Below, in pieces: positions 1 to 64,000 of a stretch of DNA of 64,000 nt. Source of the DNA: Mycobacterium sp. Z3061. Its GTDB lineage: Bacteria > Actinomycetota > Actinomycetes > Mycobacteriales > Mycobacteriaceae. Location of the stretch: the NCBI RefSeq assembly GCF_031583025.1, contig NZ_CP134062.1:5863234-5927233 (forward strand), written 5' to 3'. The translations under genes were made by a program, and so were the position numbers. Position 1 is the stretch's first letter, and every line of letters starts with the position of its first letter. The notes under the pieces were generated by a model, which searched no databases, was not told the DNA's origin, and was given only the letters and a program-made list of their open reading frames with translations.

Positions 1-1205
1 CCGAACACCTCGTCCTGTGCGATCTCGCTGTCCGGGTCGACGTTGGTGAGCAGGGTCGGCGCGTAGAAGAAACCGGGATCCAATCGCTTGCCGCCGGTGA
101 CCAGCGTGGCACCGGCGGCGACGGCCCGCTGGACCATGCCGTCGACCTTGTCGCGCTGGCGCTCGTTGATCAGCGGTCCCATATAGGTTTTCGGATCGCC
201 CGGGTCGCCGTGGCGAACCTTGGCGAAGTTCTGCGCGATCAGGTCGACGATCTCGTCATGGTGCTTCCTCGGCACCAGCAGCCGCGAGGTGAGCGCGCAG
301 CCCTGGCCGGCATGCGTGACCATGCTGAACGCGGCGAACATGGCCGCACCGGCGAAGTCGGCGTCGTCGAGCATGATCACCGCGGACTTGCCGCCCAGCT
401 CCAGGAAGACGCGCTTGACGGTGTCACTGGCCGCGGCCATGATCCTGCGCCCGACCGCCGTCGATCCGGTGAAGGTGACCACGTCGACGTCGGGACTGGT
501 GGTCAGCGCTTCGCCCACCGCGGGATCCGAAGAACTCAGCACGTTGACCACGCCGGGCGGGATGTCGGTGTGGTTGGCGATCAGCTCGCCGAGGGCCAGC
601 GTGACCAGCGGCGTGTCCGGCGCTCCCTTGAGTACGACGGTGCAGCCGGCGGCGAGCGCGGGCGGCAGCTTGGCGAGCGCGAGCTGGTTCGGGTAGTTGT
701 AGGCGATGATCGCCGCGACCACCCCCGCGGCTTCCTTCTCCACCCAGCGGTGGTGGCGCATGCCGCGCGACTCTTTCTCCCCAAGGTCTTCGGAGAACTC
801 ATAGGTGCGCAACAGGTCGGCGTAGAACCGGACGATGCCGATCGGCTCGTCGAGCTGCGCGCCGTGGGTCAGCGCGCGGGTGGCGCCAACCTCGGCGATC
901 GTCAGTTCACGCAATTCCTCGGCATGGTCGAGCAGCGCCTGATGCAGCTGATCCAGACAGCGGATGCGGAACTCGACATCGGTGGACCAAGAGGTGGTGT
1001 CGAAGGCGCGCCGGGCCGCCGCGATGGCCTGTTCGGCCTCCTCGACGCCGGCGTCGGGCGCATATCCCAGCACTCCGCCGGTGGCGGGGTTGATGGTGGG
1101 AAACGTCTTCTCCGTTGCCACCAGTCGACCGTCGATCAGCAATCTGCGGGTCGGTTGATCGCCCACTTGAGCGTCCTGGGTCGCCGCCGCGTCCTGCACT
1201 GACAT
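1..1205 (-). CDS. Aldehyde dehydrogenase (3' end beyond the window)
   Basis: NAD(P)+-dependent aldehyde dehydrogenase that would oxidise an aldehyde to its acid in the cytosol. About 400 residues are visible; the C-terminus lies left of position 1. Reading from ATG at 1205, the family signature FLELGGKSA carries the general-base Glu, and HAGQGCALTSRL carries the catalytic Cys. A purine-rich GAGAGG ribosome site lies a few bases before the ATG. It is divergent from the SDR-ferredoxin-P450 operon, and the shared promoter region holds two copies of the GAGAAT-N3-ATTCTC palindrome, so the two units are probably co-regulated. A role in oxidising aldehydes made after P450 hydroxylation is inferred; the substrate is unknown. 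Confidence 0.93.
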   Translation of the reverse strand, partial: MSVQDAAATQDAQVGDQPTRRLLIDGRLVATEKTFPTINPATGGVLGYAPDAGVEEAEQAIAAARRAFDTTSWSTDVEFRIRCLDQLHQALLDHAEELRELTIAEVGATRALTHGAQLDEPIGIVRFYADLLRTYEFSEDLGEKESRGMRHHRWVEKEAAGVVAAIIAYNYPNQLALAKLPPALAAGCTVVLKGAPDTPLVTLALGELIANHTDIPPGVVNVLSSSDPAVGEALTTSPDVDVVTFTGSTAVGRRIMAAASDTVKRVFLELGGKSAVIMLDDADFAGAAMFAAFSMVTHAGQGCALTSRLLVPRKHHDEIVDLIAQNFAKVRHGDPGDPKTYMGPLINERQRDKVDGMVQRAVAAGATLVTGGKRLDPGFFYAPTLLTNVDPDSEIAQDEVF

Positions 1206-1238
1206 AGGGCCTCTCGCGCTTGGTGTGGTGGCCGTCAC

Positions 1239-1253
1239 GATAATTTCATTCTC
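1239..1253. promoter_or_regulatory. Operator-like palindrome, regulon A copy 1 (one mismatch)
   Basis: GATAAT-TTC-ATTCTC, one base off the consensus GAGAAT-N3-ATTCTC seen repeatedly in this window. It lies about 34 bp upstream of the aldehyde dehydrogenase start. A longer TGAGAA-N10-TTCTCA dyad follows at 1282-1303. Confidence 0.6.
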
Positions 1254-1414
1254 ATCTCCGGCGAATCTTACATTCGGGACGTGAGAAGACAAGCGAGTTC
1301 TCATCCCTGATTGCGCAGGTCACGGGCTGAGCGACCGCTCAGCGACCTCCCGTTCTGGCAGCTTGCCGCAGGCCCGGGGCGGTTTCTCGCCTCTCTTGCG
1401 GGCCGCTTCAGCCT

Positions 1415-1429
1415 GAGAGTACGATTCTC
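1415..1429. promoter_or_regulatory. Operator-like palindrome, regulon A copy 2 (one mismatch)
   Basis: GAGAGT-ACG-ATTCTC with flanking T/A that extends the dyad to 17 bp. It lies 58 bp upstream of the SDR start at 1487, on the far side of the divergent promoter region from copy 1. This suggests one operator for each direction. Confidence 0.65.
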
Positions 1430-1486
1430 ATAATTGCGAGGGAGATTCTTTGTGTATGAGATCGACAACCTGACGACTCGGAGTCG

Positions 1487-2194
1487 GTGACCGTGAGAAC
1501 TGCGGTGGTCACCGGCGGCGGGTCCGGCATCGGCCTGGCGGTTGCGCAACGCCTCCGGGCGGACGGGCGCGCGGTCGCGACCATAGACCTCAAGTCATCC
1601 GATGACGACCTCTGCTACACCGCGGATGTCACCGACCGCTCGCAGATCGACGCGGCGCTGTCGGCAATCCGGGACCGCCTGGGACCCGTCACGATTCTGG
1701 TCAACGCGGCCGGACTGGACGGCTTCAAGCGGTTCACCAACATCACGTTCGAGGATTGGCAGCGGGTGATCGACGTCAATCTGCACGGCGTGTTCCACAT
1801 GATCCAGGCGGTGTTGCCCGACATGTTGGACGCGGGTTGGGGACGCATCGTGAACATCTCCTCGTCGAGCACGCATTCCGGCGTTCCGTACATGTCGCAC
1901 TACGTGGCCGCCAAGTCCGCCGTCAACGGACTGACGAAGTCCCTGGCACTCGAGTACGGGCCGAGCGGCATCACGGTCAACGCCGTACCCCCCGGCTTCA
2001 TCGACACCCCGATGTTGCGCAATGCCGAGAACCAGGGGTTCCTGGGTGATGTCGAACAGAACATCGCCCGCACACCGGTGCGCCGCATCGGCAAGCCCGA
2101 GGACATCGCCGCGGCGTGTGCCTTCCTGTCTTCGGAGGAGGCCGGCTACATCACCGGTCAGATACTGGGTGTCAACGGCGGTCGGAACACCTGA
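1487..2194 (+). CDS. Short-chain dehydrogenase/reductase (SDR)
   Basis: Classical SDR of about 235 residues that would interconvert an alcohol and a ketone with NAD(P)(H). Visible motifs are the TGGGSGIG cofactor loop near residue 10, the NAAG motif, catalytic Ser in NISSSS, and YVAAK (Tyr/Lys). The C-terminal GQILGVNGG is typical of the fold. GTG at 1487 gives the longest reading, but GTG at 1493 lies 9 nt after GGAG and is equally likely. It is the first gene of an SDR-ferredoxin-P450 operon, so it may oxidise the alcohol the P450 makes (inferred from context). A regulon A palindrome lies in its promoter. Confidence 0.9.
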   Translation: MTVRTAVVTGGGSGIGLAVAQRLRADGRAVATIDLKSSDDDLCYTADVTDRSQIDAALSAIRDRLGPVTILVNAAGLDGFKRFTNITFEDWQRVIDVNLHGVFHMIQAVLPDMLDAGWGRIVNISSSSTHSGVPYMSHYVAAKSAVNGLTKSLALEYGPSGITVNAVPPGFIDTPMLRNAENQGFLGDVEQNIARTPVRRIGKPEDIAAACAFLSSEEAGYITGQILGVNGGRNT

Positions 2195-2208
2195 GCGCGG
2201 GAGGTTTC

Positions 2209-2403
2209 GTGAAGGTCTGGGTTGATCCGGAACGCTGCCAGGGGCACACCTTGTGTGCGATGATCGCACCGGATTCGTTCCAGCTCAGCGACATTGACGG
2301 TAGTTCGTCGGCGATCAACGAGGTGGTGCCGGAGGATCAGGTCGATCAGGTTCGCGAGGCCGCGCAGTCCTGCCCCGAGCAGGCCATCATTCTACGCGAT
2401 TGA
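2209..2403 (+). CDS. [3Fe-4S] ferredoxin (P450 partner type)
   Basis: 64-residue ferredoxin starting at GTG 2209, preceded by GGGAGG at good spacing. The cluster motif is C-QGHTL-C with a later SCPEQAI, giving the three-cysteine pattern C-x5-C...C-P of mycobacterial P450 ferredoxins. The variable middle residue is His. It lies directly before a P450 gene, so it most likely delivers electrons to that enzyme. Four other ferredoxins in this window carry Phe, Asn, His and Ser at this position. Confidence 0.92.
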   Translation: MKVWVDPERCQGHTLCAMIAPDSFQLSDIDGSSSAINEVVPEDQVDQVREAAQSCPEQAIILRD

Positions 2404-2423
2404 ACACCAAGGGAGACAACGCA

Positions 2424-3785
2424 TTGAGCGTCGATGATGTCGTGGCCGACGACCGGAAGAGGCACAGCTACCACTTCGACCGCCATTCCGCGGAGTACCG
2501 CTCGCAGTTCAAGACGATCACCGAGGAGATGCACGCCAAGTGCCCGATGGCGTGGACCGACACCTACGGCGGGCACTGGGTCGCCGCGGGCAGCCACGAG
2601 GTGTTCGAGCTGGCCCGGTGTCCCGCCGTGTCCAACGACCACGATATCCGTGGCGAACGTCGTGGCTATAAAGGTATTTCGATCCCGACCGCCCGCCGGG
2701 TCAGCGTCGTGCGCGGCGGCATCCTGGAGATGGACGACCCCGAGCACCGCATCTATCGCACCGTGCTCAACCCGTACCTGTCACCCGCGGCCGTCAAGCG
2801 CTGGGAGCCATTCATCGACGACGTGACCCGCGCCTGCCTCGACGAGAAGATCGAGGGCGGAACCATCGACTTCGTCGATGACCTGGCCAATGTCGTTCCG
2901 GCCGTGCTGACTCTGGCGATGTTGGGCATCCCGCTGGCGAAGTGGAACCTGTACAGCGAGCCGGTCCATGCCGCGGTCTACACGCCGGAGCACTCGCCGG
3001 ACATCGAACGGGTCACCGAGATGCACCGCCAGATGGGCCTGGACATGGTCAACAACATGATCGAGATTCGGGAGAACCCGCGTCCCGGCCTGGTTAATGC
3101 GTTGTTGCAGATGCGGATCGACCGTGAGCCGGCTCCCGATCTGGAGATCCTCGGCAACCTCGGCCTGATCATCGGCGGCGGCTTCGACACCACCACAGCA
3201 CTGACGGCGCATTCGCTGGAATGGCTGTCGGACAATCCCGATCAGCGGGAACGGCTTCGGCGCGATCGCGACACACTTCTGGACCCTGCGACCGAAGAGT
3301 TTCTGCGCTACTTCACGCCGGCACCCGGAGACGGTCGCACCTTCTCCGAGGACACCGAACTGGACGGCACGCAGTTCAAAGAGGGTGAGCGGCTGTGGAT
3401 CTCGTGGGCCATGGCCAACCGCGACCCCGCTGTGTTCCACGATCCCGATGACGTGCTCTTGGACCGTAAGGGCAACCGGCACTTCAGCTTCGGCATCGGT
3501 ATGCACCGCTGCATCGGCTCGAATGTGGCGCGTACGGTGTTCAAGTCGATGCTCAACGCGGTGCTCGACCGGATGCCCGACTACCGCTGTCAACCGGCCG
3601 GCACCGTGCACTACGAGACGATCGGCGTGATCCAGGGCATGCGCAAGCTGCCGGCCACTTTCACGCCCGGCCCCCGCGTCGGCGCCGGCCTGGATGAGAC
3701 TCTCGATAAGCTGCAACGCATTTGCGACGAGCAGGAACTCGCTCGTCCGATCACCGAGCGCAAGGAATCCGCGGAGATTTCCTAG
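2424..3785 (+). CDS. Cytochrome P450
   Basis: Soluble P450 monooxygenase of about 453 residues. It has the I-helix GGGFDTTT, the EEFLR (ExxR) motif of helix K, and the haem loop HFSFGIGMHRCIG with the Cys ligand near residue 363. I prefer the TTG start at 2424, 8 nt after GGGAG; an in-frame TTG at 2400 would overlap the ferredoxin stop. The C-terminus runs about 40 residues past the usual P450 end with a charged, helical-looking tail. It is operonic with the preceding ferredoxin and SDR. The CYP family and substrate could not be assigned by eye. A strong hairpin follows the stop codon. Confidence 0.93.
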   Translation: MSVDDVVADDRKRHSYHFDRHSAEYRSQFKTITEEMHAKCPMAWTDTYGGHWVAAGSHEVFELARCPAVSNDHDIRGERRGYKGISIPTARRVSVVRGGILEMDDPEHRIYRTVLNPYLSPAAVKRWEPFIDDVTRACLDEKIEGGTIDFVDDLANVVPAVLTLAMLGIPLAKWNLYSEPVHAAVYTPEHSPDIERVTEMHRQMGLDMVNNMIEIRENPRPGLVNALLQMRIDREPAPDLEILGNLGLIIGGGFDTTTALTAHSLEWLSDNPDQRERLRRDRDTLLDPATEEFLRYFTPAPGDGRTFSEDTELDGTQFKEGERLWISWAMANRDPAVFHDPDDVLLDRKGNRHFSFGIGMHRCIGSNVARTVFKSMLNAVLDRMPDYRCQPAGTVHYETIGVIQGMRKLPATFTPGPRVGAGLDETLDKLQRICDEQELARPITERKESAEIS

Positions 3786-3786
3786 C

Positions 3787-3846
3787 GCGAGCAGACACAA
3801 AATCGCACTAAATCGCATGCGATTGTGCGAGTTTGTGTCTGCTCGC
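3787..3846. terminator. Hairpin family 1, copy 1 (bidirectional terminator)
   Basis: Long inverted repeat with 15-bp perfect arms (3787-3801 and 3832-3846, GCGAGCAGACACAAA) and a smaller palindrome inside. It lies exactly between the stop codons of the convergent P450 and ACAD genes. Three relatives occur at 27.6, 48.05 and 48.93 kb. Confidence 0.8.
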
Positions 3847-3854
3847 GGGGGAAC

Positions 3855-5030
3855 TCAGCCCCGTGGCAGGCCGAGGATGCGCTGGGCGATGATGTTGCGC
3901 TGGATTTCCGACGTGCCCCCGGCGATGGTGCCGGAGAAGCTTCGCGCGTAGCGCTCGAACCAGCTTGCGAAGTAGTGGTCGAGGTTCATCGGCGCATACG
4001 TCCCGGTGAGCCCCGGGTGCACGAGCCCGTCACCACCGGCGGCCTCCAGCGCATGTTCGCTGATGCGCAGTTCAGCCTCGGAGCCAAGCAGTTTCAGCAC
4101 CGAGATCGCCGAGGTGTCGTCCTCGCCGCGGGAGGCCCGGGCCAGCGCCACCGAACCCAGCAGACGCAGGGCTTGTTTGTCCATGATGGTGCTGGCGTAC
4201 TGGTCGCGGTCGAGGTCAGTGGCCGGACGGAAATCGGCGAGCATGTTGTCCATGCGATCGGCGAATCCCAGCCACATCATGGTGCGCTCGTGCCCCAGTG
4301 AGCCGTTGGCCACCCGCCAGCCCTGGTTGAGCTCGCCGACCAGGTTCTCCGCCGGCACTTTCGCGTCGGTGAAGAACACCTCGTTGAAGTCCAGGTCGTC
4401 GTCGGCGCAGATCGACGCGAAGGGGCGGCGCACCACGCCCTCGGTGTCGGTGGGAATCAGCAATGCGCTGATGCCCTTGTGTTTTGGCGCGTCGGGATCG
4501 GTCCGCACGAACGTCAACAACACGTCGGCGTCGTGGGCGCCGGACGTCCACACCTTCTGCCCGTTGACGACGAAGTGATCCCCGTCCCGCACCGCCCGGG
4601 TACGCAACGACGCCAGGTCGGAACCGGCACTCGGCTCGCTCATGCCCAGCGACGCGGTGATCTCAGCACGCAGAATCGGCACCGCCCAGCGATGTTTCTG
4701 CTCCTCGCTGCCGAACGAGATCAGGGAAGCCGCAACGATATTGACACCCTGCGGATTGAGGCTGTGGTAGATCCGGCGGCGGCACAGCTCCTCGAGATAG
4801 ACGTACTGCTGCAACACCGTCGCATTGCGCCCGCCGAACTCCGGGGGCTGGGTCGGCAACAGCCAGCCGTTGTCGAACAACAGCCGCTGCCAACGACGGG
4901 CCCAGCCCGGCATGTGCGACACCGAGCGGGGCCGTTCCACGGTTTCGCTTGCCGCAGGCAGGTTTTCGTCCAGGAACGCGGCAAACTCCGCGCGAAACTC
5001 CTCGACGTCGCTGTCAAAAGTCAGCTGCAC
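3855..5030 (-). CDS. Acyl-CoA dehydrogenase, alpha-type subunit
   Basis: 391-residue FAD-dependent ACAD. It shows the N-terminal helical domain, the flavin-contact motif MSEPSAGSDLAS, NGQKVWTSG, and the C-terminal signature GGTSEIQRNIIAQRILGLP. GTG at 5030 is preceded by GAGGAG. It overlaps the upstream ACAD at 5014-6012 by 17 bp. Such pairs resemble the alpha2beta2 heteromeric ACADs (FadE28/FadE29 type) used on steroid side chains, so I infer a heterotetramer acting on a bulky acyl-CoA. A close paralogue, roughly three-quarters identical by eye, lies at 42853-44028. Confidence 0.92.
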   Translation of the reverse strand: MQLTFDSDVEEFRAEFAAFLDENLPAASETVERPRSVSHMPGWARRWQRLLFDNGWLLPTQPPEFGGRNATVLQQYVYLEELCRRRIYHSLNPQGVNIVAASLISFGSEEQKHRWAVPILRAEITASLGMSEPSAGSDLASLRTRAVRDGDHFVVNGQKVWTSGAHDADVLLTFVRTDPDAPKHKGISALLIPTDTEGVVRRPFASICADDDLDFNEVFFTDAKVPAENLVGELNQGWRVANGSLGHERTMMWLGFADRMDNMLADFRPATDLDRDQYASTIMDKQALRLLGSVALARASRGEDDTSAISVLKLLGSEAELRISEHALEAAGGDGLVHPGLTGTYAPMNLDHYFASWFERYARSFSGTIAGGTSEIQRNIIAQRILGLPRG

Positions 5031-6012
5031 GGTACTCCTCGGCGATCCGCGCCCGGTGTTCGGCCGCGCCCCCGAGCATCAGCTCGCCCGCTTTCGCGCG
5101 CTTGAGCGCGAACTGCAGGTCGTTCTCCCAGGTGAATCCCATCGCCCCGTGCAGCTGTAGCCCATGCCGGAAAACCAGCGACTGGCACTCCCCTGCCGAT
5201 GCCTTGGCCATGGCCGCGGCCAGCCGTCGTCGCGGATCGTCGGCGGAGATGGTCAACGCGGCGAAGTAGGCCAGTGCCCTGGCTCGTTGCACGGCGACGT
5301 GCATGTCGGCCGCCTTGTGCTGGACGGCTTGGAAAGATCCGATGGGAACACCGAATTGGTGCCGGCTGCGGACATGTTCGAGTACCAGATCCAGGATGCG
5401 CTGGCAGGCGCCGACCATGGTGAGGGCCATACCGGTCAGAGCGATGTGGTGCGCTCGCTCGCGGTCTACGTTCACCCGGTCGCTGTCGGGGACCCGAACG
5501 TCGTGAAACGACAGATCGGCCACGTGCAGCACGGGGTCGAACACGGATTCCCGCCGGGCGGACAACTGGCCGGCATCGGTGAGGAACACTCCAGCTTCGG
5601 TGACCACCGCGACACGCTCCGCCCGGTCACCGTCGAGCACATGACGGGCGGTGCCGTCGAGCACCCAGCCGTCGGCGTTGCGGCGCGCGGAGACTCCGCC
5701 GTACACGGCGGTGCCGGACTGGTTCGGATCGAACTGCTCGCCCGCCAGCGGAGCGAACTGGCTCATGGTCGCCAGGAACGGGGTGGGGTCCGTGGCGTGG
5801 CCGAGTTCCTCGAGCACGATCGCCAGTTCCACCGCGCCGGCCGGATCGTTCAGTTCGGTCCAGCCGAGCTGGCGGTAGAGCTTCCACAGCGGCTCGGTAT
5901 CGGCACCGTCCTCAGCCACGCTCCGCACCAGAGACGGAGGACACTGCTTGGTGACGACGTCGCGCACCGTGTCCTGCCACAGCCGCTGATCGGCATCAAA
6001 CTCCAAGAGCAT
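5014..6012 (-). CDS. Acyl-CoA dehydrogenase, beta-type subunit
   Basis: 332-residue ACAD, shorter than the usual 380 or so. It keeps RHQFGVPIGSFQAVQH and LHGAMGFTWENDLQ, typical of the small partner in heteromeric FadE pairs, but lacks the GGTSEIQRN end carried by its partner. ATG at 6012 follows GGGAGG. It is first in a two-gene operon whose promoter carries a perfect regulon A palindrome 31 bp upstream. It probably forms an alpha2beta2 enzyme with the overlapping downstream gene (known behaviour of such pairs, inferred here). Confidence 0.88.
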   Translation of the reverse strand: MLLEFDADQRLWQDTVRDVVTKQCPPSLVRSVAEDGADTEPLWKLYRQLGWTELNDPAGAVELAIVLEELGHATDPTPFLATMSQFAPLAGEQFDPNQSGTAVYGGVSARRNADGWVLDGTARHVLDGDRAERVAVVTEAGVFLTDAGQLSARRESVFDPVLHVADLSFHDVRVPDSDRVNVDRERAHHIALTGMALTMVGACQRILDLVLEHVRSRHQFGVPIGSFQAVQHKAADMHVAVQRARALAYFAALTISADDPRRRLAAAMAKASAGECQSLVFRHGLQLHGAMGFTWENDLQFALKRAKAGELMLGGAAEHRARIAEEYRAADF

Positions 6013-6042
6013 CCGGGCCGCCTCCCGTCACGAGTACCTGGC

Positions 6043-6057
6043 GAGAATAACATTCTC
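6043..6057. promoter_or_regulatory. Operator-like palindrome, regulon A copy 3 (perfect)
   Basis: GAGAAT-AAC-ATTCTC, perfect arms. It lies between the divergent ACAD pair and the SnoaL-epimerase-SDR operon. A weaker second box (minus strand GAGATT-N3-ACTTCC) lies at 6064-6078, centre-to-centre 21 bp away. The same pairing with identical weak-box arms occurs at 44102-44138. Confidence 0.8.
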
Positions 6058-6123
6058 TTTGATGGAAGTAGTAATCTCGAAATCTGCCTACGCCTTACAT
6101 ACGAGTTACGAAGGGGCCCGCAA

Positions 6124-6624
6124 ATGCCGGACGCCACAACCGCGCTCTGGGAGATCGAGGCGATCAAGCAGCTCAAAGCCCGCTACTGCCGCTACCTGGA
6201 CACCAAGCGGTGGGACGACTGGCGGCGGCTGTTCACCGACGACTTCATCAGCGACACCTCCGCGTCGGGCGGCAAATTGATCAGCGGGGCCGACGAGTTC
6301 GTGGCCTTCGTCCGCGGCACGCTCGGCAAGGCGTCCCAGCCGACGGCTCATCAGGTGCATGCGCCGGAGATCGAGCTGACGTCGGAGACGACGGCGACCG
6401 GTGTGTGGGCACTCGAGGACGTGGTCCGGCTGGGGCCGGGGATCAATCTCAATGGGCGTGGGCACTACCACGAAACCTACGAGAAGGTCGACGGACGCTG
6501 GCTCATCAAGTCTTCGACCCTGACCCGGCTGCGGGAGGATGTGTTCAATCCTTTTCTGTCCGTGCGTATCTCACCTCGGCTCCGGGATGCCGGGGCCGCG
6601 CTGGCACGCAGGTTCGGCAAATGA
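6124..6624 (+). CDS. SnoaL/NTF2-like protein
   Basis: 166-residue protein of the SnoaL-like nuclear transport factor 2 fold. The N-terminal ALWEIEAIKQLKARYCRYLDTKRWDDWRRLF is followed by alternating beta strands and a YEKVDGRWLIKSS strand, typical of this family. Members are small cone-shaped cyclases, isomerases, dehydratases or ligand binders, so function cannot be fixed. ATG at 6124 follows AAGGGG. Its stop overlaps the ATG of the next gene by 4 bp, and the operon (SnoaL-epimerase-SDR) starts beside a perfect regulon A palindrome. A second SnoaL-like protein occurs at 32645. Confidence 0.85.
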   Translation: MPDATTALWEIEAIKQLKARYCRYLDTKRWDDWRRLFTDDFISDTSASGGKLISGADEFVAFVRGTLGKASQPTAHQVHAPEIELTSETTATGVWALEDVVRLGPGINLNGRGHYHETYEKVDGRWLIKSSTLTRLREDVFNPFLSVRISPRLRDAGAALARRFGK

Positions 6625-7721
6625 GCCCCGTCACGCTGATCACCGGCGCTTTCGGACAGGTCGGCAAGCGCTGCACCGAAATTTTGCTGGGCCGAGGCCA
6701 CACCGTGATATCCGTGGACCTCGGCACCGACGCCGCGACGGCGGCAGCCAAGACTCTGGCCGGCGCCGCGCACCCGGGCACCCTCGTCCCGGAGTTCATC
6801 GACCTCACCGACCCCGACGCGGTCGACGCCGTCGTGAGACGCCACCGGCCCGGCGCGATTGTGCACCTGGCCGCGATCGTCTCGCCGCCCTCCTACCGCA
6901 ATCCCCGGTTAGCTCGCAAGGTCAATGTCGAAGGCACCCGGCACCTGGTGCTGGCCGCACAGTCCCTGAGCGACCCTCCTCTGTTCGTATTCGCCTCCAG
7001 CGCGGCCGTTTACGGGTCCCGCAATCCACACCGCCACCCGGAACTGATCACCGGCGAGACGCCGGTCAATCCGATCGAGCAGTACGGCGAAGACAAGGTG
7101 CTGGCCGAGCGGGCGATTGTCGGGAGCGGGGTGCCCTACGCGCTGCTCCGACTTGCCGCGATCGTCTCGCCCGACACTGCCGCCACGTTTAACGGCGACC
7201 ATCTGGTGCTCGTGCGGGCCACTCCGGTGGACAACCGCATGCATGCGACAGATGCCCGGGACGTCGCGCTGGCGTTCGCCAACGCCGTCGACCGGCGTGC
7301 TGCAGTCGCCGGCAAGGTGTTCGTGGTCGCCGGCAACGACACCAATCTCTGCACGATGGGTGATATGCAGGACGACATGATGGCCGCCCTCGGCATCGGC
7401 CGTCTCGGCCCGTCGGTCGGTTTGCCCGGTGATCCCGATGACGACCGCGGCTGGGCTTTCACCGGTTGGTTCGACACGACGGAATCCCAAGAGCTGCTGG
7501 ACTATCAGCAACACGACTGGTCGGACACCGTCACGTGGGTGGCCGAGTCGATGGGCCTTCGCCGCCTGCTGCTGCGAGCGCTCGGACCAGCCATCCGGCC
7601 GGTGATACTCGTGTTCCTCGCGCTGCAGCGCCGGCTGGAGCACCGTGGCCGGTACGCCGACCCGTGGACGTTCATGCGCGGCAAGTACGGACCTGAGATG
7701 CTGGCCGGCACCGAGGCGTGA
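6621..7721 (+). CDS. NAD-dependent epimerase/dehydratase family (extended SDR)
   Basis: 366-residue extended SDR. It has the Rossmann motif TGAFGQVG at residues 8-15, SSAAVYG, and the catalytic YGEDK (YxxxK). The C-terminal 50 residues (SMGLRRLLLRALG...) are basic and amphipathic and could touch a membrane. ATG at 6621 overlaps the previous stop (ATGA). It is followed immediately by another extended SDR. Likely an oxidoreductase or epimerase on a hydroxylated or sugar-like intermediate; substrate unknown. Confidence 0.87.
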   Translation: MSPVTLITGAFGQVGKRCTEILLGRGHTVISVDLGTDAATAAAKTLAGAAHPGTLVPEFIDLTDPDAVDAVVRRHRPGAIVHLAAIVSPPSYRNPRLARKVNVEGTRHLVLAAQSLSDPPLFVFASSAAVYGSRNPHRHPELITGETPVNPIEQYGEDKVLAERAIVGSGVPYALLRLAAIVSPDTAATFNGDHLVLVRATPVDNRMHATDARDVALAFANAVDRRAAVAGKVFVVAGNDTNLCTMGDMQDDMMAALGIGRLGPSVGLPGDPDDDRGWAFTGWFDTTESQELLDYQQHDWSDTVTWVAESMGLRRLLLRALGPAIRPVILVFLALQRRLEHRGRYADPWTFMRGKYGPEMLAGTEA

Positions 7722-8701
7722 TGAAGAAACTCGTCATCGGAGCCAGCGGTTTCCTGGGTTCCCATGTCACCCGTCAACTGGTAATGGCGGGCGACGACGT
7801 GCGGGTCATGGTGCGAAAAACCAGTGCTACCAGGGGCATTGACGACCTGAAGGTGGAACGCTGTTACGGCGACGTGTTCGACGACACCGCCCTGCGAGAG
7901 GCCATGGCGGGCTGCGACGTCGTCTACTACTGCGTGGTCGACGCTCGGATGTGGCTGCGGGACCCGGCACCGCTGTTCCGCACCAATGTGGAGGGACTGC
8001 GTCACGTGCTGGACGCGGCAGTCCGCGCCGAGCTACGCAGGTTCGTCTTCACCAGCAGCAGTGGCACATTGGCGATCAGCGATCAGCGGCCGGTCACCGA
8101 AGAGGACCCACACAACTGGAATGACGGTGGCCCCTACATCGAATCGCGAGTCGCCGCCGAGGATCTGGTGCTGCGCTACGCGCGCGAACGGGGATTACCG
8201 GCCGTCGCGCTGTGCATCTCGACCACCTACGGACCACGCGACTGGGCACCGACTCCGCACGGCGCGCTCATCGCTCAGGTTGCCGCCGGCCGTTTCCCGT
8301 TCTTCATGGGGTTCTCTTCTGAGGTTGTCGGTATCGAAGATGCCGCCCGGGCAATGCTTCTCGCCGCCGAGAACGGCCGCGCCGGACAACGCTACATCAT
8401 CTCCGACCGCTATCTGAGTACCAGAGAGGTCCACGCGATAGCGGCCCGAGCCGTCGGCCGGCGTCCGCCACGCATCCCGATTCCGATGGGCGTCCTGTAT
8501 GCGGTGTCCCGCGCCAACGATGTCGCAGCGCGGCTGTTGAACCGAGACCTGCCGATGGCCTACGTCGGCGCGCGAATGGCGGACCTGATGTCGCCGCTGG
8601 ACCACAGCAAGGCCGAGCGCGAACTCGGCTGGAAACCAGAGCCTGTCGAAAAGTCCATCGCGAAGGCTGCGCGCTGGTTCGCCGCACAGGCGCCCGGGTA
8701 G
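7721..8701 (+). CDS. Extended SDR, dihydroflavonol reductase/3beta-HSD-like
   Basis: 326-residue Rossmann oxidoreductase with GASGFLGSH at the N-terminus and catalytic-loop Ser in FTSSSGT. The usual YxxxK reads YIESR, so the active-site Lys is replaced by Arg. ATG at 7721 (GTG at 7718 possible) overlaps the previous stop by one base (TGATG), implying translational coupling. By resemblance it would reduce or oxidise a ring or side-chain keto/hydroxy group. It ends the SnoaL-epimerase-SDR operon. Confidence 0.87.
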   Translation: MKKLVIGASGFLGSHVTRQLVMAGDDVRVMVRKTSATRGIDDLKVERCYGDVFDDTALREAMAGCDVVYYCVVDARMWLRDPAPLFRTNVEGLRHVLDAAVRAELRRFVFTSSSGTLAISDQRPVTEEDPHNWNDGGPYIESRVAAEDLVLRYARERGLPAVALCISTTYGPRDWAPTPHGALIAQVAAGRFPFFMGFSSEVVGIEDAARAMLLAAENGRAGQRYIISDRYLSTREVHAIAARAVGRRPPRIPIPMGVLYAVSRANDVAARLLNRDLPMAYVGARMADLMSPLDHSKAERELGWKPEPVEKSIAKAARWFAAQAPG

Positions 8702-8743
8702 CCCGTGGTCGATGCGGTTCATCATCGTCAGGGGCGACTCCTG

Positions 8744-8765
8744 TTGATATCACCAGTGATATCAA
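8744..8765. promoter_or_regulatory. Perfect AT-rich palindrome between convergent genes
   Basis: Two 10-bp arms TTGATATCAC around a CA spacer. It lies 43 bp after the SDR stop and 79 bp before the nitroreductase stop, where no promoter is expected. It has no GC-rich stem or T-tract, so it looks like a protein-binding site rather than a terminator. Confidence 0.5.
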
Positions 8766-8843
8766 ATTTCAGCAGAGGGTCACGTCCAGCTGACGGTTAC
8801 TGATGTGGCCAGTGGGACAGCCTCACTACACGGCCCCGACCGT

Positions 8844-9479
8844 TCAATCCGAGTACGGCTCCCCCCAATGGTCGAGGTTGACCGCCTGGGCGAGCGGTCG
8901 CCGCCGCACCGGTCCGTGCCGGCCCTTGGGCCAGCCGACCACGATATGGCCGGTCAACATCCAATCACCGGGCACACCAACGGCTTCCCGCAGTAGCCGC
9001 TCGCCGCCGTAGGAGGCCCAACTGGTCATGCAAGCGCCGAGCCCCTGTGCGCGGGCGGCCAGTAGGAAGTTCTGCATGGCAGGAAAGATCGACCCACCCA
9101 GCAGCAGTTCGGACGCCGTCGGATAATGGATCTGGGCGAACAGCACCGAAGTGAATTCGCCTGCCCGGTCGTGCAATTCGTAGGTAGCGCGGTTGTTCCG
9201 GGCCTGGCGGCTGTCATCGTCAGGGCCGGGGCGGCTCATGCCATAGACGGGCTCGATCACCGATAGTGCTTGCGCCGCAGCCTTGGCCACCACCGCACGC
9301 ATTTCGGGCGATCGCAGCACGATGAAACGCCAGCCCTGTGCGTTGGCTCCCGAGGGTGCCCACCGGGCCGCTTCCAGGCACCGGGTCAACGTCGCGTCAT
9401 CGACAGGTTCGTCGGTGAAGCGCCGGATGGTGCGCGCGGTCGACATCACCTCCCAGACGTCGTCGCTCACCCCGGTCAT
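8844..9479 (-). CDS. Nitroreductase family protein (FMN)
   Basis: 211-residue FMN-dependent NAD(P)H oxidoreductase. It has the N-terminal TARTIRRFTDEPV and APSGANAQGWRFIV (FMN phosphate contacts) and the later LLAARAQGLGACMTSW and HIVVGWPKG typical of the family. ATG at 9479 follows GGAGGGAG. It is divergent from the APH-like kinase, with an imperfect dyad between them. The physiological substrate cannot be told from sequence. Confidence 0.88.
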   Translation of the reverse strand: MTGVSDDVWEVMSTARTIRRFTDEPVDDATLTRCLEAARWAPSGANAQGWRFIVLRSPEMRAVVAKAAAQALSVIEPVYGMSRPGPDDDSRQARNNRATYELHDRAGEFTSVLFAQIHYPTASELLLGGSIFPAMQNFLLAARAQGLGACMTSWASYGGERLLREAVGVPGDWMLTGHIVVGWPKGRHGPVRRRPLAQAVNLDHWGEPYSD

Positions 9480-9505
9480 GAACTTCTCCCTCCGCCCCGC
9501 AGCGT

Positions 9506-9534
9506 GACATTTTCAGTCCGATCTGTAAAGTGTC
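9506..9534. promoter_or_regulatory. Imperfect dyad in the nitroreductase/kinase promoter region
   Basis: GACATTTTCAG, six bases, then CTGTAAAGTGTC form an imperfect inverted repeat in the 105-bp divergent region, the size of a TetR-type operator. No regulator gene is adjacent. Confidence 0.4.
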
Positions 9535-9584
9535 CGCAGTGTACCGCAGCGCTGCGCGGGCGGTGATGAGAGAACGAGAGCGAT

Positions 9585-10721
9585 ATGAAACCCCCACTCG
9601 CACAAGCCCGCTCCGCTCTTCGCCTGACTGCGCACTTGGGACGCGGGATCAGCCGAGTTGCCACCGATGCCCTGATCGGAAGTCGCGCCGGCCTGCCGCG
9701 CACCGCGAACGAGATCGATGCCACCGTGCTGTCCGGCGTCATAGGCACCGAAGTCGCCTCAGCGAGCGTTCTGGACGCCGACGCGGGGACCTCGTCCCGG
9801 GCGCGCCTGGCGCTGACCGGTGACGGTGTCCCGCGCACGGTGTTCGTCAAGCTGGCGGCTCAGACAGCCGCAACCCGGCTGATGGGCGAACTCGGCCGGC
9901 TGGGACACACCGAGGTCCGCTTCTACAGTCAGCTCGCCCCGCAGCTCACCGGGCTACCGACGGCCTACGGCGCCGCATTCGACGCCTGGACGGGTCGTTA
10001 CCTGCTCGTCCTGGAAGACCTGCCCGCCGCGTCGTGCCGATTCCCCGACACACTGCACCCGTTGTCGATCGGCCAGGCCGGTCTGATCGTGGAACTGCTG
10101 GCCGCGTTGCACGCCACTTTCTGGGGCCGGTTGCCCGAGGACGCCCGTGACCCGCTGGGCTGGCTCTACACCCCGTCGGCCGACGCCACCTCCCTGCTGA
10201 CCGGCCCGCTGATGAACACTTCGATGAAGCGACTCGCCGGGCGTACCGACATCCCGATCGAGCAGGGGCGGTACATCGCCAACAACTATCGCGCGGTTGC
10301 CGCACTGATCGACGCGCCCCCGCACACCGTCATGCATGGAGACGCCCATCCCGGCAATGTCTACTTCCGCGACGGCAGGGCCGGGCTGCTGGACTGGCAG
10401 GCCGTGCGCCGCGGTCATCCTTCCCGCGAGCTGGCGTACACACTCGTCACCTGCCTGACGCCCGACGACCGTCGCGCAGCTCAACGCCACCTGCTCGACC
10501 AGTACCGCCGCGCCCTGGCCGCCGGCGGCGGACCGCAACTCAATGCGGACGAACTTTGGCTGCGCTACCGACAGGGCGCGATGTATGCCTATGTCGCAGC
10601 GCTGATCACCGCGGGGATGGGCGGAATGCAGGCCGACGACATTGCCCTGGAAGGCCTGAGTCGCGCCGTTGCCGCCCTGGAAGACCTGGAAACCGTTGCC
10701 GTGCTTAAGAACTCGCTTTGA
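9585..10721 (+). CDS. Phosphotransferase, APH/ecdysteroid-kinase-like
   Basis: 378-residue member of the aminoglycoside/choline kinase-like superfamily. The kinase core shows VFVKL (ATP-binding Lys89), the catalytic loop VMHGDAHPGN (Asp253) and the metal-binding LLDWQ (Asp270). Such mycobacterial proteins are often called antibiotic kinases, but in a catabolic region a metabolite kinase is more plausible. ATG at 9585 follows a run of GAGAACGAGAG. It stands alone, divergent from the nitroreductase. Confidence 0.85.
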   Translation: MKPPLAQARSALRLTAHLGRGISRVATDALIGSRAGLPRTANEIDATVLSGVIGTEVASASVLDADAGTSSRARLALTGDGVPRTVFVKLAAQTAATRLMGELGRLGHTEVRFYSQLAPQLTGLPTAYGAAFDAWTGRYLLVLEDLPAASCRFPDTLHPLSIGQAGLIVELLAALHATFWGRLPEDARDPLGWLYTPSADATSLLTGPLMNTSMKRLAGRTDIPIEQGRYIANNYRAVAALIDAPPHTVMHGDAHPGNVYFRDGRAGLLDWQAVRRGHPSRELAYTLVTCLTPDDRRAAQRHLLDQYRRALAAGGGPQLNADELWLRYRQGAMYAYVAALITAGMGGMQADDIALEGLSRAVAALEDLETVAVLKNSL

Positions 10722-10757
10722 CCTGATTCCCCGACCGGGACGGCAGTGTGAGGAGTC

Positions 10758-10775
10758 TGTAACATGGATGTTACA
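10758..10775. promoter_or_regulatory. Perfect palindrome upstream of the DUF4189 gene
   Basis: TGTAACAT-GG-ATGTTACA, 8-bp perfect arms, 31 bp before the ATG at 10807. The size and composition fit a TetR- or MarR-type operator, or a site overlapping the promoter. Confidence 0.55.
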
Positions 10776-10806
10776 TGTCCCGTGCGCACTGAAAGGGTCC
10801 ACACGC

Positions 10807-11202
10807 ATGACGACACGACAACGGCGTCGCGTCGCACTGGTGCTCGCCAGTCTGCTGGCGGCCATCGCGATGGCCTCCACTCTGATTCACCCTGCCGACG
10901 CCCGTACCCACCCCGCCAACCTGCCCCCTTATCACACCTTCTACGGCGCCATCGCCTACGGACACGACGGCTCCTCGGGTAAAGCCTGGCGACAGAAGAA
11001 CAAATCGATGGCCGAGCGATTGGCGTTGCAGCGCTGCGGCATCGACACCTGCACCATCGTGGCCAGCTTCACGCAGTGCGGTGCGGTCGCCCACGACGGC
11101 ACCACCTACCACGGCGGCGTAGGCCTCTCGCGGCAGGCGGCCGAACAACGCGCCATCGCCAATCTCGGCGGCGGCTGGGTCGTCAACTGGGCGTGTCACT
11201 GA
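10807..11202 (+). CDS. Secreted DUF4189 protein
   Basis: 131-residue exported protein. The basic start MTTRQRRR, a hydrophobic stretch to about residue 25 and PADA before RTHP look like a Sec signal peptide. The mature part carries the DUF4189 pattern FYGAIAYGHDGSSGKAW...ALQRCG...CTIVASFTQCGAVAHDG and ends in WACH, with four Cys that could form two disulfides. Relatives in M. tuberculosis are the small secreted Rv1813c and Rv1269c. ATG at 10807 follows AAAGGG. The role of the family here is unknown. Confidence 0.87.
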   Translation: MTTRQRRRVALVLASLLAAIAMASTLIHPADARTHPANLPPYHTFYGAIAYGHDGSSGKAWRQKNKSMAERLALQRCGIDTCTIVASFTQCGAVAHDGTTYHGGVGLSRQAAEQRAIANLGGGWVVNWACH

Positions 11203-11290
11203 GCCCGCCGCTCAATACCGGTTTCCGGCAAGATAATTCGCTGACGGCCTAGACTCCTGCTACTCGCACTCGTAGCAAAGGAGCACGGCA

Positions 11291-11671
11291 TTGGACAGCG
11301 AAACATACCAGCGCGGACGGCAGATCCGCTCCGAAGTCCTGGGCAAGGAATACGTCGACAACGCGATCGCGCAGGCCGACGACTTCACCGGTCCACTGCA
11401 AGACCTGGTCACCGAGTACTGCTGGGGTGCGGTATGGGGACGCGACGGCCTGACGCGCAAGACCCGCAGCATGCTCAACCTGGCCATGACATCGGTACTG
11501 AACAGGCCGCACGAAATGCGCACCCATCTCAGAGCCGCACTGACCAACGGCGTCACGCGCGACGAGATCCGCGAGGTCTTCCTTCAGGTCGCCATCTACG
11601 CCGGGGTGCCGGCCGCGGTCGACAGCTTCCGTACCGCGGGCGAGGTCTTCGCCGAACTGGACGAGGGTTAG
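11291..11671 (+). CDS. 4-carboxymuconolactone decarboxylase-like (PcaC/CMD family)
   Basis: 126 residues, the length of PcaC, with YQRGRQIRSEVLGKEYVDNAI, a DDFTGPLQDLVTEYCWG block and AVWGRDGLTRKTRS, which follow PcaC closely. PcaC decarboxylates gamma-carboxymuconolactone in protocatechuate breakdown. No other beta-ketoadipate gene is nearby, so a related decarboxylation or isomerisation is as likely. TTG at 11291 is the only sensible start, with AGGAG about 9 nt upstream. It is 3 bp from the next gene, so operonic. Confidence 0.82.
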   Translation: MDSETYQRGRQIRSEVLGKEYVDNAIAQADDFTGPLQDLVTEYCWGAVWGRDGLTRKTRSMLNLAMTSVLNRPHEMRTHLRAALTNGVTRDEIREVFLQVAIYAGVPAAVDSFRTAGEVFAELDEG

Positions 11672-11674
11672 CGC

Positions 11675-12559
11675 GTGACCATCGGCTTCATCGGCCTGGG
11701 CAACATGGGGCTGCCCATGGCGCGCCGGCTCGTCGAGGCGGGCCATGACCTCGTCGCCTTCGACCGGCGCAGCGATGCGGTCGCGCAACTGGGGGCGCAG
11801 GCCGCGACATCGCCCCGAGAAGTGGCCGATCGCGCCGAGACCGTACTGGCCAGCCTGCCCACCCCTGCCGTGTCCCTGGAAGTGGCGACCGGCCCGGCCG
11901 GGGTGATCGAAGGCTCCCGCGTCAAGCGCTTCATCGACCTGTCCACCGTCGGCAGCGCGACGGCGGTCCAGATCCACGATCTGCTGGCCACCCGCGACAT
12001 CGTCGCGCTGGACAGCCCGGTCAGCGGCGGCGTCGGCGGTGCCGAACGCGGCGCGCTGGCCCTCATGGTGTCGGGCCCGCGCGCGCAATTCGATGCCGCC
12101 GGGCCGGTGCTCGGCGTCCTGGGCCACGCGTTCTACGTCGGTGACAAACCCGGTTCCGCTCAGACTATGAAGCTCGCCAACAACCTCCTGGCGGCCAACG
12201 TGCTGGTCGCGACGGCAGAAGTCGTGGTGATGGGCGTCAAGGCAGGCCTGGACCCGAACGTCATGATCGAGGTGCTCAACGCGGGGTCGGGTGCCACCAG
12301 CGCCAGTCGCGACAAGTTCCCCCGCGCCATCCTGCCGCGCACCTTCGACTACGGGTTCGCCACCGCACTGATGGTCAAGGACGTGCGCCTGTATCTCGAG
12401 GAAGCCCGAGCGCTCGGCGTCCCCATCGAGATCGCCGACACCGTGGGACGACTCTGGGGGGCGGCAGCGCAGTCCCAGGGGCCCGATTCCGACTTCACGA
12501 CCGTGATCAAGCCGTTCGAAGAGGCCGCGGGCGTCACCGTCGGACCGGCGAGACGCTGA
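11675..12559 (+). CDS. 3-hydroxyisobutyrate dehydrogenase family protein
   Basis: 294-residue beta-hydroxyacid dehydrogenase. It has an N-terminal NAD(P) fold (FIGLGNMGLPMA), the substrate loop DSPVSGGVGGAERGAL and the catalytic Lys in TMKLANNLL. It would oxidise a 3-hydroxy acid to a semialdehyde or, as in imine reductases of the same fold, reduce a C=N bond. GTG at 11675 follows GAGGG. It is co-transcribed with the PcaC-like gene. Confidence 0.88.
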   Translation: MTIGFIGLGNMGLPMARRLVEAGHDLVAFDRRSDAVAQLGAQAATSPREVADRAETVLASLPTPAVSLEVATGPAGVIEGSRVKRFIDLSTVGSATAVQIHDLLATRDIVALDSPVSGGVGGAERGALALMVSGPRAQFDAAGPVLGVLGHAFYVGDKPGSAQTMKLANNLLAANVLVATAEVVVMGVKAGLDPNVMIEVLNAGSGATSASRDKFPRAILPRTFDYGFATALMVKDVRLYLEEARALGVPIEIADTVGRLWGAAAQSQGPDSDFTTVIKPFEEAAGVTVGPARR

Positions 12560-12574
12560 GTTACATTTCAAGTA

Positions 12575-12589
12575 GAGAATGTTATTATC
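12575..12589. promoter_or_regulatory. Operator-like palindrome, regulon A copy 4 (one mismatch)
   Basis: GAGAAT-GTT-ATTATC, one base off consensus. Read on the other strand it has the same off-base as copy 1. It lies 85-99 bp before the amidohydrolase at 12674, in the promoter of the operon that follows. Confidence 0.65.
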
Positions 12590-12673
12590 CGGTTTTAAGA
12601 ACAATACTCGCATATTGGGTCGTAAAAGCGCTGTTACCAGGACATATGCAGTGACGGCGGGAGGATGGACTAC

Positions 12674-13771
12674 ATGATCGAACACGCCGATGGGACGCGT
12701 ACGCCGGTCATCGACGCCAGCGTTCACATCTTCTTCCCGACCAACAAGGACCTGCGCAGCTTCCTACGTGAGCCGTTCAAGAGCCGCGGCTTCCCCGATT
12801 ACGAGATGGACTGGTACGGCGCACCCGGCAGCGAGTACGCGCCGAATACCGAAGGACCTGAGCGCGGCCGCCGCTATCCCGGGTCGGACCCGGATTTCGT
12901 TGCCAATGAGCTGTTTTCGAATCGGGGGGTGGATGTGGCGATCCTGCACCCGATGGGGCGAGGGATCATGCCGGACCGCCACCTGGGCACCGCACTGCAC
13001 GCCGCACACAACGAGATGATGGTGTCGCGTTGGCTCGAGCACGCCGAGTTCGGTGACCGCTTCCGTGGCACCATCCGGGTGAACCCCGACGACATCGCCG
13101 GCGCGGTGCGCGAACTGGAGAAATGGCGGGGGCATCCGCGGGTGGTGCAGATCGGCGTCCCACTGCAGTCGCGCGAGGTCTACGGCAAACCGCAGTTCTG
13201 GCCGTTGTGGGAAGCGGCGGCGGAGGCGAACCTTCCGGTGGCCGTGCACATCGAGTCGGGCGAGGGCATCGGGTTCCCGCCGACGCCTTCCGGACATACC
13301 CGCACCTACGAGCAATACGTCAGCTTCATGGCGCTGAACTACCTGTATCACCTGATGAACATGATCGCCGAGGGCGTGTTCGAGCGCTTTCCGGCCCTCA
13401 AATTCGTATTCGCGGACGGCGCGGGAGATTTCGTCACGCCGTTCATCTGGCGGATGGATACGTTCGGCCGCCCGCATCTCGAGCAGACACCGTGGGCGCC
13501 GCGGATACCGAGTGACTACCTGCCGGGCCACGTGTACTTCGTCCAGGGCGCCATGGACGGACCGGGTGACGTCGACTTCGCCGGGGATTGGCTGCGGTTC
13601 ACCGGCAAGGACGACATGGTGATGTTCGGCTCCAGCTATCCGCACTGGCAATGCGGCGACATCACCAAATTGCCCCAGGCACTTTCGGCCGAGCAGCACG
13701 AGAAGTTGTGCTGGCGCAACGCGGCCGAGCTCTACGGCATAGACATCGCCGTCGGCTCGGGCGCACAGTAG
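12674..13771 (+). CDS. Amidohydrolase_2 family protein, metal site altered
   Basis: 365-residue TIM-barrel protein of the ACMSD-like amidohydrolase family. The first metal motif reads DASVH instead of DxHxH, and the usual SDYPH near the end reads SSYPH (Asp lost), while VAVHIESG keeps its His. It may therefore bind metal poorly or work differently. The next gene is a relative that keeps SDYPH, so the two may form a hetero-oligomer (inference). ATG at 12674 is preferred because GGGAGG directly abuts an earlier in-frame ATG at 12665. A regulon A box lies upstream. Confidence 0.85.
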   Translation: MIEHADGTRTPVIDASVHIFFPTNKDLRSFLREPFKSRGFPDYEMDWYGAPGSEYAPNTEGPERGRRYPGSDPDFVANELFSNRGVDVAILHPMGRGIMPDRHLGTALHAAHNEMMVSRWLEHAEFGDRFRGTIRVNPDDIAGAVRELEKWRGHPRVVQIGVPLQSREVYGKPQFWPLWEAAAEANLPVAVHIESGEGIGFPPTPSGHTRTYEQYVSFMALNYLYHLMNMIAEGVFERFPALKFVFADGAGDFVTPFIWRMDTFGRPHLEQTPWAPRIPSDYLPGHVYFVQGAMDGPGDVDFAGDWLRFTGKDDMVMFGSSYPHWQCGDITKLPQALSAEQHEKLCWRNAAELYGIDIAVGSGAQ

Positions 13772-13797
13772 AAGTGAGTGAGAGCTAGGAGATCGCA

Positions 13798-14943
13798 ATG
13801 TCGCTGACTCACATACACGAACGGGTTCCCGCCGCCGAGCGCATCGCCGTCCGGTGCGTCGACTCCGACGTCCACCCGGTGCCCAAACGCGGTGAAATCA
13901 CCCAGTACATCCCCGAGCCGTGGCGCAGCAAGTTCTTCCTCGACCACAAGGTCGGCGAGTTGATCTACTACGACGCACCCGACTACGCGCACTCCTTCGC
14001 GATGCGGGTCGACACCTTCCCGCCCGACGGCGAATTCCCGGGCAGCGACCCGGACATGGCGTTTCGGCAGCTGATCATGGAAGCCGGTTCCGATATCGCG
14101 ATCCTGGAGCCGGGTGGGCGCACCCCGCGGCTACCCGAAGCTCACCAGGCCTACTCGACGGCCCTGAACCACTGGCAGGCCAACCACTGGCTGGACGGCC
14201 ACAACAACTGGCATCAGCGCTGGCGTGGGTCGATCTGCGCGGCCGTCGAAGACCCCGCGGGTGCGGCCCGTGAGATCGAGGAGTGGGCCGGTCATCCGTA
14301 CATGGCGCAGATTCTGATCAAGGCCGAACCGCGTCCGTCATGGGGACATCCCATGTACAACCCGATCTGGGAGGCGGCCACCAAGCACGACATCACGGTG
14401 AGCTGTCACCTGTCCCGCAGCAACTACGAGATGCTGCCGACGCCGCCCGTCGGGTTCCCCAGTTACAACCACGACTTCATGGTCACCTACTCGCTGCTGG
14501 CCGCCAACCAGGTGATGAGCCTGATCTTCGACGGCGTCTTCGACCGGTTCCCAACGCTGCGCATCGTGTTCGTCGAACACGCCTTCACCTGGATCCTGCC
14601 GCTGATGTGGCGGATGGACTCGATCTACGAGGCCCGCAAGTCGCGTGTCGACATCAAGCGCAAGCCGTCGGACTACGTCAAGGACCACATCAAGTTCACC
14701 ACCCAGCCGCTGGACTATCCCGAGGACAAGACGGAGTTGACCCGGATGTTGGAGTGGATGGAATGCGAGAAGATCCTGTTGTTCTCCTCGGACTACCCGC
14801 ACTGGACCTTCGACGATCCGCGCTGGCTGGTCAAGCATCTGCCCAAGGGTGCCCGGGACGCGGTGATGTACAAGAACGGCATCGCCACCTACCACCTCCC
14901 GGAGACCGTCCCGGTGCTCGAGGGTCAGGTCCGGGTGCTCTGA
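13798..14943 (+). CDS. Amidohydrolase_2 family protein
   Basis: 381-residue metal-dependent hydrolase/decarboxylase fold. It starts with RCVDSDVHPVP (DxDxH), has a TVSCHLSRSN strand, a VFVEHAFTWI motif and the C-terminal FSSDYPHWTFDDP with catalytic Asp. The family includes decarboxylases such as ACMSD and gamma-resorcylate decarboxylase, and hydrolases; substrate unknown. ATG at 13798 follows GGAG. The stop TGA is followed at once by the ATG of the Rieske gene. Confidence 0.88.
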   Translation: MSLTHIHERVPAAERIAVRCVDSDVHPVPKRGEITQYIPEPWRSKFFLDHKVGELIYYDAPDYAHSFAMRVDTFPPDGEFPGSDPDMAFRQLIMEAGSDIAILEPGGRTPRLPEAHQAYSTALNHWQANHWLDGHNNWHQRWRGSICAAVEDPAGAAREIEEWAGHPYMAQILIKAEPRPSWGHPMYNPIWEAATKHDITVSCHLSRSNYEMLPTPPVGFPSYNHDFMVTYSLLAANQVMSLIFDGVFDRFPTLRIVFVEHAFTWILPLMWRMDSIYEARKSRVDIKRKPSDYVKDHIKFTTQPLDYPEDKTELTRMLEWMECEKILLFSSDYPHWTFDDPRWLVKHLPKGARDAVMYKNGIATYHLPETVPVLEGQVRVL

Positions 14944-15336
14944 ATGCTCGAGGAGAAGCCGCGACCCCGCCTGGCTCAGGGTCGCGAACACGTCGTCGCG
15001 ACGGTGGACGAAATTCCCCCGGGCACACACAAATTGGTGCCGATCGGGCGGCACGGGGTGGGCGTGTACAACGTGCACGGCACCTTCTACGCGATCGCGA
15101 ATTATTGCCCGCACCAAGGTGGTCCGCTGTGCTCGGGACGGGCCCGCGGACGCACCGTCGTCGACGAGACGGCCGCCGGTGACGCGGTGATGGTGCGCGA
15201 CCTGGAATATATCTACTGCCCTTGGCATCAGTGGGGTTTCGAGCTGGCGACGGGTACCACCGCGGTCAAGCCGGAGTGGAGCATCCGCACCTACCCGGTC
15301 CGGGTCATCGGCAACGACGTATTGGTGCAGGCGTGA
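14944..15336 (+). CDS. Rieske-type [2Fe-2S] ferredoxin
   Basis: 130-residue protein with a single Rieske domain: C55-P-H57 (YCPHQGGPLC) and C92-PW-H95 (YCPWHQWGF). There is no catalytic oxygenase domain, so it would act as a soluble electron carrier for a Rieske oxygenase or another enzyme of the operon. It starts directly after the amidohydrolase stop and its own stop overlaps the next GTG, so translation is tightly coupled. The Rieske oxygenase at 29841 is a possible distant client. Confidence 0.9.
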   Translation: MLEEKPRPRLAQGREHVVATVDEIPPGTHKLVPIGRHGVGVYNVHGTFYAIANYCPHQGGPLCSGRARGRTVVDETAAGDAVMVRDLEYIYCPWHQWGFELATGTTAVKPEWSIRTYPVRVIGNDVLVQA

Positions 15337-16214
15337 CGCGGCCGGGTGTGTCGTCGCTCGAGATCAATGGCGGCAACGTCGTCTACGAGATGCTGGGTGA
15401 GGCAGGCGATCTCATCGCCCTGACGCCCGGTGGCCGGTTCAGCAAGGACATCGAGGGGTTGCGTCCGCTGGCTGAGGCGCTGGTCGACGGCGGCTACCGT
15501 GTGCTGTTGTGGGACCGCCCCAACTGTGGCGCCTCCGATGTGCAGTTCTACGGCCAGAGCGAATCGCACATGCGCGCCGAAACCCTGCACAAGCTGGTGA
15601 CAGGTCTGGGTTTCCAGCAGTGCATCCTGGCCGGAGGCTCCGGCGGCGCAAGGGATTCCATGCTCACCACGATGCTCTACCCGGAAATGGTCACCAAGCT
15701 GGTGGTGTGGAACATCGTCGGCGGCATCTACGGCACGTTCGTGCTGGGTAGCTTCTATATCGTCCCAAGCATTCTCGCGGTGCGGGGCACCGGGATGGAC
15801 GGCGTGATCAAGGTGTCGGAGTGGCGCGATCGCATCGCCGAGAACCCCGCCAACAAGCAGCGGTTCCTCGACTTCGACTCCGCCGATTTCCTCAAAGTGA
15901 TGCTGCGCTGGCTCAATGCGTTCGTCTCCAAACCGGGACAGACCATTCCGGGCGTCGAGGACGAAATGTTCGACCGCATCAGGGTTCCCACGCTGATCAT
16001 CCGAGGCGGCGAGAACGACATGGATCACCCGAAGCGCACCTCGCTGGAAGTGCATTGCCTGATCAAAGGTTCGGAGCTGATCGACCCACCGTGGCCGGAG
16101 GACGCCTGGGAACGGGCGTCCGAAGACCGCGCGGCGGGCCGGGTGACTCACTTCAACATGTTCGACACCTGGGTACAGGCCGCGCCCGCGATCCTCGAGT
16201 TCCTGGATCGCTGA
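15333..16214 (+). CDS. Alpha/beta-fold hydrolase
   Basis: 293-residue alpha/beta hydrolase. The nucleophile elbow is AGGSGGARDS (Ser), RGGENDMDHP supplies the acid residue and a His near the end (RVTHFNMF) could complete the triad. LLWDRPNCGASD is the usual strand before the oxyanion loop. GTG at 15333 overlaps the Rieske stop (GTGA). In the operon it could hydrolyse an ester, thioester or C-C bond; the family alone does not decide. Confidence 0.87.
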   Translation: MTRPGVSSLEINGGNVVYEMLGEAGDLIALTPGGRFSKDIEGLRPLAEALVDGGYRVLLWDRPNCGASDVQFYGQSESHMRAETLHKLVTGLGFQQCILAGGSGGARDSMLTTMLYPEMVTKLVVWNIVGGIYGTFVLGSFYIVPSILAVRGTGMDGVIKVSEWRDRIAENPANKQRFLDFDSADFLKVMLRWLNAFVSKPGQTIPGVEDEMFDRIRVPTLIIRGGENDMDHPKRTSLEVHCLIKGSELIDPPWPEDAWERASEDRAAGRVTHFNMFDTWVQAAPAILEFLDR

Positions 16215-16219
16215 TGCGT

Positions 16220-16693
16220 TCACCTGGTGCGGATGTGAACCTCGCAGTTGAGCGAGGCCTCGAGCGCGGTGTGGATCCGGCTTTCCGGCACCCGGTCGAG
16301 GTCGGCTTCGGGCAGCGTGACGTAGACGATGTCGTAGCCGTCATCACCGGGTTCGCGCACGATGTCGCCGGACAGGCCGAACGCCGCCAGCACGCCGTGG
16401 GCGTCGTCGTCGGTTCCCCTGCTGATGAAGGTCACCACGCCGACCACTGGTTCGGTGCCAAACGCCTTGCCGCACAATTCCATTGCCGCGGTCTTGGTGA
16501 ACTCGACGTCCGCACCGGCGATCAGCAGTTCGACCTCTCGCCGGCTCGGCGGCCTGCTGGCGAGATCGTTTTCGACTACCTCAGCACCGTTTTGACCAGC
16601 AAGACCGAGGAGCGTGGCCATGCCCTCACCTAACTGCGCCGGCGTGAGCACACCGGACTGGTCGACGTTGACGCGCACCACCGCAGTCCGCAT
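16220..16693 (-). CDS. Hypothetical protein, antisense within the operon
   Basis: 157-residue protein (MRTAVVRVNVD...NCEVHIRTR) that I do not recognise. It has alternating strands and helices, an ISRGTDDDAHGVLAAFGL segment and no signal peptide or membrane helix. It lies on the opposite strand, 5 bp from the alpha/beta hydrolase stop, and starts 27 bp from the NuoF-like gene start. Codon periodicity and a sensible globular composition suggest it is real. The position suggests a small divergent promoter at 16694-16720. Confidence 0.6.
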   Translation of the reverse strand: MRTAVVRVNVDQSGVLTPAQLGEGMATLLGLAGQNGAEVVENDLASRPPSRREVELLIAGADVEFTKTAAMELCGKAFGTEPVVGVVTFISRGTDDDAHGVLAAFGLSGDIVREPGDDGYDIVYVTLPEADLDRVPESRIHTALEASLNCEVHIRTR

Positions 16694-16720
16694 GCGGCCA
16701 AGCCTAACCGGAGCAGGTCG

Positions 16721-17995
16721 ATGACCACCGCCGACGTTGCGATCAGCACCGTCGCGTGGCCGGGTTACCCACCCCGACTGCTCGCCGAGGGCCGCGAGGA
16801 TCTGGCGGCCTACCGCGAACGGGGTGGCTACCGACTGCTGGGCGACGCCGATGAACTGCTCGCCGATGTCGACGCCAGCGGACTGCTGGGCCGTGGCGGT
16901 GCGGCGTTCCCGCTCGCGGTGAAACTGCGGGCGGTACGGGCCAACGGGCGCTCGGGCGCCCCGGTCGTCGTCGCGAACGGCGAAGAGGGTGAGCCCGCTT
17001 CGGTCAAGGACCGGTGGCTGTTGCGCAACCGACCCCACCTGGTGCTTGACGGGCTGCGCCTGGCTGCGGCACTCGTAGGTGCCCCGCGCGCTTATGTGTT
17101 TGTCTCTGACGCGGATTCGGCGCGCAGTGTCGAGTCCGCACTGGGGGAAGTCGACACTCGCGATGTCAGCATCGAGGTGTTCCCGGTGCAGCCGGGCTAC
17201 GTGGCCGGCGAGGAAACCGCGGCCGTGCAGGCCATCAACGGCGGACCGGCCAAACCGACCGACAAGCCGCCGCGTCCCTTCGAATCCGGGGTCGACGGGC
17301 GTCCGACGCTGGTGAGCAACGTCGAGACGCTGGCCAACTTGGCGTATATCCACGGCCACGGCTCGGCGGTGTTCCGCTCGCAGGGCACGGCACAGTCGCC
17401 GGGGACCTTCCTGGCCACCATCACCGGCGGCGGCGCGGGGGCCGTTCTCTACGAAATTCCGCATGGCTTGCCGTTTACCGAACTGCTTGCCCGGCATGGC
17501 GTTTCACCTGCAAAGGTACGCGGTGTCCTGATGGGAGGCTACTTCGCCGGGCTGGTCAACCGGCGGGTGCTGGACACCACTCTGGATCATGAGACGATTC
17601 GGGGCATCGGCAGCGGATTGGGCTGCGGCGCAATATCGTTGATCACCGACGAGTGCCCGGTCGCGGTCGCGGCAGCGGTCGCGGCATATTTCGACCGGGA
17701 GAACGCCGGGCAGTGCGGTTCGTGCTTCAACGGCACCGCGGCGATGGCCGCCGCCGCCGCAGCGCTGCGCGACGGTGTGGCGACCACCGAGGATCTCGAC
17801 CGTTTGAAGCGCTGGTCGGTGGTGCTCCGGGGCCGTGGCGCCTGCGGCACGCTGGACGCCGCCTGCAACGTCGCGGCCACCCTGCTCGAGGAGTTTCCCG
17901 ACGAGGTGGGGCGCCATCTCGATGGAACCTGTCCGGACTGCAGTCGCGGCGCATATCGCGCCGAGCGCCCCTACGAAGCCATCGGGGGATCATGA
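16721..17995 (+). CDS. NuoF-like NADH:ferredoxin oxidoreductase candidate
   Basis: 424-residue relative of the 51-kDa subunit of complex I. It shows LLGRGGAAFP and NGEEGEPASVKD (FMN/NADH site), a soluble ligand-binding beta-grasp region, and a C-terminal cluster region. The canonical CxxCxxC reads C332-GS-C335-FN-G338, so the third Cys is Gly; Cys375 could be the fourth ligand. An extra CPDC lies at 404-407. It overlaps the next ferredoxin (ATGA) and has no other complex I genes beside it. I infer an NADH dehydrogenase that feeds that ferredoxin and through it a P450. Confidence 0.82.
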   Translation: MTTADVAISTVAWPGYPPRLLAEGREDLAAYRERGGYRLLGDADELLADVDASGLLGRGGAAFPLAVKLRAVRANGRSGAPVVVANGEEGEPASVKDRWLLRNRPHLVLDGLRLAAALVGAPRAYVFVSDADSARSVESALGEVDTRDVSIEVFPVQPGYVAGEETAAVQAINGGPAKPTDKPPRPFESGVDGRPTLVSNVETLANLAYIHGHGSAVFRSQGTAQSPGTFLATITGGGAGAVLYEIPHGLPFTELLARHGVSPAKVRGVLMGGYFAGLVNRRVLDTTLDHETIRGIGSGLGCGAISLITDECPVAVAAAVAAYFDRENAGQCGSCFNGTAAMAAAAAALRDGVATTEDLDRLKRWSVVLRGRGACGTLDAACNVAATLLEEFPDEVGRHLDGTCPDCSRGAYRAERPYEAIGGS

Positions 17996-18288
17996 GAATT
18001 CGTTTGGACCGCACCGTTTGCGACGGTTTCGGACTGTGCGGCAAGCACGCCCCCGGCTACTTCTCGCTCGACGACTGGGGCTACGCCTGCCTGATCGGCG
18101 ACGGCAACGTGCCGGAAGAAGACCACGACAAGGTGATGCGGGCGTTGCTGGACTGCCCAGTGCACGCCATCACCGAGATCGGCGAGCCCAAACCGAGCAT
18201 CCCGCACCCCGAACTGCACGACGAAGACGACCCCGCCTCGCACGTGAAAACCGAGGACAACGAAGCGGAGTGGGGATTCATCCGTTGA
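17992..18288 (+). CDS. [3Fe-4S] ferredoxin with acidic tail
   Basis: 98-residue ferredoxin with C-DGFGL-C and a later DCPVHAI, the three-cysteine P450 ferredoxin pattern, with Phe as the variable residue. It is about 35 residues longer than its relatives here; the extra C-terminal tail is acidic (HDEDDPASH...EDNEAEWGFIR). It overlaps the NuoF-like gene upstream and the DUF35-thiolase downstream by 4 bp each. The fixed linkage to NuoF suggests it is that enzyme's electron acceptor. Confidence 0.9.
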   Translation: MRIRLDRTVCDGFGLCGKHAPGYFSLDDWGYACLIGDGNVPEEDHDKVMRALLDCPVHAITEIGEPKPSIPHPELHDEDDPASHVKTEDNEAEWGFIR

Positions 18289-19949
18289 CCGGCAAGTCAG
18301 CTGCACCGGGACGTCCGCTGCCCCAGCTCACGGATGAGAACGAGTTCTTCTGGAAAGCCGGCGCTGACAACGTATTACGTTTCCAGGAGTGCCGGGGCTG
18401 TCGGTCGCTGATCCACCCGCCCGCGCCGGTGTGCCGCTACTGCCGCGGTCGCGACATCGGCGTGCGCGAGGTTTCGGGCCGTGCGACCCTCGCCGGCTTC
18501 ACGGTCAACTACCGGTTCAGCGTGCCGGGAATGCCGGCGCCGTACGTCATCGCAGAGGTGGCCATCGTCGAGGATCCCCGAGTTCGGTTGACCACCAACA
18601 TCATCGACTCCGATCCCGAAGAACTGGAACTCGGTCAGACCGTCGAGGTGGTGTTCGACCAGATCGAGGACGTGTGGCTGCCGTTGTTCCGCCCCGTCCC
18701 GGACGCTGAGCCTTCGCCGCTGCCCGAGGACGAGATCGCGCCGGAACGTTTCGGCGAGTACGTCCGCCCGATGCTGACCACGGAGAAGTTCGAGGACAAG
18801 GTCGCGCTGACCGGCATCGGCATGTCGCCGATCGGTCGCCGTCAGATGGTGCCCGCCCTGTCGCTGACCGTGCAGGCCTGTGAGGCCGCGATCGCCGATG
18901 CCGGCCTGACTTTCGCCGACATCGACGGCCTGTCCACCTACCCCGGAGGCGGCAACTTCGGCGGCTTCGGCGAAGGCGGCGTCACCGCACTGGAAGCGGC
19001 CCTGGGTATCCGGCCGACCTGGCACAACGGCGGCATGGAGACCTTCGGTCCGGGCGGTTCGGTGATCGCGGCGATGCTGGCGGTCTCGGCCGGCCTGGCT
19101 CGTCACGTGCTGTGCTTCCGGACGCTATGGGAAGCCACCTTCAACGAGCTGATGAAGCAGGGCAAGATCGTTCCGTCCGGCGGGCGCACCACGAGTTGGC
19201 AGTGGCCGTTCGGGGCGACTTCCGCCGCACACACGCTGGCGCTCAACGCGCAGCGGCACTTCCATCGCTACGGCACTACGAAAGAGACGCTGGGCTGGAT
19301 CGCGCTGAATCAACGCGCCAACGCCGCCCTCAACCCGACCGCCGTCTATCGCGACCCGATGACGATGGAGGACTACCTGAACGCGCGGCCCATCACCACA
19401 CCGTTCGGCCTCTACGACTGCGACGTCCCCTGCGATGGCGCGATCGCCGTCATCGTCTCCGCCGTCGACGCCGCCCGAGACCTGGCCAAGCCGCCCGTCC
19501 TGGTCGAGGCGGTGGGAACGCAGATCATCGAGCGCATCGACTGGGATCAGAGCACGCTCACTCACGAACCGCAGGTGCTGGGCCAGTCGGCGCATCTGTG
19601 GACGCGCACCTCACTGCGTCCCGGCGACGTTGACGTCGCCGAACTCTACGACGGGTTCACCATGAACTGTCTCTCGTGGATCGAGGCGCTCGGCTTCTGC
19701 GGCATCGGCGAGGCGCGCGAGTTCCTGGACGGCGGCAAGAACATCGCCCGCGACGGCGTCATACCGCTGAACACCCACGGCGGGCAGCTGTCGCACGGCC
19801 GCACCCACGGCATGGGCCTGCTGCACGAAGCGGTCACGCAGCTGCGCGGCGACGCCGGCGAGCGGCAGGTCGCCGGGGCCCGCGTCGGGGTGGTCAGCAG
19901 CGGTGGTCTGACGCCCAGCGGCGTCATTCTGTTGCGGGCGGACACATGA
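18285..19949 (+). CDS. DUF35 (OB-fold) fused to SCP2-type thiolase, Ltp2-like
   Basis: 554-residue fusion. Residues 25-140 are a DUF35 domain: a zinc ribbon C36-RG-C39...C50-RY-C53, then an OB fold. Residues 160-554 are a thiolase/SCP2 domain with LYDGFTMNCLSW and NTHGGQLSHGRTHGMG. In steroid side-chain breakdown, ChsH2 (MaoC-DUF35) and Ltp2 pair as an aldolase that cleaves beta-hydroxyacyl-CoA. Here both halves are in one chain, so I infer a single-polypeptide retro-aldolase without thiolase Cys chemistry. The TTG start at 18285 overlaps the ferredoxin stop. Confidence 0.87.
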   Translation: MTGKSAAPGRPLPQLTDENEFFWKAGADNVLRFQECRGCRSLIHPPAPVCRYCRGRDIGVREVSGRATLAGFTVNYRFSVPGMPAPYVIAEVAIVEDPRVRLTTNIIDSDPEELELGQTVEVVFDQIEDVWLPLFRPVPDAEPSPLPEDEIAPERFGEYVRPMLTTEKFEDKVALTGIGMSPIGRRQMVPALSLTVQACEAAIADAGLTFADIDGLSTYPGGGNFGGFGEGGVTALEAALGIRPTWHNGGMETFGPGGSVIAAMLAVSAGLARHVLCFRTLWEATFNELMKQGKIVPSGGRTTSWQWPFGATSAAHTLALNAQRHFHRYGTTKETLGWIALNQRANAALNPTAVYRDPMTMEDYLNARPITTPFGLYDCDVPCDGAIAVIVSAVDAARDLAKPPVLVEAVGTQIIERIDWDQSTLTHEPQVLGQSAHLWTRTSLRPGDVDVAELYDGFTMNCLSWIEALGFCGIGEAREFLDGGKNIARDGVIPLNTHGGQLSHGRTHGMGLLHEAVTQLRGDAGERQVAGARVGVVSSGGLTPSGVILLRADT

Positions 19950-20827
19950 CCGCCCCCCGCCCACGCGTGGTGATTGCCGACGGTGTGCCCATGTCCGGCG
20001 TGATCGCCGAGGCCGACGAGCCCAAAGCAGTGATCGTGGCGATCCACGGCGGCGGCACCACCGCCGCGTATTTCGACTGCCCGGGGCACCCCGAGTTGTC
20101 GTTGCTGCGGCTCGGCGCGGCGCTGGGTTATACGGTGATCGCGATCGACCGGCCGGGGCACGGAAGTTCGGCCCCGTACCCGGAGGCGGTGCAGACCCCG
20201 GAGCAGCGCGTCGACCTCGCATACGGCGCCGTCGAACGAATTCTCGGTGAGCGATCACGCGGTGCGGGATTGTTCTTGCTGGGCCATTCCGGCGGCTGCG
20301 AGTTGGCGACCCGGATGGCTGCCGACGACCGGGGTGCCGCGTTGCTGGGCCTGGAACTGGGTGGCACCGGAAGGCGCTATCACGACGTCGCCAAGGAGAT
20401 CATGAAGGCGGCGGCCGTCAAGGAGCGTCCGCCCGGCACCCGCGAGCTGCTGTGGGAGCCGATGCGCCTGTACCCGCCCGACATCCTGCGCGGGGTCACG
20501 AATTCGTCGACGTCCCCGCCTTACGAGCGAGACGTAGCCGTGAATTGGCCACACCGCTACTTCCCCGAACTCGCACCTGCGGTGCGGGTCCCGGTGCGGT
20601 TCACCATCGGCGAGCACGACCGGGTTTACCGGGGCGACGACCATAACCTCGCCGAAATCGCCCAAATGTTCTCTCAGGCATCGCGTTTCACCAGCAACCG
20701 GTTTCCCGAGGCGGGGCACAACCTCAGCCTCGGACTCAACGCCGCCGACTACCACCGCACCGTGTTCGCGTTCGTCGACGAATGCGCGGCGGCGGATGGC
20801 GCCTCACGGTCGGCGGAAGACCGGTGA
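19946..20827 (+). CDS. Alpha/beta-fold hydrolase
   Basis: 293-residue hydrolase with oxyanion motif HGGG, nucleophile FLLGHSGGCE, acid in GEHDRVY and His in EAGHNLSLG, so the full triad is visible. IAIDRPGHGSS precedes the lid. ATG at 19946 overlaps the DUF35-thiolase stop (ATGA), placing it last in the operon. It may cleave an ester or thioester made by the preceding steps; substrate unknown. Confidence 0.88.
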   Translation: MTAPRPRVVIADGVPMSGVIAEADEPKAVIVAIHGGGTTAAYFDCPGHPELSLLRLGAALGYTVIAIDRPGHGSSAPYPEAVQTPEQRVDLAYGAVERILGERSRGAGLFLLGHSGGCELATRMAADDRGAALLGLELGGTGRRYHDVAKEIMKAAAVKERPPGTRELLWEPMRLYPPDILRGVTNSSTSPPYERDVAVNWPHRYFPELAPAVRVPVRFTIGEHDRVYRGDDHNLAEIAQMFSQASRFTSNRFPEAGHNLSLGLNAADYHRTVFAFVDECAAADGASRSAEDR

Positions 20828-20870
20828 AAAGGGGACCTTGTGCTTCTTTTCGCCGCACCCGGAAGCCGCT

Positions 20871-20908
20871 ACCGTTAGGGTTACAGTCAGGCGTTCAGCT
20901 GTAACGGT
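20871..20908. promoter_or_regulatory. Nested inverted repeat before a P450-ferredoxin operon
   Basis: The right arm CTGTAACGGT (20899-20908) pairs with ACCGTTA (20871-20877) and with GTTACAG (20880-20886). The left arm looks like the same sequence carrying a 6-base insertion, GGGTTA. It lies 34 bp before the P450 ATG and is unlike the regulon A box. Confidence 0.5.
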
Positions 20909-20941
20909 GTCAGCCCGCAGCTCAGCAGCGAGGAGCGTTAT

Positions 20942-22147
20942 ATGACCAAATCGAAGGTCACCTTCGATCCGTTCTCCGAGGACTTCTTCAACGGTGCCTG
21001 GGATACGTATCGGCGCATGCAGGAAGAGGCGCCGGTGTATTACAGCGAGGAGTACGACTTCTATGCGCTGACCCGGCACGCCGACGTCGCGGCCGGCCTG
21101 AAGAACTTCCAGACCTACTCCTCGGCCTACGGTATCGACCTGTCGATGGTGCGAACTGGCAAGCCGCCGGAGCAGAAGTCGATCATCTTCATGGACCCGC
21201 CGGATCACCGCCATATGCGCAGCCTGCTCAACAAGGTCTTCACGCCGCGCGCCATCCAGTCTCAGCGGGAGATGGTCGGCGAGAAGATCGACAAGTACCT
21301 CGGCCTGGTGGACAAGGACCGATTCGATGTGGTGCAGGACTTCTCGGGGCCGTTCCCGGTCGAGGTGATCACCACGATGCTGGGAGTCCCCGAGGAGCAT
21401 GCGCAGCGGGTGCGCCACCTTATCGACGAGTCTCTGCACCGCGAGCCAGGACAGGTCGAGGTCGGCGAACGCGGCATGCAGGCGAACATCGAAACCTGGA
21501 TGCTGTATTACGAGCTCCTGCAACAACGTCGTGCCGAGCCGCGGGACGACCTGTTCACCAAGCTGATCAACGCTGAGATCGAGCGCGAAGACGGCCAGAT
21601 GACCAAGCTCGACGACATCGAGATAGCCGGATTCGCAACGTTACTGGGCGGAGCCGGCGCCGAGACGGTGACCAAGCTGGTGGGCAATGCGCCGGTGGTG
21701 TTCGCGCGGTTTCCCGAGCAGTGGCAGAAGCTGCTCGACGACCGCAGCAAAATCCCTGCCGCGGTGGAGGAACTGTTGCGCTACGAGGCGCCGTCCCAAT
21801 ACCAGGTGCGCTGCTCGCTGAAAGACGTTGAACTGCATGGCGTGACGATCCCGGCCATGAAACCGGTGTTCCTGATCAACGCCGCGGCCAACCGCGACCC
21901 GGCCGCCTGGACCAATCCCGACGAGTTCGACATCGACCGGGACCGGCATGAGGCGCTGAATCTCAGCTTCGGCTACGGAATTCACAGCTGCCTCGGCGCG
22001 GCGCTGGCCCGCATGGAGAGCGTGATCGCGCTGGAGAAACTGCTCGACTTCATGCCGCGCTATGAGGTGGACTGGGAGAATTGCAACCGCGTGCATATGC
22101 AGAATGTCGCGGGATGGAAGAACGTTCCAGTAAAGGTGCTGCCATGA
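20942..22147 (+). CDS. Cytochrome P450
   Basis: 401-residue soluble P450. I-helix LLGGAGAETVTKL (Glu-Thr acid-alcohol pair), EELLRYEAP (ExxR) and haem loop NLSFGYGIHSCLG with Cys350. ATG at 20942 follows GAGGAG. The stop overlaps the ATG of a ferredoxin (ATGA), so the pair is made together and very likely works together. The promoter carries a nested dyad rather than the regulon A palindrome, so it may be separately controlled. CYP family not assigned. Confidence 0.94.
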   Translation: MTKSKVTFDPFSEDFFNGAWDTYRRMQEEAPVYYSEEYDFYALTRHADVAAGLKNFQTYSSAYGIDLSMVRTGKPPEQKSIIFMDPPDHRHMRSLLNKVFTPRAIQSQREMVGEKIDKYLGLVDKDRFDVVQDFSGPFPVEVITTMLGVPEEHAQRVRHLIDESLHREPGQVEVGERGMQANIETWMLYYELLQQRRAEPRDDLFTKLINAEIEREDGQMTKLDDIEIAGFATLLGGAGAETVTKLVGNAPVVFARFPEQWQKLLDDRSKIPAAVEELLRYEAPSQYQVRCSLKDVELHGVTIPAMKPVFLINAAANRDPAAWTNPDEFDIDRDRHEALNLSFGYGIHSCLGAALARMESVIALEKLLDFMPRYEVDWENCNRVHMQNVAGWKNVPVKVLP

Positions 22148-22332
22148 GAATCGAAGTTGACTGGGATCTGTGCGAGAGCAACGCCGTGTGCATGGGCATC
22201 GCACCCGACGTGTTCCTGCTCGGTGACGACGACATGTTGACCGTCCTGCAGCCAGAGGTCACACCCGAGAACGAGGAACTGGTTCGCGAAGCGGTGCGGC
22301 AGTGCCCGCGCCAGGCGATATCCATCGTCTAG
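22144..22332 (+). CDS. [3Fe-4S] ferredoxin (P450 partner)
   Basis: 62-residue ferredoxin with C-ESNAV-C and QCPRQAI; the variable residue is Asn. It starts at ATG 22144 overlapping the P450 stop, so it is the dedicated electron donor by position. A hairpin follows between this gene and a convergent ferredoxin. Confidence 0.92.
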   Translation: MRIEVDWDLCESNAVCMGIAPDVFLLGDDDMLTVLQPEVTPENEELVREAVRQCPRQAISIV

Positions 22333-22348
22333 CAGCAGGCGCTGCGCC

Positions 22349-22406
22349 CCGAGCGTGAACTGACGGTGGACTGACGCCGAAATTTCCGCCCTCAGTTCAC
22401 GTTCGG
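22349..22406. terminator. Hairpin family 2, copy 1 (bidirectional terminator)
   Basis: 15-bp arms at 22349-22363 and 22392-22406 (CCGAGCGTGAACTGA against its near-complement, one G-T pair). It lies between two convergent ferredoxin genes. Relatives occur at 26.4 and 59.3 kb. Confidence 0.75.
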
Positions 22407-22432
22407 CGACGGTCTTCGCGGCTGCGGAACCG

Positions 22433-22621
22433 TCAGCGTTCTTTGATCGCCTGCTCCGGACAGCACTCGATAGCCTCGCGGGTGGCCGCCTCGAATGCTG
22501 TTGGAACGTCGCCGGATATCGCCTCGGCATAGCCGTCGTCGGTGAGACTGAAGACTTCCGGGCACAGCGTCAGGCACATGCCGTGGCCGCGGCATGTCCC
22601 GTCATCCACCCAAACTTTCAT
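22433..22621 (-). CDS. [3Fe-4S] ferredoxin (P450 partner)
   Basis: 62-residue ferredoxin with C-RGHGM-C, His as the variable residue, then LTLCPEVF and ECCPEQAI. There is an extra Cys at the position where relatives have Ala (for example IAPDVF), and a CC pair at the third ligand, so a fourth ligand is available on paper. It overlaps the upstream P450 stop by 4 bp and is expected to serve it. Confidence 0.91.
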   Translation of the reverse strand: MKVWVDDGTCRGHGMCLTLCPEVFSLTDDGYAEAISGDVPTAFEAATREAIECCPEQAIKER

Positions 22622-23904
22622 ACCGGCGCAAATTCCAGGTGCAACTCGGTCAGGCCACGCAGGATGTACGTCGGAACGTATTGGTAGCGGCGGTCATTCG
22701 CCGGCCCGTGCTCCCGCTCATCGAGCCTGATGCCCGATGTCCTGTCTAGCAGACGCTCGAGCGCGACCCTGGTTTCGGCCCGCGCCAGCGGCGCGCCGGG
22801 GCAACTGTGAATGCCCCGACCGAACGACAGATGCTGACGTGCGTTCTTACGGGCCGGGTCGAAGGTGGCGGGGTCGTCGAAGCGGCGCGGGTCGCGGTTG
22901 GCGGCCGCCTGCAGGATCATCACCGTGGTGCCGGCCGGAAGGTCGACCCCACCGACGCTGACGGGAACCCGGTTCAGGCGGAAGTCTCCCTTGACCGGGC
23001 TCTCGACCCGCAGCGCCTCCTCTATGAAGTTGGGGATCAGGCTGCGGTCCCGGCGCAGTTGCTGCTGGATGTCAGGACGCTCCGCCAGGATCTGCAACGC
23101 CGCGCCCAGCAACCGCACGGTGGTCTCCTGCCCCGCCGAGAAGACATTGCTGGCGACGCGGGCCACGTCTTCGATCTCCGGTATCGAGCCGTCCGGGTAG
23201 GTCGCGGTGGCCAGGCCGGTCAGCACGTCGTCGCGGGGTTCGCTGCGGCGGTCACGAACGTAGTCCGAAAACAGGCCGTAGAGGAACTCCAGCGGACTGT
23301 GCGCGAGTGCTTCCTTGCCGGTGCCCCCGATGCCGCCACCCGAGTGCTGGCGGATGCCCTTGACGAAGGAATCGCGATCCTCCATCGGCACACCCAGCAG
23401 GTCGGCGATCACCAGCAGCGTGAACGGACCGGCGAATCCCCTGATGAACTCACCCTTACCCGGTGCCAGGAACTCGTCGAGCACCTGATCGGCGAGCGCC
23501 CACATGGCGTCCTCGTTCTCCTTGAGCCGCTTCGGGGTGATCAGCCGCATCAACAGGGAGCGGTGATTGGTGTGGGTGGGCGGGTCGAGGGTGGGCAGCT
23601 GGTCGCTGAACGGCAACTCGTCACGGTGCTGCTCGATCAGTTCGGTGACGTCGTCGCCTTCCAGAGGCACCGGGAATCCTGGGAACGGACCGGTCACCGA
23701 CGTGCACGACGACCACGTCTTGGCGTCGTTGAGCACCGCGCAGGCTTCTTCCCAGCCCGTCACCATGGTGACGCCGTGGTGCGGTTCCCGGGTTACCGGA
23801 CACTGCTGCCGCAGCGCCTCGTAGTAGGGGTAGGGATCCTCGACAAGCTGGCGGTCGCGGAAGAAATCCAGTTCGGTGAAATCATCCACCATGTCTTGCT
23901 CCAT
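22618..23904 (-). CDS. Cytochrome P450
   Basis: 428-residue P450 with I-helix VFSAGQETT, EEALRVESP (ExxR) and haem loop HLSFGRGIHSCPG with Cys368. I chose ATG 23904 because GGAG lies 6 nt upstream; a longer reading to 23937 would run through the operator-like palindrome. The next gene downstream is its ferredoxin (ATGA overlap). The sequence RYQYVPTYILRGLTELHLEF closes the fold normally. CYP family not assigned. Confidence 0.93.
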   Translation of the reverse strand: MEQDMVDDFTELDFFRDRQLVEDPYPYYEALRQQCPVTREPHHGVTMVTGWEEACAVLNDAKTWSSCTSVTGPFPGFPVPLEGDDVTELIEQHRDELPFSDQLPTLDPPTHTNHRSLLMRLITPKRLKENEDAMWALADQVLDEFLAPGKGEFIRGFAGPFTLLVIADLLGVPMEDRDSFVKGIRQHSGGGIGGTGKEALAHSPLEFLYGLFSDYVRDRRSEPRDDVLTGLATATYPDGSIPEIEDVARVASNVFSAGQETTVRLLGAALQILAERPDIQQQLRRDRSLIPNFIEEALRVESPVKGDFRLNRVPVSVGGVDLPAGTTVMILQAAANRDPRRFDDPATFDPARKNARQHLSFGRGIHSCPGAPLARAETRVALERLLDRTSGIRLDEREHGPANDRRYQYVPTYILRGLTELHLEFAPV

Positions 23905-23920
23905 TCGAATCTCCGCCTGC

Positions 23921-23935
23921 GAGAATATGCCTCTC
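23921..23935. promoter_or_regulatory. Operator-like palindrome, regulon A copy 5 (two mismatches)
   Basis: GAGAAT-ATG-CCTCTC: perfect left arm, two bases off in the right arm. It lies 17 bp upstream of the P450 start. A weaker box GAGTAT-TAC-ATTTCC lies at 23942-23956, centre 21 bp away, the same spacing seen near 6.05 and 44.1 kb. Confidence 0.5.
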
Positions 23936-23987
23936 ACATATGAGTATTACATTTCCATAGGACGTCCCGGACCGCAACGTCGCGTGG

Positions 23988-24491
23988 TCAGGCCGGCAGC
24001 AGATCCGCGGCGACCGACCGGCCCGCCATCAATCCGCTGCGGAACGTCTCAACGTTTGCGACCGACTCGGCCGGCACCGCCGCGGCGGCCAGCGCCTTCG
24101 CTTTGAAGGTCTGGGCGGCCATGCTCAACCGGTGCTTAACCCGTCCCACGCTGTCATCCAGCTCAGCGGGCCAGGTGGTGCCCCAGAGCGTGACTTCGGT
24201 GACGCCGTGGTCGAGGGCCTGCAACACCCCGGCCCGCACCCGCGGGTCCGAGCCCAGCAGGTCAGCGGCGGCGGCCAGGGCCTGGGGTCGCGGATGGGTC
24301 CCCACCGACGCCAGCACGGACTCCAGGTCGAGAGTCTTGGCGCCCAGGATGTGCAGGGGCCGGTCGTCGGGGTGGTCGGTGAGCAGGACCGTGACATCCC
24401 AGCCCGCCATCGACCGGTCGAAGAGCCATCCGCCGGCGAACGTCACCACGTCGACCACGCTGGACGCCACGACGTCGAGCCGGTATCTCAT
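23988..24491 (-). CDS. Hypothetical protein downstream of TetR
   Basis: 167 residues starting MRYRLDVVASSVVDVVTFAGGWLFDRSMAGWDVTVLL. I do not recognise a named family. It has a helical C-terminus (VKHRLSMAAQTFKAKALAAAA) and no clear export signal. ATG at 24491 overlaps the TetR stop (ATGA), so it is co-translated with that regulator. A role as a partner or co-sensor of the TetR protein is only a guess. Confidence 0.75.
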   Translation of the reverse strand: MRYRLDVVASSVVDVVTFAGGWLFDRSMAGWDVTVLLTDHPDDRPLHILGAKTLDLESVLASVGTHPRPQALAAAADLLGSDPRVRAGVLQALDHGVTEVTLWGTTWPAELDDSVGRVKHRLSMAAQTFKAKALAAAAVPAESVANVETFRSGLMAGRSVAADLLPA

Positions 24492-25102
24492 GTCGCGCTC
24501 GTCGGAGTGGGTGGAGAGAAGTCGCGCGCCAGCGTCTCCGCGTACTCCTTGAACACCTCGGCCAGGGGTATCGAAGGATCGAGTAGCCATGTCATTTCCA
24601 TTCCGTGGATGAAGGCGAGAATCTCCACTGCCTTGACGGCGGGGTCTATGTCGGCGCGATAGCGGCCCGCGGCCTGGCCTCGGCGGATGCCGGCGGCGAC
24701 GATCTCGGTGGCGGCCCGTTGCCGGTTCACCAGGCGGTCGTGCAGCGGGGCGTCCGGTGCGATGTTCTCCACCAGCAGCACCGTGAAGGTGCCGAGCAAC
24801 TCGGGCTGCCGGCTGAAGCGGTCGGCCACCTGAGCGATCTCGCCCAGCAGATCACCGCCGCGGTCGGAGTGGGTGTCGTCGTCGAGGTCGCGCGCATCCA
24901 GCACCGCGTGCAGCAGTTGCTCTTTGGACTCGAAATGATGCAACAGACCCGCGGGGGTCACCCCCGCCTCGCGGGCGATCTGCGCGAGCGTCGTACTGCG
25001 CCAGCCGTTTCGCGACAACAACCGCTGCGCCACCTCGAGGATCCGCTGTTTGCGGTCTTCACCTTTGGCGAGAAGCGTCTCGTACGGACGTACGTCGGGC
25101 AC
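24488..25102 (-). CDS. TetR family transcriptional regulator
   Basis: 204-residue one-domain repressor type. The N-terminal helix-turn-helix is RILEVAQRLLSRNGWRSTTL, then AQIAREAGVTPAGLLHHFESKEQLL, followed by a helical ligand-binding domain. I chose GTG 25102, preceded by AGGA at 5 nt; a longer reading from TTG 25138 would begin inside the palindrome. A 10-bp-arm inverted repeat at 25133-25164 lies just upstream and is probably its own operator. It is co-transcribed with the hypothetical gene that follows. The ligand is unknown. Confidence 0.92.
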   Translation of the reverse strand: MPDVRPYETLLAKGEDRKQRILEVAQRLLSRNGWRSTTLAQIAREAGVTPAGLLHHFESKEQLLHAVLDARDLDDDTHSDRGGDLLGEIAQVADRFSRQPELLGTFTVLLVENIAPDAPLHDRLVNRQRAATEIVAAGIRRGQAAGRYRADIDPAVKAVEILAFIHGMEMTWLLDPSIPLAEVFKEYAETLARDFSPPTPTSAT

Positions 25103-25132
25103 CGAATTCCTCGTCGAACCGTCGCGGATGGG

Positions 25133-25164
25133 AACCAACCTAGTGAATACACAGTAGGTTGGTT
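25133..25164. promoter_or_regulatory. Likely autoregulatory operator of the TetR at 25102
   Basis: Perfect 10-bp arms AACCAACCTA and TAGGTTGGTT separated by 12 bp, 31 bp upstream of the chosen TetR start. I saw no second copy in the window, so it is probably specific to this regulator. Confidence 0.7.
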
Positions 25165-25200
25165 TGCGGCACGTGACAAGGGGGGCTCAGGTGCCGTCTT

Positions 25201-26349
25201 TCAGCCGATCAACTCAACCAGCGTCGCGTTGGCCGTACCGCCGCCTTCGCACATGGTCTGCAGTCCAAACCGAATTCCGTTGGCGCGCATGTGATGCACC
25301 ATTCGCGTCATCAACACCGCGCCGGAGGCGCCCAGCGGATGACCCAGCGCGATCGCGCCGCCCAGCGGATTGAGCCGCTCCGGGTCCGCGCCGGTCTCGG
25401 CGAGCCAGGCCAGTGGCACGGGCGCGAAGGCCTCGTTGACCTCGAACACGCCCACCTCGTCGACCCGGACGCCGGACTTTCCGAGCACCTTCTCCGTCGC
25501 CGGGATCGGCCCGGTCAGCATCAGCACCGGGTCCGCGCCGGCGACCGCACCGGCGCGGTAACGCACGATCGGCGTCAGACCCATCTCCAGCGCGAGTTCT
25601 GACGTCGTCACCAACAGCGCGGCGGCGCCGTCGGATATCTGTGAGGAGTTGCCGGCGTGGATCACACCGTCCTCGACGAAAGCCGGTTTCAGTCCGGCGA
25701 GTTTCTCGGCCGTCGTCCCCCGGCGCACGCCTTCGTCCTCGTGCACTATCGAACCGTCATCGCAGAACACCGGAACGATCTGCTCGGTGAAGGCGCCGCT
25801 GTCCTGAGCCGCGGCGGCCAGTTCGTGAGACCGGGCGGAGTACTCGTCGAGCCGGGCGCGGGACAGGCCCCACTTCTTGGCGATCAGCTCCGCACTGATT
25901 CCCTGGTTGAACGAGAAATCGTCATAGCGCGCAAGGACTTTCGGGCCGTAGGGCATACCGGTCGCCCGGGCCGCGCCGAGCGGCACCCGGCTCATCACTT
26001 CGACGCCGCCGGCCACCACCACGTCCTGCTGACCCGACATGACGGCCTGCACCGCGAAGTCGAGGGCCTGTTGGCTGGATCCGCAGGCGCGGTTGACGGT
26101 GGTCCCGGGAATGGTCTCCGGCCAGCCCGCTGCCAGCACGGCATAGCGGCCGATGTTGGCGGACTGATCGCCGACCTGGCTGACGCAGCCCCAGATCACG
26201 TCGTCGACGAGCTCAGGGCTGACGCCGGCGCGTTCCATCAGTTCGTTGAGGACGACGGCCGACAGGTCGGCGGGGTGCACGCCCGCGAGCCCGCCGTTGC
26301 GCTTGCCGACCGCTGTGCGCACCGCCTCGACGATGACTGTTTCGCGCAT
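25201..26349 (-). CDS. Acetyl-CoA acetyltransferase / 3-ketoacyl-CoA thiolase
   Basis: 382-residue thiolase. It has nucleophile NRACGSSQQA (Cys89), NEAFA, GHPLGASGA (His near 337) and second Cys in MCEGGGTAN. The start RETVIVEAVRTAVGKRNG resembles FadA5-type thiolases used on steroid side chains, though substrate range cannot be inferred. ATG at 26349. It is last in an amidohydrolase-ACAD-thiolase run on the minus strand, separated from the ACAD by a hairpin. Confidence 0.93.
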   Translation of the reverse strand: MRETVIVEAVRTAVGKRNGGLAGVHPADLSAVVLNELMERAGVSPELVDDVIWGCVSQVGDQSANIGRYAVLAAGWPETIPGTTVNRACGSSQQALDFAVQAVMSGQQDVVVAGGVEVMSRVPLGAARATGMPYGPKVLARYDDFSFNQGISAELIAKKWGLSRARLDEYSARSHELAAAAQDSGAFTEQIVPVFCDDGSIVHEDEGVRRGTTAEKLAGLKPAFVEDGVIHAGNSSQISDGAAALLVTTSELALEMGLTPIVRYRAGAVAGADPVLMLTGPIPATEKVLGKSGVRVDEVGVFEVNEAFAPVPLAWLAETGADPERLNPLGGAIALGHPLGASGAVLMTRMVHHMRANGIRFGLQTMCEGGGTANATLVELIG

Positions 26350-26372
26350 GCTTCACTCCGCCTTTCAGTCGC

Positions 26373-26427
26373 CGAACGTGCACTCACGGCGGAAAAACGC
26401 GAAAAACTCGCCATCACTTCACGTTCG
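26373..26427. repeat. Hairpin family 2, copy 2
   Basis: CGAACGTG (26373-26380) pairs with CACGTTCG (26420-26427), with partial pairing inside. It lies between the ACAD stop and the thiolase start on the same strand, so it would reduce read-through within an operon or end it. Confidence 0.6.
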
Positions 26428-26443
26428 ATGGCTACAAATTACG

Positions 26444-27610
26444 TCAGTAGCTTCTTGGCAGCTTAAGCGCATGCGAGCCGAGGAAGTTCAGGATCATCTC
26501 CTGGCTGATCGGGGCGATCTTCATCAGCCGCGCTTCCCGGAAGTAGCGCGTGACGTGGTACTCCTCCGCATAGCCCATGCCGCCGTGGGTTTGCAGCGCC
26601 CGGTCCGCGGCGGCGAATCCGGCGTCGGCGCACAGGTATTTGGCGGTATTCGCCTCGCGCCCACAGGGTTTGCCGTTGTCGTACAGCCACGTGGCCTTGC
26701 GCAGCATGAGCTCGGCGGCGTCCAGGCGGGCCAGGGAATCCGCCAGCGGGAACTGAATGCCCTGATTCATCCCGATCGGCCGGCCGAAGACCTCGCGTTC
26801 GTTGGCGTACTTCACGGCCTTGTCCAGTGCGACCCTGCCGATACCGAGCGCCTCGGCCGCGATCAGCATCCGCTCCGGGTTCAGCCCGTCGAGGATGTAT
26901 TGGAAACCCTTGCCCTCCTCGCCGACTCGGTCTTCGACCGGGACTTCGAGGTTGTCGATGAACAGCTCGTTGGAGCTGACGGCGTTGCGGCCCATCTTGT
27001 TGATGGGCCGGATGTCGACCCGGCTGCGGTCGAGATCGGTGAGAAACAACGTCATGCCGTCGGTCTTCTTGGCGACCTCGTCGTACGCCTGGGTGCGAGT
27101 GAGCAACAGGATCTTGTCGGACTCCATTGCCTTGGAAATCCACACTTTTCGGCCGTTGACGATGTAGTGGTCGCCGTTGCGCTTGGCGAACGTGGTGATG
27201 CGCGAGGTGTCCAGCCCGGCGCCGGGTTCGGTCACCCCGAAGCACACGTGGGTCTCCCCCGTCGCAACGCTCGGCAGGGTGCGTTGTTTGAGTTCGTCGG
27301 AGCCGTGCACCACAACCGGTTGCATGCCGAAGATCGACAGGTGGATCGAACTCGCCGCGTTCATCGCGCCGCCGGATTTGGCGACCTCTTCGAGCAGGAT
27401 CGTGGCCTCGGTGATGCCGAGGCCGTGGCCACCGTATTCGGCGGGGATGGTCATGCCCAGCCAGCCGCCGTCGGCGATGGCGCGGTAGAAGTCGGTGGGG
27501 AACTCGTGCGCCTGGTCTTTTTCCATCCAGTAGTGGTCGTCGAACTTGGCCGCCAACTCGGCCACCGAACGGCGGATCAGCTCCTGATCCTCGGTGAGCT
27601 CAAACTCCAT
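26444..27610 (-). CDS. Acyl-CoA dehydrogenase
   Basis: 388-residue full-length ACAD. It has FGVTEPGAGLDTSRITTFA (flavin contact), NGRKVWIS, REVFGRPIGMNQGIQFPLAD and QTHGGMGYAEEYHVTRYFREAR near the C-terminus. Unlike the paired FadE genes here it looks like a complete homotetramer-type enzyme. ATG at 27610. Upstream is an amidohydrolase gene and downstream a thiolase, suggesting a beta-oxidation-like segment, though hairpins occur on both sides. Confidence 0.93.
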   Translation of the reverse strand: MEFELTEDQELIRRSVAELAAKFDDHYWMEKDQAHEFPTDFYRAIADGGWLGMTIPAEYGGHGLGITEATILLEEVAKSGGAMNAASSIHLSIFGMQPVVVHGSDELKQRTLPSVATGETHVCFGVTEPGAGLDTSRITTFAKRNGDHYIVNGRKVWISKAMESDKILLLTRTQAYDEVAKKTDGMTLFLTDLDRSRVDIRPINKMGRNAVSSNELFIDNLEVPVEDRVGEEGKGFQYILDGLNPERMLIAAEALGIGRVALDKAVKYANEREVFGRPIGMNQGIQFPLADSLARLDAAELMLRKATWLYDNGKPCGREANTAKYLCADAGFAAADRALQTHGGMGYAEEYHVTRYFREARLMKIAPISQEMILNFLGSHALKLPRSY

Positions 27611-27628
27611 TGCCGCACCTTTCCTTGC

Positions 27629-27688
27629 GCGAGCAGCCGCAAACTCGCACGATCTGGGTCCAGATGATGCGAGTTCGCGTCTGCTCGC
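27629..27688. terminator. Hairpin family 1, copy 2
   Basis: Arms GCGAGCAGCCGCAAACTCGCA (start 27629) and its near-complement ending at 27688, with an inner ATCTGG/CCAGAT stem. It lies between the amidohydrolase stop and the ACAD start, both on the minus strand. Confidence 0.7.
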
Positions 27689-27698
27689 CGGTAGAACC

Positions 27699-28997
27699 TC
27701 AGTCCGTGTTGCCGCTGAGCGACTTCGCATTAGCCGCAAAGTCGGCGAAAGACGAACCACCACGGGTGTCCTTTGCGTGGCCCGCCGCCTTGATGGACAC
27801 GTCGTGGCCCTCGGCCGCTGCGCGCAACGCACCGACGGTCGCCTGCTCCGGCGTGATGTGCGTAAACGGGTCGAACGAGTACCAGCGCATGGCGTTCTCG
27901 TACGTCATCTTCTTGATCTCGTCGTCGGGGACATTGTTGATCGACAACACGTCCCACAACTCTTCGGGCGCTCCCGGCCACATCGAGTCGCTGTGCGGGT
28001 AGTCAGCCTCCCAGCAGATGTTGTCGATGCCGATCATGTTGCGCAGCGCGACGCCGACCTTGTCGCTGATGAAGCAGGTCAGGAAGTGCTCACGGAAGAC
28101 CTCGCTGGGCAGCTTGCCCTTGAAGTCCTGGTGCGTCCAGCTCGAGTGCATCTCATAGGTACGGTCCGCGCGCTCCAGGAAGTAAGGAATCCATCCGGTG
28201 CCACCTTCGGACAGCGCGACCTTGAGGTCCGGGTACTCCTTGATGGGCCGAGACCACAGCAGGTCAGCGGCCGCCTGCACGATGTTCATCGGCTGCAGCG
28301 TGATCATCACGTCCATCGGGGCGTCGGGCGCGGTGATCGCCAGCCGGCCCGAGGACCCGATGTGCACATTCATGACGGTGTCGGTGTCGCACAACGCCTT
28401 CCACAACGGGTTCCAGTATTCGTTGTGGAAGCTGGGGTAACCCATCGCGGCCGGGTTCTCGGTGAAGGTGAGCGCGTGTACGCCCTTCTTGGCGACCCGG
28501 CGCACCTCGGCGGCGCACGCCTCGGCGTCCCAGATCACCGGAATCGCCATCGGGATGAACCGCGCCGGGTAGGCACCGCACCATTCCTCGATGTGCCAGT
28601 CGTTGTAGGCCTGCACCAGTGCGATCGAGAATTCCGGATCGTCGGTGGCGAACAGCCGTCCGGCGAAACCCGGGAAAGACGGAAAACAGATCGAGGCCAG
28701 GATCCCGCCGGCATTCATGTCCTTGATGCGCTCGTCGACGTTGTAACAGCCGGGCCGGATCTCGTCCAGGCCGGTGGGCTCGATCCCGTACTCCTCCTTG
28801 GGCCGGCCGGCCACCGCGTTGAGCGCCACGTTCGGAATGACGGTGTCGCGGAACTTCCACATGTCCGAGCCGTCGGGGTTGTGCACCAGGCGAGGCGCGT
28901 CGTCCAGGTACTTCGACGGTAGGTGGTTCTTGAACATGTTCGGCGGCTCGACGGTGTGGTCGTCCACGCTGATCAGGATCATGTCTTCTTTGTTCAC
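27699..28997 (-). CDS. Amidohydrolase_2 family protein
   Basis: 432-residue metal-dependent hydrolase fold. The N-terminal VDDHTVEPPNMF (DxHxxE), NVHIGSSG, LSEGGTGWIPY and WEADYPHSDSMWP (metal Asp in ADYPH) are all present, so it looks active. GTG at 28997 follows GAGAAGGGA. The family has hydrolases and decarboxylases. It is divergent from the Rieske oxygenase operon across a 304-bp promoter region holding a perfect regulon A box. Confidence 0.88.
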   Translation of the reverse strand: MNKEDMILISVDDHTVEPPNMFKNHLPSKYLDDAPRLVHNPDGSDMWKFRDTVIPNVALNAVAGRPKEEYGIEPTGLDEIRPGCYNVDERIKDMNAGGILASICFPSFPGFAGRLFATDDPEFSIALVQAYNDWHIEEWCGAYPARFIPMAIPVIWDAEACAAEVRRVAKKGVHALTFTENPAAMGYPSFHNEYWNPLWKALCDTDTVMNVHIGSSGRLAITAPDAPMDVMITLQPMNIVQAAADLLWSRPIKEYPDLKVALSEGGTGWIPYFLERADRTYEMHSSWTHQDFKGKLPSEVFREHFLTCFISDKVGVALRNMIGIDNICWEADYPHSDSMWPGAPEELWDVLSINNVPDDEIKKMTYENAMRWYSFDPFTHITPEQATVGALRAAAEGHDVSIKAAGHAKDTRGGSSFADFAANAKSLSGNTD

Positions 28998-29103
28998 GGG
29001 TGTTCCCTTCTCATCTGATCCACCTGATCGGGTGTATTGAGCAGGCTTCAAGCCGCAGAGCAGAGCCCACCTGCGCCGAGCTCTCTATATGTTGAAAACT
29101 ATC

Positions 29104-29120
29104 TTCTCGCGAAGCGAGAA
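29104..29120. promoter_or_regulatory. Dyad with outward-facing GCGAGAA arms
   Basis: TTCTCGC-GAA-GCGAGAA, 7-bp perfect arms, 107 bp upstream of the amidohydrolase start. It contains GAGAA/TTCTC half-sites in the opposite arrangement from the regulon A box, so it may be a variant site or a weak hairpin. Confidence 0.4.
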
Positions 29121-29249
29121 TCAACATCCAGCATAGCCGCCCGAGGGGCCGACGGGGCCTTTGCGGCGACGCTGACGAGCCCCCGATGGCCGCCCTCCGC
29201 GCCAGCATTGACCCACCGACCGATTCGTGCAAGTCTGTTGGTTGTAAAT

Positions 29250-29264
29250 GAGAATATGATTCTC
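29250..29264. promoter_or_regulatory. Operator-like palindrome, regulon A copy 6 (perfect)
   Basis: GAGAAT-ATG-ATTCTC, perfect arms, 38 bp before the CMD-family ATG at 29302. It would control the Rieske oxygenase operon and perhaps the divergent amidohydrolase. Confidence 0.8.
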
Positions 29265-29301
29265 TCTGAGTGAGAGGATCGCACGTGAGAGGGATCAGCC
29301 G

Positions 29302-29838
29302 ATGCGTTTACCGCCGCTGCCCGCTGACCAGTGGGACGAGGCTGTCGAAGGCGCGCTGGCCGTCATGCTGCCCCCGGAGCGCCGCAATCCGCGTGACGCC
29401 TCCAACGTGTTGTCGACCCTGGTCAACCACCCGGTCCTGACCAAGGCGTTCCTCAAGTTCAACGTCCACCTCTTGTTTTCATCTACCTTGCCGCCCCGAA
29501 TCCGCGAGCTCGCCATCCTGCGGGTCGCGCACCGTCGTGAGTGCGCCTACGAGTGGACTCATCATGTCGACCTCGCCAAGCGCGAGGGCATCACCGACGC
29601 CGAGATCGACGCGGTCCGCCGGGGCGACGGCGGGTTCGACGAGTTCGAGCAGGCGGTGATCACCGGCGTCGACGAACTCGACGAGAAATCCCAACTGTCC
29701 GACGAAACCTGGGCCATGCTCGGCACCCGCTTCGACGACCGGCAACGCATGGACTACGTCTTCACCGTCGGCTCCTACACCATGCTGGCCATGGCGCTCA
29801 ACACTTTTGGCGTTCAGCTCGAACACGAGGAGAGGTAA
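29302..29838 (+). CDS. Carboxymuconolactone decarboxylase (AhpD-like) family protein
   Basis: 178-residue CMD-fold protein. The family active-site segment reads E80-C-A-Y-E84-W-T-H87-H88, preceded by LPPRIRELAILRVA. It has only one Cys in that motif, so AhpD peroxidase CxxC chemistry is not expected. Members next to oxygenases may remove CO2 or act on lactones, but assignment is uncertain. ATG at 29302 follows GAGAGGG. It is the first gene of the Rieske oxygenase operon. Confidence 0.87.
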   Translation: MRLPPLPADQWDEAVEGALAVMLPPERRNPRDASNVLSTLVNHPVLTKAFLKFNVHLLFSSTLPPRIRELAILRVAHRRECAYEWTHHVDLAKREGITDAEIDAVRRGDGGFDEFEQAVITGVDELDEKSQLSDETWAMLGTRFDDRQRMDYVFTVGSYTMLAMALNTFGVQLEHEER

Positions 29839-29840
29839 CA

Positions 29841-31136
29841 GTGGCCCACTTCCCCAAACCAGCCGCCGGAAGCTGGACGCAGAACTATCCGGAACTGGGG
29901 ACCGCACCCGTCGACTACAGCGACTCGATCGATCCTGCGTTCTTCGAAGCCGAGCGCGACGCGGTCTTCAAGCGCACCTGGCTCAACGTGGGTCGCGTCG
30001 AGCGACTGCCACGTACCGGCAGCTATTTCACCAAGGAGCTGCCGTCGGCCGGCAGGGGCATGTCGGTGATCATCGTCAAGACCAAGGACGGATCCGTCAA
30101 GGCGTTCCACAACGTCTGCCGGCACCGTGGAAACAAGCTGGTGTGGAACGATTTTCCGAACGAGGAAACGTCCGGCACCTGCCGGCAGTTCACCTGCAAG
30201 TACCACGCCTGGCGGTACAGCCTGGACGGTGACCTGACCTTCGTCCAACAGGAGGACGAGTTCTTCGACCTCGACAAGAGCGATTACGGCCTGGTGCCGG
30301 TGCGCTGCGAGGTGTGGGAAGGCTTCATCTTCATCAACTTCGACCAGAACGCACAGCCGCTGGTGGACTATCTGGGTCCGATGGGCAAGGGCATCGAGGG
30401 CTACCCCTTCCACGAGATGACCGAAACCTATTCCTACCGAGCCGAAGTCGGCAGCAACTGGAAGCTGTTCATCGACGCGTTCGCCGAGTTCTACCACGCT
30501 CCGGTGCTGCATCAGGGGCAGTACACCAAGGAAGAAGCCGCCAAGATCATGAAGTACGGCTTCGAGGCGCTGCACTACGAGCTGGCCAGCCCGCACGGAA
30601 TGATCTCGACCTGGGGCGGCCAGGCCCCGCCGGTGGACATGAGCATGGTCAAGCCGATGGACCAGGTCCTGCGCAGCGGACTGTTCGGCCCCTGGGACAA
30701 GCCGGAAGTCATTGCCAACCTCGACGCGCTGCCGCCGGGTGTGAATCCGAAGAAGGTCAAGCAGTGGGGCATCGACTCCTGGCACTTCTACCCGAACTTC
30801 ATGCTGCTGATCTGGGAGCCGGGCTGGTTCCTGACCTACCACTACTGGCCGACCGCCGTCGACAAGCACATCTTCGAGTGCACGCTGTATTTCGTGCCGC
30901 CGCGAAATGCCCGGGAGCGCCTGGCCCACGAGTTGGCCGCGGTGACGTTCAAGGAGTACGCGCTGCAGGACGCGAACACGCTGGAGGCGACGCAGACCAT
31001 GATCGGCACCCGGGTGGTCAACGACTTCCCGTTGTGCGACCAGGAGATCCTGCTCCGCCATCTGCACAAGGTGACCGGCGACTACGTTGCCGACTTCGCG
31101 AAGGAGAGCCGCAGCAATGGCAAAGTTACCGTCTGA
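29841..31136 (+). CDS. Rieske non-haem iron oxygenase, alpha subunit
   Basis: 431-residue oxygenase. The Rieske domain has C93-R-H95 and C119-KY-H122. The catalytic domain has the mononuclear iron motif with Asp212, His219 and His224 (DAFAEFYHAPVLH). It would hydroxylate an aromatic ring or a C-H bond with O2 and electrons from a reductase/ferredoxin, neither of which is adjacent. GTG at 29841 follows GAGAGG, 2 bp after the CMD stop. Its last 20 bp overlap the following small gene, which may be a partner subunit. Confidence 0.92.
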   Translation: MAHFPKPAAGSWTQNYPELGTAPVDYSDSIDPAFFEAERDAVFKRTWLNVGRVERLPRTGSYFTKELPSAGRGMSVIIVKTKDGSVKAFHNVCRHRGNKLVWNDFPNEETSGTCRQFTCKYHAWRYSLDGDLTFVQQEDEFFDLDKSDYGLVPVRCEVWEGFIFINFDQNAQPLVDYLGPMGKGIEGYPFHEMTETYSYRAEVGSNWKLFIDAFAEFYHAPVLHQGQYTKEEAAKIMKYGFEALHYELASPHGMISTWGGQAPPVDMSMVKPMDQVLRSGLFGPWDKPEVIANLDALPPGVNPKKVKQWGIDSWHFYPNFMLLIWEPGWFLTYHYWPTAVDKHIFECTLYFVPPRNARERLAHELAAVTFKEYALQDANTLEATQTMIGTRVVNDFPLCDQEILLRHLHKVTGDYVADFAKESRSNGKVTV

Positions 31137-31443
31137 ATTCGCCGACCTGGAAACGTATCTGGACTGGGACCTGGCGTCGGAACCCGAGCGTTACGCCAAG
31201 CGCCTGGCCTCCACCATGGGTCAGATGCAGGAGTTCTACGACGCCGCCTTCCCGCGCCTGAACGACGTCATCGCCTACTGTGACAAGTACCCGCTGGACG
31301 ATCTTCCCGAGGACGCACGCACGCTCATGCACCTGATGCAGTCGCTGGTGATGGTCTCGTTTCCGATCGAGGCGTGGAAGCAGCCCCGGGTTCCCGACAG
31401 CGGCGCGGCGTGGGTGGAGTGCATCAGGGAACCGGTGATCTGA
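31117..31443 (+). CDS. Small hypothetical protein linked to the Rieske oxygenase
   Basis: 108 residues, MAKLPSEFADLETYLDWDLAS...CIREPVI, mostly helical, with Trp/Tyr-rich N-terminus and no export signal. I do not recognise a family; it is not the SnoaL-like beta subunit of ring-hydroxylating dioxygenases. It overlaps the oxygenase gene by 20 bp with GGAG upstream, so co-translation is likely. It could be an accessory or structural partner. Confidence 0.78.
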   Translation: MAKLPSEFADLETYLDWDLASEPERYAKRLASTMGQMQEFYDAAFPRLNDVIAYCDKYPLDDLPEDARTLMHLMQSLVMVSFPIEAWKQPRVPDSGAAWVECIREPVI

Positions 31444-31446
31444 AGC

Positions 31447-32661
31447 GTGTTGACGCTCAAGGCAGCTGGGCTACTCGATGTCGACGCCGGCGAGATCGTC
31501 TCGCCGGGCATCGTCCGGATCGACGGCGACCGCATCGTCGGTATCGGAGGTGAGCCCGAGGGCGACCTGATCGATCTCGGGGATCAGATTCTGTTGCCCG
31601 GGTTGATGGACATGGAGGTCAACCTGCTGATGGGCGGCCGGGGCGAGAAGCCTGGCCTGTCCCAGGTACAGGACGACCCACCGACCCGGGTGCTGCGCGC
31701 CGTCGGTAATGCCCGGCGCACCCTGCGTGCCGGGTTCACCACCGTGCGCAACCTGGGCCTGTTCGTCAAGACCGGCGGCTACCTGCTCGACGTCGCGCTC
31801 GGCAGGGCGATCGACGCGGGGTGGATCGACGGGCCCCGCATAGTGCCTGCCGGACATGCGATTACGCCTACCGGCGGGCATCTGGACCCGACGATGTTCG
31901 CGGCGTTCGCCCCGCACGTGCTGGACCTCACGATCGAGGAGGGTATCGCCAACGGCGTCGACGAGATCCGCCGCGCGGTGCGCTACCAGATCAAGCACGG
32001 CGCCCAGCTGATCAAGGTGTGCTGCTCCGGCGGCGTGATGTCGCTGACCGGACCGCCTGGCGCCCAGCATTATTCGGACGACGAGCTGCGCGCCATCGTC
32101 GACGAGGCACACCGGCGGGGGCTGCGGGTCGCCGCGCACACGCACGGCGCCGATGCGGTCAAGCACGCGGTGGCGGCCGGCATCGACTGCATCGAGCACG
32201 GATTCCTCGTCGACGACGAGGCCATTGCCCTGATGGTCGAGAACGGCACTTTCCTGGTGAGCACCCGCCGGCTGGCCGAGGGCATGGACGTGTCCCATGC
32301 GCCGCCCGAACTTCAGGCCAAGGCCGCCGAGATGTTCCCCAAGTCGCGCACCTCGATCCTGGCGGCGTACCAGGCCGGGGTGAAGATCGCCGTCGGCACC
32401 GACGCGCCGGCAATACCGCACGGCCGCAACGCCGATGAACTCGTCACCCTGGTCGAGTGGGGATTGCCGCCGCTGGCCGTATTGCGCGGGGCGACCGTGA
32501 CGGCCGCGGAGCTGATCAACTCGACCGACCTCGGGCGCCTGGCCGAGGGCATGCTTGCCGACGTTATCGCGGTGCCCGGAAATCCGTTGGCGGACATCAC
32601 CGTTACCCGCAACGTGAGCTTTGTCATGAAAGGCGGCAAGGTTTATGCCAAGCAGAACTGA
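31447..32661 (+). CDS. Amidohydrolase_1 family protein lacking the HxH metal motif
   Basis: 404-residue protein with the imidazolonepropionase/prolidase-like amidohydrolase layout: an N-terminal beta sandwich, TIM barrel and C-terminal return (LADVIAVPGNPLADI). The barrel's first motif, normally DxHxH, reads LPGLMDMEVNLL, with Glu and Asn replacing both His. The likely carboxylated Lys (LIKVCCSGG), AAHTHGADA, IEHGF and GTDAPAIPHG remain. It may bind a single metal or be inactive. GTG at 31447; the stop overlaps the next gene by 17 bp. Confidence 0.85.
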   Translation: MLTLKAAGLLDVDAGEIVSPGIVRIDGDRIVGIGGEPEGDLIDLGDQILLPGLMDMEVNLLMGGRGEKPGLSQVQDDPPTRVLRAVGNARRTLRAGFTTVRNLGLFVKTGGYLLDVALGRAIDAGWIDGPRIVPAGHAITPTGGHLDPTMFAAFAPHVLDLTIEEGIANGVDEIRRAVRYQIKHGAQLIKVCCSGGVMSLTGPPGAQHYSDDELRAIVDEAHRRGLRVAAHTHGADAVKHAVAAGIDCIEHGFLVDDEAIALMVENGTFLVSTRRLAEGMDVSHAPPELQAKAAEMFPKSRTSILAAYQAGVKIAVGTDAPAIPHGRNADELVTLVEWGLPPLAVLRGATVTAAELINSTDLGRLAEGMLADVIAVPGNPLADITVTRNVSFVMKGGKVYAKQN

Positions 32662-33067
32662 CGACCTGGTGGAGATCCAGCAGTTGCTCGCCCGGTATGC
32701 CGTCACCATCACCCAGGGCGACATCGAGGGACTGGTCGGCGTGTTCACACCGGACGGCACCTACAGCGCATTCGGCGACACCTACACACTGGACCGGTTC
32801 CCGGAACTGGTCGCCGCCGCGCCGAAGGGCCTGTTCATGACCGGCACCTCGCTGGTCGAAAATCTCGACGGCGATACGGCCACCGGCACCCAACCGCTGT
32901 GCTTCATCGAACACTCCGCGCATGACATGCGCATCGGCTACTACCGCGACACCTACCTGCGCACCGCCGACGGCTGGCGCCTGAAAACCCGCGCCATGAC
33001 CTTCATCCGGCGCAGCGGCGTGCATGACTCCGGACGGCCGCATGCCGTGGGCCGCCCAACGCCGTGA
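32645..33067 (+). CDS. SnoaL/NTF2-like protein
   Basis: 140-residue SnoaL-like protein: LVEIQQLLARYAVTITQGDIEGLVGVFTPDG followed by alternating strands and RTADGWRLKTRAMTFIRR. This fold includes beta subunits of ring-hydroxylating dioxygenases, ketosteroid isomerases and cyclases. Given the Rieske alpha subunit four genes upstream, a role as isomerase or loose subunit is possible but not shown. ATG at 32645 overlaps the amidohydrolase; its stop overlaps the ACAD start (GTGA). Confidence 0.84.
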   Translation: MPSRTDDLVEIQQLLARYAVTITQGDIEGLVGVFTPDGTYSAFGDTYTLDRFPELVAAAPKGLFMTGTSLVENLDGDTATGTQPLCFIEHSAHDMRIGYYRDTYLRTADGWRLKTRAMTFIRRSGVHDSGRPHAVGRPTP

Positions 33068-34152
33068 ATGTCGAGGAGTTCCGGACCGGGTTGTGCGCGT
33101 GGCTCGACGAGCATGACCTGACCCCGGGGCCCGACCATTCGCTGCAGGGCCACATGCGGCAGTTCGCCCGGGTCAGCGCGGCGCTGTACGAGGCGGACTG
33201 GATGCGTTACGGCTGGCCGGAGTCGGTCGGCGGGCTGGGCGGGCCGGCGCTGTTGCGCGCGATCGTCGGCGAGGAGGTGGTGGGCCGGCGGCTGGCCGAA
33301 CCCGGCCCCTACTCGATGCTGGAGGTACTCGCGCCCACCATGATCGATTACGCGCCAATCGAACTCGCCGCCGAGATGGTGCCGCGGCTGCTCAGCGGAC
33401 GAGAGCAGTGGTGCCAGGGTTTCTCCGAACCTGGATCCGGCAGCGATCTGGCATCCTTGACGACCCGGGCGGTCCCCGACGGTGACAACTGGATCGTCAA
33501 CGGGCAGAAGGTCTGGACCAGCTTCGCGCAGTTCTCCACCCGGTGCGTGCTGCTCACCCGTACCGCGCCGGGCCATGACGGCATCACCGCTTTTTTCGTC
33601 GACCTGGACACGCCGGGCATCACGGTCCGCCCGTTGCGCACCATGCACGGCGTCGACGAGTTCTGCGAGGTGTACTACGACGATGTGGTGATCCCGTCCA
33701 GCCGGATGCTCGGCAAGCCCGGAGACGGCTGGCGACTCGCGATGGATCTGTTGCCCTATGAGCGGTCGACCTGTTTCTGGCAGCGAATCGCCTACCTGTA
33801 CTCGAGGTTCGACGCCCTGGTCGCCGAGGCGGCCGAAGCGGACGAATCTGCATTGGGCGCAGCCTATCTCGCGCTGCATACGCTGCGCTGCCGATCCCGC
33901 GCCACCCAGCACCGGCTGGCTGACGGAGCGCGACTCGGACCCGACACCTCCATCGACAAGGTGCTGCTGGCCGGGGCCGAACAACGGCTCTACGACACCG
34001 TCCGCGACCTGCTGCCCGGCACGCTGGAATTGGACGACACCGCCTGGCGGCCGGAGTACCTCTACTCGCGCGCGGCGACCATCTATGGCGGGACAGCCGA
34101 GATCCAGCGCAACATCATCGCCCGTCGGCTGCTCGACCTCGGGAAGGAGTGA
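33064..34152 (+). CDS. Acyl-CoA dehydrogenase, alpha-type subunit
   Basis: 362-residue ACAD with GFSEPGSGSDLASLTTRAV, NGQKVWTSFAQ and the C-terminal TIYGGTAEIQRNIIARRLLDLG. GTG at 33064 overlaps the SnoaL stop. It lies 1 bp before a short second ACAD, giving the same alpha-beta arrangement as at 3855-6012 but with gene order reversed. Likely an alpha2beta2 FadE enzyme on an unusual acyl-CoA (family knowledge plus context). Confidence 0.91.
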   Translation: MNVEEFRTGLCAWLDEHDLTPGPDHSLQGHMRQFARVSAALYEADWMRYGWPESVGGLGGPALLRAIVGEEVVGRRLAEPGPYSMLEVLAPTMIDYAPIELAAEMVPRLLSGREQWCQGFSEPGSGSDLASLTTRAVPDGDNWIVNGQKVWTSFAQFSTRCVLLTRTAPGHDGITAFFVDLDTPGITVRPLRTMHGVDEFCEVYYDDVVIPSSRMLGKPGDGWRLAMDLLPYERSTCFWQRIAYLYSRFDALVAEAAEADESALGAAYLALHTLRCRSRATQHRLADGARLGPDTSIDKVLLAGAEQRLYDTVRDLLPGTLELDDTAWRPEYLYSRAATIYGGTAEIQRNIIARRLLDLGKE

Positions 34153-34153
34153 C

Positions 34154-34933
34154 GTGGACACCGAGCTGGCGCTGCTGGCCGAATCTTTGCGGACGGCGAT
34201 GACGACGTCGCCGTCCGGCGCCGCCCTGGACGCTGCCCTGGCCGAGCTCGGCTGGCTCGACATGCTCGATGAAATGCCGGAAACCGCAATACCTCTGGTC
34301 TTCCGATTGCTCGGCGAGACCGGTGCGCATGCGCCCGTGCTGAATGACGTCGTGCTGCGAGGCACCGGTGACACGGTGCCGCTGCCCTACGCCGGCGGTT
34401 CCTGGGTGGTCTGGGAGCGTGCCGACACCGCGACTCCGGCGATGGACGAGGAGCTGCCCTTGCACCGGGTGCCCACCGGGGACACCGTCCCGCTGGGTGC
34501 GGCCCGGCAGGCGGTGGGGTGGTGGCTCGTCGGCGCCAGCCGGGCCATGCTGGCGCTGGCTCGCAGCCACGCACTGGACCGAGTCCAATTCGGCCGCTCC
34601 ATCGCATCTTTCCAGGCGGTGCGCCACCGACTCGCCGAGACGCTGGTCGCCATCGAGGGCGCCGAGGCCACTTTGCGGGCCGCCGCCGATCAGCCGGACG
34701 AGTTCGCGTGTCTACTGGCTAAGGCGGCGGCGGGCCAGGCGGCGCTGACCGCCGCCCGGCACTGCCAGCAGGTACTCGGGGGCATCGGCTTCACCGCCGA
34801 GCATCAGTTGCACCGCCACGTCAAGCGGGTATTGGTGCTCGACGGGTTGCTCGGCAGCTCGAAGGAGCTGACCCGCGAAGCGGGAGCGCACGTCCGTGCC
34901 GTGGGCTCGGCACCCCGGCTCGTCCATCTCTAG
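34154..34933 (+). CDS. Acyl-CoA dehydrogenase, short beta-type subunit
   Basis: 259 residues, about 70 shorter than the beta subunit at 5014-6012. The flavin/substrate-facing C-terminal half is present (RVQFGRSIASFQAVRH, LGGIGFTAEHQLHRHVKR), but the N-terminal helical domain is much reduced and the middle beta domain short. GTG at 34154 follows GGAAGGAG. It ends the Rieske oxygenase operon and should pair with the preceding ACAD. Confidence 0.86.
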   Translation: MDTELALLAESLRTAMTTSPSGAALDAALAELGWLDMLDEMPETAIPLVFRLLGETGAHAPVLNDVVLRGTGDTVPLPYAGGSWVVWERADTATPAMDEELPLHRVPTGDTVPLGAARQAVGWWLVGASRAMLALARSHALDRVQFGRSIASFQAVRHRLAETLVAIEGAEATLRAAADQPDEFACLLAKAAAGQAALTAARHCQQVLGGIGFTAEHQLHRHVKRVLVLDGLLGSSKELTREAGAHVRAVGSAPRLVHL

Positions 34934-34951
34934 GCGCCGAGGTCGCGAAAC

Positions 34952-37708
34952 TCACAGCCGCGGAAGCAGTTCGGCAGAGAGGCTGCGCAACTCCCGTCGC
35001 GACGAGACACCCAGCTTGGCGAAGATTCGACCCAGATGCCATTCAACGGTGCGCGGGCTGATGTAGAGCTGCGCACCGATCTCTGAGTTCGTACAACCTT
35101 GTCGCGCCAAGCGGGTGATCTCCCGTTCCTGGGTGGTCAGTGCGATGGCGGTGCCCTTCACGGTCTGGTGCACCGCCTCACCGGATGCCTGAAGTTCACG
35201 GCGCGCCCGCGCTGCGAAGCCCTCAGCGCCCATCCGGGCGAACATGTCGTAGGCCGTCCGCAACTGGGTCCTGGCATCCCCGCGACGATTAACACGCCGC
35301 AACCACTCCCCATAAACCAGGTGGGTGCGGGCCCGATAGACGGCGACCGGGCTGCGCTCGAGATGCTCGACAGCCCTCTGAAAATCCGTGTCTGATTCGG
35401 AGCTGTTGCCTGCCAGCGCCCTCGACCGCGCCGCGATGCCGAGCGCGGTCTCAGTTCTGCTTGCCTGGGCACGTTCCCAGATCTGGGCGCACAGCTCTGC
35501 GGCCAGGGATGTTTCACCACAGTAGGCGGCGGCTTCGACCGCTTCGGTCAGCAGATAACTGGACATCCCGACATCGTCGTATTCCAGGCCGGAGAGACTA
35601 GCGGCCAGCGCCTTCGGGTAGCGAGACAGCCCGTTATGCAAGATAGCGGTCGCGTAGAGCGACACGGTCACCTGGGTTCCTTCGCCCCGCTCGGTCGCTT
35701 CCTCGATCGTCGTGTGCGCGTATTCGAGGCAACGCTTGTCCTGGCCACGGTAGGCAGCCAGGTAGGGGAAGATTGAACGGTGTGCCGGGATTCTTGTCGC
35801 GGCAGCAAGGATCTCAACCTCTTCGAGCGCCGCCTCGGCCGCGGCGAAGTCCCCGCGTGTCACACACAGCCCCGCGTACGTCGACAGCGACGACGCGACC
35901 AGTGTCAATTCACCTGCTGCGCGTTGCTTTTCGAGTTGTTGCGCAGTGAGGAAGTCATACGAGTCCTGATCGAACACATCCAGACAGACTCGGTTTGTGA
36001 TGTCGTGCCACCGAGGATCGGCTGCGCCGGCGCGCGTCTGGCGCACGTACGCCGCAATCGCATCCCTCAGCAGCGGCGCTGCCGCGACGTACCCGCCTGT
36101 CAACCGCACGATGAGGCCGTGCAGCAACATCTCGACGGTGTCGCGCGCATCGGTGGAGACGGTCCGCCGGGAAGCGCGGGCGATAGTCTCAGGCGAACTC
36201 GGCCCCTCGGAGAATCGGCCCACAATCAGAGCTGACATGAGCGCCTCGAGGTATGTGCCGCGCGCCGCTGCGGGGTCAATCTCAGTAAGGCGCTGCGCGG
36301 CGGTCAGCAGCAACGGCGGCGCGTCAGGACCCCGGCGCGCTGCCCAGGCCAGCTTTGCTCGTATGAGATCAACTCGGGCACTGGTGGATTCGTCGTCACT
36401 CGACTCTGTTGCAACCTCAAGCAGCTGTGTCGCCGCGTCCAGCGAGCCGGCGTCGAGCTTGGCCTGGGCGGCGTGCAGGGCCCGCTCAGCACGTACCCGG
36501 CTATCCGGCGTCGCATCGACGGCGGCCGCCAGGAACGCCGCGGCAGCGGCGATACCGCCGCGGGCACGGGCGTGCTCGGAGGCGGCCACCAGTTCGTCGG
36601 CGACTTCCGGGTCCGGCCCGGCCAGCGAATGTGCCCTATGCCAGGCACGGTGCTCGGAGGCGGTAGCACTGGTGATCGCCTGGGCAAGCGCATCGTGTGC
36701 GCGTCGGCGCTCCGCCAGTGGCGCGTGCCCGTAAATGGCGGAGCGAACCAGCGGGTGACGAAACCGGATCCGGCGGTCTACCGATAACAGCCCGGCCGCT
36801 TCGGCGGGCGACGCTGAGTCCGCATCGATTCCCAGATGTGCCGCCGCCGACCATAACCAGGACGGTTCGCCAGTCGGTTCCGCCGCGGCAATCAGGCACA
36901 GCGTGCGGGTGGGTGCCGGAAGCTCGCGGAACTGCTCGATGAAGCGGCCCTCGATGCGCCGGGGAATCGACTTCGCCTGCGCCAGACCGTAACCGCCGGC
37001 CAGGTCGGTCGGACCGAGGGAACGGTGCAGTTCGATCAGCGCCAAGGGATTGCCCCTTGATTCCGAGACGATGATGTCGCGCATGCGATCACTGAGCCGA
37101 CCTGGTAACAGTGCCGCGAGTAGTACCCGCGCGTCGGCATCCGACACGCCCTCGACAACCAGTTCCGGCTGATCGGCCAATTCGCCTATCGGCCATCGAG
37201 TAGCGAAGATCATGACAACGCGATCGGCCAGCAGCCGCCGCGCGGCGAAGCCGAACGCCTGTACCGAAGCTCGATCGACCCAGTGCGCATCGTCGACCAC
37301 ACAGATCGTGGGTTGCTGTGCGCCCGCCTCCGACAGCAACGTGAGAAGAGCCAGTCCGACCAGGAGTCGATCCGGTGCCCCGCCCCCTTCGCTGACGCCC
37401 AGCGCGATCTCCAGCGCGCTGCGCTGCGGCTTCGGCAGCCGGACCAGCAGATGCTGCAGCGGAGCACAGATCTGTTGCATGCCGGCGTAAGCCAGCTCCA
37501 TCTCCGATTCCGCACCGCTACCCCGGACGACGCGGAAGTCCGATGCCTGCGCAAGCATGTGCTCGATCAACGCGGTCTTCCCGATGCCCGCTTCACCTCG
37601 GAGGCTGAGCACACCGCTATGTGCCTCGCGGGCACCACCGAGCAGACCGGCCAGCTGCTGCTGCTCTTGCCGCCGGCCCAGCAACCCACCGCGACCCCCG
37701 CTGTACAC
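34952..37708 (-). CDS. LuxR family regulator of the LAL type (ATPase plus HTH)
   Basis: 918-residue regulator. N-terminal AAA-like ATPase with Walker A GEAGIGKTALIE and Walker B ICVVDDAHWVD, a long helical TPR-like middle, and a C-terminal LuxR helix-turn-helix (LTTQEREITRLARQGCTNSEIGAQ, then SPRTVEWHLGRIFAKLGVSSRREL). GTG at 37708. It is divergent from the benzoylformate decarboxylase gene, and a GC-rich palindrome lies between them. I infer it activates the mandelate-like genes in response to an intermediate. A close paralogue is at 60290. Confidence 0.9.
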   Translation of the reverse strand: MYSGGRGGLLGRRQEQQQLAGLLGGAREAHSGVLSLRGEAGIGKTALIEHMLAQASDFRVVRGSGAESEMELAYAGMQQICAPLQHLLVRLPKPQRSALEIALGVSEGGGAPDRLLVGLALLTLLSEAGAQQPTICVVDDAHWVDRASVQAFGFAARRLLADRVVMIFATRWPIGELADQPELVVEGVSDADARVLLAALLPGRLSDRMRDIIVSESRGNPLALIELHRSLGPTDLAGGYGLAQAKSIPRRIEGRFIEQFRELPAPTRTLCLIAAAEPTGEPSWLWSAAAHLGIDADSASPAEAAGLLSVDRRIRFRHPLVRSAIYGHAPLAERRRAHDALAQAITSATASEHRAWHRAHSLAGPDPEVADELVAASEHARARGGIAAAAAFLAAAVDATPDSRVRAERALHAAQAKLDAGSLDAATQLLEVATESSDDESTSARVDLIRAKLAWAARRGPDAPPLLLTAAQRLTEIDPAAARGTYLEALMSALIVGRFSEGPSSPETIARASRRTVSTDARDTVEMLLHGLIVRLTGGYVAAAPLLRDAIAAYVRQTRAGAADPRWHDITNRVCLDVFDQDSYDFLTAQQLEKQRAAGELTLVASSLSTYAGLCVTRGDFAAAEAALEEVEILAAATRIPAHRSIFPYLAAYRGQDKRCLEYAHTTIEEATERGEGTQVTVSLYATAILHNGLSRYPKALAASLSGLEYDDVGMSSYLLTEAVEAAAYCGETSLAAELCAQIWERAQASRTETALGIAARSRALAGNSSESDTDFQRAVEHLERSPVAVYRARTHLVYGEWLRRVNRRGDARTQLRTAYDMFARMGAEGFAARARRELQASGEAVHQTVKGTAIALTTQEREITRLARQGCTNSEIGAQLYISPRTVEWHLGRIFAKLGVSSRRELRSLSAELLPRL

Positions 37709-37749
37709 GAGATCAATAGTGGCAGGAAACCGCCCACGGGGCGCGCTGA

Positions 37750-37771
37750 ACCCCGGGGGTTTCCCCGGGGT
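37750..37771. promoter_or_regulatory. GC-rich palindrome in the LAL/decarboxylase promoter
   Basis: 9-bp arms ACCCCGGGG (37750-37758) and CCCCGGGGT (37763-37771) around GTTT. A sequence sharing the core TTTCCCCGGGGTC, in the same orientation relative to the gene it precedes, lies at 42788-42809 upstream of the FAD-linked oxidase. Confidence 0.6.
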
Positions 37772-37877
37772 CGGCGGTGGCCGGCCGGTGCTTGACTCGA
37801 CGACGTGGACCGAGCGGCCGCCGCTATCAAATCCGACAAACCGCCGCTTTTAAACCCGACACCCGAGGTGGTCTGAA

Positions 37878-39491
37878 ATGACCGACGCAAAAGATGTGCA
37901 CGACGTCACCTACGAACTGCTCAGAAATCTTGGCTTGACCACTGTCTTCGGGAATCCCGGATCGACCGAGCAGTCGTTCCTGCGAGACTTCCCGAACGAC
38001 TTCACCTACGTGCTGGCATTGCAGGAGGCCTCCGTCCTCACCATCGCCGACGGCTTCGCACAAGCCACCGGCCGGCCCGCCCTGGTCAACCTGCACACTG
38101 CAGCCGGAACCGGCAACGCGATGGGTTCGCTGGTGGCCGCGTACCGGGCCAACACCCCGCTGATTGTTACCGCTGGTCAGCAAACACGCGAGATGCTGCT
38201 GTGCGACCCGTATCTGGCAAACAGGGACGCCACGGTGCTGCCCCGCCCGTGGGTGAAGTGGTCCTACGAGCCTGCGCGTGCCGAAGACGTTCCGGCGGCG
38301 TTCATGCGTGCCTACGCGACAGCACTGCAACCGCCCGCCGGCCCGGTGTTCTTGTCGATTCCGCTCGACGACTGGGAGAAGCCCGCGCTCGGTCCCGCGG
38401 TGGTGCGCACCGTCGCCGAGCGGACCGCCGCTGACCCTGGGCGTTTGCGCCAATTCGCCGAACGGATCAGCAGAGCCGAACGTCCGCTGCTCGTGCTGGG
38501 GCCGGAGGTGGACCGTTCCGGGGCCTGGGATGCCGGCATTGCATTCGCCGAAAAATTGAAGGCACCCGTATACAACAGCGCCCTGCCCGATCGCATCTCG
38601 TTTCCCGAGGACCACCCGCTGTACGCCGGGACGCTGCCAATGACCATCGCCGGGGTCGAAGAGGTGGTTCACGGCCACGACCTGGTGATCGCGATCGGCA
38701 CACAGGTATTCCGCTACTACCCCTACGTGGCTGGAGAATATCTGCCGGAAGGCACCGAACTGCTCCAGATCACCACCGATCCGGAACTCGCTGCCGTGGC
38801 GCCGGTAGGAGACAGCCTGATCGGTGACGTGCGGCAGGCGCTGACTTATCTGGCTGACACGGTGACCGCGCCGACGGACCGCCAGCCACCCCCACCACTG
38901 AACCTGGAGCGGAGATCCGAGGCACCGGCGACGGCGCCGATGACCGCCAATGCGGTATACCAGGTACTCAGCACTCTCAAGCCGCCTGATGCCGCCCTGG
39001 TGATGGAATCGACTTCGACGATCGTCGAGCAGCAGACGTGGCTCCCCACTACGCGCAGCGCCGGCTTTTTCGCGACCGGAAGTGGCGGAATCGGCTGGGG
39101 AGTGCCTGCGGCGGTCGGTGTCGCGCTCGGCGATCGGGCACGGGGCGTTCGGCGCTCTGTTGTCGCCACCATCGGCGACGGTTCCTTTCAGTATTCGATC
39201 CAGGCCATCTGGACCGCCGCACAGCACAAACTGCCCATCGTGTACGTCGTCCTGCGCAACGGTGAGTACGCGATCCTCAAGTCTTTCGCGCTGTTGGAGA
39301 AGACACCCGGGGTGCCGGGTCTCGAGCTCCCCGGTCTGGATATCGAGTCCCTGGCAAAGGGTTTCGGCTGCCGGGCGGTGACCGTCGACAGCACCGATAT
39401 GCTGGCCGGCGAGTTCACCGCGGCGCTGGCCGCCGACGGGCCCACGGTGATCGTGGTGCCGACCCTGCCTCAGCTCCCGTTTCTCGGCTGA
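37878..39491 (+). CDS. mdlC: Benzoylformate decarboxylase-like ThDP enzyme
   Basis: 537-residue thiamin diphosphate decarboxylase that closely follows Pseudomonas MdlC. It has VTYELLRNLGL, VFGNPGSTE (Ser29), LALQEAS (Glu50), NLHTAAGTGNAMG (His73), PLIVTAGQQTR and the cofactor motif GDGSFQYS...RNGEY. The second active-site His of MdlC (FRYHQY) is Tyr281 here (VFRYYPY). Expected reaction: 2-oxo acid such as benzoylformate to aldehyde plus CO2. ATG at 37878. With the FAD-linked 2-hydroxyacid dehydrogenase at 40873 it makes a mandelate-like pair. Confidence 0.88.
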   Translation: MTDAKDVHDVTYELLRNLGLTTVFGNPGSTEQSFLRDFPNDFTYVLALQEASVLTIADGFAQATGRPALVNLHTAAGTGNAMGSLVAAYRANTPLIVTAGQQTREMLLCDPYLANRDATVLPRPWVKWSYEPARAEDVPAAFMRAYATALQPPAGPVFLSIPLDDWEKPALGPAVVRTVAERTAADPGRLRQFAERISRAERPLLVLGPEVDRSGAWDAGIAFAEKLKAPVYNSALPDRISFPEDHPLYAGTLPMTIAGVEEVVHGHDLVIAIGTQVFRYYPYVAGEYLPEGTELLQITTDPELAAVAPVGDSLIGDVRQALTYLADTVTAPTDRQPPPPLNLERRSEAPATAPMTANAVYQVLSTLKPPDAALVMESTSTIVEQQTWLPTTRSAGFFATGSGGIGWGVPAAVGVALGDRARGVRRSVVATIGDGSFQYSIQAIWTAAQHKLPIVYVVLRNGEYAILKSFALLEKTPGVPGLELPGLDIESLAKGFGCRAVTVDSTDMLAGEFTAALAADGPTVIVVPTLPQLPFLG

Positions 39492-39503
39492 ACGGAGAGA
39501 CCG

Positions 39504-39899
39504 GTGCCCGTCTACACCTGCACCACGGCCGCCTCGACACTCAGTGGGGAAACGAAAGCCGAACTGGCCGCTGCGATCACGCAAATCCATTCCCGCGTCA
39601 ATCATGTTCCCAGCACCTACGTCAACGTGGTCTTCCACGAACTTCCCGTCGATGCGGTCTACACCGATGCCCAACCGTCGCAACCATTGCTCATCAGCGG
39701 CTGGGTGCGCACCGGCCACCCCGACGACGAAACCAGCCAACTGCTCTCCGAAGTCGCCGAGGCGGCCGCCACGGTGACCGGCATTCCGTCGAGCCGGATT
39801 CTCGTCATCATTCAGAACAGCCCAGCACATTTCGCCATGGAGGGTGGGCGAGCACTGCCCAATCCAGGAGAAGAAGAGGCGTGGTTGGCAGGGCATTAA
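39504..39899 (+). CDS. Tautomerase superfamily protein, cis-CaaD-like
   Basis: 131-residue protein beginning MPVYTC, so removal of Met exposes the catalytic Pro1. The ending GRALPNPGEEEAW matches cis-3-chloroacrylate dehalogenase relatives, and His28 is present. Of the two cis-CaaD arginines, only one is found (VRTGHP) and the Tyr near residue 103 is missing, so tautomerase rather than dehalogenase activity is more likely. GTG/ATG: ATG-type start at 39504 is GTG, 12 bp after the decarboxylase stop, so operonic. Confidence 0.82.
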   Translation: MPVYTCTTAASTLSGETKAELAAAITQIHSRVNHVPSTYVNVVFHELPVDAVYTDAQPSQPLLISGWVRTGHPDDETSQLLSEVAEAAATVTGIPSSRILVIIQNSPAHFAMEGGRALPNPGEEEAWLAGH

Positions 39900-39909
39900 C
39901 GGAGTCGCC

Positions 39910-40895
39910 GTGCACGCGGTGACGGTGAGCGAGGTCGGCGGACCGGATGTTCTCACCTACAACGAAGTCCCGATTCCAGTACCTGGCGATGCCGGTGTGT
40001 TGATCAAGTCGGAGGCGATCGGGGTCAACTTCATCGACACCTGTTTCCGATCGGGCCTGTATCCGCACCCGCTGCCATTCAGTGTGGGTAGTGAGGTGTG
40101 CGGCACCGTAGTCGCCGTCGGCCGCAACGTCTCGACGGTTCAGGCCGGTGATCGCGTCGCGAGTGCCGACGCGGTGGGTGCCTACGCCGACTATTGCGTC
40201 GCGCCCGCTGCTCTGGTGGCACACGTGCCGCACGCCATCGGCAGCGAGGTCGCGGCTGCCGCACTGTTGAAAGGCCTGACGGCGCACTTTCTCACCAAGT
40301 CGGTGTATCAGGTGAAACCGGGCGACACAATTCTGCTGCATGCCGGCGCGGGCGGGGTCGGTTTGATCCTGACGCAATGGGCCACAAGCACTGGCGCAAC
40401 AATGATTACGACGGTATCGACACCGGCCAAGATCAGCCTTCACGCCAGGCCGGAGCGGCGCACGTTCTCGATTACCCGGGCGAACCGCGTCAATTCGGTT
40501 CACTCATCAGCGAACTCACGGACGGACGCGGCGCCGCGGCGGTATACGACGGGGTCGGTCGCACCACATTCGACGCCAGCCTGGCGAGCCTGGCCGTCCG
40601 CGGCACGCTCTGTCTTTTCGGTGCGACCAGTGGCCCGGTCCCGCCGGTCGACCCGCAGCGGCTGAGTAGTGCGGGTTCGGTGTACCTGACCCGCCCCGTA
40701 CGCAGGGATTTCAATCGCACTTATGACGAGTTCGCCTGGCGCGTAACCGAACTCTTTCACGCAATCACTGACGGCAGGATCACTGTCACCGTGGGTGCGC
40801 GTTACCCGCTTGCCCACGCGGCTCAGGCGCACCGTGATCTGGAGTCCCGCCGGACGCACGGGTCCGTCCTCCTCATCCCGCAGGCAGGCAGTTGA
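39910..40895 (+). pseudogene. Quinone oxidoreductase (MDR family), frameshifted
   Basis: Two frames together spell one zeta-crystallin-like NADPH:quinone oxidoreductase of about 328 residues. The first frame runs from GTG 39910 (HAVTVSEVGGPDVL...HAGAGGVGLILTQWA...TVSTPAKIS). The second continues from about 40440 with RQAGAAHVLDYPGE...YDGVGRTTFD and ends at 40895. The switch is a one-base loss between about 40420 and 40445. It could be a real broken gene, a sequencing error, or a -1 shift site; no classic slippery heptamer is obvious. Confidence 0.8.
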
Positions 40896-42729
40896 CCTTG
40901 AAAATGGCCGACACGATTTCACCGAAAGCGCCGGCAGCACCGATGAAGAGGCGCTTCATGTCATAGCCCGCCACATCCTTCATGGTCTCTCCGCCGAACC
41001 GGGCCGGCGCGAGACCGTCGGTCAGAATGACGTTCAGGCCGAGCAGGTTATTGCGCACTGCGTGTCGATCGTCGCCGCTCGCCGCGCCTATCAGTGCACC
41101 CACGCTGCGGCCGTCAGGCCCGGACGGCACTGCCGCACAGGACATGCCCTGCTCTGCCAGATACGCGGCCAGGTCATCGAGTGCGACGGAAGCGCCGACG
41201 GTCAAGCTGAGATTGGCGGCGTTGAGGTCGATCTGCGTGCCGCCGACGGGCGCCACGGTCCCGGAAGTGGAATCCGCGGAGCCTTCGCCTCGGTGGCGTC
41301 CCAGCGCCGCACGCACGGTCGCCTCGAAGGAGGCGAGTACGGGCTCGTCGGTTGAGAGGTCGGGAAGCAGTACACCGGGATTGAGTTGGCCCTCGGGGTC
41401 GAAGACGCGCTTGACGGCCCGTTGCGCTGCGATCTCGACGGGAGTGAAGCGTTTCGTCATGAACTGGCGCTTCTCGGTGCCGATGCCGTGCTCACCGGTC
41501 AGCGTTCCACCGAGTTCGAGTGCCGCGTCGACGATCTCGTTGTTGGCGGACTCCAACGCAGCAGCCGCTTTGGGATTGGTCCGGTCGAAGAACGAGATGG
41601 GGTGCAGATCTCCATCACCGGCATGCCCGGCCACCGCGATGAATAGCAGACCGTCGCAGTGCCGGGCCGCGACCTGCTGAATGGCCTCCTGCATCTCGGG
41701 GATTCTGTTGCGTGGCACAGTGACGTCCCCGATGAAGTAGTCGTGACCGCTGCGTACTACCGCGTCCGGGGCATGCAACCGTCCGTACCAGAGTCGCTCG
41801 CGGGCCTGGTCATCGGTGGCTACCCGAACCTCGATGGCCTTGTGCCGTAGCACTTTCTCGACAATCGCGGCGTCGCGCTCCACCTCCTCGGAGCTACCGT
41901 CGACGTCGACCAAGACGATGGCATCGACATCGGTCGGGTACCCGGTTTCGGTGAATGCCTGCAACCCGGCAATTCCGGCGCGGTCCAGCCACTCGAGTGC
42001 GGCAGGCACCGTACCCGTTCCGATGATGTCCGCGACGGCATCCGCAGCGTCGTGCGCCGACGCGAAGCTCCCCATCAAGCTGTGGGTCACCGGCGCGATC
42101 GGGCGAAGCGCCACGGTGGCCCCGGTGACGATGCCGAGAGTTCCCTCGGACCCGATCATCACTCCGAGCAGATCCGGTCCGTCATCCTCGGACGACAAAG
42201 TCATCACAGACCCGTCGGCAAGTACAAACTCGACTTCGAGCACATGGTTGTAGGTCACGCCGTACTTCAAAGCGTGTGGACCACCTGCATTTTCGATGAT
42301 ATTGCCACCCACCGTCGACAGGGGCGCCGAGACGGGGTCCGGGGAGAAGCACAACCCGAATTCAATCAACTCCTTCTGCAGGTCGGCATTGATGACTCCG
42401 GGCTGCACGCGGGCCGTGCGTGCGTCAGGATCTATTGCCAAGACCCGGTTCATCGCCGACAGGTCCAGCATCACCCGGTCCGGTGCCGCCATCATGCCCG
42501 CGCTGCAGTTCGACGCGCCGCCCCGAGTCACGACCGGAATGCCGTGCGCACCCGCGATGCGCAATATCGACACGACTTCGCCCCGGGATCTCGGCCGCAA
42601 GACCACTCCGGGTACGCCGCCGAAGCCCCAGTAGTCGCGACCCCGCGCGGTCAAGGCATCGGCGTCAGTCAGTATCGGATCAGGCCCAGAGAGGACCGCG
42701 GCGAATTGGCTGATAACGCTGCTATCCAT
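40873..42729 (-). CDS. FAD-linked 2-hydroxyacid dehydrogenase (GlcD fused to part of GlcE)
   Basis: 618-residue flavoprotein. Residues 1-460 are a complete GlcD-type unit: FAD-binding PVVTRGGASNCSAG and STVGGNIIENAGGPHALKYG, and C-terminal AGHAGDGDLHP and GTLTGEHGIGTEKR. The remainder is the FAD-domain half of GlcE (GGETMKDVAGYDMKRLFIGAAG), which stops there. It would oxidise a D-2-hydroxyacid such as mandelate to the 2-oxo acid used by the decarboxylase (inferred). ATG at 42729 follows GAGGG. Its 3' end overlaps the convergent quinone oxidoreductase by 23 bp. Confidence 0.88.
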   Translation of the reverse strand: MDSSVISQFAAVLSGPDPILTDADALTARGRDYWGFGGVPGVVLRPRSRGEVVSILRIAGAHGIPVVTRGGASNCSAGMMAAPDRVMLDLSAMNRVLAIDPDARTARVQPGVINADLQKELIEFGLCFSPDPVSAPLSTVGGNIIENAGGPHALKYGVTYNHVLEVEFVLADGSVMTLSSEDDGPDLLGVMIGSEGTLGIVTGATVALRPIAPVTHSLMGSFASAHDAADAVADIIGTGTVPAALEWLDRAGIAGLQAFTETGYPTDVDAIVLVDVDGSSEEVERDAAIVEKVLRHKAIEVRVATDDQARERLWYGRLHAPDAVVRSGHDYFIGDVTVPRNRIPEMQEAIQQVAARHCDGLLFIAVAGHAGDGDLHPISFFDRTNPKAAAALESANNEIVDAALELGGTLTGEHGIGTEKRQFMTKRFTPVEIAAQRAVKRVFDPEGQLNPGVLLPDLSTDEPVLASFEATVRAALGRHRGEGSADSTSGTVAPVGGTQIDLNAANLSLTVGASVALDDLAAYLAEQGMSCAAVPSGPDGRSVGALIGAASGDDRHAVRNNLLGLNVILTDGLAPARFGGETMKDVAGYDMKRLFIGAAGAFGEIVSAIFKVNCLPAG

Positions 42730-42787
42730 GAACATACCCTCAGTAGGCGCTGTGTCGGATCAACCTTGGCACCTACGGCGGCTCTGT

Positions 42788-42809
42788 GACCCCGGGGAAA
42801 TCCCGGGTC
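42788..42809. promoter_or_regulatory. Palindrome shared with the LAL/decarboxylase promoter
   Basis: GACCCCGGGG-AAAT-CCCGGGTC, an imperfect dyad 59 bp upstream of the FAD-linked oxidase. Its first 13 bases match the reverse complement of the element at 37750-37771. A shared operator, probably for the LAL regulator, is plausible. Confidence 0.55.
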
Positions 42810-42852
42810 TCGCCGGCCCTGGTTCGCGGCTGCGAAACTCGTTCTTTCGGGA

Positions 42853-44028
42853 TCAGTTTCGCGGCATCCCGAGCACCCGCTCGGCGATGATGTTGCGCTG
42901 GATCTCCGACGTGCCGCCGGCGATGGTGCCGGCGAAGCTGCGGGCGTACCTGTCGAACCAGCTGCCGTAGTGGGCGTCCAGGTTCAGCGGGGCGAACGGC
43001 GCGGTGATCGCCGGATGGATCAGACCCTCGGGACCCTTGGCGTTCAGGGCATCTTCGGAGGCGCGCTGGACCGCCTCGGAGCCGAGCAGCTTCAGCACCG
43101 ACTGGCCGGGCACATCCTCCTCACCGCGCGCGGCCTTGGCCAAAGTCACCGAACCGAGCAGCCGCATCGCCCAGGCATCCATCACCAGGGTGGCGTAGCG
43201 ATCCCGTTCCAACGTTCCGGTCGGCGTGAAATCGGTTGTCTGCTGGTCCAATAGATTCGCGTAGTCCAGCCACAGCATGGCGCGCTCGTGCCCGAGCGCG
43301 CCGGTCGCCACGCGCCAGCCACCGTCGAGCTCGCCGACCAGATTCTCGGCGGGCACCCGGGCGTCGGTGAAGAACACCTCGTTGAATTCGACGTCGTCGT
43401 GATCACACACGGAGGCGAACGGCCGTCGCACCACACCCGGAGTGTCCGTCGGAATCAGCAATACACTGATTCCCTTGTGTTTTGGGACGTCGGGGTTGGT
43501 GCGCACGAAGGTCAGCAGCACGTCGGCGTCGTGTGCACCCGAGGTCCACACCTTCTGGCCGTTCACCACGAAGTCGTCGCCATCCCGCACCGCCCGCGTC
43601 TTCAGAGAGGCCAGATCCGAACCGGCACCGGGTTCACTCATCCCCAGCGACGCGGTGATCTCCGCGCGCAGGATTCGCACCGCCCACTGCTGCTTCTGCT
43701 CGGGGGTCCCGAACGACAGCAGGGACGCCGCGATGATCCCGACGCCCTGCGGGTTGAAACTGCGGTAGATGCGTCGCCGCGCCATCTCGTCCGCATGCAC
43801 ATACTGCTGCAACAACGTTGCGTTGCGTCCGCCGAATTCGGGTGTGTTGCCCGGTAGCAGCCAGCCGTTGTCGAACAGCAGTCGCTGCCAGCGAGCCGCC
43901 CACTCCGGCACATGGGAGCACGAACTCGGCCGCACCACGCCTTGGGCCTCGTCCGGCAGGTGCTCGTCGAGAAAAGCGACGAATTCCGACCGGAATGCCT
44001 CGACGTCGGCATCAAAAGTCAGCTGCAC
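42853..44028 (-). CDS. Acyl-CoA dehydrogenase, alpha-type subunit (paralogue)
   Basis: 391-residue ACAD, same length as the alpha subunit at 3855-5030 and very similar along its length: QLTFDADVEAFRSEF, MSEPGAGSDLASLKTRAV, NGQKVWTSGAHDADVLL and GGTSEIQRNIIAERVLGMP. GTG at 44028 after GAGGAG matches the paralogue's start. No beta subunit is adjacent, so it may share the one at 5014 or act alone. The promoter also copies that of the paralogue, with a perfect regulon A box and a weaker second box. Confidence 0.92.
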   Translation of the reverse strand: MQLTFDADVEAFRSEFVAFLDEHLPDEAQGVVRPSSCSHVPEWAARWQRLLFDNGWLLPGNTPEFGGRNATLLQQYVHADEMARRRIYRSFNPQGVGIIAASLLSFGTPEQKQQWAVRILRAEITASLGMSEPGAGSDLASLKTRAVRDGDDFVVNGQKVWTSGAHDADVLLTFVRTNPDVPKHKGISVLLIPTDTPGVVRRPFASVCDHDDVEFNEVFFTDARVPAENLVGELDGGWRVATGALGHERAMLWLDYANLLDQQTTDFTPTGTLERDRYATLVMDAWAMRLLGSVTLAKAARGEEDVPGQSVLKLLGSEAVQRASEDALNAKGPEGLIHPAITAPFAPLNLDAHYGSWFDRYARSFAGTIAGGTSEIQRNIIAERVLGMPRN

Positions 44029-44101
44029 CAAATCTCCTCGGGGCCTCGCGCGGCTTCCGGGTGTGCACTCTCGTGAATGTGCTTCCCAAACACCCGTGCA
44101 A

Positions 44102-44116
44102 GAGAATAGTATTCTC
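44102..44116. promoter_or_regulatory. Operator-like palindrome, regulon A copy 7 (perfect)
   Basis: GAGAAT-AGT-ATTCTC, perfect arms, between the ACAD (minus) and the TetR gene (plus). A second box at 44124-44138 reads GAGATT-N3-ACTTCC on the minus strand, the same arms as at 6064-6078. Confidence 0.82.
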
Positions 44117-44172
44117 GTCGTGAGGAAGTTACAATCTCCAAGACATCGTCCGTGAGGAGGTCGAGCGCAGCG

Positions 44173-44892
44173 ATGGCCCGACGTTCTCCGGTACAGTCCA
44201 ACCATGTTCTCTCCTCGCGGCAATCTCCCGAGCCGCCCGTGACCAGCCCGGGCGAAGAGCCGGCTTGGAAACAGCGGGCCGTCGAGCGATCCATCAAAAC
44301 CGCCAAATTGCGGGCGGCGCAACGCGTCCAGCGCTTCCTCGATGCCGCCCAGGCCATCATCATCGAGAAGGGCAGCACGGACTTCACCGTGCAGGAGGTC
44401 GTTGACCGCTCCCGTCAGTCGTTGCGCAGCTTCTACCTGCAGTTCGACGGCAAACACGAGTTGCTGCTGGCCCTGTTCGAGGACGCGCTGAGCCGGTCGG
44501 CTGACCAGATCAGGGCCGCGACCGAAAGCCACACCGACGCGCTGGAACGGCTCAAGGTGGCGGTGGAGCTTCTCTACGAGGCCTCCCGACCGGACCCGAC
44601 GGCTAAGCGGCCACTGTTCACCGACTTTGCGCCACGGTTGCTCGTCACCCATCCCGCTGAGGTCAAGGTAGCCCACGCGCCGCTGCTGGCTTTGCTCACG
44701 GAACTGATGGAAGCTGCCTGTGAGGCTGGCAAGCTGCGTGCCGGCGTCAACCCGAAGCGGATGGCCGCCATGACCATGCAGACAGTGATGTTCATTGCCC
44801 AGTCCAGCGGCGGTTCCGACGACGCGACGGTCCATCCGATCAGCGCCGACGAGGTGTGGGACTTCTGCTCACGAGGATTCGCCGGCAGCTAA
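44173..44892 (+). CDS. TetR family regulator, candidate regulon A repressor
   Basis: 239-residue TetR protein. The DNA-binding region is RVQRFLDAAQAIIIEKGSTD followed by FTVQEVVDRSRQSLRSFYLQ and FDGKHELLLALFEDAL, then a helical sensor domain. About 45 residues precede the helix-turn-helix. ATG at 44173 follows AGGAGG; GTG 44152 is an alternative. It is flanked by perfect GAGAAT-N3-ATTCTC palindromes at 44102 and 44957, which makes it the best candidate for the protein that binds them all. The inducer is unknown, perhaps an acyl-CoA. Confidence 0.9.
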   Translation: MARRSPVQSNHVLSSRQSPEPPVTSPGEEPAWKQRAVERSIKTAKLRAAQRVQRFLDAAQAIIIEKGSTDFTVQEVVDRSRQSLRSFYLQFDGKHELLLALFEDALSRSADQIRAATESHTDALERLKVAVELLYEASRPDPTAKRPLFTDFAPRLLVTHPAEVKVAHAPLLALLTELMEAACEAGKLRAGVNPKRMAAMTMQTVMFIAQSSGGSDDATVHPISADEVWDFCSRGFAGS

Positions 44893-44956
44893 CCTTCGGA
44901 CCGCTTTGCGGTCCACCTGTACCTGACGAGCGAATATCGCACTCTCACTCCTGATT

Positions 44957-44971
44957 GAGAATGTGATTCTC
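44957..44971. promoter_or_regulatory. Operator-like palindrome, regulon A copy 8 (perfect)
   Basis: GAGAAT-GTG-ATTCTC, perfect arms, between the TetR stop and the P450 start at 45112. A degenerate half-match lies at 44932-44946. It would control the P450-SDR-SDR operon. Confidence 0.82.
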
Positions 44972-45111
44972 GAAAAATCAGAACGTAAAATAGCCAAAAC
45001 GGATTCCGCGTTGACACTCGTTGGTGCGTGATGACAGAGTTCTACCGGCGGCATCAGCGCGCTGCTCGAACAAACGAGGGCAGCGCGTAACCGGCGAGAG
45101 GGCAATTACCC

Positions 45112-46314
45112 GTGACAGTGAGCGCAGCCAGCGACGTCTATTTCGACCCCTACGATGTCGAGCTCAACGCTGACCCGTACCCCATGTTCCGGCGCCTGCG
45201 CGAGGAGTCGCCGCTGTACTACAACGAGCAGCATGACTTCTATGCCCTCAGTCGCTTCGCCGATGTCGACAACGCCATCGTCGACCACCAGACGTTCAGC
45301 TCCGCCCGCGGAGCCATCCTCGAACTGATCCGGGCCAATATCGAGATGCCGCCGGGCGTGCTCATCTTCGAGGATCCGCCCGTTCACGACATCCACCGTA
45401 AGTTGTTGTCGCGCATGTTCACTCCCCGCAAGATCAGCGACTTGGAGCCCAAGATCCGCGAATTCTGCGCGCGCAGTCTGGATCCGCTGATCGGGACCGG
45501 CAAGTTCGACTTCGTCAACGACCTCGGCGCGCAGATGCCCATGCGGGTGATCGGCATGCTGCTGGGTGTCCCGGAGGAAGACCAAGAGGCCGCACGCGAC
45601 TTCGCCAACGCGCAGATGCGCACCGAGGCCGGCAAGCCGATGGAGTTCTCGGCCGAAACCATGTTGAACGGTGACTTTTTCGGTCAATACATCGACTGGC
45701 GTGCGCAACATCCGTCCAACGACATCATGACCGAGTTGCTCAACGCAGAGTTCGAGGACGAGACCGGAACCGTCCGGCGCATGAGCCGCGACGAACTGCT
45801 CACCTACGTCACTGTCGTCTCCGGCGCCGGCAACGAGACCACCACCCGGCTGATCGGCTGGGCGGGAAAGGTTTTGGCCGAGCACCCGGATCAGCGTCGC
45901 GCGCTGGCGGAGAATCCGGCGTTGATCCCCGCGGCCGTCGAGGAGTTGCTGCGCTACGAGCCGCCGGCGCCGCACGTGGCCCGCTACGTCACCCGCGATG
46001 TCGAGTACTACGGCCAGCGGGTCCCCGAAGGCAGCGTCATGATGATGCTGATCGGAGCGGCGAACCGTGACCATCGCCAATTTCCGCCTGACGGAGACGT
46101 TTTCGACATCCGCCGCGAGCCGCGTCAGCACCTGACGTTCAGTGTCGGCACCCACTATTGTCTCGGCTCGGCGCTGGCCCGGCTGGAGGGCCGGATCGCG
46201 CTCGAGGAGATCCTGAAGCGCTTCCCCGACTGGGATGTCGACCTTGCCGAGGCCACGCTTTCCCCCACGTCGACCGTGCGGGGTTGGGAGTCCATGCCGG
46301 CCGTCTTCGGCTGA
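45112..46314 (+). CDS. Cytochrome P450
   Basis: 400-residue P450. I-helix VSGAGNETTTRL, EELLRYEPP (ExxR) and haem loop HLTFSVGTHYCLG with Cys350. The start GTG 45112 follows GAGAGGG. No ferredoxin gene is adjacent, so it must borrow one of the five in the window or elsewhere. Followed after 17 bp by a mycofactocin-coupled SDR, suggesting hydroxylation then alcohol oxidation. The promoter region has a perfect regulon A box about 140 bp upstream. CYP family not assigned. Confidence 0.94.
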   Translation: MTVSAASDVYFDPYDVELNADPYPMFRRLREESPLYYNEQHDFYALSRFADVDNAIVDHQTFSSARGAILELIRANIEMPPGVLIFEDPPVHDIHRKLLSRMFTPRKISDLEPKIREFCARSLDPLIGTGKFDFVNDLGAQMPMRVIGMLLGVPEEDQEAARDFANAQMRTEAGKPMEFSAETMLNGDFFGQYIDWRAQHPSNDIMTELLNAEFEDETGTVRRMSRDELLTYVTVVSGAGNETTTRLIGWAGKVLAEHPDQRRALAENPALIPAAVEELLRYEPPAPHVARYVTRDVEYYGQRVPEGSVMMMLIGAANRDHRQFPPDGDVFDIRREPRQHLTFSVGTHYCLGSALARLEGRIALEEILKRFPDWDVDLAEATLSPTSTVRGWESMPAVFG

Positions 46315-46331
46315 GTCACTAGGAGGGAACC

Positions 46332-47171
46332 ATGACTGGACGTGTAGAAGGGAAAGTCGCCTTCGTCACCGGGGCGGCGCGGGGTCAGGGACGCAGCCAC
46401 GCCGTTCGGTTGGCCGAGGAAGGCGCTGACATCATCGCCGTCGACGTGTGCAAGCCGATCGTCAAGAACACCACCATCCCGGCATCGACTCCGGAGGATC
46501 TGGCCGAGACCGCCGATCTCGTCAAGGGACTCAATCGCCGGATCGTCACCGCGGAGGTCGATGTCCGCGACTTCGACGCGCTCAAGGCTGCCGTGGATAG
46601 CGGTGTGGAGCAGCTGGGGCGATTGGACATCATCGTGGCCAACGCCGGCATCGGCAATGGCGGCGACACTCTGGACAAAACCAGCGAATACGACTGGCAG
46701 GAGATGATCGACGTCAACCTGTCCAGCGTCTGGAAGTCGGTGAAAGCCGGTGTGCCGCATATTCTCGCGGGCCGCAATGGTGGCTCGATCATCCTGACCA
46801 GCTCGGTCGGCGGGATCAAGGCCTACCCGCACTGCGGCAGCTATGTGGCCGCCAAGCACGGTGTGGTGGGCATCATGCGCTCCTTCGCCGTTGAACTGGG
46901 GCAGCACATGATTCGGGTGAACTCGGTGCATCCCACCCACGTCGCCACCCCGATGCTGCACAACGAGGGCACCTTCAAGATGTTCCGTCCGGACCTGGAG
47001 AACCCCGGCCCGGACGACATGGCACCGATCTGCCAGATGTTCCACACGCTGCCGATCCCTTGGGTCGAGGCGCAGGACGTCAGCAACGCGGTGCTGTTCT
47101 TCGCCTCCGACGAATCCCGGTACATCACCGGCGTCACCCTGCCGGTGGATGCGGGGAGCTGCCTGAAATAG
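46332..47171 (+). CDS. Mycofactocin-coupled SDR (carveol dehydrogenase-like)
   Basis: 279-residue SDR of the mycofactocin-coupled subfamily. It has VTGAARGQGRSHAVRLAEEGADIIAVDVC, the family insertion (ASTPEDLAETADLVKG), NAG, YVAAKHG (YxxxK) and the terminal VDAG. In this group NAD is held tightly and electrons leave to the peptide-derived redox cofactor mycofactocin (known of the family). It would oxidise the alcohol produced by the P450 next door. ATG at 46332 follows AGGAGG. It implies the genome has mycofactocin biosynthesis genes elsewhere. Confidence 0.9.
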   Translation: MTGRVEGKVAFVTGAARGQGRSHAVRLAEEGADIIAVDVCKPIVKNTTIPASTPEDLAETADLVKGLNRRIVTAEVDVRDFDALKAAVDSGVEQLGRLDIIVANAGIGNGGDTLDKTSEYDWQEMIDVNLSSVWKSVKAGVPHILAGRNGGSIILTSSVGGIKAYPHCGSYVAAKHGVVGIMRSFAVELGQHMIRVNSVHPTHVATPMLHNEGTFKMFRPDLENPGPDDMAPICQMFHTLPIPWVEAQDVSNAVLFFASDESRYITGVTLPVDAGSCLK

Positions 47172-47181
47172 GCTGCCGTCC

Positions 47182-48018
47182 ATGGACGGATTTGAGGGAC
47201 GCGGAGCGGTTATCACCGGCGGCGCGAGCGGTATCGGCCTGGCCACCGCCACCGAGCTGGCCGGCCGCGGTGCGCGGGTGGTGCTCGCCGACGTCGACCA
47301 GCCGGGCTTGGAACTGGCGGTCACTCACCTGCGCGGCCAGGGTTTCGACGCCCACGGCGTGATGTGCGACGTCCGGCACCTCGAGGAGGTGACGCGGTTG
47401 GCCGACAAGGCGTTCCGGTTGCTCGGCCAGGTGGACGTACTTTTCAGCAATGCCGGCATCGTGGTCGCGGGCCCGATCGCTGAGATGACGCACGAGGACT
47501 GGCGCTGGGTGATCGACATCGACTTGTGGGGTTCGATTCACGCCGTCGAGGCGTTCTTGCCGCGGTTGCTCAAGCAGGGCACGGGCGGCCACATCGCATT
47601 CACCGCCTCCTTCGCCGGGCTGGTGCCCAACGCCGGCCTCGGGGCGTACGGGGTTGCCAAGTACGGCGTGGTCAGCCTGGCCGAGACTCTGGCGCGCGAA
47701 GTGAAGGGCAATGGCATCGGCGTGTCGGTGCTGTGCCCGATGGTGGTCGAGACCAAGCTGGTATCCAACTCCGAACGGATCCGCGGCGCGGACTACGGCC
47801 TGGCATCGACACCCGACGTGACCGGTTCGCTCGGGCCGCTCCCGGAGCAGGACGAAACGGTGGGTGTCGCCGCTCTGGCCCGCCTGACCGCCGACGCAAT
47901 CCTGGCCAACCGGCTCTATGTCCTTCCGCACGAGGCGTCCCGGGCGTCGATCCGGCGCCGGTTCGACCGCATTGACCGGACTTTCGACGAACAGGCCGCC
48001 GAAGGCTGGCGCCACTGA
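47182..48018 (+). CDS. Short-chain dehydrogenase/reductase
   Basis: 278-residue classical SDR: ITGGASGIGLATA at the N-terminus, SNAG, FTASFAG (Ser) and YGVAKYG (Tyr/Lys). The C-terminal 60 residues are longer than in the shortest SDRs and rich in Arg/Asp. ATG at 47182, 10 bp after the mycofactocin SDR stop, so the two form an operon with the P450. A family 1 hairpin follows its stop codon. Confidence 0.91.
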   Translation: MDGFEGRGAVITGGASGIGLATATELAGRGARVVLADVDQPGLELAVTHLRGQGFDAHGVMCDVRHLEEVTRLADKAFRLLGQVDVLFSNAGIVVAGPIAEMTHEDWRWVIDIDLWGSIHAVEAFLPRLLKQGTGGHIAFTASFAGLVPNAGLGAYGVAKYGVVSLAETLAREVKGNGIGVSVLCPMVVETKLVSNSERIRGADYGLASTPDVTGSLGPLPEQDETVGVAALARLTADAILANRLYVLPHEASRASIRRRFDRIDRTFDEQAAEGWRH

Positions 48019-48046
48019 GGCTCGCGAGCTGGGGTACCTCCCGCTC

Positions 48047-48106
48047 GCGAGCAGACGCAAAGTCGCACGCCGGGGGCTCCGCGCGTGCGACTCCGCGTCT
48101 GCTCGC
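48047..48106. terminator. Hairpin family 1, copy 3 (bidirectional terminator)
   Basis: GCGAGCAGACGCAAAGTCGCA at 48047 pairs with a near-complement ending at 48106, with GC-rich inner stem. It lies between convergent SDR genes. Confidence 0.8.
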
Positions 48107-48107
48107 G

Positions 48108-48917
48108 CTAGGAATTCGGCCCCAGCCGGTAGGCGCCGGTCTGCGGGTCGTGATACCACCCGCCCGCGGCGTGGGTGCCGCCGTCGACGTGCAACGTCTG
48201 GCCGGTGATGTACGTCGACATGTCAGACGCGAGAAAGATTGCAGTACCGGCTATTTCGTCGACGTGCCCGGGTCTCCCCCACGGCACTACAGCCCCCATG
48301 GCCGCCGTCGTGCCCTCCCCACCCAGCTGAGCCAGGCCTTCGGTCAACGTGATGTCAGGCGCTATCGCGTTGACCCGGATACCGTGGGACGCCAACTCCA
48401 GCGCGGCGGTCTTCGTGTAATTGATGACACCGGCCTTGGCGGCGGCGTAGGCCGCGTAGCCGGGCGCGGCCCGTACCCCCTCGATCGAGGTGACGGCCAT
48501 GATACTGCCGGGCAGACCATCGGCGACCAGCCGGCGCGCGACCCGTTGGGTGCACAGCAACACATGCCGCAGGTTGGCGCGATATAAAGCGTCCCAACCG
48601 TTCTCGCTGGTATCCAGCAGCGATGAGGAGAAGACGCCGCCGGCATTGTTGACCAGAATCGTCGGCGTCCCTAGTTCGGCCACCGTCCGGTCCAGCGCCG
48701 CATCTACCTGGCCGCTGTCCCGGACGTCGCAGGCGATACCGAGTGCTCCAATCGATTCCGCGGCCTGGGCGCAGGAATCGGGATTGCGTTCCCAGATGGC
48801 CACGCGCGCGCCGAAGGCCGCGAAGCCCGCGGCGATACCGCGTCCGATGCCGGCTCCCCCGCCGGTGACCACCGCGACGCGGTCGGTCAGCAAGATGTGT
48901 GCGGGATCAATCGGCAC
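48108..48917 (-). CDS. Short-chain dehydrogenase/reductase
   Basis: 269-residue SDR: VVTGGGAGIGRGIA, NNAGG, VTSIEG (Ser) and YAAAKAG (Tyr/Lys), ending GQTLHVDGGTHAAGGW. GTG 48917 is the likely start; a longer reading to 48953 would translate the adjacent hairpin (MRFCVCSRG), an artefact seen at other copies of that repeat. It is the last gene of the TetR-led operon, though the hairpin at 48932 may limit read-through. Confidence 0.9.
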   Translation of the reverse strand: MPIDPAHILLTDRVAVVTGGGAGIGRGIAAGFAAFGARVAIWERNPDSCAQAAESIGALGIACDVRDSGQVDAALDRTVAELGTPTILVNNAGGVFSSSLLDTSENGWDALYRANLRHVLLCTQRVARRLVADGLPGSIMAVTSIEGVRAAPGYAAYAAAKAGVINYTKTAALELASHGIRVNAIAPDITLTEGLAQLGGEGTTAAMGAVVPWGRPGHVDEIAGTAIFLASDMSTYITGQTLHVDGGTHAAGGWYHDPQTGAYRLGPNS

Positions 48918-48931
48918 GGCGCCTACCCCCC

Positions 48932-48991
48932 GCGAGCAGACGCAAAATCGCACGCGCGGAGGCCGCGCCGTGCGATTTTGCGTCTGCTCGC
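48932..48991. terminator. Hairpin family 1, copy 4
   Basis: GCGAGCAGACGCAAAATCGCA at 48932 pairs with its exact or near-complement ending at 48991. It lies between the CoA-transferase stop and the SDR start, both on the minus strand. Confidence 0.75.
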
Positions 48992-49002
48992 GCCACTAAT
49001 AG

Positions 49003-51381
49003 TCACCCCGGGCACCGGCCGATCACGCCGTCGGCTTCCAGCTGGGCGATCTCATCATCAGTCAGCCCCAATTCCGCCAGCAACTCCCGATTGTGTTGTC
49101 CCAGCAACGGCGCCGGCTGGGTGTGAAAAAGACGCGGGCCGCCGGACAGTCGCATGGGCACGCTGCTGAGCCTAGCCGGGCCGCACACCGGATGGTCGAC
49201 CACTTCGAAGAATCCCCGCGCGTCGAGCTGGTCCAACTCCGTCTGCCGGTGCGGCTGCATGACCTTGGCGACCGGCACACCGGCGCCCCACAGAGTGGCG
49301 ACAATGTCGTCCCGGGTGCGACCCTCACACCATCGCGCGAGCTGATTGTCGATCCGATCTTCCTGCGCGCGCCGGCCCGTCGCGGTAGCCAGCGCCGGAT
49401 CGGTTGCCCACGAGGGTGATCCGAGTGCACCGCACAACTGCACCCACTGCTCGTCGGTGGCCACCGCGATCGCGACCCAAGTGTCGAGGCGGCCGAACTC
49501 GTCGATGTCGGCGCTCAGGTAGAGGTTCTGCGGCACGGCCGTCGGCCCCCGGTTGCCGGCCCGTTCCAATAGCGCTCCGTACGAGGAGAACTCGATGACC
49601 TGCTCGGCGGCGACGTTGAGGGCCGCATCGACCATGGCGGCCTCCACCATCACGCCCTGTCCGGTGCGGCGTCGGTGCTCCAGCGCCAACAGCAACGCGT
49701 TGACTGCGTGAATACCGGCATTGGGGTCCCCCACCGAGTACGGCTCGAACGGCGGGCGGTCGGGATAGCCGGTCAGCCAGCTCACGCCCGACGCCGACTC
49801 GATCACGTAGGCGAACGCCGGTTTGTCGCGCCAGGGCCCGTCCAGCCCGAAGCCGGGCATGCGCAACAGAATCGCGTCAGGCCGGACCGCTTGTACCGCA
49901 GCGAAGTCCAAGCCGATCTGGTCGAGCACGCGGGGCGTGAAGTTCTCCGCGATCACGTCACAGGTGCCGATCAACTCGAGCAGCAGTTCACGCCCCCGCG
50001 GCCGCTGCAGGTCCAGGGTCAGGCCCTTCTTGTTGGTGTTGAGCGCCGCGAAGATCGGCGACTTCTCCCACCATTGCTCCTCGGTGACCGGAATGCCGGC
50101 GATGAGCCTGGTGCCGTCCGGGCGGCGGGTGGATTCGATGTGAATCACCTCCGCACCGAGCAACGCCAGCAGGTGCGTACAGGACGGCCCCGCCCAGAAG
50201 GCGGTCATGTCCAGCACTCGAAGCCCGTTCAGCGGCAGTGCTTCTGACGGCCGGCTGGAAACGGCCCGCGGCACCAGGAATGCCGCCCGGTAGTGCTGGG
50301 TGTGTTCGCCGAGCCGCGGCGCCACTCCCGGTTGCCGCAACTGCGCCGGCCGCATCCGGTAGGGGTGTCCCGGCTGCTGAAAGCCGTCGCTCGGGTTGCG
50401 CTGAAAGGAACCACGCTCGACGAAGTGTTCCAGTGCAACGATGGTGGCGCCGTTGGCCACCGGCGCGTTGGGTATCCGGAAGGCGGTCGCCAGTTCGCGG
50501 ATTTCATCCGCCGGATGACGACGTACCCACTCGTAGATCTCGTCGGCGTAGACGTTGGCCAGTTCGGTGATCGACAGCGGGGAATTCTCGTCGATCCACT
50601 CCGGGTGCCCCACCATCGCGCACAGGTCGAACCACTGTTGCGCGGTACCGCAGCCGAGGTCCACCAGACCGTCCTGGGCGGCGGCCACGCCCGGGACGGT
50701 GAGGCGGCGGGCATCCCGCCAAGGGTGGCCGAGCATCTCGAAGTAGGTCACCGGATAGTAGGTGAGGCCGAGGATCTGGGTTTCGAGCATCGACAGGTCG
50801 ATCAACTGGCCCTGACCGCGACCGCCATACAACGCGGCCAGGATCGCCGCGCTGGCGTAGGCGCCGGCGAGGTACTCCCCGACCTGACCGCCGACGAACA
50901 CCGGTGCACGGTCGGCCACACCGCGCCCCAGCCCGATGATCCCCCCGGACCAGGCCTGCAGCGTGAACTCGGTAGCGGGCCGGTCGTGCCAGGGACCGTG
51001 CAGACCGAACGGGCTGATCGACGCGACGACGAGGTGCGGATAACGCTCCATCATCGTCGCAGGCGCGAAGCATTCGGCCACAGCAGATCCCGACGACCAC
51101 ACCATCGCGTCCGCACCGGCCAGCAACCGCCCGACGAATTCAGTGTCAATCTCCGGATCGGCCACGACACTGTGTTTGGACCCGGCCAGGAAGCTGAACA
51201 ACGCGCCATCGCCCACCACCTCTGACCCCGATGCTGACCAGGAGCGCAGCCAATCACCCTCCGGTGACTCGACTTTGATGACCTCAGCCCCGCCGTCGGC
51301 GAGCAGCTTGGTGCAGTAACCGCCCGCGATCCCGCTGGACAGGTCGATCACGCGGTAACCGGACAGCGGTGGTTGCGTCAC
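49003..51381 (-). CDS. Tandem CaiB/BaiF (family III) CoA-transferase
   Basis: 792 residues, twice the family length. Two CoA-transferase III domains lie head to tail (about 5-370 and 390-785). The second has the motif SVGDPNAGIHA with the catalytic Asp that forms the acyl anhydride. The first reads FVGGQVGEYLAG, where that Asp is lost. Family III enzymes are interlocked dimers, so a fused pair may have one working site. It would move CoA from a donor acyl-CoA to an acid of the pathway. GTG at 51381. Confidence 0.9.
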   Translation of the reverse strand: MTQPPLSGYRVIDLSSGIAGGYCTKLLADGGAEVIKVESPEGDWLRSWSASGSEVVGDGALFSFLAGSKHSVVADPEIDTEFVGRLLAGADAMVWSSGSAVAECFAPATMMERYPHLVVASISPFGLHGPWHDRPATEFTLQAWSGGIIGLGRGVADRAPVFVGGQVGEYLAGAYASAAILAALYGGRGQGQLIDLSMLETQILGLTYYPVTYFEMLGHPWRDARRLTVPGVAAAQDGLVDLGCGTAQQWFDLCAMVGHPEWIDENSPLSITELANVYADEIYEWVRRHPADEIRELATAFRIPNAPVANGATIVALEHFVERGSFQRNPSDGFQQPGHPYRMRPAQLRQPGVAPRLGEHTQHYRAAFLVPRAVSSRPSEALPLNGLRVLDMTAFWAGPSCTHLLALLGAEVIHIESTRRPDGTRLIAGIPVTEEQWWEKSPIFAALNTNKKGLTLDLQRPRGRELLLELIGTCDVIAENFTPRVLDQIGLDFAAVQAVRPDAILLRMPGFGLDGPWRDKPAFAYVIESASGVSWLTGYPDRPPFEPYSVGDPNAGIHAVNALLLALEHRRRTGQGVMVEAAMVDAALNVAAEQVIEFSSYGALLERAGNRGPTAVPQNLYLSADIDEFGRLDTWVAIAVATDEQWVQLCGALGSPSWATDPALATATGRRAQEDRIDNQLARWCEGRTRDDIVATLWGAGVPVAKVMQPHRQTELDQLDARGFFEVVDHPVCGPARLSSVPMRLSGGPRLFHTQPAPLLGQHNRELLAELGLTDDEIAQLEADGVIGRCPG

Positions 51382-51400
51382 TGCCGCCCGGCCCTCCGGC

Positions 51401-52528
51401 CTAGACCCGCCAAAATGGGCTCGCGGTCAACACCTCTGGACCGTCAGCCGTGATCAACACCGCCTCGCGCCCGAACACCGCGCCGACACCCTGCTCCCAG
51501 ACGTAGCCGGTGACTGCCAGCACCATGCCGGGCTCGAGCCGCTCCTGCTCCGCAGTGTGCGGCAGCCGCGCCGAGACCACCGGCGGGTCGAAGCCCATGC
51601 CCAGACCGCGCGCTACCGGCATCGGCGGCGCGGGCTCACCCGCGGCGGCATAGGCGGCCAGCAGCTCACCCGCTCCCGCACCCGGCCGGCACACAGCAAT
51701 GAGCATGTCCCACAGCCGATCCCAGCGTCCGAACAGCGCGGCGGCACCGGCGACTTCACCGACCGGCCAGGTACGTCCCACCTCGCCGATGTAGCCGCCG
51801 GCCAGGACGCCGGAGGACAGCGCCACCAGGTCGCCCGACTGCACGCGACCGTCGCCCGCGGCGCGCCGCCAGGGATGCTCGCGCGACGTCACCCAGGCCA
51901 CGTCCTGATTCGAGGGTGTGCTCACCCCACCGGCGGCCACCGCCTCCAGCAGTACCCCGGCCAGTTCTTGTTCCCGGACGCCGGGCCGCAGTTCCGCGAC
52001 GGCGGCGGCCAGGCCGGTTTCGGCCACCGCGATGGATTCCCGCAGCGCGGCGATCTCGTCTCCGGTCTTGACCCGCCGCGACGCCCGCATGGCGAGCTCA
52101 CCGTCGACCAGTTCGGCCTGGGGAAAGGCGGTCGGCAACAGCTGCGCGAAAACCGGTGACAGCGCATCGGTTCCGACCCGCCGGGCGGTGGCAGCTCCAT
52201 CGATACGGCTCAGCGCCGCGATGGTGTTCGCCGGATTCCAGGAGATGCCGTAGAGGTTCTCCCGGGGGATGTCCTCGGGGATGCCCTCGTCCCAGGTACT
52301 GAGCAGATGCACGGCACCGGTCTGTCGCACCAGGACGCAGGTGGGCCCGAACGGCCGTGTTCCGGCCACCCAGAGTTGTGGTGCGCCGGTGACATAGCGA
52401 ACGTTGGCCTGTCGGCCCAGCACCAGCACGTCCAGGTCGTGGGCCGCCATTTGGGCCAGCGCGCGTTCCCGGCGCCCCAGGCGCAGCGCTTGCGCGTCGG
52501 GCAGGACTTCAGTCGACATAGGGATCAT
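51401..52528 (-). CDS. M24 (pita-bread) family protein, metal site degenerate
   Basis: 375-residue protein with the creatinase/aminopeptidase P layout: an N-terminal domain (VLVLGRQANVRYVTG) then the pita-bread fold. Of the usual ligands, the first Asp (DxG) is Ser (ALSSGVL), the second is Glu (GEVGRTW), the His motif GHGIG reads RGLGMGF, and the LEP Glu is Thr (VTGYV). So it is unlikely to bind two metals. It overlaps the active M24 gene upstream by 20 bp. ATG 52519 is an alternative start. Confidence 0.83.
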   Translation of the reverse strand: MIPMSTEVLPDAQALRLGRRERALAQMAAHDLDVLVLGRQANVRYVTGAPQLWVAGTRPFGPTCVLVRQTGAVHLLSTWDEGIPEDIPRENLYGISWNPANTIAALSRIDGAATARRVGTDALSPVFAQLLPTAFPQAELVDGELAMRASRRVKTGDEIAALRESIAVAETGLAAAVAELRPGVREQELAGVLLEAVAAGGVSTPSNQDVAWVTSREHPWRRAAGDGRVQSGDLVALSSGVLAGGYIGEVGRTWPVGEVAGAAALFGRWDRLWDMLIAVCRPGAGAGELLAAYAAAGEPAPPMPVARGLGMGFDPPVVSARLPHTAEQERLEPGMVLAVTGYVWEQGVGAVFGREAVLITADGPEVLTASPFWRV

Positions 52529-53753
52529 ACGGGTAGTCGGTCAATCGAATCGAGCCCTCCTTGGTGATCACCAGGACCTCTTCACTGCGGTAGCCGCCGG
52601 TGCCGTCCTCCCACACCACGGGTTCCAGCACCAGCACCATGCCCGGTCGCAACACGAAGCTCTCGTCAAACTCCGCGCCGAGATCCGTTCCGATCATCGG
52701 CATTTCGGCCGCATTGACACCGATCCCGTGACCAAGATAGAAGTGCGGCAGCCACGGACGGGTGCCCCCGTTGGCCGCGGTGGCCGCCCGGCCCAGATCC
52801 GCGGCGGTGGCTCCGGCACGGGCGACGCCCAGCACGGCGTCCATGATCGAGCGCCACCGGTGGAACTGCTCCTGCTGGCGCGGCGACGGGTCCTGTCCGA
52901 CGATCCAGGTTCGGCCGAAGTCGGAGCAATAGCCCGCGTAGGTGATGCTGACGTCGGTCCACAGCACGTCGCCCTTCGCCAACTCGCGTTCGGTGCTCAA
53001 CAGTGGCAGCGCCAGATCTCCGTGGGTGGTCCAGACGCCCTCGGCTCTGCTGTGTGGCATCACCTGCCAAATCGGCTCGAGCATGCTGGTCATCGCCCCG
53101 AGCTCGAAGGCCCGGCGCACAAAACGTGCCGACAAGTCGATCTGGCGGATACCGGGAGCCAGAGCCTGCTGAACCTCGATCATCGCTTCGTCGGTGATGC
53201 GGACCGCAGTGCGGATGCAGGACAGCTCATCCCCAGTCTTGATGACCTTGGCCGCACTGATCACCGCGGCAGCGTCGACGGGAAAACCACTGGGGAACAA
53301 CACGTCACGGGCGCGCGACATCGCTCCGGTCAGTTCGTCGGCCGCGACCGTGGCCCCGCCAGGAACCAGGCCGGCCAGCGTCCGCGCGAAATTGGCTACA
53401 CCTTCCTCGAATTCGAGGTAGACCGGGCCGTGCAGGTGATCGGCCGGCAGCTCCGACTCCTGCGCCGCCCCCTCGCGGAACGGCAGGAACAGGTGCGGCC
53501 ACTCGTCGTCGGCCAGCACCACTGCCACCGGGCGCTCCACGTAGGACAGGCCGGCGTCGCCCAGCGGCCAACTGATGCCGGTGGCATAGACCACCGCGTT
53601 GTTGCCGAGCAGCACCAGGGCGTCGACACCACGCTCAACCATCGCCGAGCGCAGCCGCGCCCCGGTCTCGCGGCGCATCCGGGACAAGTCAGGCGTCTCC
53701 GGTATCGCCAGACCGCTGCCCTGCGGAGCGAATGTGGTCCCCAAAACGGTCAC
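52509..53753 (-). CDS. M24 family peptidase/creatinase-like enzyme
   Basis: 414-residue pita-bread hydrolase with a complete metal set: TDVSITYAGYCSDFGRTW (two Asp), YLGHGIGVNAAEMP (His), VLEPVVWEDG (Glu) and YRSEEVLVI (Glu). Relatives cleave X-Pro peptides or act as creatinase on C-N bonds. Next to an amidohydrolase and a degenerate copy of itself, a C-N or amide-cleaving role on a small molecule is possible. GTG at 53753 overlaps the amidohydrolase stop (GTGA). Confidence 0.88.
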   Translation of the reverse strand: MTVLGTTFAPQGSGLAIPETPDLSRMRRETGARLRSAMVERGVDALVLLGNNAVVYATGISWPLGDAGLSYVERPVAVVLADDEWPHLFLPFREGAAQESELPADHLHGPVYLEFEEGVANFARTLAGLVPGGATVAADELTGAMSRARDVLFPSGFPVDAAAVISAAKVIKTGDELSCIRTAVRITDEAMIEVQQALAPGIRQIDLSARFVRRAFELGAMTSMLEPIWQVMPHSRAEGVWTTHGDLALPLLSTERELAKGDVLWTDVSITYAGYCSDFGRTWIVGQDPSPRQQEQFHRWRSIMDAVLGVARAGATAADLGRAATAANGGTRPWLPHFYLGHGIGVNAAEMPMIGTDLGAEFDESFVLRPGMVLVLEPVVWEDGTGGYRSEEVLVITKEGSIRLTDYPYDPYVD

Positions 53754-54907
53754 AGCCCCAGGAATTCGGTGATGTTGCCACTGACGATCCGGGTGGCGTT
53801 GTCCGGGCCGACGGCTTCGACGACGGCCGCGAGTGATTTCTCGGAATATCCGTACGTGCTCTCGTTGTGCGGGTAGTCCGATGACCACATCACCTTGTCG
53901 ACCCCGATCCGGTCGATCAGCTCCAGGCCGAGCGGGTCGACCATGAACGAGGCGCTCATATGGGTGTCCCAGTAGTAGCGGACATCGTGTTCCAGCGGCC
54001 GGTTGAACATGTGCTGGTAGGACGCCACCAGATGTTCGGCGTCCTGCAGGGCCCACGGCACCCACGCGATTCCGCCCTCGAACCAGCCGATCCGCAGGGC
54101 CGGGTGCTGATCGAGGATGCCGCCGAAGATGTACTTGGAGAACGTCTCCCGGAAGCCGTCGATGTTGATCATCATGCCGACGACGACGCTGTTGAACTCG
54201 CACGGGCTCTTCGGCGGAGTCTCCCCGATGTGGTGCGTCACAGGAAGGCCGGCGGCCTCGATCTCGTCCCAGACGGCACTCATGGACGTGCAGGAGTAGT
54301 CGATCGGGTTGCCGTCGTCGTCCTTGCCCGGATTCAGCGGCATCAGAAATGTCCGCAGCCCCAGGGATTTCAGTTCGGCCAGCGTTCTGCGGGTGCCTTC
54401 GGGGTCCCACCAGTTGATCAGGCCGGCGCCGTAGAAGCGGCCGCCCGAGCGCTCCTGCAGTTCGGCGATGTATTCGTTGTAGATGCGGAAGGTGAGTTCG
54501 CGAAGTTTCTTGTCCGGGTAGTGGAATAACGCCAGTACCGCGTTGGGGAAGGCGAGTTCCTTATCGACGCCGTCCTCACGCAGCTCCTGGATCCTGGCCT
54601 CGATATTGGTGCTGGCCGCGCCGGGCAGGTCGTCGTACTGCATCAGCACGGCGCTGAAGTCGCCGGGCAGGAAGGACTGTCCCTTGCGGCCGACCTGATA
54701 CGCGCCCTCCTCGTACCAAATGCGGGGCGCCTTGTCCTTGAGGTCCTCGGGGAAGCGTTCGTAGAAAATGTCGGCCGCCAGTGAGATGTGGTTGTCGGCC
54801 GAGAACACCTCGGTCCCGGCGGGCAAGCCCACGTTGCTGCCGATGGCGTGTCCTTTGCGATCCTTGGGCGCGCCAAAGCCTTTCGGCGGGTACAGGGTGC
54901 TCGTCAT
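53750..54907 (-). CDS. Amidohydrolase_2 family protein
   Basis: 385-residue TIM-barrel metal-dependent protein. It has VFSADNHISL (DxH), VTHHIGETPP, WFEGGIAWVPWAL and VMWSSDYPHNES (metal Asp), so the motifs are consistent with activity. ATG 54907 is chosen over 54910 because AAAGG then has 6-nt spacing. It follows the P450 by 13 bp and overlaps the M24 gene downstream. Confidence 0.88.
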   Translation of the reverse strand: MTSTLYPPKGFGAPKDRKGHAIGSNVGLPAGTEVFSADNHISLAADIFYERFPEDLKDKAPRIWYEEGAYQVGRKGQSFLPGDFSAVLMQYDDLPGAASTNIEARIQELREDGVDKELAFPNAVLALFHYPDKKLRELTFRIYNEYIAELQERSGGRFYGAGLINWWDPEGTRRTLAELKSLGLRTFLMPLNPGKDDDGNPIDYSCTSMSAVWDEIEAAGLPVTHHIGETPPKSPCEFNSVVVGMMINIDGFRETFSKYIFGGILDQHPALRIGWFEGGIAWVPWALQDAEHLVASYQHMFNRPLEHDVRYYWDTHMSASFMVDPLGLELIDRIGVDKVMWSSDYPHNESTYGYSEKSLAAVVEAVGPDNATRIVSGNITEFLGL

Positions 54908-54920
54908 CATTGACCTTTCG

Positions 54921-56177
54921 TTACCAGGTGACCGGAAGTTCGTAGACGCCATAGGCCAGGCGGTCGTGTTTGAACGGAATGTCCTCGATCCCGGACGCCA
55001 ATTGCAGTGTCGGGATGCGCCGGAACAGCGTGCGGAAGACGATCTGCATCTCGGCACGGGCCAGCTGCTGGCCCACACACTGGTGCCGGCCGTAGCCGAA
55101 GGCGACGTTGCGGTCGGCGCCGGAGCGGTGCAGATACAGCCGCTCGGGATCGGTGAATGCGTCGGCATCCCAGTTCGCCGGGGCCAGGTCGATGATGATG
55201 CCGTCGCCCGCGCGGATCACCTCGCCCGCGATCGGGATGTCCTCGACCGCGACCCGGCGCTGACCGTTCTGGATGATGCTGAGATAACGCAGCAGCTCCT
55301 CAACGGCATTGGCGACGATCTTCGGGTCGTCGGCGTCGCGGATGGCCGGCAACTGGTCCGGGTTTTCCAATAGCGCAAGCACTCCGAGACCGAGCATGTT
55401 GGCGGTGGTCTCGTGCCCGGCGATCAGCAGACCGGTAGCCAGCTGAGCCGCCTCCTTCACGCTCAGCTCGCCGTCCTTGACCCGCTCGGCCAGATCGGAA
55501 ACCGCATCCTCGGCCGGGGTTTCCATCTTGGCTTCCACCAGCTGAGCCAGGTACTTGTGCAGGGTCATGGCACCTTTGACGGTGTCTTCGCCGGATGCGT
55601 ACCTCGCCAGCCCGACATTGGCGTGGTGCTGGAACATCTCGGCGTCCTCGTACGGGACGCCGAGCAGCTGACTGATCACCAGTGACGGCACCGGCAGCGC
55701 CAGGGCACTGACGATGTCGGCAGGGGTGGGCCCGGCCAGCATTGCGTCGATGTGCTCGTCGGTGATCTGCTGAATGGCCGGCCGCAGCCCCTCTACCCGC
55801 CGAAAGGTGAACGGCTTGGACAACATTCGCCGAAACCGGGTGTGCTCCTCGCCGTCGGCGGTGAACACCGACCGCGGGCGCTTGTGCACCGTGGCCAACA
55901 TCCCGGCGTTCCAGTGCGGGAAACCCGGCTGGCGGTCGTCGACGCTGACCCGGGAATCCGAAAACAGTTCGCGGCACTGCTCGTAACCGGTGATGAGCCA
56001 TGGCGTGCTGCCGTCCCAGATGCGCACCCGGGACAGCGGCCTGGCTTCGGCCAGCGTCATCACCCCGGGCGGCGGCGCGAACGGGCAACCGGCCGCACGC
56101 GGCATCGGATACTCGGGAATGTCGGCAACCGATTCCGTGCCGGTACTCGCCTTGGACGCCGGGGAGGTCTCGGACAC
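54921..56177 (-). CDS. Cytochrome P450 (CYP105-like)
   Basis: 418-residue P450. It opens with a Pro-rich PMPRAAGCPFAPPPG and has TGLLIAGHETTANML (I-helix), EELLRYLSI (ExxR) and haem loop NVAFGYGRHQCVG with Cys367. The sequence SRVSVDDRQPGFPHW resembles CYP105-type enzymes. GTG 56177 follows GAGGAG. It lies 3 bp after the ferredoxin stop, its likely donor, in the operon headed by a TetR gene. Confidence 0.93.
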   Translation of the reverse strand: MSETSPASKASTGTESVADIPEYPMPRAAGCPFAPPPGVMTLAEARPLSRVRIWDGSTPWLITGYEQCRELFSDSRVSVDDRQPGFPHWNAGMLATVHKRPRSVFTADGEEHTRFRRMLSKPFTFRRVEGLRPAIQQITDEHIDAMLAGPTPADIVSALALPVPSLVISQLLGVPYEDAEMFQHHANVGLARYASGEDTVKGAMTLHKYLAQLVEAKMETPAEDAVSDLAERVKDGELSVKEAAQLATGLLIAGHETTANMLGLGVLALLENPDQLPAIRDADDPKIVANAVEELLRYLSIIQNGQRRVAVEDIPIAGEVIRAGDGIIIDLAPANWDADAFTDPERLYLHRSGADRNVAFGYGRHQCVGQQLARAEMQIVFRTLFRRIPTLQLASGIEDIPFKHDRLAYGVYELPVTW

Positions 56178-56180
56178 GGC

Positions 56181-56375
56181 TCACTCCTCAATGTGGATGG
56201 CCAGAGCCGGGCAGAACGCCGCGGCTTTGCGGGTCGCCTCGGCCTGGTCGGCAGCTGGGTTCGGGTTGAGCAGCACGACGACGCCGTCCTCGTCGCGTTG
56301 ATCGAAGACTTCCGGGGCGTTCATCACACAGTTGCCCGAGGACGCGCAAACATCCTGGTCGACACGAACTTTCAT
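56181..56375 (-). CDS. [3Fe-4S] ferredoxin (P450 partner)
   Basis: 64-residue ferredoxin with C-ASSGN-C and FCPALAI; the variable residue is Ser. ATG 56375 overlaps the TetR stop (ATGA), so regulator and ferredoxin are translated together. The P450 gene follows after 3 bp and is its probable partner. Confidence 0.92.
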   Translation of the reverse strand: MKVRVDQDVCASSGNCVMNAPEVFDQRDEDGVVVLLNPNPAADQAEATRKAAAFCPALAIHIEE

Positions 56376-57034
56376 GGAGCCGACTCCGTAGTGACCGGCG
56401 CCAGCCATAAACCGACGATCGCGTCGATCAGGCCGGTTGCGGCGGCCCGCCAGGACGGGCGCGGCATCGAGGTACCTTCGGCCAGGGCACGTTCCAGATC
56501 CGCGCAGGTATGCATCAACAGGTTGCGCGCCATGATGTTCCGCTCGAATCGGACGGCCACCGGCAATTCCGGGAGGCAGCTGTTGATGCCGTCGATGACC
56601 TGGACCAGAGACGACGAGCTGAGCGCGTCCTTGACCACGATGTTGTGATACGCCGGGTCGGTCATCGCCTGCGCGGCGAACCGGGCGTACCAGGTCGGGT
56701 TGCCCAGATCCTCCAGATGTTCGGTGAGCGGGCACACCAGGCACGCGACCCAGTCCCGCATCCCGGCCGACTCGGGCAGGGCGGCCACCATCTGCTCGCG
56801 CAACGCCTCGACGGGTCCGCGGTGCTTTTCCTCGATGGCACGGACCAGGTCGGCCTTGGTGCCGAAGTGATAGCCGACCGCGGCGTTATTGCCCTGCCCG
56901 GCGGCCTCGCTGACCTGTCGGTTGGACACCGCGAACACCCCGTGTTCGGCGAACAACCGCTCGGCTGCGACGAGGATGGCCTCTTGCGTGGAGCTGGCCC
57001 GCTCGCCACGAACAGCCCGCCCGACTGTGGTCAT
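56372..57034 (-). CDS. TetR family regulator, candidate regulon B repressor
   Basis: 220-residue TetR protein. Helix-turn-helix region AILVAAERLFAEHGVFAVSN, then RQVSEAAGQGNNAAVGYHFG and TKADLVRAIEEKH, then a ligand domain with DLGNPTWYARFAAQAMTDPA. It heads an eight-gene operon (ferredoxin, P450, amidohydrolase, two M24 genes, CoA-transferase, SDR). A 22-bp palindrome lies 29-50 bp upstream, and a near copy lies before the SDR/lipase operon at 60.2 kb. Self-repression plus control of the second operon is inferred. Confidence 0.92.
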   Translation of the reverse strand: MTTVGRAVRGERASSTQEAILVAAERLFAEHGVFAVSNRQVSEAAGQGNNAAVGYHFGTKADLVRAIEEKHRGPVEALREQMVAALPESAGMRDWVACLVCPLTEHLEDLGNPTWYARFAAQAMTDPAYHNIVVKDALSSSSLVQVIDGINSCLPELPVAVRFERNIMARNLLMHTCADLERALAEGTSMPRPSWRAAATGLIDAIVGLWLAPVTTESAP

Positions 57035-57062
57035 ACCACCCAGTCAACCGCGCCGGTCGTCA

Positions 57063-57084
57063 TTAAGTCAAGCGATTGATTTAA
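57063..57084. promoter_or_regulatory. Operator-like palindrome, regulon B copy 1
   Basis: TTAAGTCAA, GCGA, TTGATTTAA: 9-bp arms with one mismatch, 29 bp upstream of the TetR ATG at 57034. All 9+9 arm bases are shared with the copy at 60231-60252. Confidence 0.8.
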
Positions 57085-57095
57085 TCTCGGTGGCA

Positions 57096-57497
57096 TCAGC
57101 CGTTCCGCCCCCGGTATGCGGCCCACGCCCCCGTGCACCAGAGCGCCCAGATCACCAGCATCGGCTGGAACAACAGGCGCACGCCGCGGGCCAGATCGGA
57201 GTTGAGTCCGAAAGCGTCGGCGTGCGAGGCGAATTGGGCGATATTCCCGGGAAAGACCAGGACGAAGAACACGGCCACGATCCATCCCACTGTTGTCCGC
57301 CAGCGGGTGAGCACCAGCAGGCTCAGGCCGAGGGTGATTTCCACCAGGCCGGAGGCGATCACCACGAAATCGGCGTTCACGGGCAGCCACCCCGGCACCT
57401 GCGCGTAGAACTCGGTGCGGGCGAAACTCAGGTGGGCGACGCCGGCAAAGATCAGGAACGCGCCGAGCACCAGACGGGCGACGGTCCGAATATTCAC
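57096..57497 (-). CDS. DoxX family membrane protein
   Basis: 133-residue integral membrane protein with about four hydrophobic helices (VLGAFLIFAGVAHL, ASGLVEITLGLSLLVL, VGWIVAVFFVLVFPGNIAQ, LLFQPMLVIWALWCTGAW). DoxX-like proteins are quinone- or redox-associated membrane proteins with uncertain function. GTG 57497 shares its G with the preceding SDR stop (TAGTG), so it is translationally coupled. It lies last in the operon SDR-lipase-SDR-DoxX. Confidence 0.86.
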   Translation of the reverse strand: MNIRTVARLVLGAFLIFAGVAHLSFARTEFYAQVPGWLPVNADFVVIASGLVEITLGLSLLVLTRWRTTVGWIVAVFFVLVFPGNIAQFASHADAFGLNSDLARGVRLLFQPMLVIWALWCTGAWAAYRGRNG

Positions 57498-58321
57498 TAG
57501 CGTCCGGATTGGAATCGCGCCGTCATGGGCCCCAGGATGCGCTGGTAGCCCGTCGGCGCCAGCCGTACCAGCAGTGCGTAGGCCTTGGCGTCCGGCCCCA
57601 CCACCACCCGTCCTTTCTTTTTGCGGACCGCCCTGAGGATGATCCGCGCGGCCCGCTGCGCGCTGGTGATGGCGACCTTCTCGAAGACCCGCACACCGGC
57701 TTCTTTGTCGAGGCCTTCCACATGTCCGGCGTTGGCCGCGATCGCGGTCTTGACGTATCCGGGGTGCACGACCGTCACCGCGACCGGATGGCCGGCAACC
57801 GCCATCTCCTGGCGCAGCGCCTCGGTGAAACCGCGCACCGCGAATTTCGCGGAGGTGTAGGCCGCCTGACCCGGGACGCCGAACAGGCCGAACATGCTGG
57901 ACATGTTGACGACGTGGCCGTCGCCGGACGCGATCAGATGCGGCAGAAAAGCTTTCGTTCCGTTGACCACACCCCAATAGTCAACGTCCATCACCCTTTC
58001 GATGTCCTTGAACTGGCTGACCTCGACGTCGCCGAGGAAGGCGATGCCCGCGATGTTGTAGATCTGGTGCACGATTCCGAAATGCGCGTTGACCGTGTCC
58101 GCATAGGCGAGGAATGCCTCGCGTTCGGTGACGTCGAGCCGGTCTACACGCACCGGGGCACCCATCCGCCGGATGAGCTCCCCGGTCTGCTCGAGGCCTT
58201 CGACGTCGACATCACTGATCGCCAACCGCGCGCCGGAGCGGGCCAGTTCTACCGCCAGCGCCCGGCCGATGCCCGAACCCGCTCCGGTGACGACTGCGAC
58301 CTTGCCGGCGAACCCGTCCAT
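57497..58321 (-). CDS. Short-chain dehydrogenase/reductase
   Basis: 274-residue SDR: VVTGAGSGIGRALA, NIAG, MSSMFG (Ser) and YTSAKFA (Tyr/Lys), then a basic tail (VRKKKGRVVVGPDAKAY...GPMTARFQSGR) found in acyl-type SDRs that contact membranes. ATG 58321 follows GGGAGG; an upstream ATG at 58363 is less likely. It lies 45 bp after a lipase-like gene. Probably oxidises or reduces a hydroxy group on a hydrophobic substrate. Confidence 0.9.
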   Translation of the reverse strand: MDGFAGKVAVVTGAGSGIGRALAVELARSGARLAISDVDVEGLEQTGELIRRMGAPVRVDRLDVTEREAFLAYADTVNAHFGIVHQIYNIAGIAFLGDVEVSQFKDIERVMDVDYWGVVNGTKAFLPHLIASGDGHVVNMSSMFGLFGVPGQAAYTSAKFAVRGFTEALRQEMAVAGHPVAVTVVHPGYVKTAIAANAGHVEGLDKEAGVRVFEKVAITSAQRAARIILRAVRKKKGRVVVGPDAKAYALLVRLAPTGYQRILGPMTARFQSGR

Positions 58322-58366
58322 GGTAGACCTCCCGATCATCGAGTACACCGCACGGCGATGCACCGA

Positions 58367-59269
58367 TCAACTGGTGGCCCGTACGACGTGCGCCGCGATG
58401 CGGGCATAACTGTCGCGCGTGACGTCGGTGGCGTTGCTCATGATGTTGTAGCCGTGGTCGACACCGGGCACCTCGTAGTACTCGGCCAGCGCCCCGACGG
58501 CCTGCAGCTTGTCTGCATACCTGCGGGCTTCGCCGCGTAGCCGGTCGTGTTCGGCCGTGACCACCAGTGCGGGCGCGATGCCCGCGATCCCGTCGGCGTT
58601 GTCGCCCCAGGCCGGTGACGCCAGGCGGTCGCGCCGCTGCGCGGGATCGGGGATGTAAGCGGTGTCGAAGACCTCGCCCATCCACGGCTTCATGATCGCT
58701 CGGCGCCCGATCGTCGAGGGCTTGGCCGCGGTGGGCGTCACCAGGTCGAGCGGTGCGTAATGCAGCACCTGCAACGCGATCCGGGGGCCGTGGTTCTCCA
58801 GCGCGAGCCGGGCGGCGGCGGCGCTGAGGTTGCCGCCCGCGCTCTGGCCGCCCACACACAGCCGGGTCCCGTCCCACTCCCGCGCGGGGTCCGTCGCCCA
58901 GCACACCACGTCGAAGATCTGTTGTGGCGCAGCAGGAAAGCGGTGCCCGGGAGCCACGACGTAACTGACGTTGACCACCACCGCGCCGGTGTTGGCGGCC
59001 AGATACCGGCACCACGGGTCGTCTTGCTCGGGGTGACCGACGACGAACCCGCCGCCGTGCACGTTGACGTAAACCGGTGGTCGCGCCGTCCCTTCCGGCG
59101 GGTGGTAGACGTCCGCGGCGGCATCGCCGTACCGGGTGGGGATGCCGACCCGGGTAACGCGGCCGGCGATCTCCGGAAACCGCACGGCCACCTTCGGCGC
59201 CGGGCGCACGACGGCTGCGAAGACGCGCGCCAACGCGTCAGCGACGACTTTATTCGACAGCAGCGACAA
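58367..59269 (-). CDS. Alpha/beta hydrolase, hormone-sensitive lipase family
   Basis: 300-residue esterase/lipase with oxyanion HGGGF, nucleophile VGGQSAGGN, acid in EHDRLRGE and His in VDHGYN: a full HSL-family set as in LipH-like mycobacterial enzymes. The start is TTG 59269, with AGGA 8 nt upstream. It would cleave a carboxyl ester. It shares an operon with two SDRs and DoxX under a regulon B palindrome. Confidence 0.9.
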   Translation of the reverse strand: MSLLSNKVVADALARVFAAVVRPAPKVAVRFPEIAGRVTRVGIPTRYGDAAADVYHPPEGTARPPVYVNVHGGGFVVGHPEQDDPWCRYLAANTGAVVVNVSYVVAPGHRFPAAPQQIFDVVCWATDPAREWDGTRLCVGGQSAGGNLSAAAARLALENHGPRIALQVLHYAPLDLVTPTAAKPSTIGRRAIMKPWMGEVFDTAYIPDPAQRRDRLASPAWGDNADGIAGIAPALVVTAEHDRLRGEARRYADKLQAVGALAEYYEVPGVDHGYNIMSNATDVTRDSYARIAAHVVRATS

Positions 59270-59327
59270 CGATTCATTCCTCCCCGGCGTCAGACTCTAC
59301 CGTGTCGCGGCAAGGCGCCCACTCTCC

Positions 59328-59387
59328 GCCGAACGTGAACTGGGGGCGATGAAATCGCGAAAAGGCCGCCGTGAGTTCACGTTCGGC
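59328..59387. repeat. Hairpin family 2, copy 3
   Basis: 14-bp perfect arms GCCGAACGTGAACT (59328-59341) and AGTTCACGTTCGGC (59374-59387). It lies between the SDR stop and the lipase start, both on the minus strand. Confidence 0.75.
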
Positions 59388-59394
59388 GTGAACG

Positions 59395-60204
59395 TCAGGA
59401 CGACTGCCGTCGCGGCCGATTCACCTTGCCCGCGACGGTTCCCCCGTCCACGGGAAGCACCGTGCCAGTAACATAACGCGACCGGTCGGTGGCGAAGTAC
59501 AGGGCCGCCTCGGCGACGTCGTCGGGCGTGCCCTCCCGTTTCAACGGCCGGTCGTCCCGCATCCCCTGGCGGATCCTGGTCTCGAATCGCTCCAGTTCCT
59601 CAGGAGCGAGATCCCCCGCCGAGGAGGCCAGGATAGGCGTCGGGATGTTGCCCGGTGCAATGGCATTGACGCGAATCCCGTGCTGCGCCAACTCGATTGC
59701 GGCGGATTTGGTGAACTGGATGACCGCGGCCTTGGATGCCCGGTATGTCATCACACCGCCGCCGGCCTGGATGCCGCCGATCGAGGTCAGGTTGATGATG
59801 GAGCCGCCGTCGCGGGTTGCCATGTGCCGCGCGGCATCTCGGGTACCGGCCATCACCCCGAGGACGTTCACGGCCATGACGCGGTGGAAGTCGGACAAGT
59901 CATCGTCGAGCAGACGGCGCAGCGTTCCCGATACGCCGGCGTTGTTCACCATGATGTGCAGATCACCGAACTGCGCCACCGTCGCCGCTACCAGCGCCCC
60001 GACCTGGTCGGGATCGGACACGTCAGTGCGGACGAAGACCACGTCGTCCCCCAGAGTCGCGGCCAGCGCCTGCCCGCCCTCGACGTCGACGTCGGCAACG
60101 ACCAGGCGCGCGCCCTCGGCGGCGAACCGCTGGGCCATCCCGCGCCCGAGGCCGGAGGCCGCGCCGGTGACGATCGCGACCCGGCCCAGCAATTCGTTGA
60201 CCAC
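59395..60204 (-). CDS. Short-chain dehydrogenase/reductase
   Basis: 269-residue SDR: VTGAASGLGRGMA, NNAGVSG, LTSIGG (Ser), YRASKAA (Tyr/Lys) and terminal LPVDGGTVAGK. GTG 60204 gives the standard N-terminus VNELLGRVAIVTG; the longer reading to 60300 would translate through the operators. Two overlapping palindromes lie 9-48 bp upstream. It leads the minus-strand run of SDR, lipase, SDR and DoxX, divergent from the LAL regulator. Confidence 0.9.
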   Translation of the reverse strand: MVNELLGRVAIVTGAASGLGRGMAQRFAAEGARLVVADVDVEGGQALAATLGDDVVFVRTDVSDPDQVGALVAATVAQFGDLHIMVNNAGVSGTLRRLLDDDLSDFHRVMAVNVLGVMAGTRDAARHMATRDGGSIINLTSIGGIQAGGGVMTYRASKAAVIQFTKSAAIELAQHGIRVNAIAPGNIPTPILASSAGDLAPEELERFETRIRQGMRDDRPLKREGTPDDVAEAALYFATDRSRYVTGTVLPVDGGTVAGKVNRPRRQSS

Positions 60205-60212
60205 CCGTTGAG

Positions 60213-60234
60213 TTAATCGGGACGGCCCGATTAA
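60213..60234. promoter_or_regulatory. Perfect palindrome next to regulon B copy 2
   Basis: TTAATCGGG, ACGG, CCCGATTAA: 9-bp perfect arms. Its last TTAA is also the first TTAA of the 60231-60252 palindrome, so the two sites overlap by four bases. It could be an operator for another protein or a second mode for the same one. Confidence 0.65.
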
Positions 60235-60252
60235 GTCAAGCAGTTGATTTAA
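60231..60252. promoter_or_regulatory. Operator-like palindrome, regulon B copy 2
   Basis: TTAAGTCAA, GCAG, TTGATTTAA; the arms match the copy before the TetR operon at 57063 exactly. It lies in the 85-bp region between the SDR (minus) and the LAL regulator (plus). Confidence 0.8.
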
Positions 60253-60289
60253 ACCAATCCGGCCCGGTGTCGGTAAGGTCAACCTCCAG

Positions 60290-63082
60290 GTGATCAACAC
60301 TGTTCAGGCACTGCGTTTACGGGGGCGGCGCGCGGAATGCACGGCCCTGGAACGGCTGACGGTCCGTGCCCGATCGGGCGAGAGTCAAGTGCTCGCCCTG
60401 CGCGGCGAGGCCGGCATCGGCAAGACGGCCTTACTCGAGTTCGTTGCCGAGTGCGCGCAGGGTTTCCGGACGGCGCGGGTGTCGGGCGTGGAGTCGGAGA
60501 TGGAGCTCGCCTTCGCGGCGCTGCATCAGCTCTGCATGCCGTACCTGGACTGCCTTGACGAGCTGCCCGCACCGCAACGCGACGCGCTGGAGGTCGCCCT
60601 GGGGCGCAGCGCGGGTCCCGCTCCGGACCGCTTCCTGGTCGGCCTCGCGGTGCTGAACCTGATCGGCAGCGCCTCCCGGGCCAAACCGCTGTTGTTCCTG
60701 GTGGACGACGCGCAGTGGATCGACCGCGTTTCGGCCCAGACCCTGGCGTTCGTCGCCCGCCGCCTGGTCGCCGAACCAGTGTGCCTGGTGTTCGCCATCC
60801 GCGACGGGCTCGGCAACGACGAACTGACCGGCCTGCCCGAATTGACGTTGCAGGGACTCAATGCCGGCGACGCGCGTGCGCTGCTGGACTCGGCCGTCCT
60901 GGGGCGGTTGGACAACCAGGTGCGCGACCGCATCGTCGCGGAAACCCGCGGTAATCCCCTGGCACTGCTCGAACTACCCAAAGGATTGACGACCGAGGAG
61001 CTGGCGGGCGGTTTCGGGCCGCCGGATGCGCGGCCGCTGGCCGGGCAGATCGAGCACACCTTCCTGCGGCGCATCGAACGGTTGTCGGAGCACACCCAGC
61101 AATTGCTGCTGATCGCCGCAGCCGAACCGGTCGGGGACGCGGCGCTGTTGCGGCGGGCCGCCGGCCTGTTGGGCCTGCCGCACGACGCGGCCGCGGGCGC
61201 CGAGGCGGCCGGACTCATCGACGTGGGGACCACGGTGCGCTTCCGGCACCCACTGGTGCGTTCGGCGGCCTATCGTGCGGCGGGTTTGATGGAGCGCCGG
61301 CGAGCTCATCGGGCGCTGGCCGACGCCACCGACGGTGCGGCCGATCCGGACCGTCGCGCCTGGCACCTGGCGATCGCGGCGACGGGTCCCGACGAGGCCG
61401 TCGCGGCCCAGTTGGAACTGTCCGCCGAGCGCGCGCAGGCCAGAGGCGGAATTGCGGCCGCGGCGGCGTTCCTGGAGCGAGCGACCCAGCTGACCTCCGA
61501 CCCGGTCCGGCGCGCGGCCCGGGCGCTGGCCGCCGCCCAGGCCAAGCGCGACACCGCGGCGTTCGACGCCGCCGACGAGCTGCTGACCATCGCGGAGTCG
61601 GCCGCGTCACTCGACGATTTGCAGCGTGCCTGCCTCACCCGGTTGCGGGCTCAGATCGCGTTCGCCCGTAGCCGCAGTGGCGACGCCGACGCCCCGACGG
61701 TGTCTGATTCCGCCATCGGTCTGCTGGACGCCGCGCGCCAACTCGCCGGCCTCGACGTCGCACAGTCGCGCGAAACCTACCTGGAGGCGGTAGGAGCGGC
61801 GCTGTTCGGCGGACGGCTCTGCCCGCACGGCGGAATCCGGACGACGGCAGCCGCGGCGCGCGCGGCACCACCGGGGCCGGATCCGGTACGACCGGTCGAC
61901 CGGCTGCTAGACGGCATCGCAATCAGGGCAACCGATGGTCACGCCGCAAGTCTGACCACGCTGCGCGAAGCGCTTGCCCTGATCAGTTCCGAAGCCGAGC
62001 GCGCCGACGGCGACGTGATGCGCTGGTTCTGGCAGGCCTTCCCGATCGTGCAGGAGTCGGCCGCTCACGAACTTTGGGACGACGATGCCTGGCACCGACT
62101 GGCCACTCGCGCGGTGCGACTCGCTCGCGACGCCGGTGCACTGGCCGTCCTGCCGCTGGCCCTGGTCTACCGCGCCGGTGTACACGTCCAGGCCGGCGAG
62201 TTCGCGGCAGCCACCGCGCTGATCGAGGAAGCCGACGCCATCACGACCGCGACCGGCTATGCGCCGGTCAAGTATCACTCGGTGTTGCTGGCAGCCCTGC
62301 GGGGCACCGAGTCCGAAGCCCTGAGCCTGATCGAGTCGGCGCGTCACGACGGCGTCGCCCGCGGCGAAGGGCGGGTGGTGGGCCTGACGAACTTCGCCCT
62401 CGCCGTGCTCTACAACGGCTTGGGCCGCTACGAAGAGGCCTTCGGCGCCGCGCGCCATGCGTGTGCCGACGAGGACCTGGGCCTGTTCGGCTGGAGCCTG
62501 ATCGAGCTCATCGAAGCCGCGGTGCGATGTGGTGAACTCGGTGCGGCGCGGGACGCGCTCGCCCAACTGGAGGAACGCGCGCTGGACAGCGGAACCGATT
62601 GGGCGAGAGGGGTTTTGGCCCGGTCGCAGGCGCTGCTGGCCGACGACAGGAGAGCCGAGATCCGCTACCGGGAAGCCCTGGAGCGCCTGGGCAACACCCG
62701 GATCGCGGTGCAGCTGGCCCGTGCGCATCTCGTCTACGGCGAATGGTTGCGCCGCTGCAACCGCCGCGTGGATGCCCGCGCTCAGCTGCACACCGCCCAC
62801 GAGATGTTCACCCGGATGGGCGCCCAGGCATTCGCCGAGCGGGCTCGCCGCGAGCTGCTGGTCACCGGGCAGAAGGTGAGCAAGCGCTCGAGCGCGCCTG
62901 CCGGTGAGCTGACCGCTCAAGAGGCGCAGATCGCCAAGCTGGCCGGTGACGGGCTGACCAACCCCGAGATCGCCGCGCAGTTGTTCATCAGTACCCACAC
63001 CGTGGAGTGGCACCTGCGCAAGGTGTTCGCCAAGCTCGGCATCAAGTCGCGCCGGCAACTGCGCACCACGGCTATCGATTGA
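60290..63082 (+). CDS. LuxR family regulator of the LAL type (ATPase plus HTH)
   Basis: 930-residue regulator, a paralogue of the one at 34952. It has Walker A GEAGIGKTALLE, Walker B LFLVDDAQWID, a long helical middle and a C-terminal LuxR domain (LTAQEAQIAKLAGDGLTNPE, then FISTHTVEWHLRKVFAKLGIKSRRQL). GTG 60290 has only a weak ribosome site. It is divergent from the SDR-lipase-SDR-DoxX operon, and regulon B palindromes occupy the shared region, so it may be both target and activator there (inferred). Confidence 0.92.
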   Translation: MINTVQALRLRGRRAECTALERLTVRARSGESQVLALRGEAGIGKTALLEFVAECAQGFRTARVSGVESEMELAFAALHQLCMPYLDCLDELPAPQRDALEVALGRSAGPAPDRFLVGLAVLNLIGSASRAKPLLFLVDDAQWIDRVSAQTLAFVARRLVAEPVCLVFAIRDGLGNDELTGLPELTLQGLNAGDARALLDSAVLGRLDNQVRDRIVAETRGNPLALLELPKGLTTEELAGGFGPPDARPLAGQIEHTFLRRIERLSEHTQQLLLIAAAEPVGDAALLRRAAGLLGLPHDAAAGAEAAGLIDVGTTVRFRHPLVRSAAYRAAGLMERRRAHRALADATDGAADPDRRAWHLAIAATGPDEAVAAQLELSAERAQARGGIAAAAAFLERATQLTSDPVRRAARALAAAQAKRDTAAFDAADELLTIAESAASLDDLQRACLTRLRAQIAFARSRSGDADAPTVSDSAIGLLDAARQLAGLDVAQSRETYLEAVGAALFGGRLCPHGGIRTTAAAARAAPPGPDPVRPVDRLLDGIAIRATDGHAASLTTLREALALISSEAERADGDVMRWFWQAFPIVQESAAHELWDDDAWHRLATRAVRLARDAGALAVLPLALVYRAGVHVQAGEFAAATALIEEADAITTATGYAPVKYHSVLLAALRGTESEALSLIESARHDGVARGEGRVVGLTNFALAVLYNGLGRYEEAFGAARHACADEDLGLFGWSLIELIEAAVRCGELGAARDALAQLEERALDSGTDWARGVLARSQALLADDRRAEIRYREALERLGNTRIAVQLARAHLVYGEWLRRCNRRVDARAQLHTAHEMFTRMGAQAFAERARRELLVTGQKVSKRSSAPAGELTAQEAQIAKLAGDGLTNPEIAAQLFISTHTVEWHLRKVFAKLGIKSRRQLRTTAID

Positions 63083-63176
63083 CCACGGGACCGACTACGG
63101 ACTTTCAAGGGCTCGACCGGACCCCTGGCCGGGTCATGCTGAAGGGGTCAATTTCGGGGACGTGAAAGGCGGGGCA

Positions 63177-63947
63177 ATGAAGATTTTGGTTATCGGTGGC
63201 ACCGGGCTGATCGGATCACAGGTGGTCGCCGACCTCACCGAGCTGGGGCACGAGGCCGTACCGGCCTCTCCGAGTTCCGGGGTCAACAGCGTGACCGGCG
63301 AGGGCCTCGCCGAGGCGATGACGGGCGTCGACGTGGTGGTGGACGTGTCCAACGCACCCTCATGGACCGACGAAGACGTCCTGAATTTCTTCACCACCTC
63401 GACCCGCAATCTGCTGGACGCGGAACGGGCCGCCGGCGTCGGGCACCACGTCGCGCTCTCGATCGTCGGCACCGACCGGGTGCCGGCAAGTGGTTACATT
63501 CGGGCCAAGGCAGCTCAGGAGAAGCTGATCGCCGAATCCGGCGCACCGTATTCGATCGTGCGGGCCACCCAGTTTTTCGAATTCGCGTTGGGCATCGCCG
63601 ATTCGGCGACCGAGGGCAACACGGTGCGCCTCTCTCACGAGGCGGCCATCCAGCCGATCGCAGCGCGGGACGTCGCAACGGCCGTCACCCGTGCGTCGGT
63701 CGGCGATCCACTCAACCGGATCATCAATATCGCCGGGCCGGACAAGTTCGGCATGGACGACCTGGCCCGGCTCGCGTTGGCCGCGCACGGCGACTCGCGC
63801 GAGGTGGTCACCGATCCGTCGGCCACGTACTTCGGCGCTGAGCTTGACGACCGCAGCATCGTCCCGGTGGAGGGCGAAGAGGTGATCATCTACGAGACCC
63901 GCTTCAGCGAGTGGGCGCCGGCTCACCTGACCAGCCCCGCGCGCTGA
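63177..63947 (+). CDS. NAD(P)-binding NmrA/atypical SDR protein
   Basis: 256-residue Rossmann protein: MKILVIGGTGLIGSQVV, then VVDVSNAPSW and SIVGTDRVPASGYIRAKAAQE (an atypical YxxxK, Y-IRA-K), and IVRATQFFEF. Members act as NAD(P)-binding reductases or redox-sensing regulators. ATG 63177 follows AAAGG. It is downstream of the LAL gene and starts a possible operon with the partial SDR beyond 63953. Confidence 0.86.
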   Translation: MKILVIGGTGLIGSQVVADLTELGHEAVPASPSSGVNSVTGEGLAEAMTGVDVVVDVSNAPSWTDEDVLNFFTTSTRNLLDAERAAGVGHHVALSIVGTDRVPASGYIRAKAAQEKLIAESGAPYSIVRATQFFEFALGIADSATEGNTVRLSHEAAIQPIAARDVATAVTRASVGDPLNRIINIAGPDKFGMDDLARLALAAHGDSREVVTDPSATYFGAELDDRSIVPVEGEEVIIYETRFSEWAPAHLTSPAR

Positions 63948-63952
63948 CGGGC

Positions 63953-64000
63953 ATGTCGATGGAGCTGATCGACCACACGGCTGTGGTCACCGGCGGAACA
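63953..64000 (+). CDS. SDR start, truncated by the right edge
   Basis: Only the first 16 codons are visible: MSMELIDHTAVVTGGT. The TAVVTGG segment is the beginning of the SDR cofactor loop, and ATG 63953 lies 5 bp after the preceding stop, so this is very probably another SDR gene. Nothing else can be said of it. Confidence 0.6.
   Translation, partial: MSMELIDHTAVVTGGT

Follow-up and report, generated by a model that had tools for sequence, protein, structure and literature searches.

KstR is a TetR repressor that acts through a short palindromic operator on operons for cytochromes P450, acyl-CoA dehydrogenase pairs and CoA ligases. The KstR and KstR2 regulons, which serve sterol catabolism in mycobacteria, resemble the locus described here in the TetR regulator, the short palindrome and the kinds of operon involved, with an mce operon within reach. 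They differ from it in both protein and operator, and the TetR protein considered here, TetR-1, was found in 163 of 198 Mycobacterium genomes. TetR-1 scored 20.2 bits against the KstR model NF033703, below its cut-off of 280, and is not a KstR by that measure. The palindrome GAGAAT-N3-ATTCTC had been described beforehand as distinct from the KstR and KstR2 sites, and this was borne out, as no copy of the KstR motif TnnAACnnGTTnnA (in the form given in that description) or of the KstR2 motif AnCAAGnnCTTGnT with up to one mismatch lay closer than about 60 bp to any of the eight sites found in the window, that is, the whole stretch of 64,000 nucleotides analysed.

A literature search with the motif strings returned a single match, on EefR of E. 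coli, which the available text presents as an autoregulated TetR repressor with the motif TGAGAAN5TTCTCA controlling efflux pumps in enterobacteria (PMC12482432). Judged from that text, the half-site core and spacing GAGAA-N5-TTCTC are equal in the two systems and present at the four perfect window sites, whereas the outer T...A pair is not shared (left T at 2/4 and right A at 0/4 of these sites); the targets, efflux pumps in the case of EefR, also differ, and the likeness is one of motif. Among the matches listed by keyword searches, none seemed to describe a TetR-1 regulon.

A further candidate is "motif X", proposed for the Rv0767c orthologue of Mycobacterium sp. VKM Ac-1817D; according to the available part of that report, it is likewise palindromic, is found upstream of operons for P450s, SDRs and dehydrogenases, and defines a predicted catabolic regulon in a mycobacterium (PMC6593523). 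That it is the palindrome studied here seems to us highly improbable. CYP51 was confirmed at the CYP51 locus of the present genome, and the TetR protein of that locus, which from gene order we take to be Rv0767c, aligns with TetR-1 over just 17 residues, which speaks against orthology of the two regulators. Moreover, the 12-kb CYP51 stretch holds no GAGAAT site with up to one mismatch, and the junction at its TetR gene carries TGGACATGTGTCCA, in line with the available text of PMC10312376, which reports an enrichment of GAC/GTC in Rv0767c sites. Compared through the CYP51 locus, the palindrome is very probably not motif X.

Occurrence and distribution of the palindrome

Rescanning the window confirmed the coordinates and mismatch counts that the preliminary description had given for all eight sites, which are listed here as predicted operators:

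1239-1253: one mismatch, GATAATTTCATTCTC, 33 bp before the minus-strand aldehyde dehydrogenase-CaiB operon
1415-1429: one mismatch, GAGAGTACGATTCTC, 75 bp before SDR-1
6043-6057: perfect, 30 bp before the minus-strand acyl-CoA dehydrogenase pair 6012-3855
12575-12589: one mismatch, GAGAATGTTATTATC, 75 bp before the amidohydrolase-amidohydrolase-Rieske domain-hydrolase operon
23921-23935: two mismatches, GAGAGGCATATTCTC in the orientation of the gene, 16 bp before the CYP150A6-like P450
29250-29264: perfect, between the amidohydrolase-acyl-CoA dehydrogenase-thiolase operon (minus) and the CMD-Rieske oxygenase-amidohydrolase-SnoaL-acyl-CoA dehydrogenase pair operon (plus)
44102-44116: perfect, between an acyl-CoA dehydrogenase gene (minus) and the TetR-1 gene (plus), overlapping the predicted -35
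44957-44971: perfect, before P450-4 and the mycofactocin-coupled SDR, with TAAAAT 14 bp downstream

Base composition predicts about 0.0005 perfect matches, in agreement with the earlier contention that four perfect copies are not credible by chance. Allowing up to three mismatches, the window contained 21 matches; shuffled sequences averaged 9.6, and none of the 100 shuffles reached 21. No other exact palindrome with 6-bp arms (spacings 0-9) is repeated as often in the window as GAGAAT-N3. The whole genome (6.79 Mb) holds 7 perfect and 8 one-mismatch sites; six of the seven perfect ones fall within 145 kb, a cluster that arose in 0 of 200,000 random placements of seven points. In a region of 184 kb that takes in the window and its surroundings, script-made gene calls leave 12% of the DNA intergenic. 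All six perfect sites and three of the four with one mismatch fall between genes there, and the remaining one is at the 5' end of a called gene, the start of which was probably placed too early. Two other one-mismatch sites of this genome, at 3507798 and 4501947, lie within genes and are regarded as chance occurrences.

Across the 198 Mycobacterium genomes, 1048 perfect palindromes were counted against 3 matches of the reversed control. To the idea that the palindrome is fortuitous, or a repeat element without regulatory role, we give next to no credence: nothing was found in its favour, and besides the near absence of the control pattern, the palindrome is kept while its flanks diverge, and the spacer varies from site to site. 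A chance origin was rejected on the shuffles, base composition, genomic clustering and the reversed control. An even spread through the genome had been named beforehand as evidence against a regulon; the opposite was found, with sites clustered and placed before catabolic genes both here and in relatives.

Conservation of the sites and their predicted target operons

The predicted targets, together with the gene of the candidate regulator, are the following:

3-1205, minus: aldehyde dehydrogenase (Pfam Aldedh), running off the window; operator 1239
1493-2194, plus: SDR-1; operator 1415
2215-2391: ferredoxin, downstream of SDR-1
2442-3785: P450-1, after SDR-1 and the ferredoxin
3855-6012, minus: acyl-CoA dehydrogenase pair (3855-5030 and 5014-6012); operator 6043
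12665-16214, plus: two amidohydrolases (PF04909), a 130-aa Rieske-domain protein and an alpha/beta hydrolase; operator 12575
22618-23904, minus: cytochrome P450 near CYP150A6 (PDB 6dcd, 523 bits); operator 23921
25201-28997, minus: amidohydrolase, acyl-CoA dehydrogenase and thiolase; operator 29250, 252 bp before the called start
29302-34933, plus: CMD protein, Rieske ring-hydroxylating oxygenase, 108-aa protein without family, amidohydrolase (PF01979), SnoaL-like protein and acyl-CoA dehydrogenase pair; operator 29250
42853-44028, minus: acyl-CoA dehydrogenase, divergent from TetR-1; operator 44102
44173-44892, plus: TetR-1, TetR-family regulator (Pfam TetR_N), probable binder of the operator
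45118-48018, plus: P450-4 (CYP130 the best solved match), mycofactocin-coupled SDR and SDR-2; operator 44957

Pfam scanning covered 52 of the 57 script-called window genes, the others being 17992-18288, 22144-22332, 34952-37708, 59395-60204 and 63177-63947; the first two of these are ferredoxin genes. A yrbE/mce operon follows the aldehyde dehydrogenase-CaiB operon beyond the window edge.

The one- and two-mismatch sites are conserved at the corresponding promoters of relatives. Operator 1239 keeps its position, with 1-2 mismatches, in G108, G195, G164, G034 and G090, and GAGAGT-N3-RTTCTC stands 48-78 bp before SDR-1 in all six relatives in which SDR-1 was found. The identical one-mismatch form of operator 12575 recurs in G108, G195 and G164; G034, G090 and G157 have a single perfect site between the 12575-type amidohydrolase operon and the acyl-CoA dehydrogenase pair. 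For the P450 operator 23921, GAGAGG-N3-ATTCTC occupies the corresponding place in G108, G195 and G164 and a perfect copy does so in G157; in the window a weaker copy, with 3 mismatches, lies at 23942, 21 bp further out. Among the perfect sites, that of the acyl-CoA dehydrogenase pair is also perfect in G108, G195, G164, G034, G090 and G157, operator 29250 is found with 0-1 mismatch at the corresponding junction in 7/7 relatives, and a copy with up to one mismatch soon after the TetR-1 gene, as at 44957, is present in 70 of 80 named loci. Equivalent targets recur in seven regions from other species. Of a further 20 sites that were retrieved, 13 likewise have such targets and 5 have no assigned target.

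The preliminary description placed every copy in a promoter before P450, acyl-CoA dehydrogenase, amidohydrolase, Rieske or SDR operons. Two points of this need correcting: 44102 also faces the TetR gene, and 1239 faces the aldehyde dehydrogenase-CaiB operon. Its proposal of one catabolic regulon over 44 kb is supported as a prediction, although the extent was understated: the set reaches beyond 1239-44971, and the predicted regulon would comprise 12 well-supported operators and two backed by gene layout.

TetR-1 as the candidate regulator

The N-terminal helix-turn-helix of TetR-1 matched PF00440 (TetR_N) with 31.6 bits against a cut-off of 24, and this stretch is nearly invariant among orthologues. 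Translation probably starts at the ATG at 44173, preceded by GAGGAGG, which is likelier than the first-called 44239; both start codons are kept in 80/80 aligned sequences (window included, M. tilburgii L127 left out). The AlphaFold model of the 217-aa protein (mean pLDDT 85.5) displays an all-helical two-domain TetR fold and matched 242 PDB chains at E<=0.001, with EthR2, YvdT and FadR at the top among the best 50 of the 242. EthR2 and acyl-CoA-binding FadR-type TetR proteins are among the best fold matches, at about 14-21% identity in those matches. A co-evolution check yielded no TetR-1 orthologue with both an altered recognition helix and an altered operator, and a plasmid search gave a single weak Sphingobium match.

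Presence of TetR-1 (E<1e-50) was compared with that of the sites in the 198 genus genomes and 121 family genomes, 7 being in both samples. A perfect site occurs in 160 of the 163 genus genomes with TetR-1 and in 3 of the 35 without it (Fisher p ~5e-30, species not being independent). Of the three genomes that have TetR-1 but lack a perfect site, G056 and G178 carry a one-mismatch operator before TetR-1; G089, whose coordinates match those of M. tilburgii L127, has TetR-1 and no site. Sites without TetR-1 are seen in G148 (eight sites; a draft of 700 contigs with 7% contamination) and G044 (one site), while G070 has one site and only an end fragment of TetR-1 at a contig edge. G026 and G063, whose TetR-1 proteins stand at 87 and 80%, show no operator, up to 2 mismatches allowed, over the 300 bp upstream and hold one perfect site each genome-wide. 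In other genera of the family TetR-1 was detected in 17 of 114 sampled genomes; at least six relaxed sites were present in 13 of these 17 and in 0/97 without TetR-1, the remaining four having just 1-3 sites.

A perfect operator precedes TetR-1 in 79/80 named loci, and an operator does so in 14/17 non-genus genomes, being absent upstream in G270, G285 and G291. Conservation across the TetR-1 junction is 0.99 inside the operator and 0.76 elsewhere.

The sites might instead be read by TetR-2 (24488-25102), or by TetR-1 and TetR-2 jointly, which we hold to be quite unlikely. TetR-2 is syntenic in the locus, is present in 19/121 family genomes and in 12/17 non-genus genomes with TetR-1, and largely co-occurs with the sites; all four non-genus TetR-1 genomes with 1-3 sites lack it. 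However, the conserved operator is at TetR-1's own promoter, no palindrome with up to 3 mismatches lies directly before TetR-2, and G227, without TetR-2 at E<1e-50, has TetR-1, seven sites and a perfect operator before TetR-1. TetR-3 was rejected as binder: at least six sites occur in only 3 of the 19 non-genus genomes with TetR-3, all three also with TetR-1. As candidate binders, TetR-2 and TetR-3, both also encoded in the window, fit the sites worse than TetR-1 does. The earlier suggestion that the TetR protein encoded at 44173 is the likely regulator is therefore supported, at the level of comparative genomics, by co-occurrence, by the operator conserved in front of its own gene and by the poorer fit of the two other TetR genes.

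Proposed mode of control and promoter geometry

The positions of the sites, their excess, clustering, conservation at the same promoters and co-occurrence with TetR-1 are established. We infer physical binding, repression over activation, a ligand, and a substrate that would be a cyclic terpenoid- or sterol-like lipid. Very likely, GAGAAY-N3-RTTCTC is the operator of TetR-1, whose dimer would repress catabolic operons until a pathway molecule releases it. In this M. gordonae-group genome the dimer would block RNA polymerase at its own promoter and at a further 11 to 13 operators in front of catabolic operons; release by a small pathway molecule, probably a CoA thioester, would induce the import and degradation of a hydrophobic cyclic lipid.

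For a large, poorly understood block of P450, oxygenase and beta-oxidation genes, such a system would name the regulator, define the operator precisely and list the target promoters. Regulon membership would tell which of many paralogues act together, and removal of one gene should turn the pathway on, aiding discovery of the substrate. We tentatively suggest that this may be a third large regulon for lipid catabolism in Mycobacteriaceae, alongside those of KstR and KstR2, with its own regulator and operator and probably its own Mce importer. It might act on a cyclic terpenoid-like lipid through P450s including the CYP150A6 relative, heteromeric acyl-CoA dehydrogenases, a 3-oxosteroid-dehydrogenase-like enzyme and extradiol ring cleavage encoded in this same conserved locus, and a B12-dependent acyl-CoA mutase module for a branched or quaternary carbon.

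Some TetR-family members act as activators, and TetR-1 could bind the sites and activate, or both activate and repress, rather than simply repress. Certain operators are indeed over 150 bp away from the called start, but we regard activation as unlikely: other operators overlap the -35, and in 50 of 107 operator-gene pairs the operator is within 60 bp of the called start, a geometry of occlusion. As operators overlap the -35 or adjoin start codons, repression by TetR-1 that a pathway ligand lifts is the likeliest mode of control. No support was found for an embedded -10 (TATTCT) within the start-proximal operators (p 0.44). At the TetR-1 promoter an invariant TACAAT lies at 44130-44135, 13 bp downstream of operator 44102, and TANNNT occurs 9-15 nt past the operator in 23/107 operator-gene pairs, compared with 53/1205 control positions.

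Distribution of the palindrome and of TetR-1

The eight copies of GAGAAT-N3-ATTCTC reported in the preliminary description (1239, 1415, 6043, 12575, 23921, 29250, 44102 and 44957) were all confirmed, both in position and in number of mismatches, about 0.0005 perfect palindromes being expected in the window. The genome, a single contig of 6.79 Mb, contains seven perfect and eight one-mismatch sites. A check for even genome-wide spread returned clustering instead, since six of the seven perfect sites lie within 145 kb, an arrangement given by 0 of 200,000 random placements. Three TetR-type regulators were compared:

44173-44892, plus strand: TetR-1, first called from 44239
24488-25102: TetR-2, syntenic in the relatives inspected
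56372-57034, minus strand: TetR-3, occurring too in other genera having few palindromes

The TetR called at 44239 showed 100% identity in M. gordonae CTRI 14-8773 and 99% in DSM 44160, and the host thus belongs to the M. gordonae group.

Among 198 Mycobacterium genomes, the perfect pattern was found 1048 times, spread over 163 genomes, and a reversed control pattern in three, with one occurrence in each. TetR-1 was detected at E<1e-50 in 163 genomes by hand count; 160 contained both TetR-1 and a perfect site and 32 neither, the Fisher value for this co-occurrence being only indicative because the species are related. Three genomes hold TetR-1 without a perfect site (G056, G089, G178), G056 and G178 showing a one-mismatch operator upstream of the gene, and three hold a perfect site without TetR-1 (G044, G070, G148), G070 carrying a fragment of it at a contig end. 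In G041 the gene is split across two contigs, and its N-terminal piece (L227) is preceded by a perfect operator.

A relaxed pattern, GAGAAYNNNRTTCTC, was searched in 121 genomes of the family, seven of them from the genus Mycobacterium. The 17 non-genus genomes with TetR-1 showed a mean of 6.7 sites, with at least six in 13; the 97 without TetR-1 showed a mean of 1.0 and a maximum of five, none reaching six. TetR-2 occurs in 12 of these 17 genomes; G227 lacks it, yet has seven sites, and counts in the remaining four TetR-2-free genomes are 1, 3, 2 and 2. TetR-3 was found in 19 non-genus genomes, three of which have at least six sites.

The TetR-1 promoter and the proposed mechanism

A perfect copy lies 129-145 bp upstream of the 44239 equivalent in 79 of 80 named loci, the exception, without a perfect copy there, being M. 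tilburgii (L127). In the junction alignment (n=80, the window and 79 loci, L127 omitted), mean conservation was 0.99 over the 15 operator columns versus 0.76 elsewhere. Downstream of the operator stands an invariant AGTTACAATCTC, whose TACAAT fits a -10 candidate, so that the operator would cover the -35; translation more likely starts at the ATG at 44173, which follows GAGGAGG. Outside the genus, 14 of 17 genomes have an operator in the equivalent position. Among 15 diverged orthologues (L207-L221), no operator with up to two mismatches precedes TetR-1 in G026 and G063. A second, weaker copy lies 21 bp off in L209-L215, L217 and L218.

In 107 operator-gene pairs drawn from eight related species, TANNNT occurred 9-15 nt 3' of the operator in 23, versus 53 of 1205 control positions, and 39 of the operators were 20-39 bp from the called start. 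Since operators overlie the -35 or sit near the start, repression by occlusion is favoured, with TetR-1 as the probable occupant of these positions; the predicted regulon would work like those of KstR and KstR2. As modelled, TetR-1 is of TetR fold, near EthR2 and acyl-CoA-binding FadR proteins, and we infer a CoA thioester as its ligand. The E. coli repressor EefR is assigned TGAGAAN5TTCTCA in PMC12482432; this motif shares the GAGAA-N5-TTCTC core, which is thus readable by a TetR protein.

Predicted members and their conservation

Genes were called by codon usage in a stretch widened to 184 kb around the window and named with Pfam and NCBIfam. The targets proposed in the preliminary description agreed with ours, to which two were added: the gene of the TetR protein and an operon of aldehyde dehydrogenase and CaiB. 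An apparent yrbE-yrbE-mce x6 operon (family test run on one YrbE and one Mce) lies 277 bp behind the latter operon; it adjoins CaiB in G108, G195, G164, G034 and G090, and is not beside it in G157. The predicted regulon would comprise 12 well-supported operators, the eight of the window included, and two supported by gene layout only.

Predicted operators outside the window (genome coordinates)
5842317, amidohydrolase-FadD-1; well supported
5981035, MeaB-like GTPase / hydrolase; well supported
5987525, FadD-2-ACAD pair-ECH / 2Fe-2S ferredoxin; well supported
6582722, phosphotransferase-SDR-ACAD / histidine phosphatase; well supported
4802979, 3-oxoacid CoA-transferase-carboxyltransferase; gene layout only
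723201, flavin reductase, site overlapping the preceding gene's end; gene layout only

Twenty further perfect sites were fetched from nine relatives: 13 precede an orthologue (at least 65% identity) of a listed target, two correspond by gene lengths to 723201 and 4802979, and five have no assigned target. The two-mismatch sequence at 5949302 (hydrolase / regulator junction) is a possible additional operator, reading GAGAAY-N3-ATTTCC in G108, G195, G164 and G034; the second arm is ATTTAC in G090, and G020 has a perfect copy. One-mismatch palindromes at position 6001 of both L164 and L165 are intragenic and were taken as chance.

In stretches from seven relatives, the operator was present in all seven at TetR-1 and at the amidohydrolase/CMD-Rieske junction, in six at FadD-2/ferredoxin (the G164 stretch stops short of this locus), and 22-23 bp upstream of the called start of amidohydrolase-FadD-1 in G108, G034, G090, G195 and G157. 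The weak window sites are also conserved at the same promoters: SDR-1 (site 1415) carries GAGAGT-N3-RTTCTC in 6/6 relatives, and the P450 gene P450-3 (site 23921) GAGAGG-N3-ATTCTC in G108, G195 and G164, and perfect or one-mismatch copies in G157, G090 and G034 (138 bp out in G034); a second, weaker copy lies 21 bp from the P450-3 operator. P450-4 (site 44957) has counterparts in G090 and G020, at 65% and 67% identity, that lack a site within 300 bp. In G034, G090 and G157 the ACAD pair and the amidohydrolases have a single perfect site between them; further genes separate the two in the M. gordonae group, where each has its own site.

Pathway and relation to known systems

P450-3 closely resembles CYP150A6, and CYP150 enzymes bind terpenoids. 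Matches of the small ACAD subunits to IpdE2 fall below its cut-off. Other parts of the conserved locus encode a flavoprotein nearest to 3-oxosteroid 1-dehydrogenase, an extradiol dioxygenase of MhpB type and a hydrolase giving a sub-threshold HsaD match. These genes (L158:16903-19544, L159:1192-2836) are divergent from a regulator that by eye resembles the IclR type. A two-subunit B12-dependent acyl-CoA mutase, nearest to 2-hydroxyisobutyryl-CoA mutase, is encoded at L161:8589-10592, a region also holding an operator-bearing MeaB-like GTPase gene. Taken together, the P450-3, ACAD subunit, dehydrogenase, dioxygenase, hydrolase and mutase matches suggest, at sequence level, a cyclic terpenoid- or sterol-like lipid as substrate; most of the dehydrogenase-, MhpB-, HsaD- and mutase-like genes are not themselves preceded by a site.

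Five small PF13459 ferredoxins (2215-2391, 17998-18174, 22150-22326, 22442-22615 and 56190-56369), several adjoining P450 genes, are likely redox partners.

The earlier statement that the motif is neither the KstR nor the KstR2 site was borne out by a scan allowing one mismatch, in which neither motif turned up within about 60 bp of the eight sites; TetR-1 itself scored 20.2 bits with the KstR model, whose cut-off is 280. Another palindrome, motif X, is attributed to the Rv0767c orthologue in PMC6593523; at the CYP51 locus of our genome the TetR is not TetR-1, the palindrome is different and the 12-kb stretch scanned holds no GAGAAT-type site with up to one mismatch. A single perfect KstR-type match, TnnAACnnGTTnnA, at 16152 lies within a gene ending at 16214 and is probably due to chance. 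The plus-strand gene at 60389-63082 encodes a large regulator of LuxR type that contains an AAA domain.
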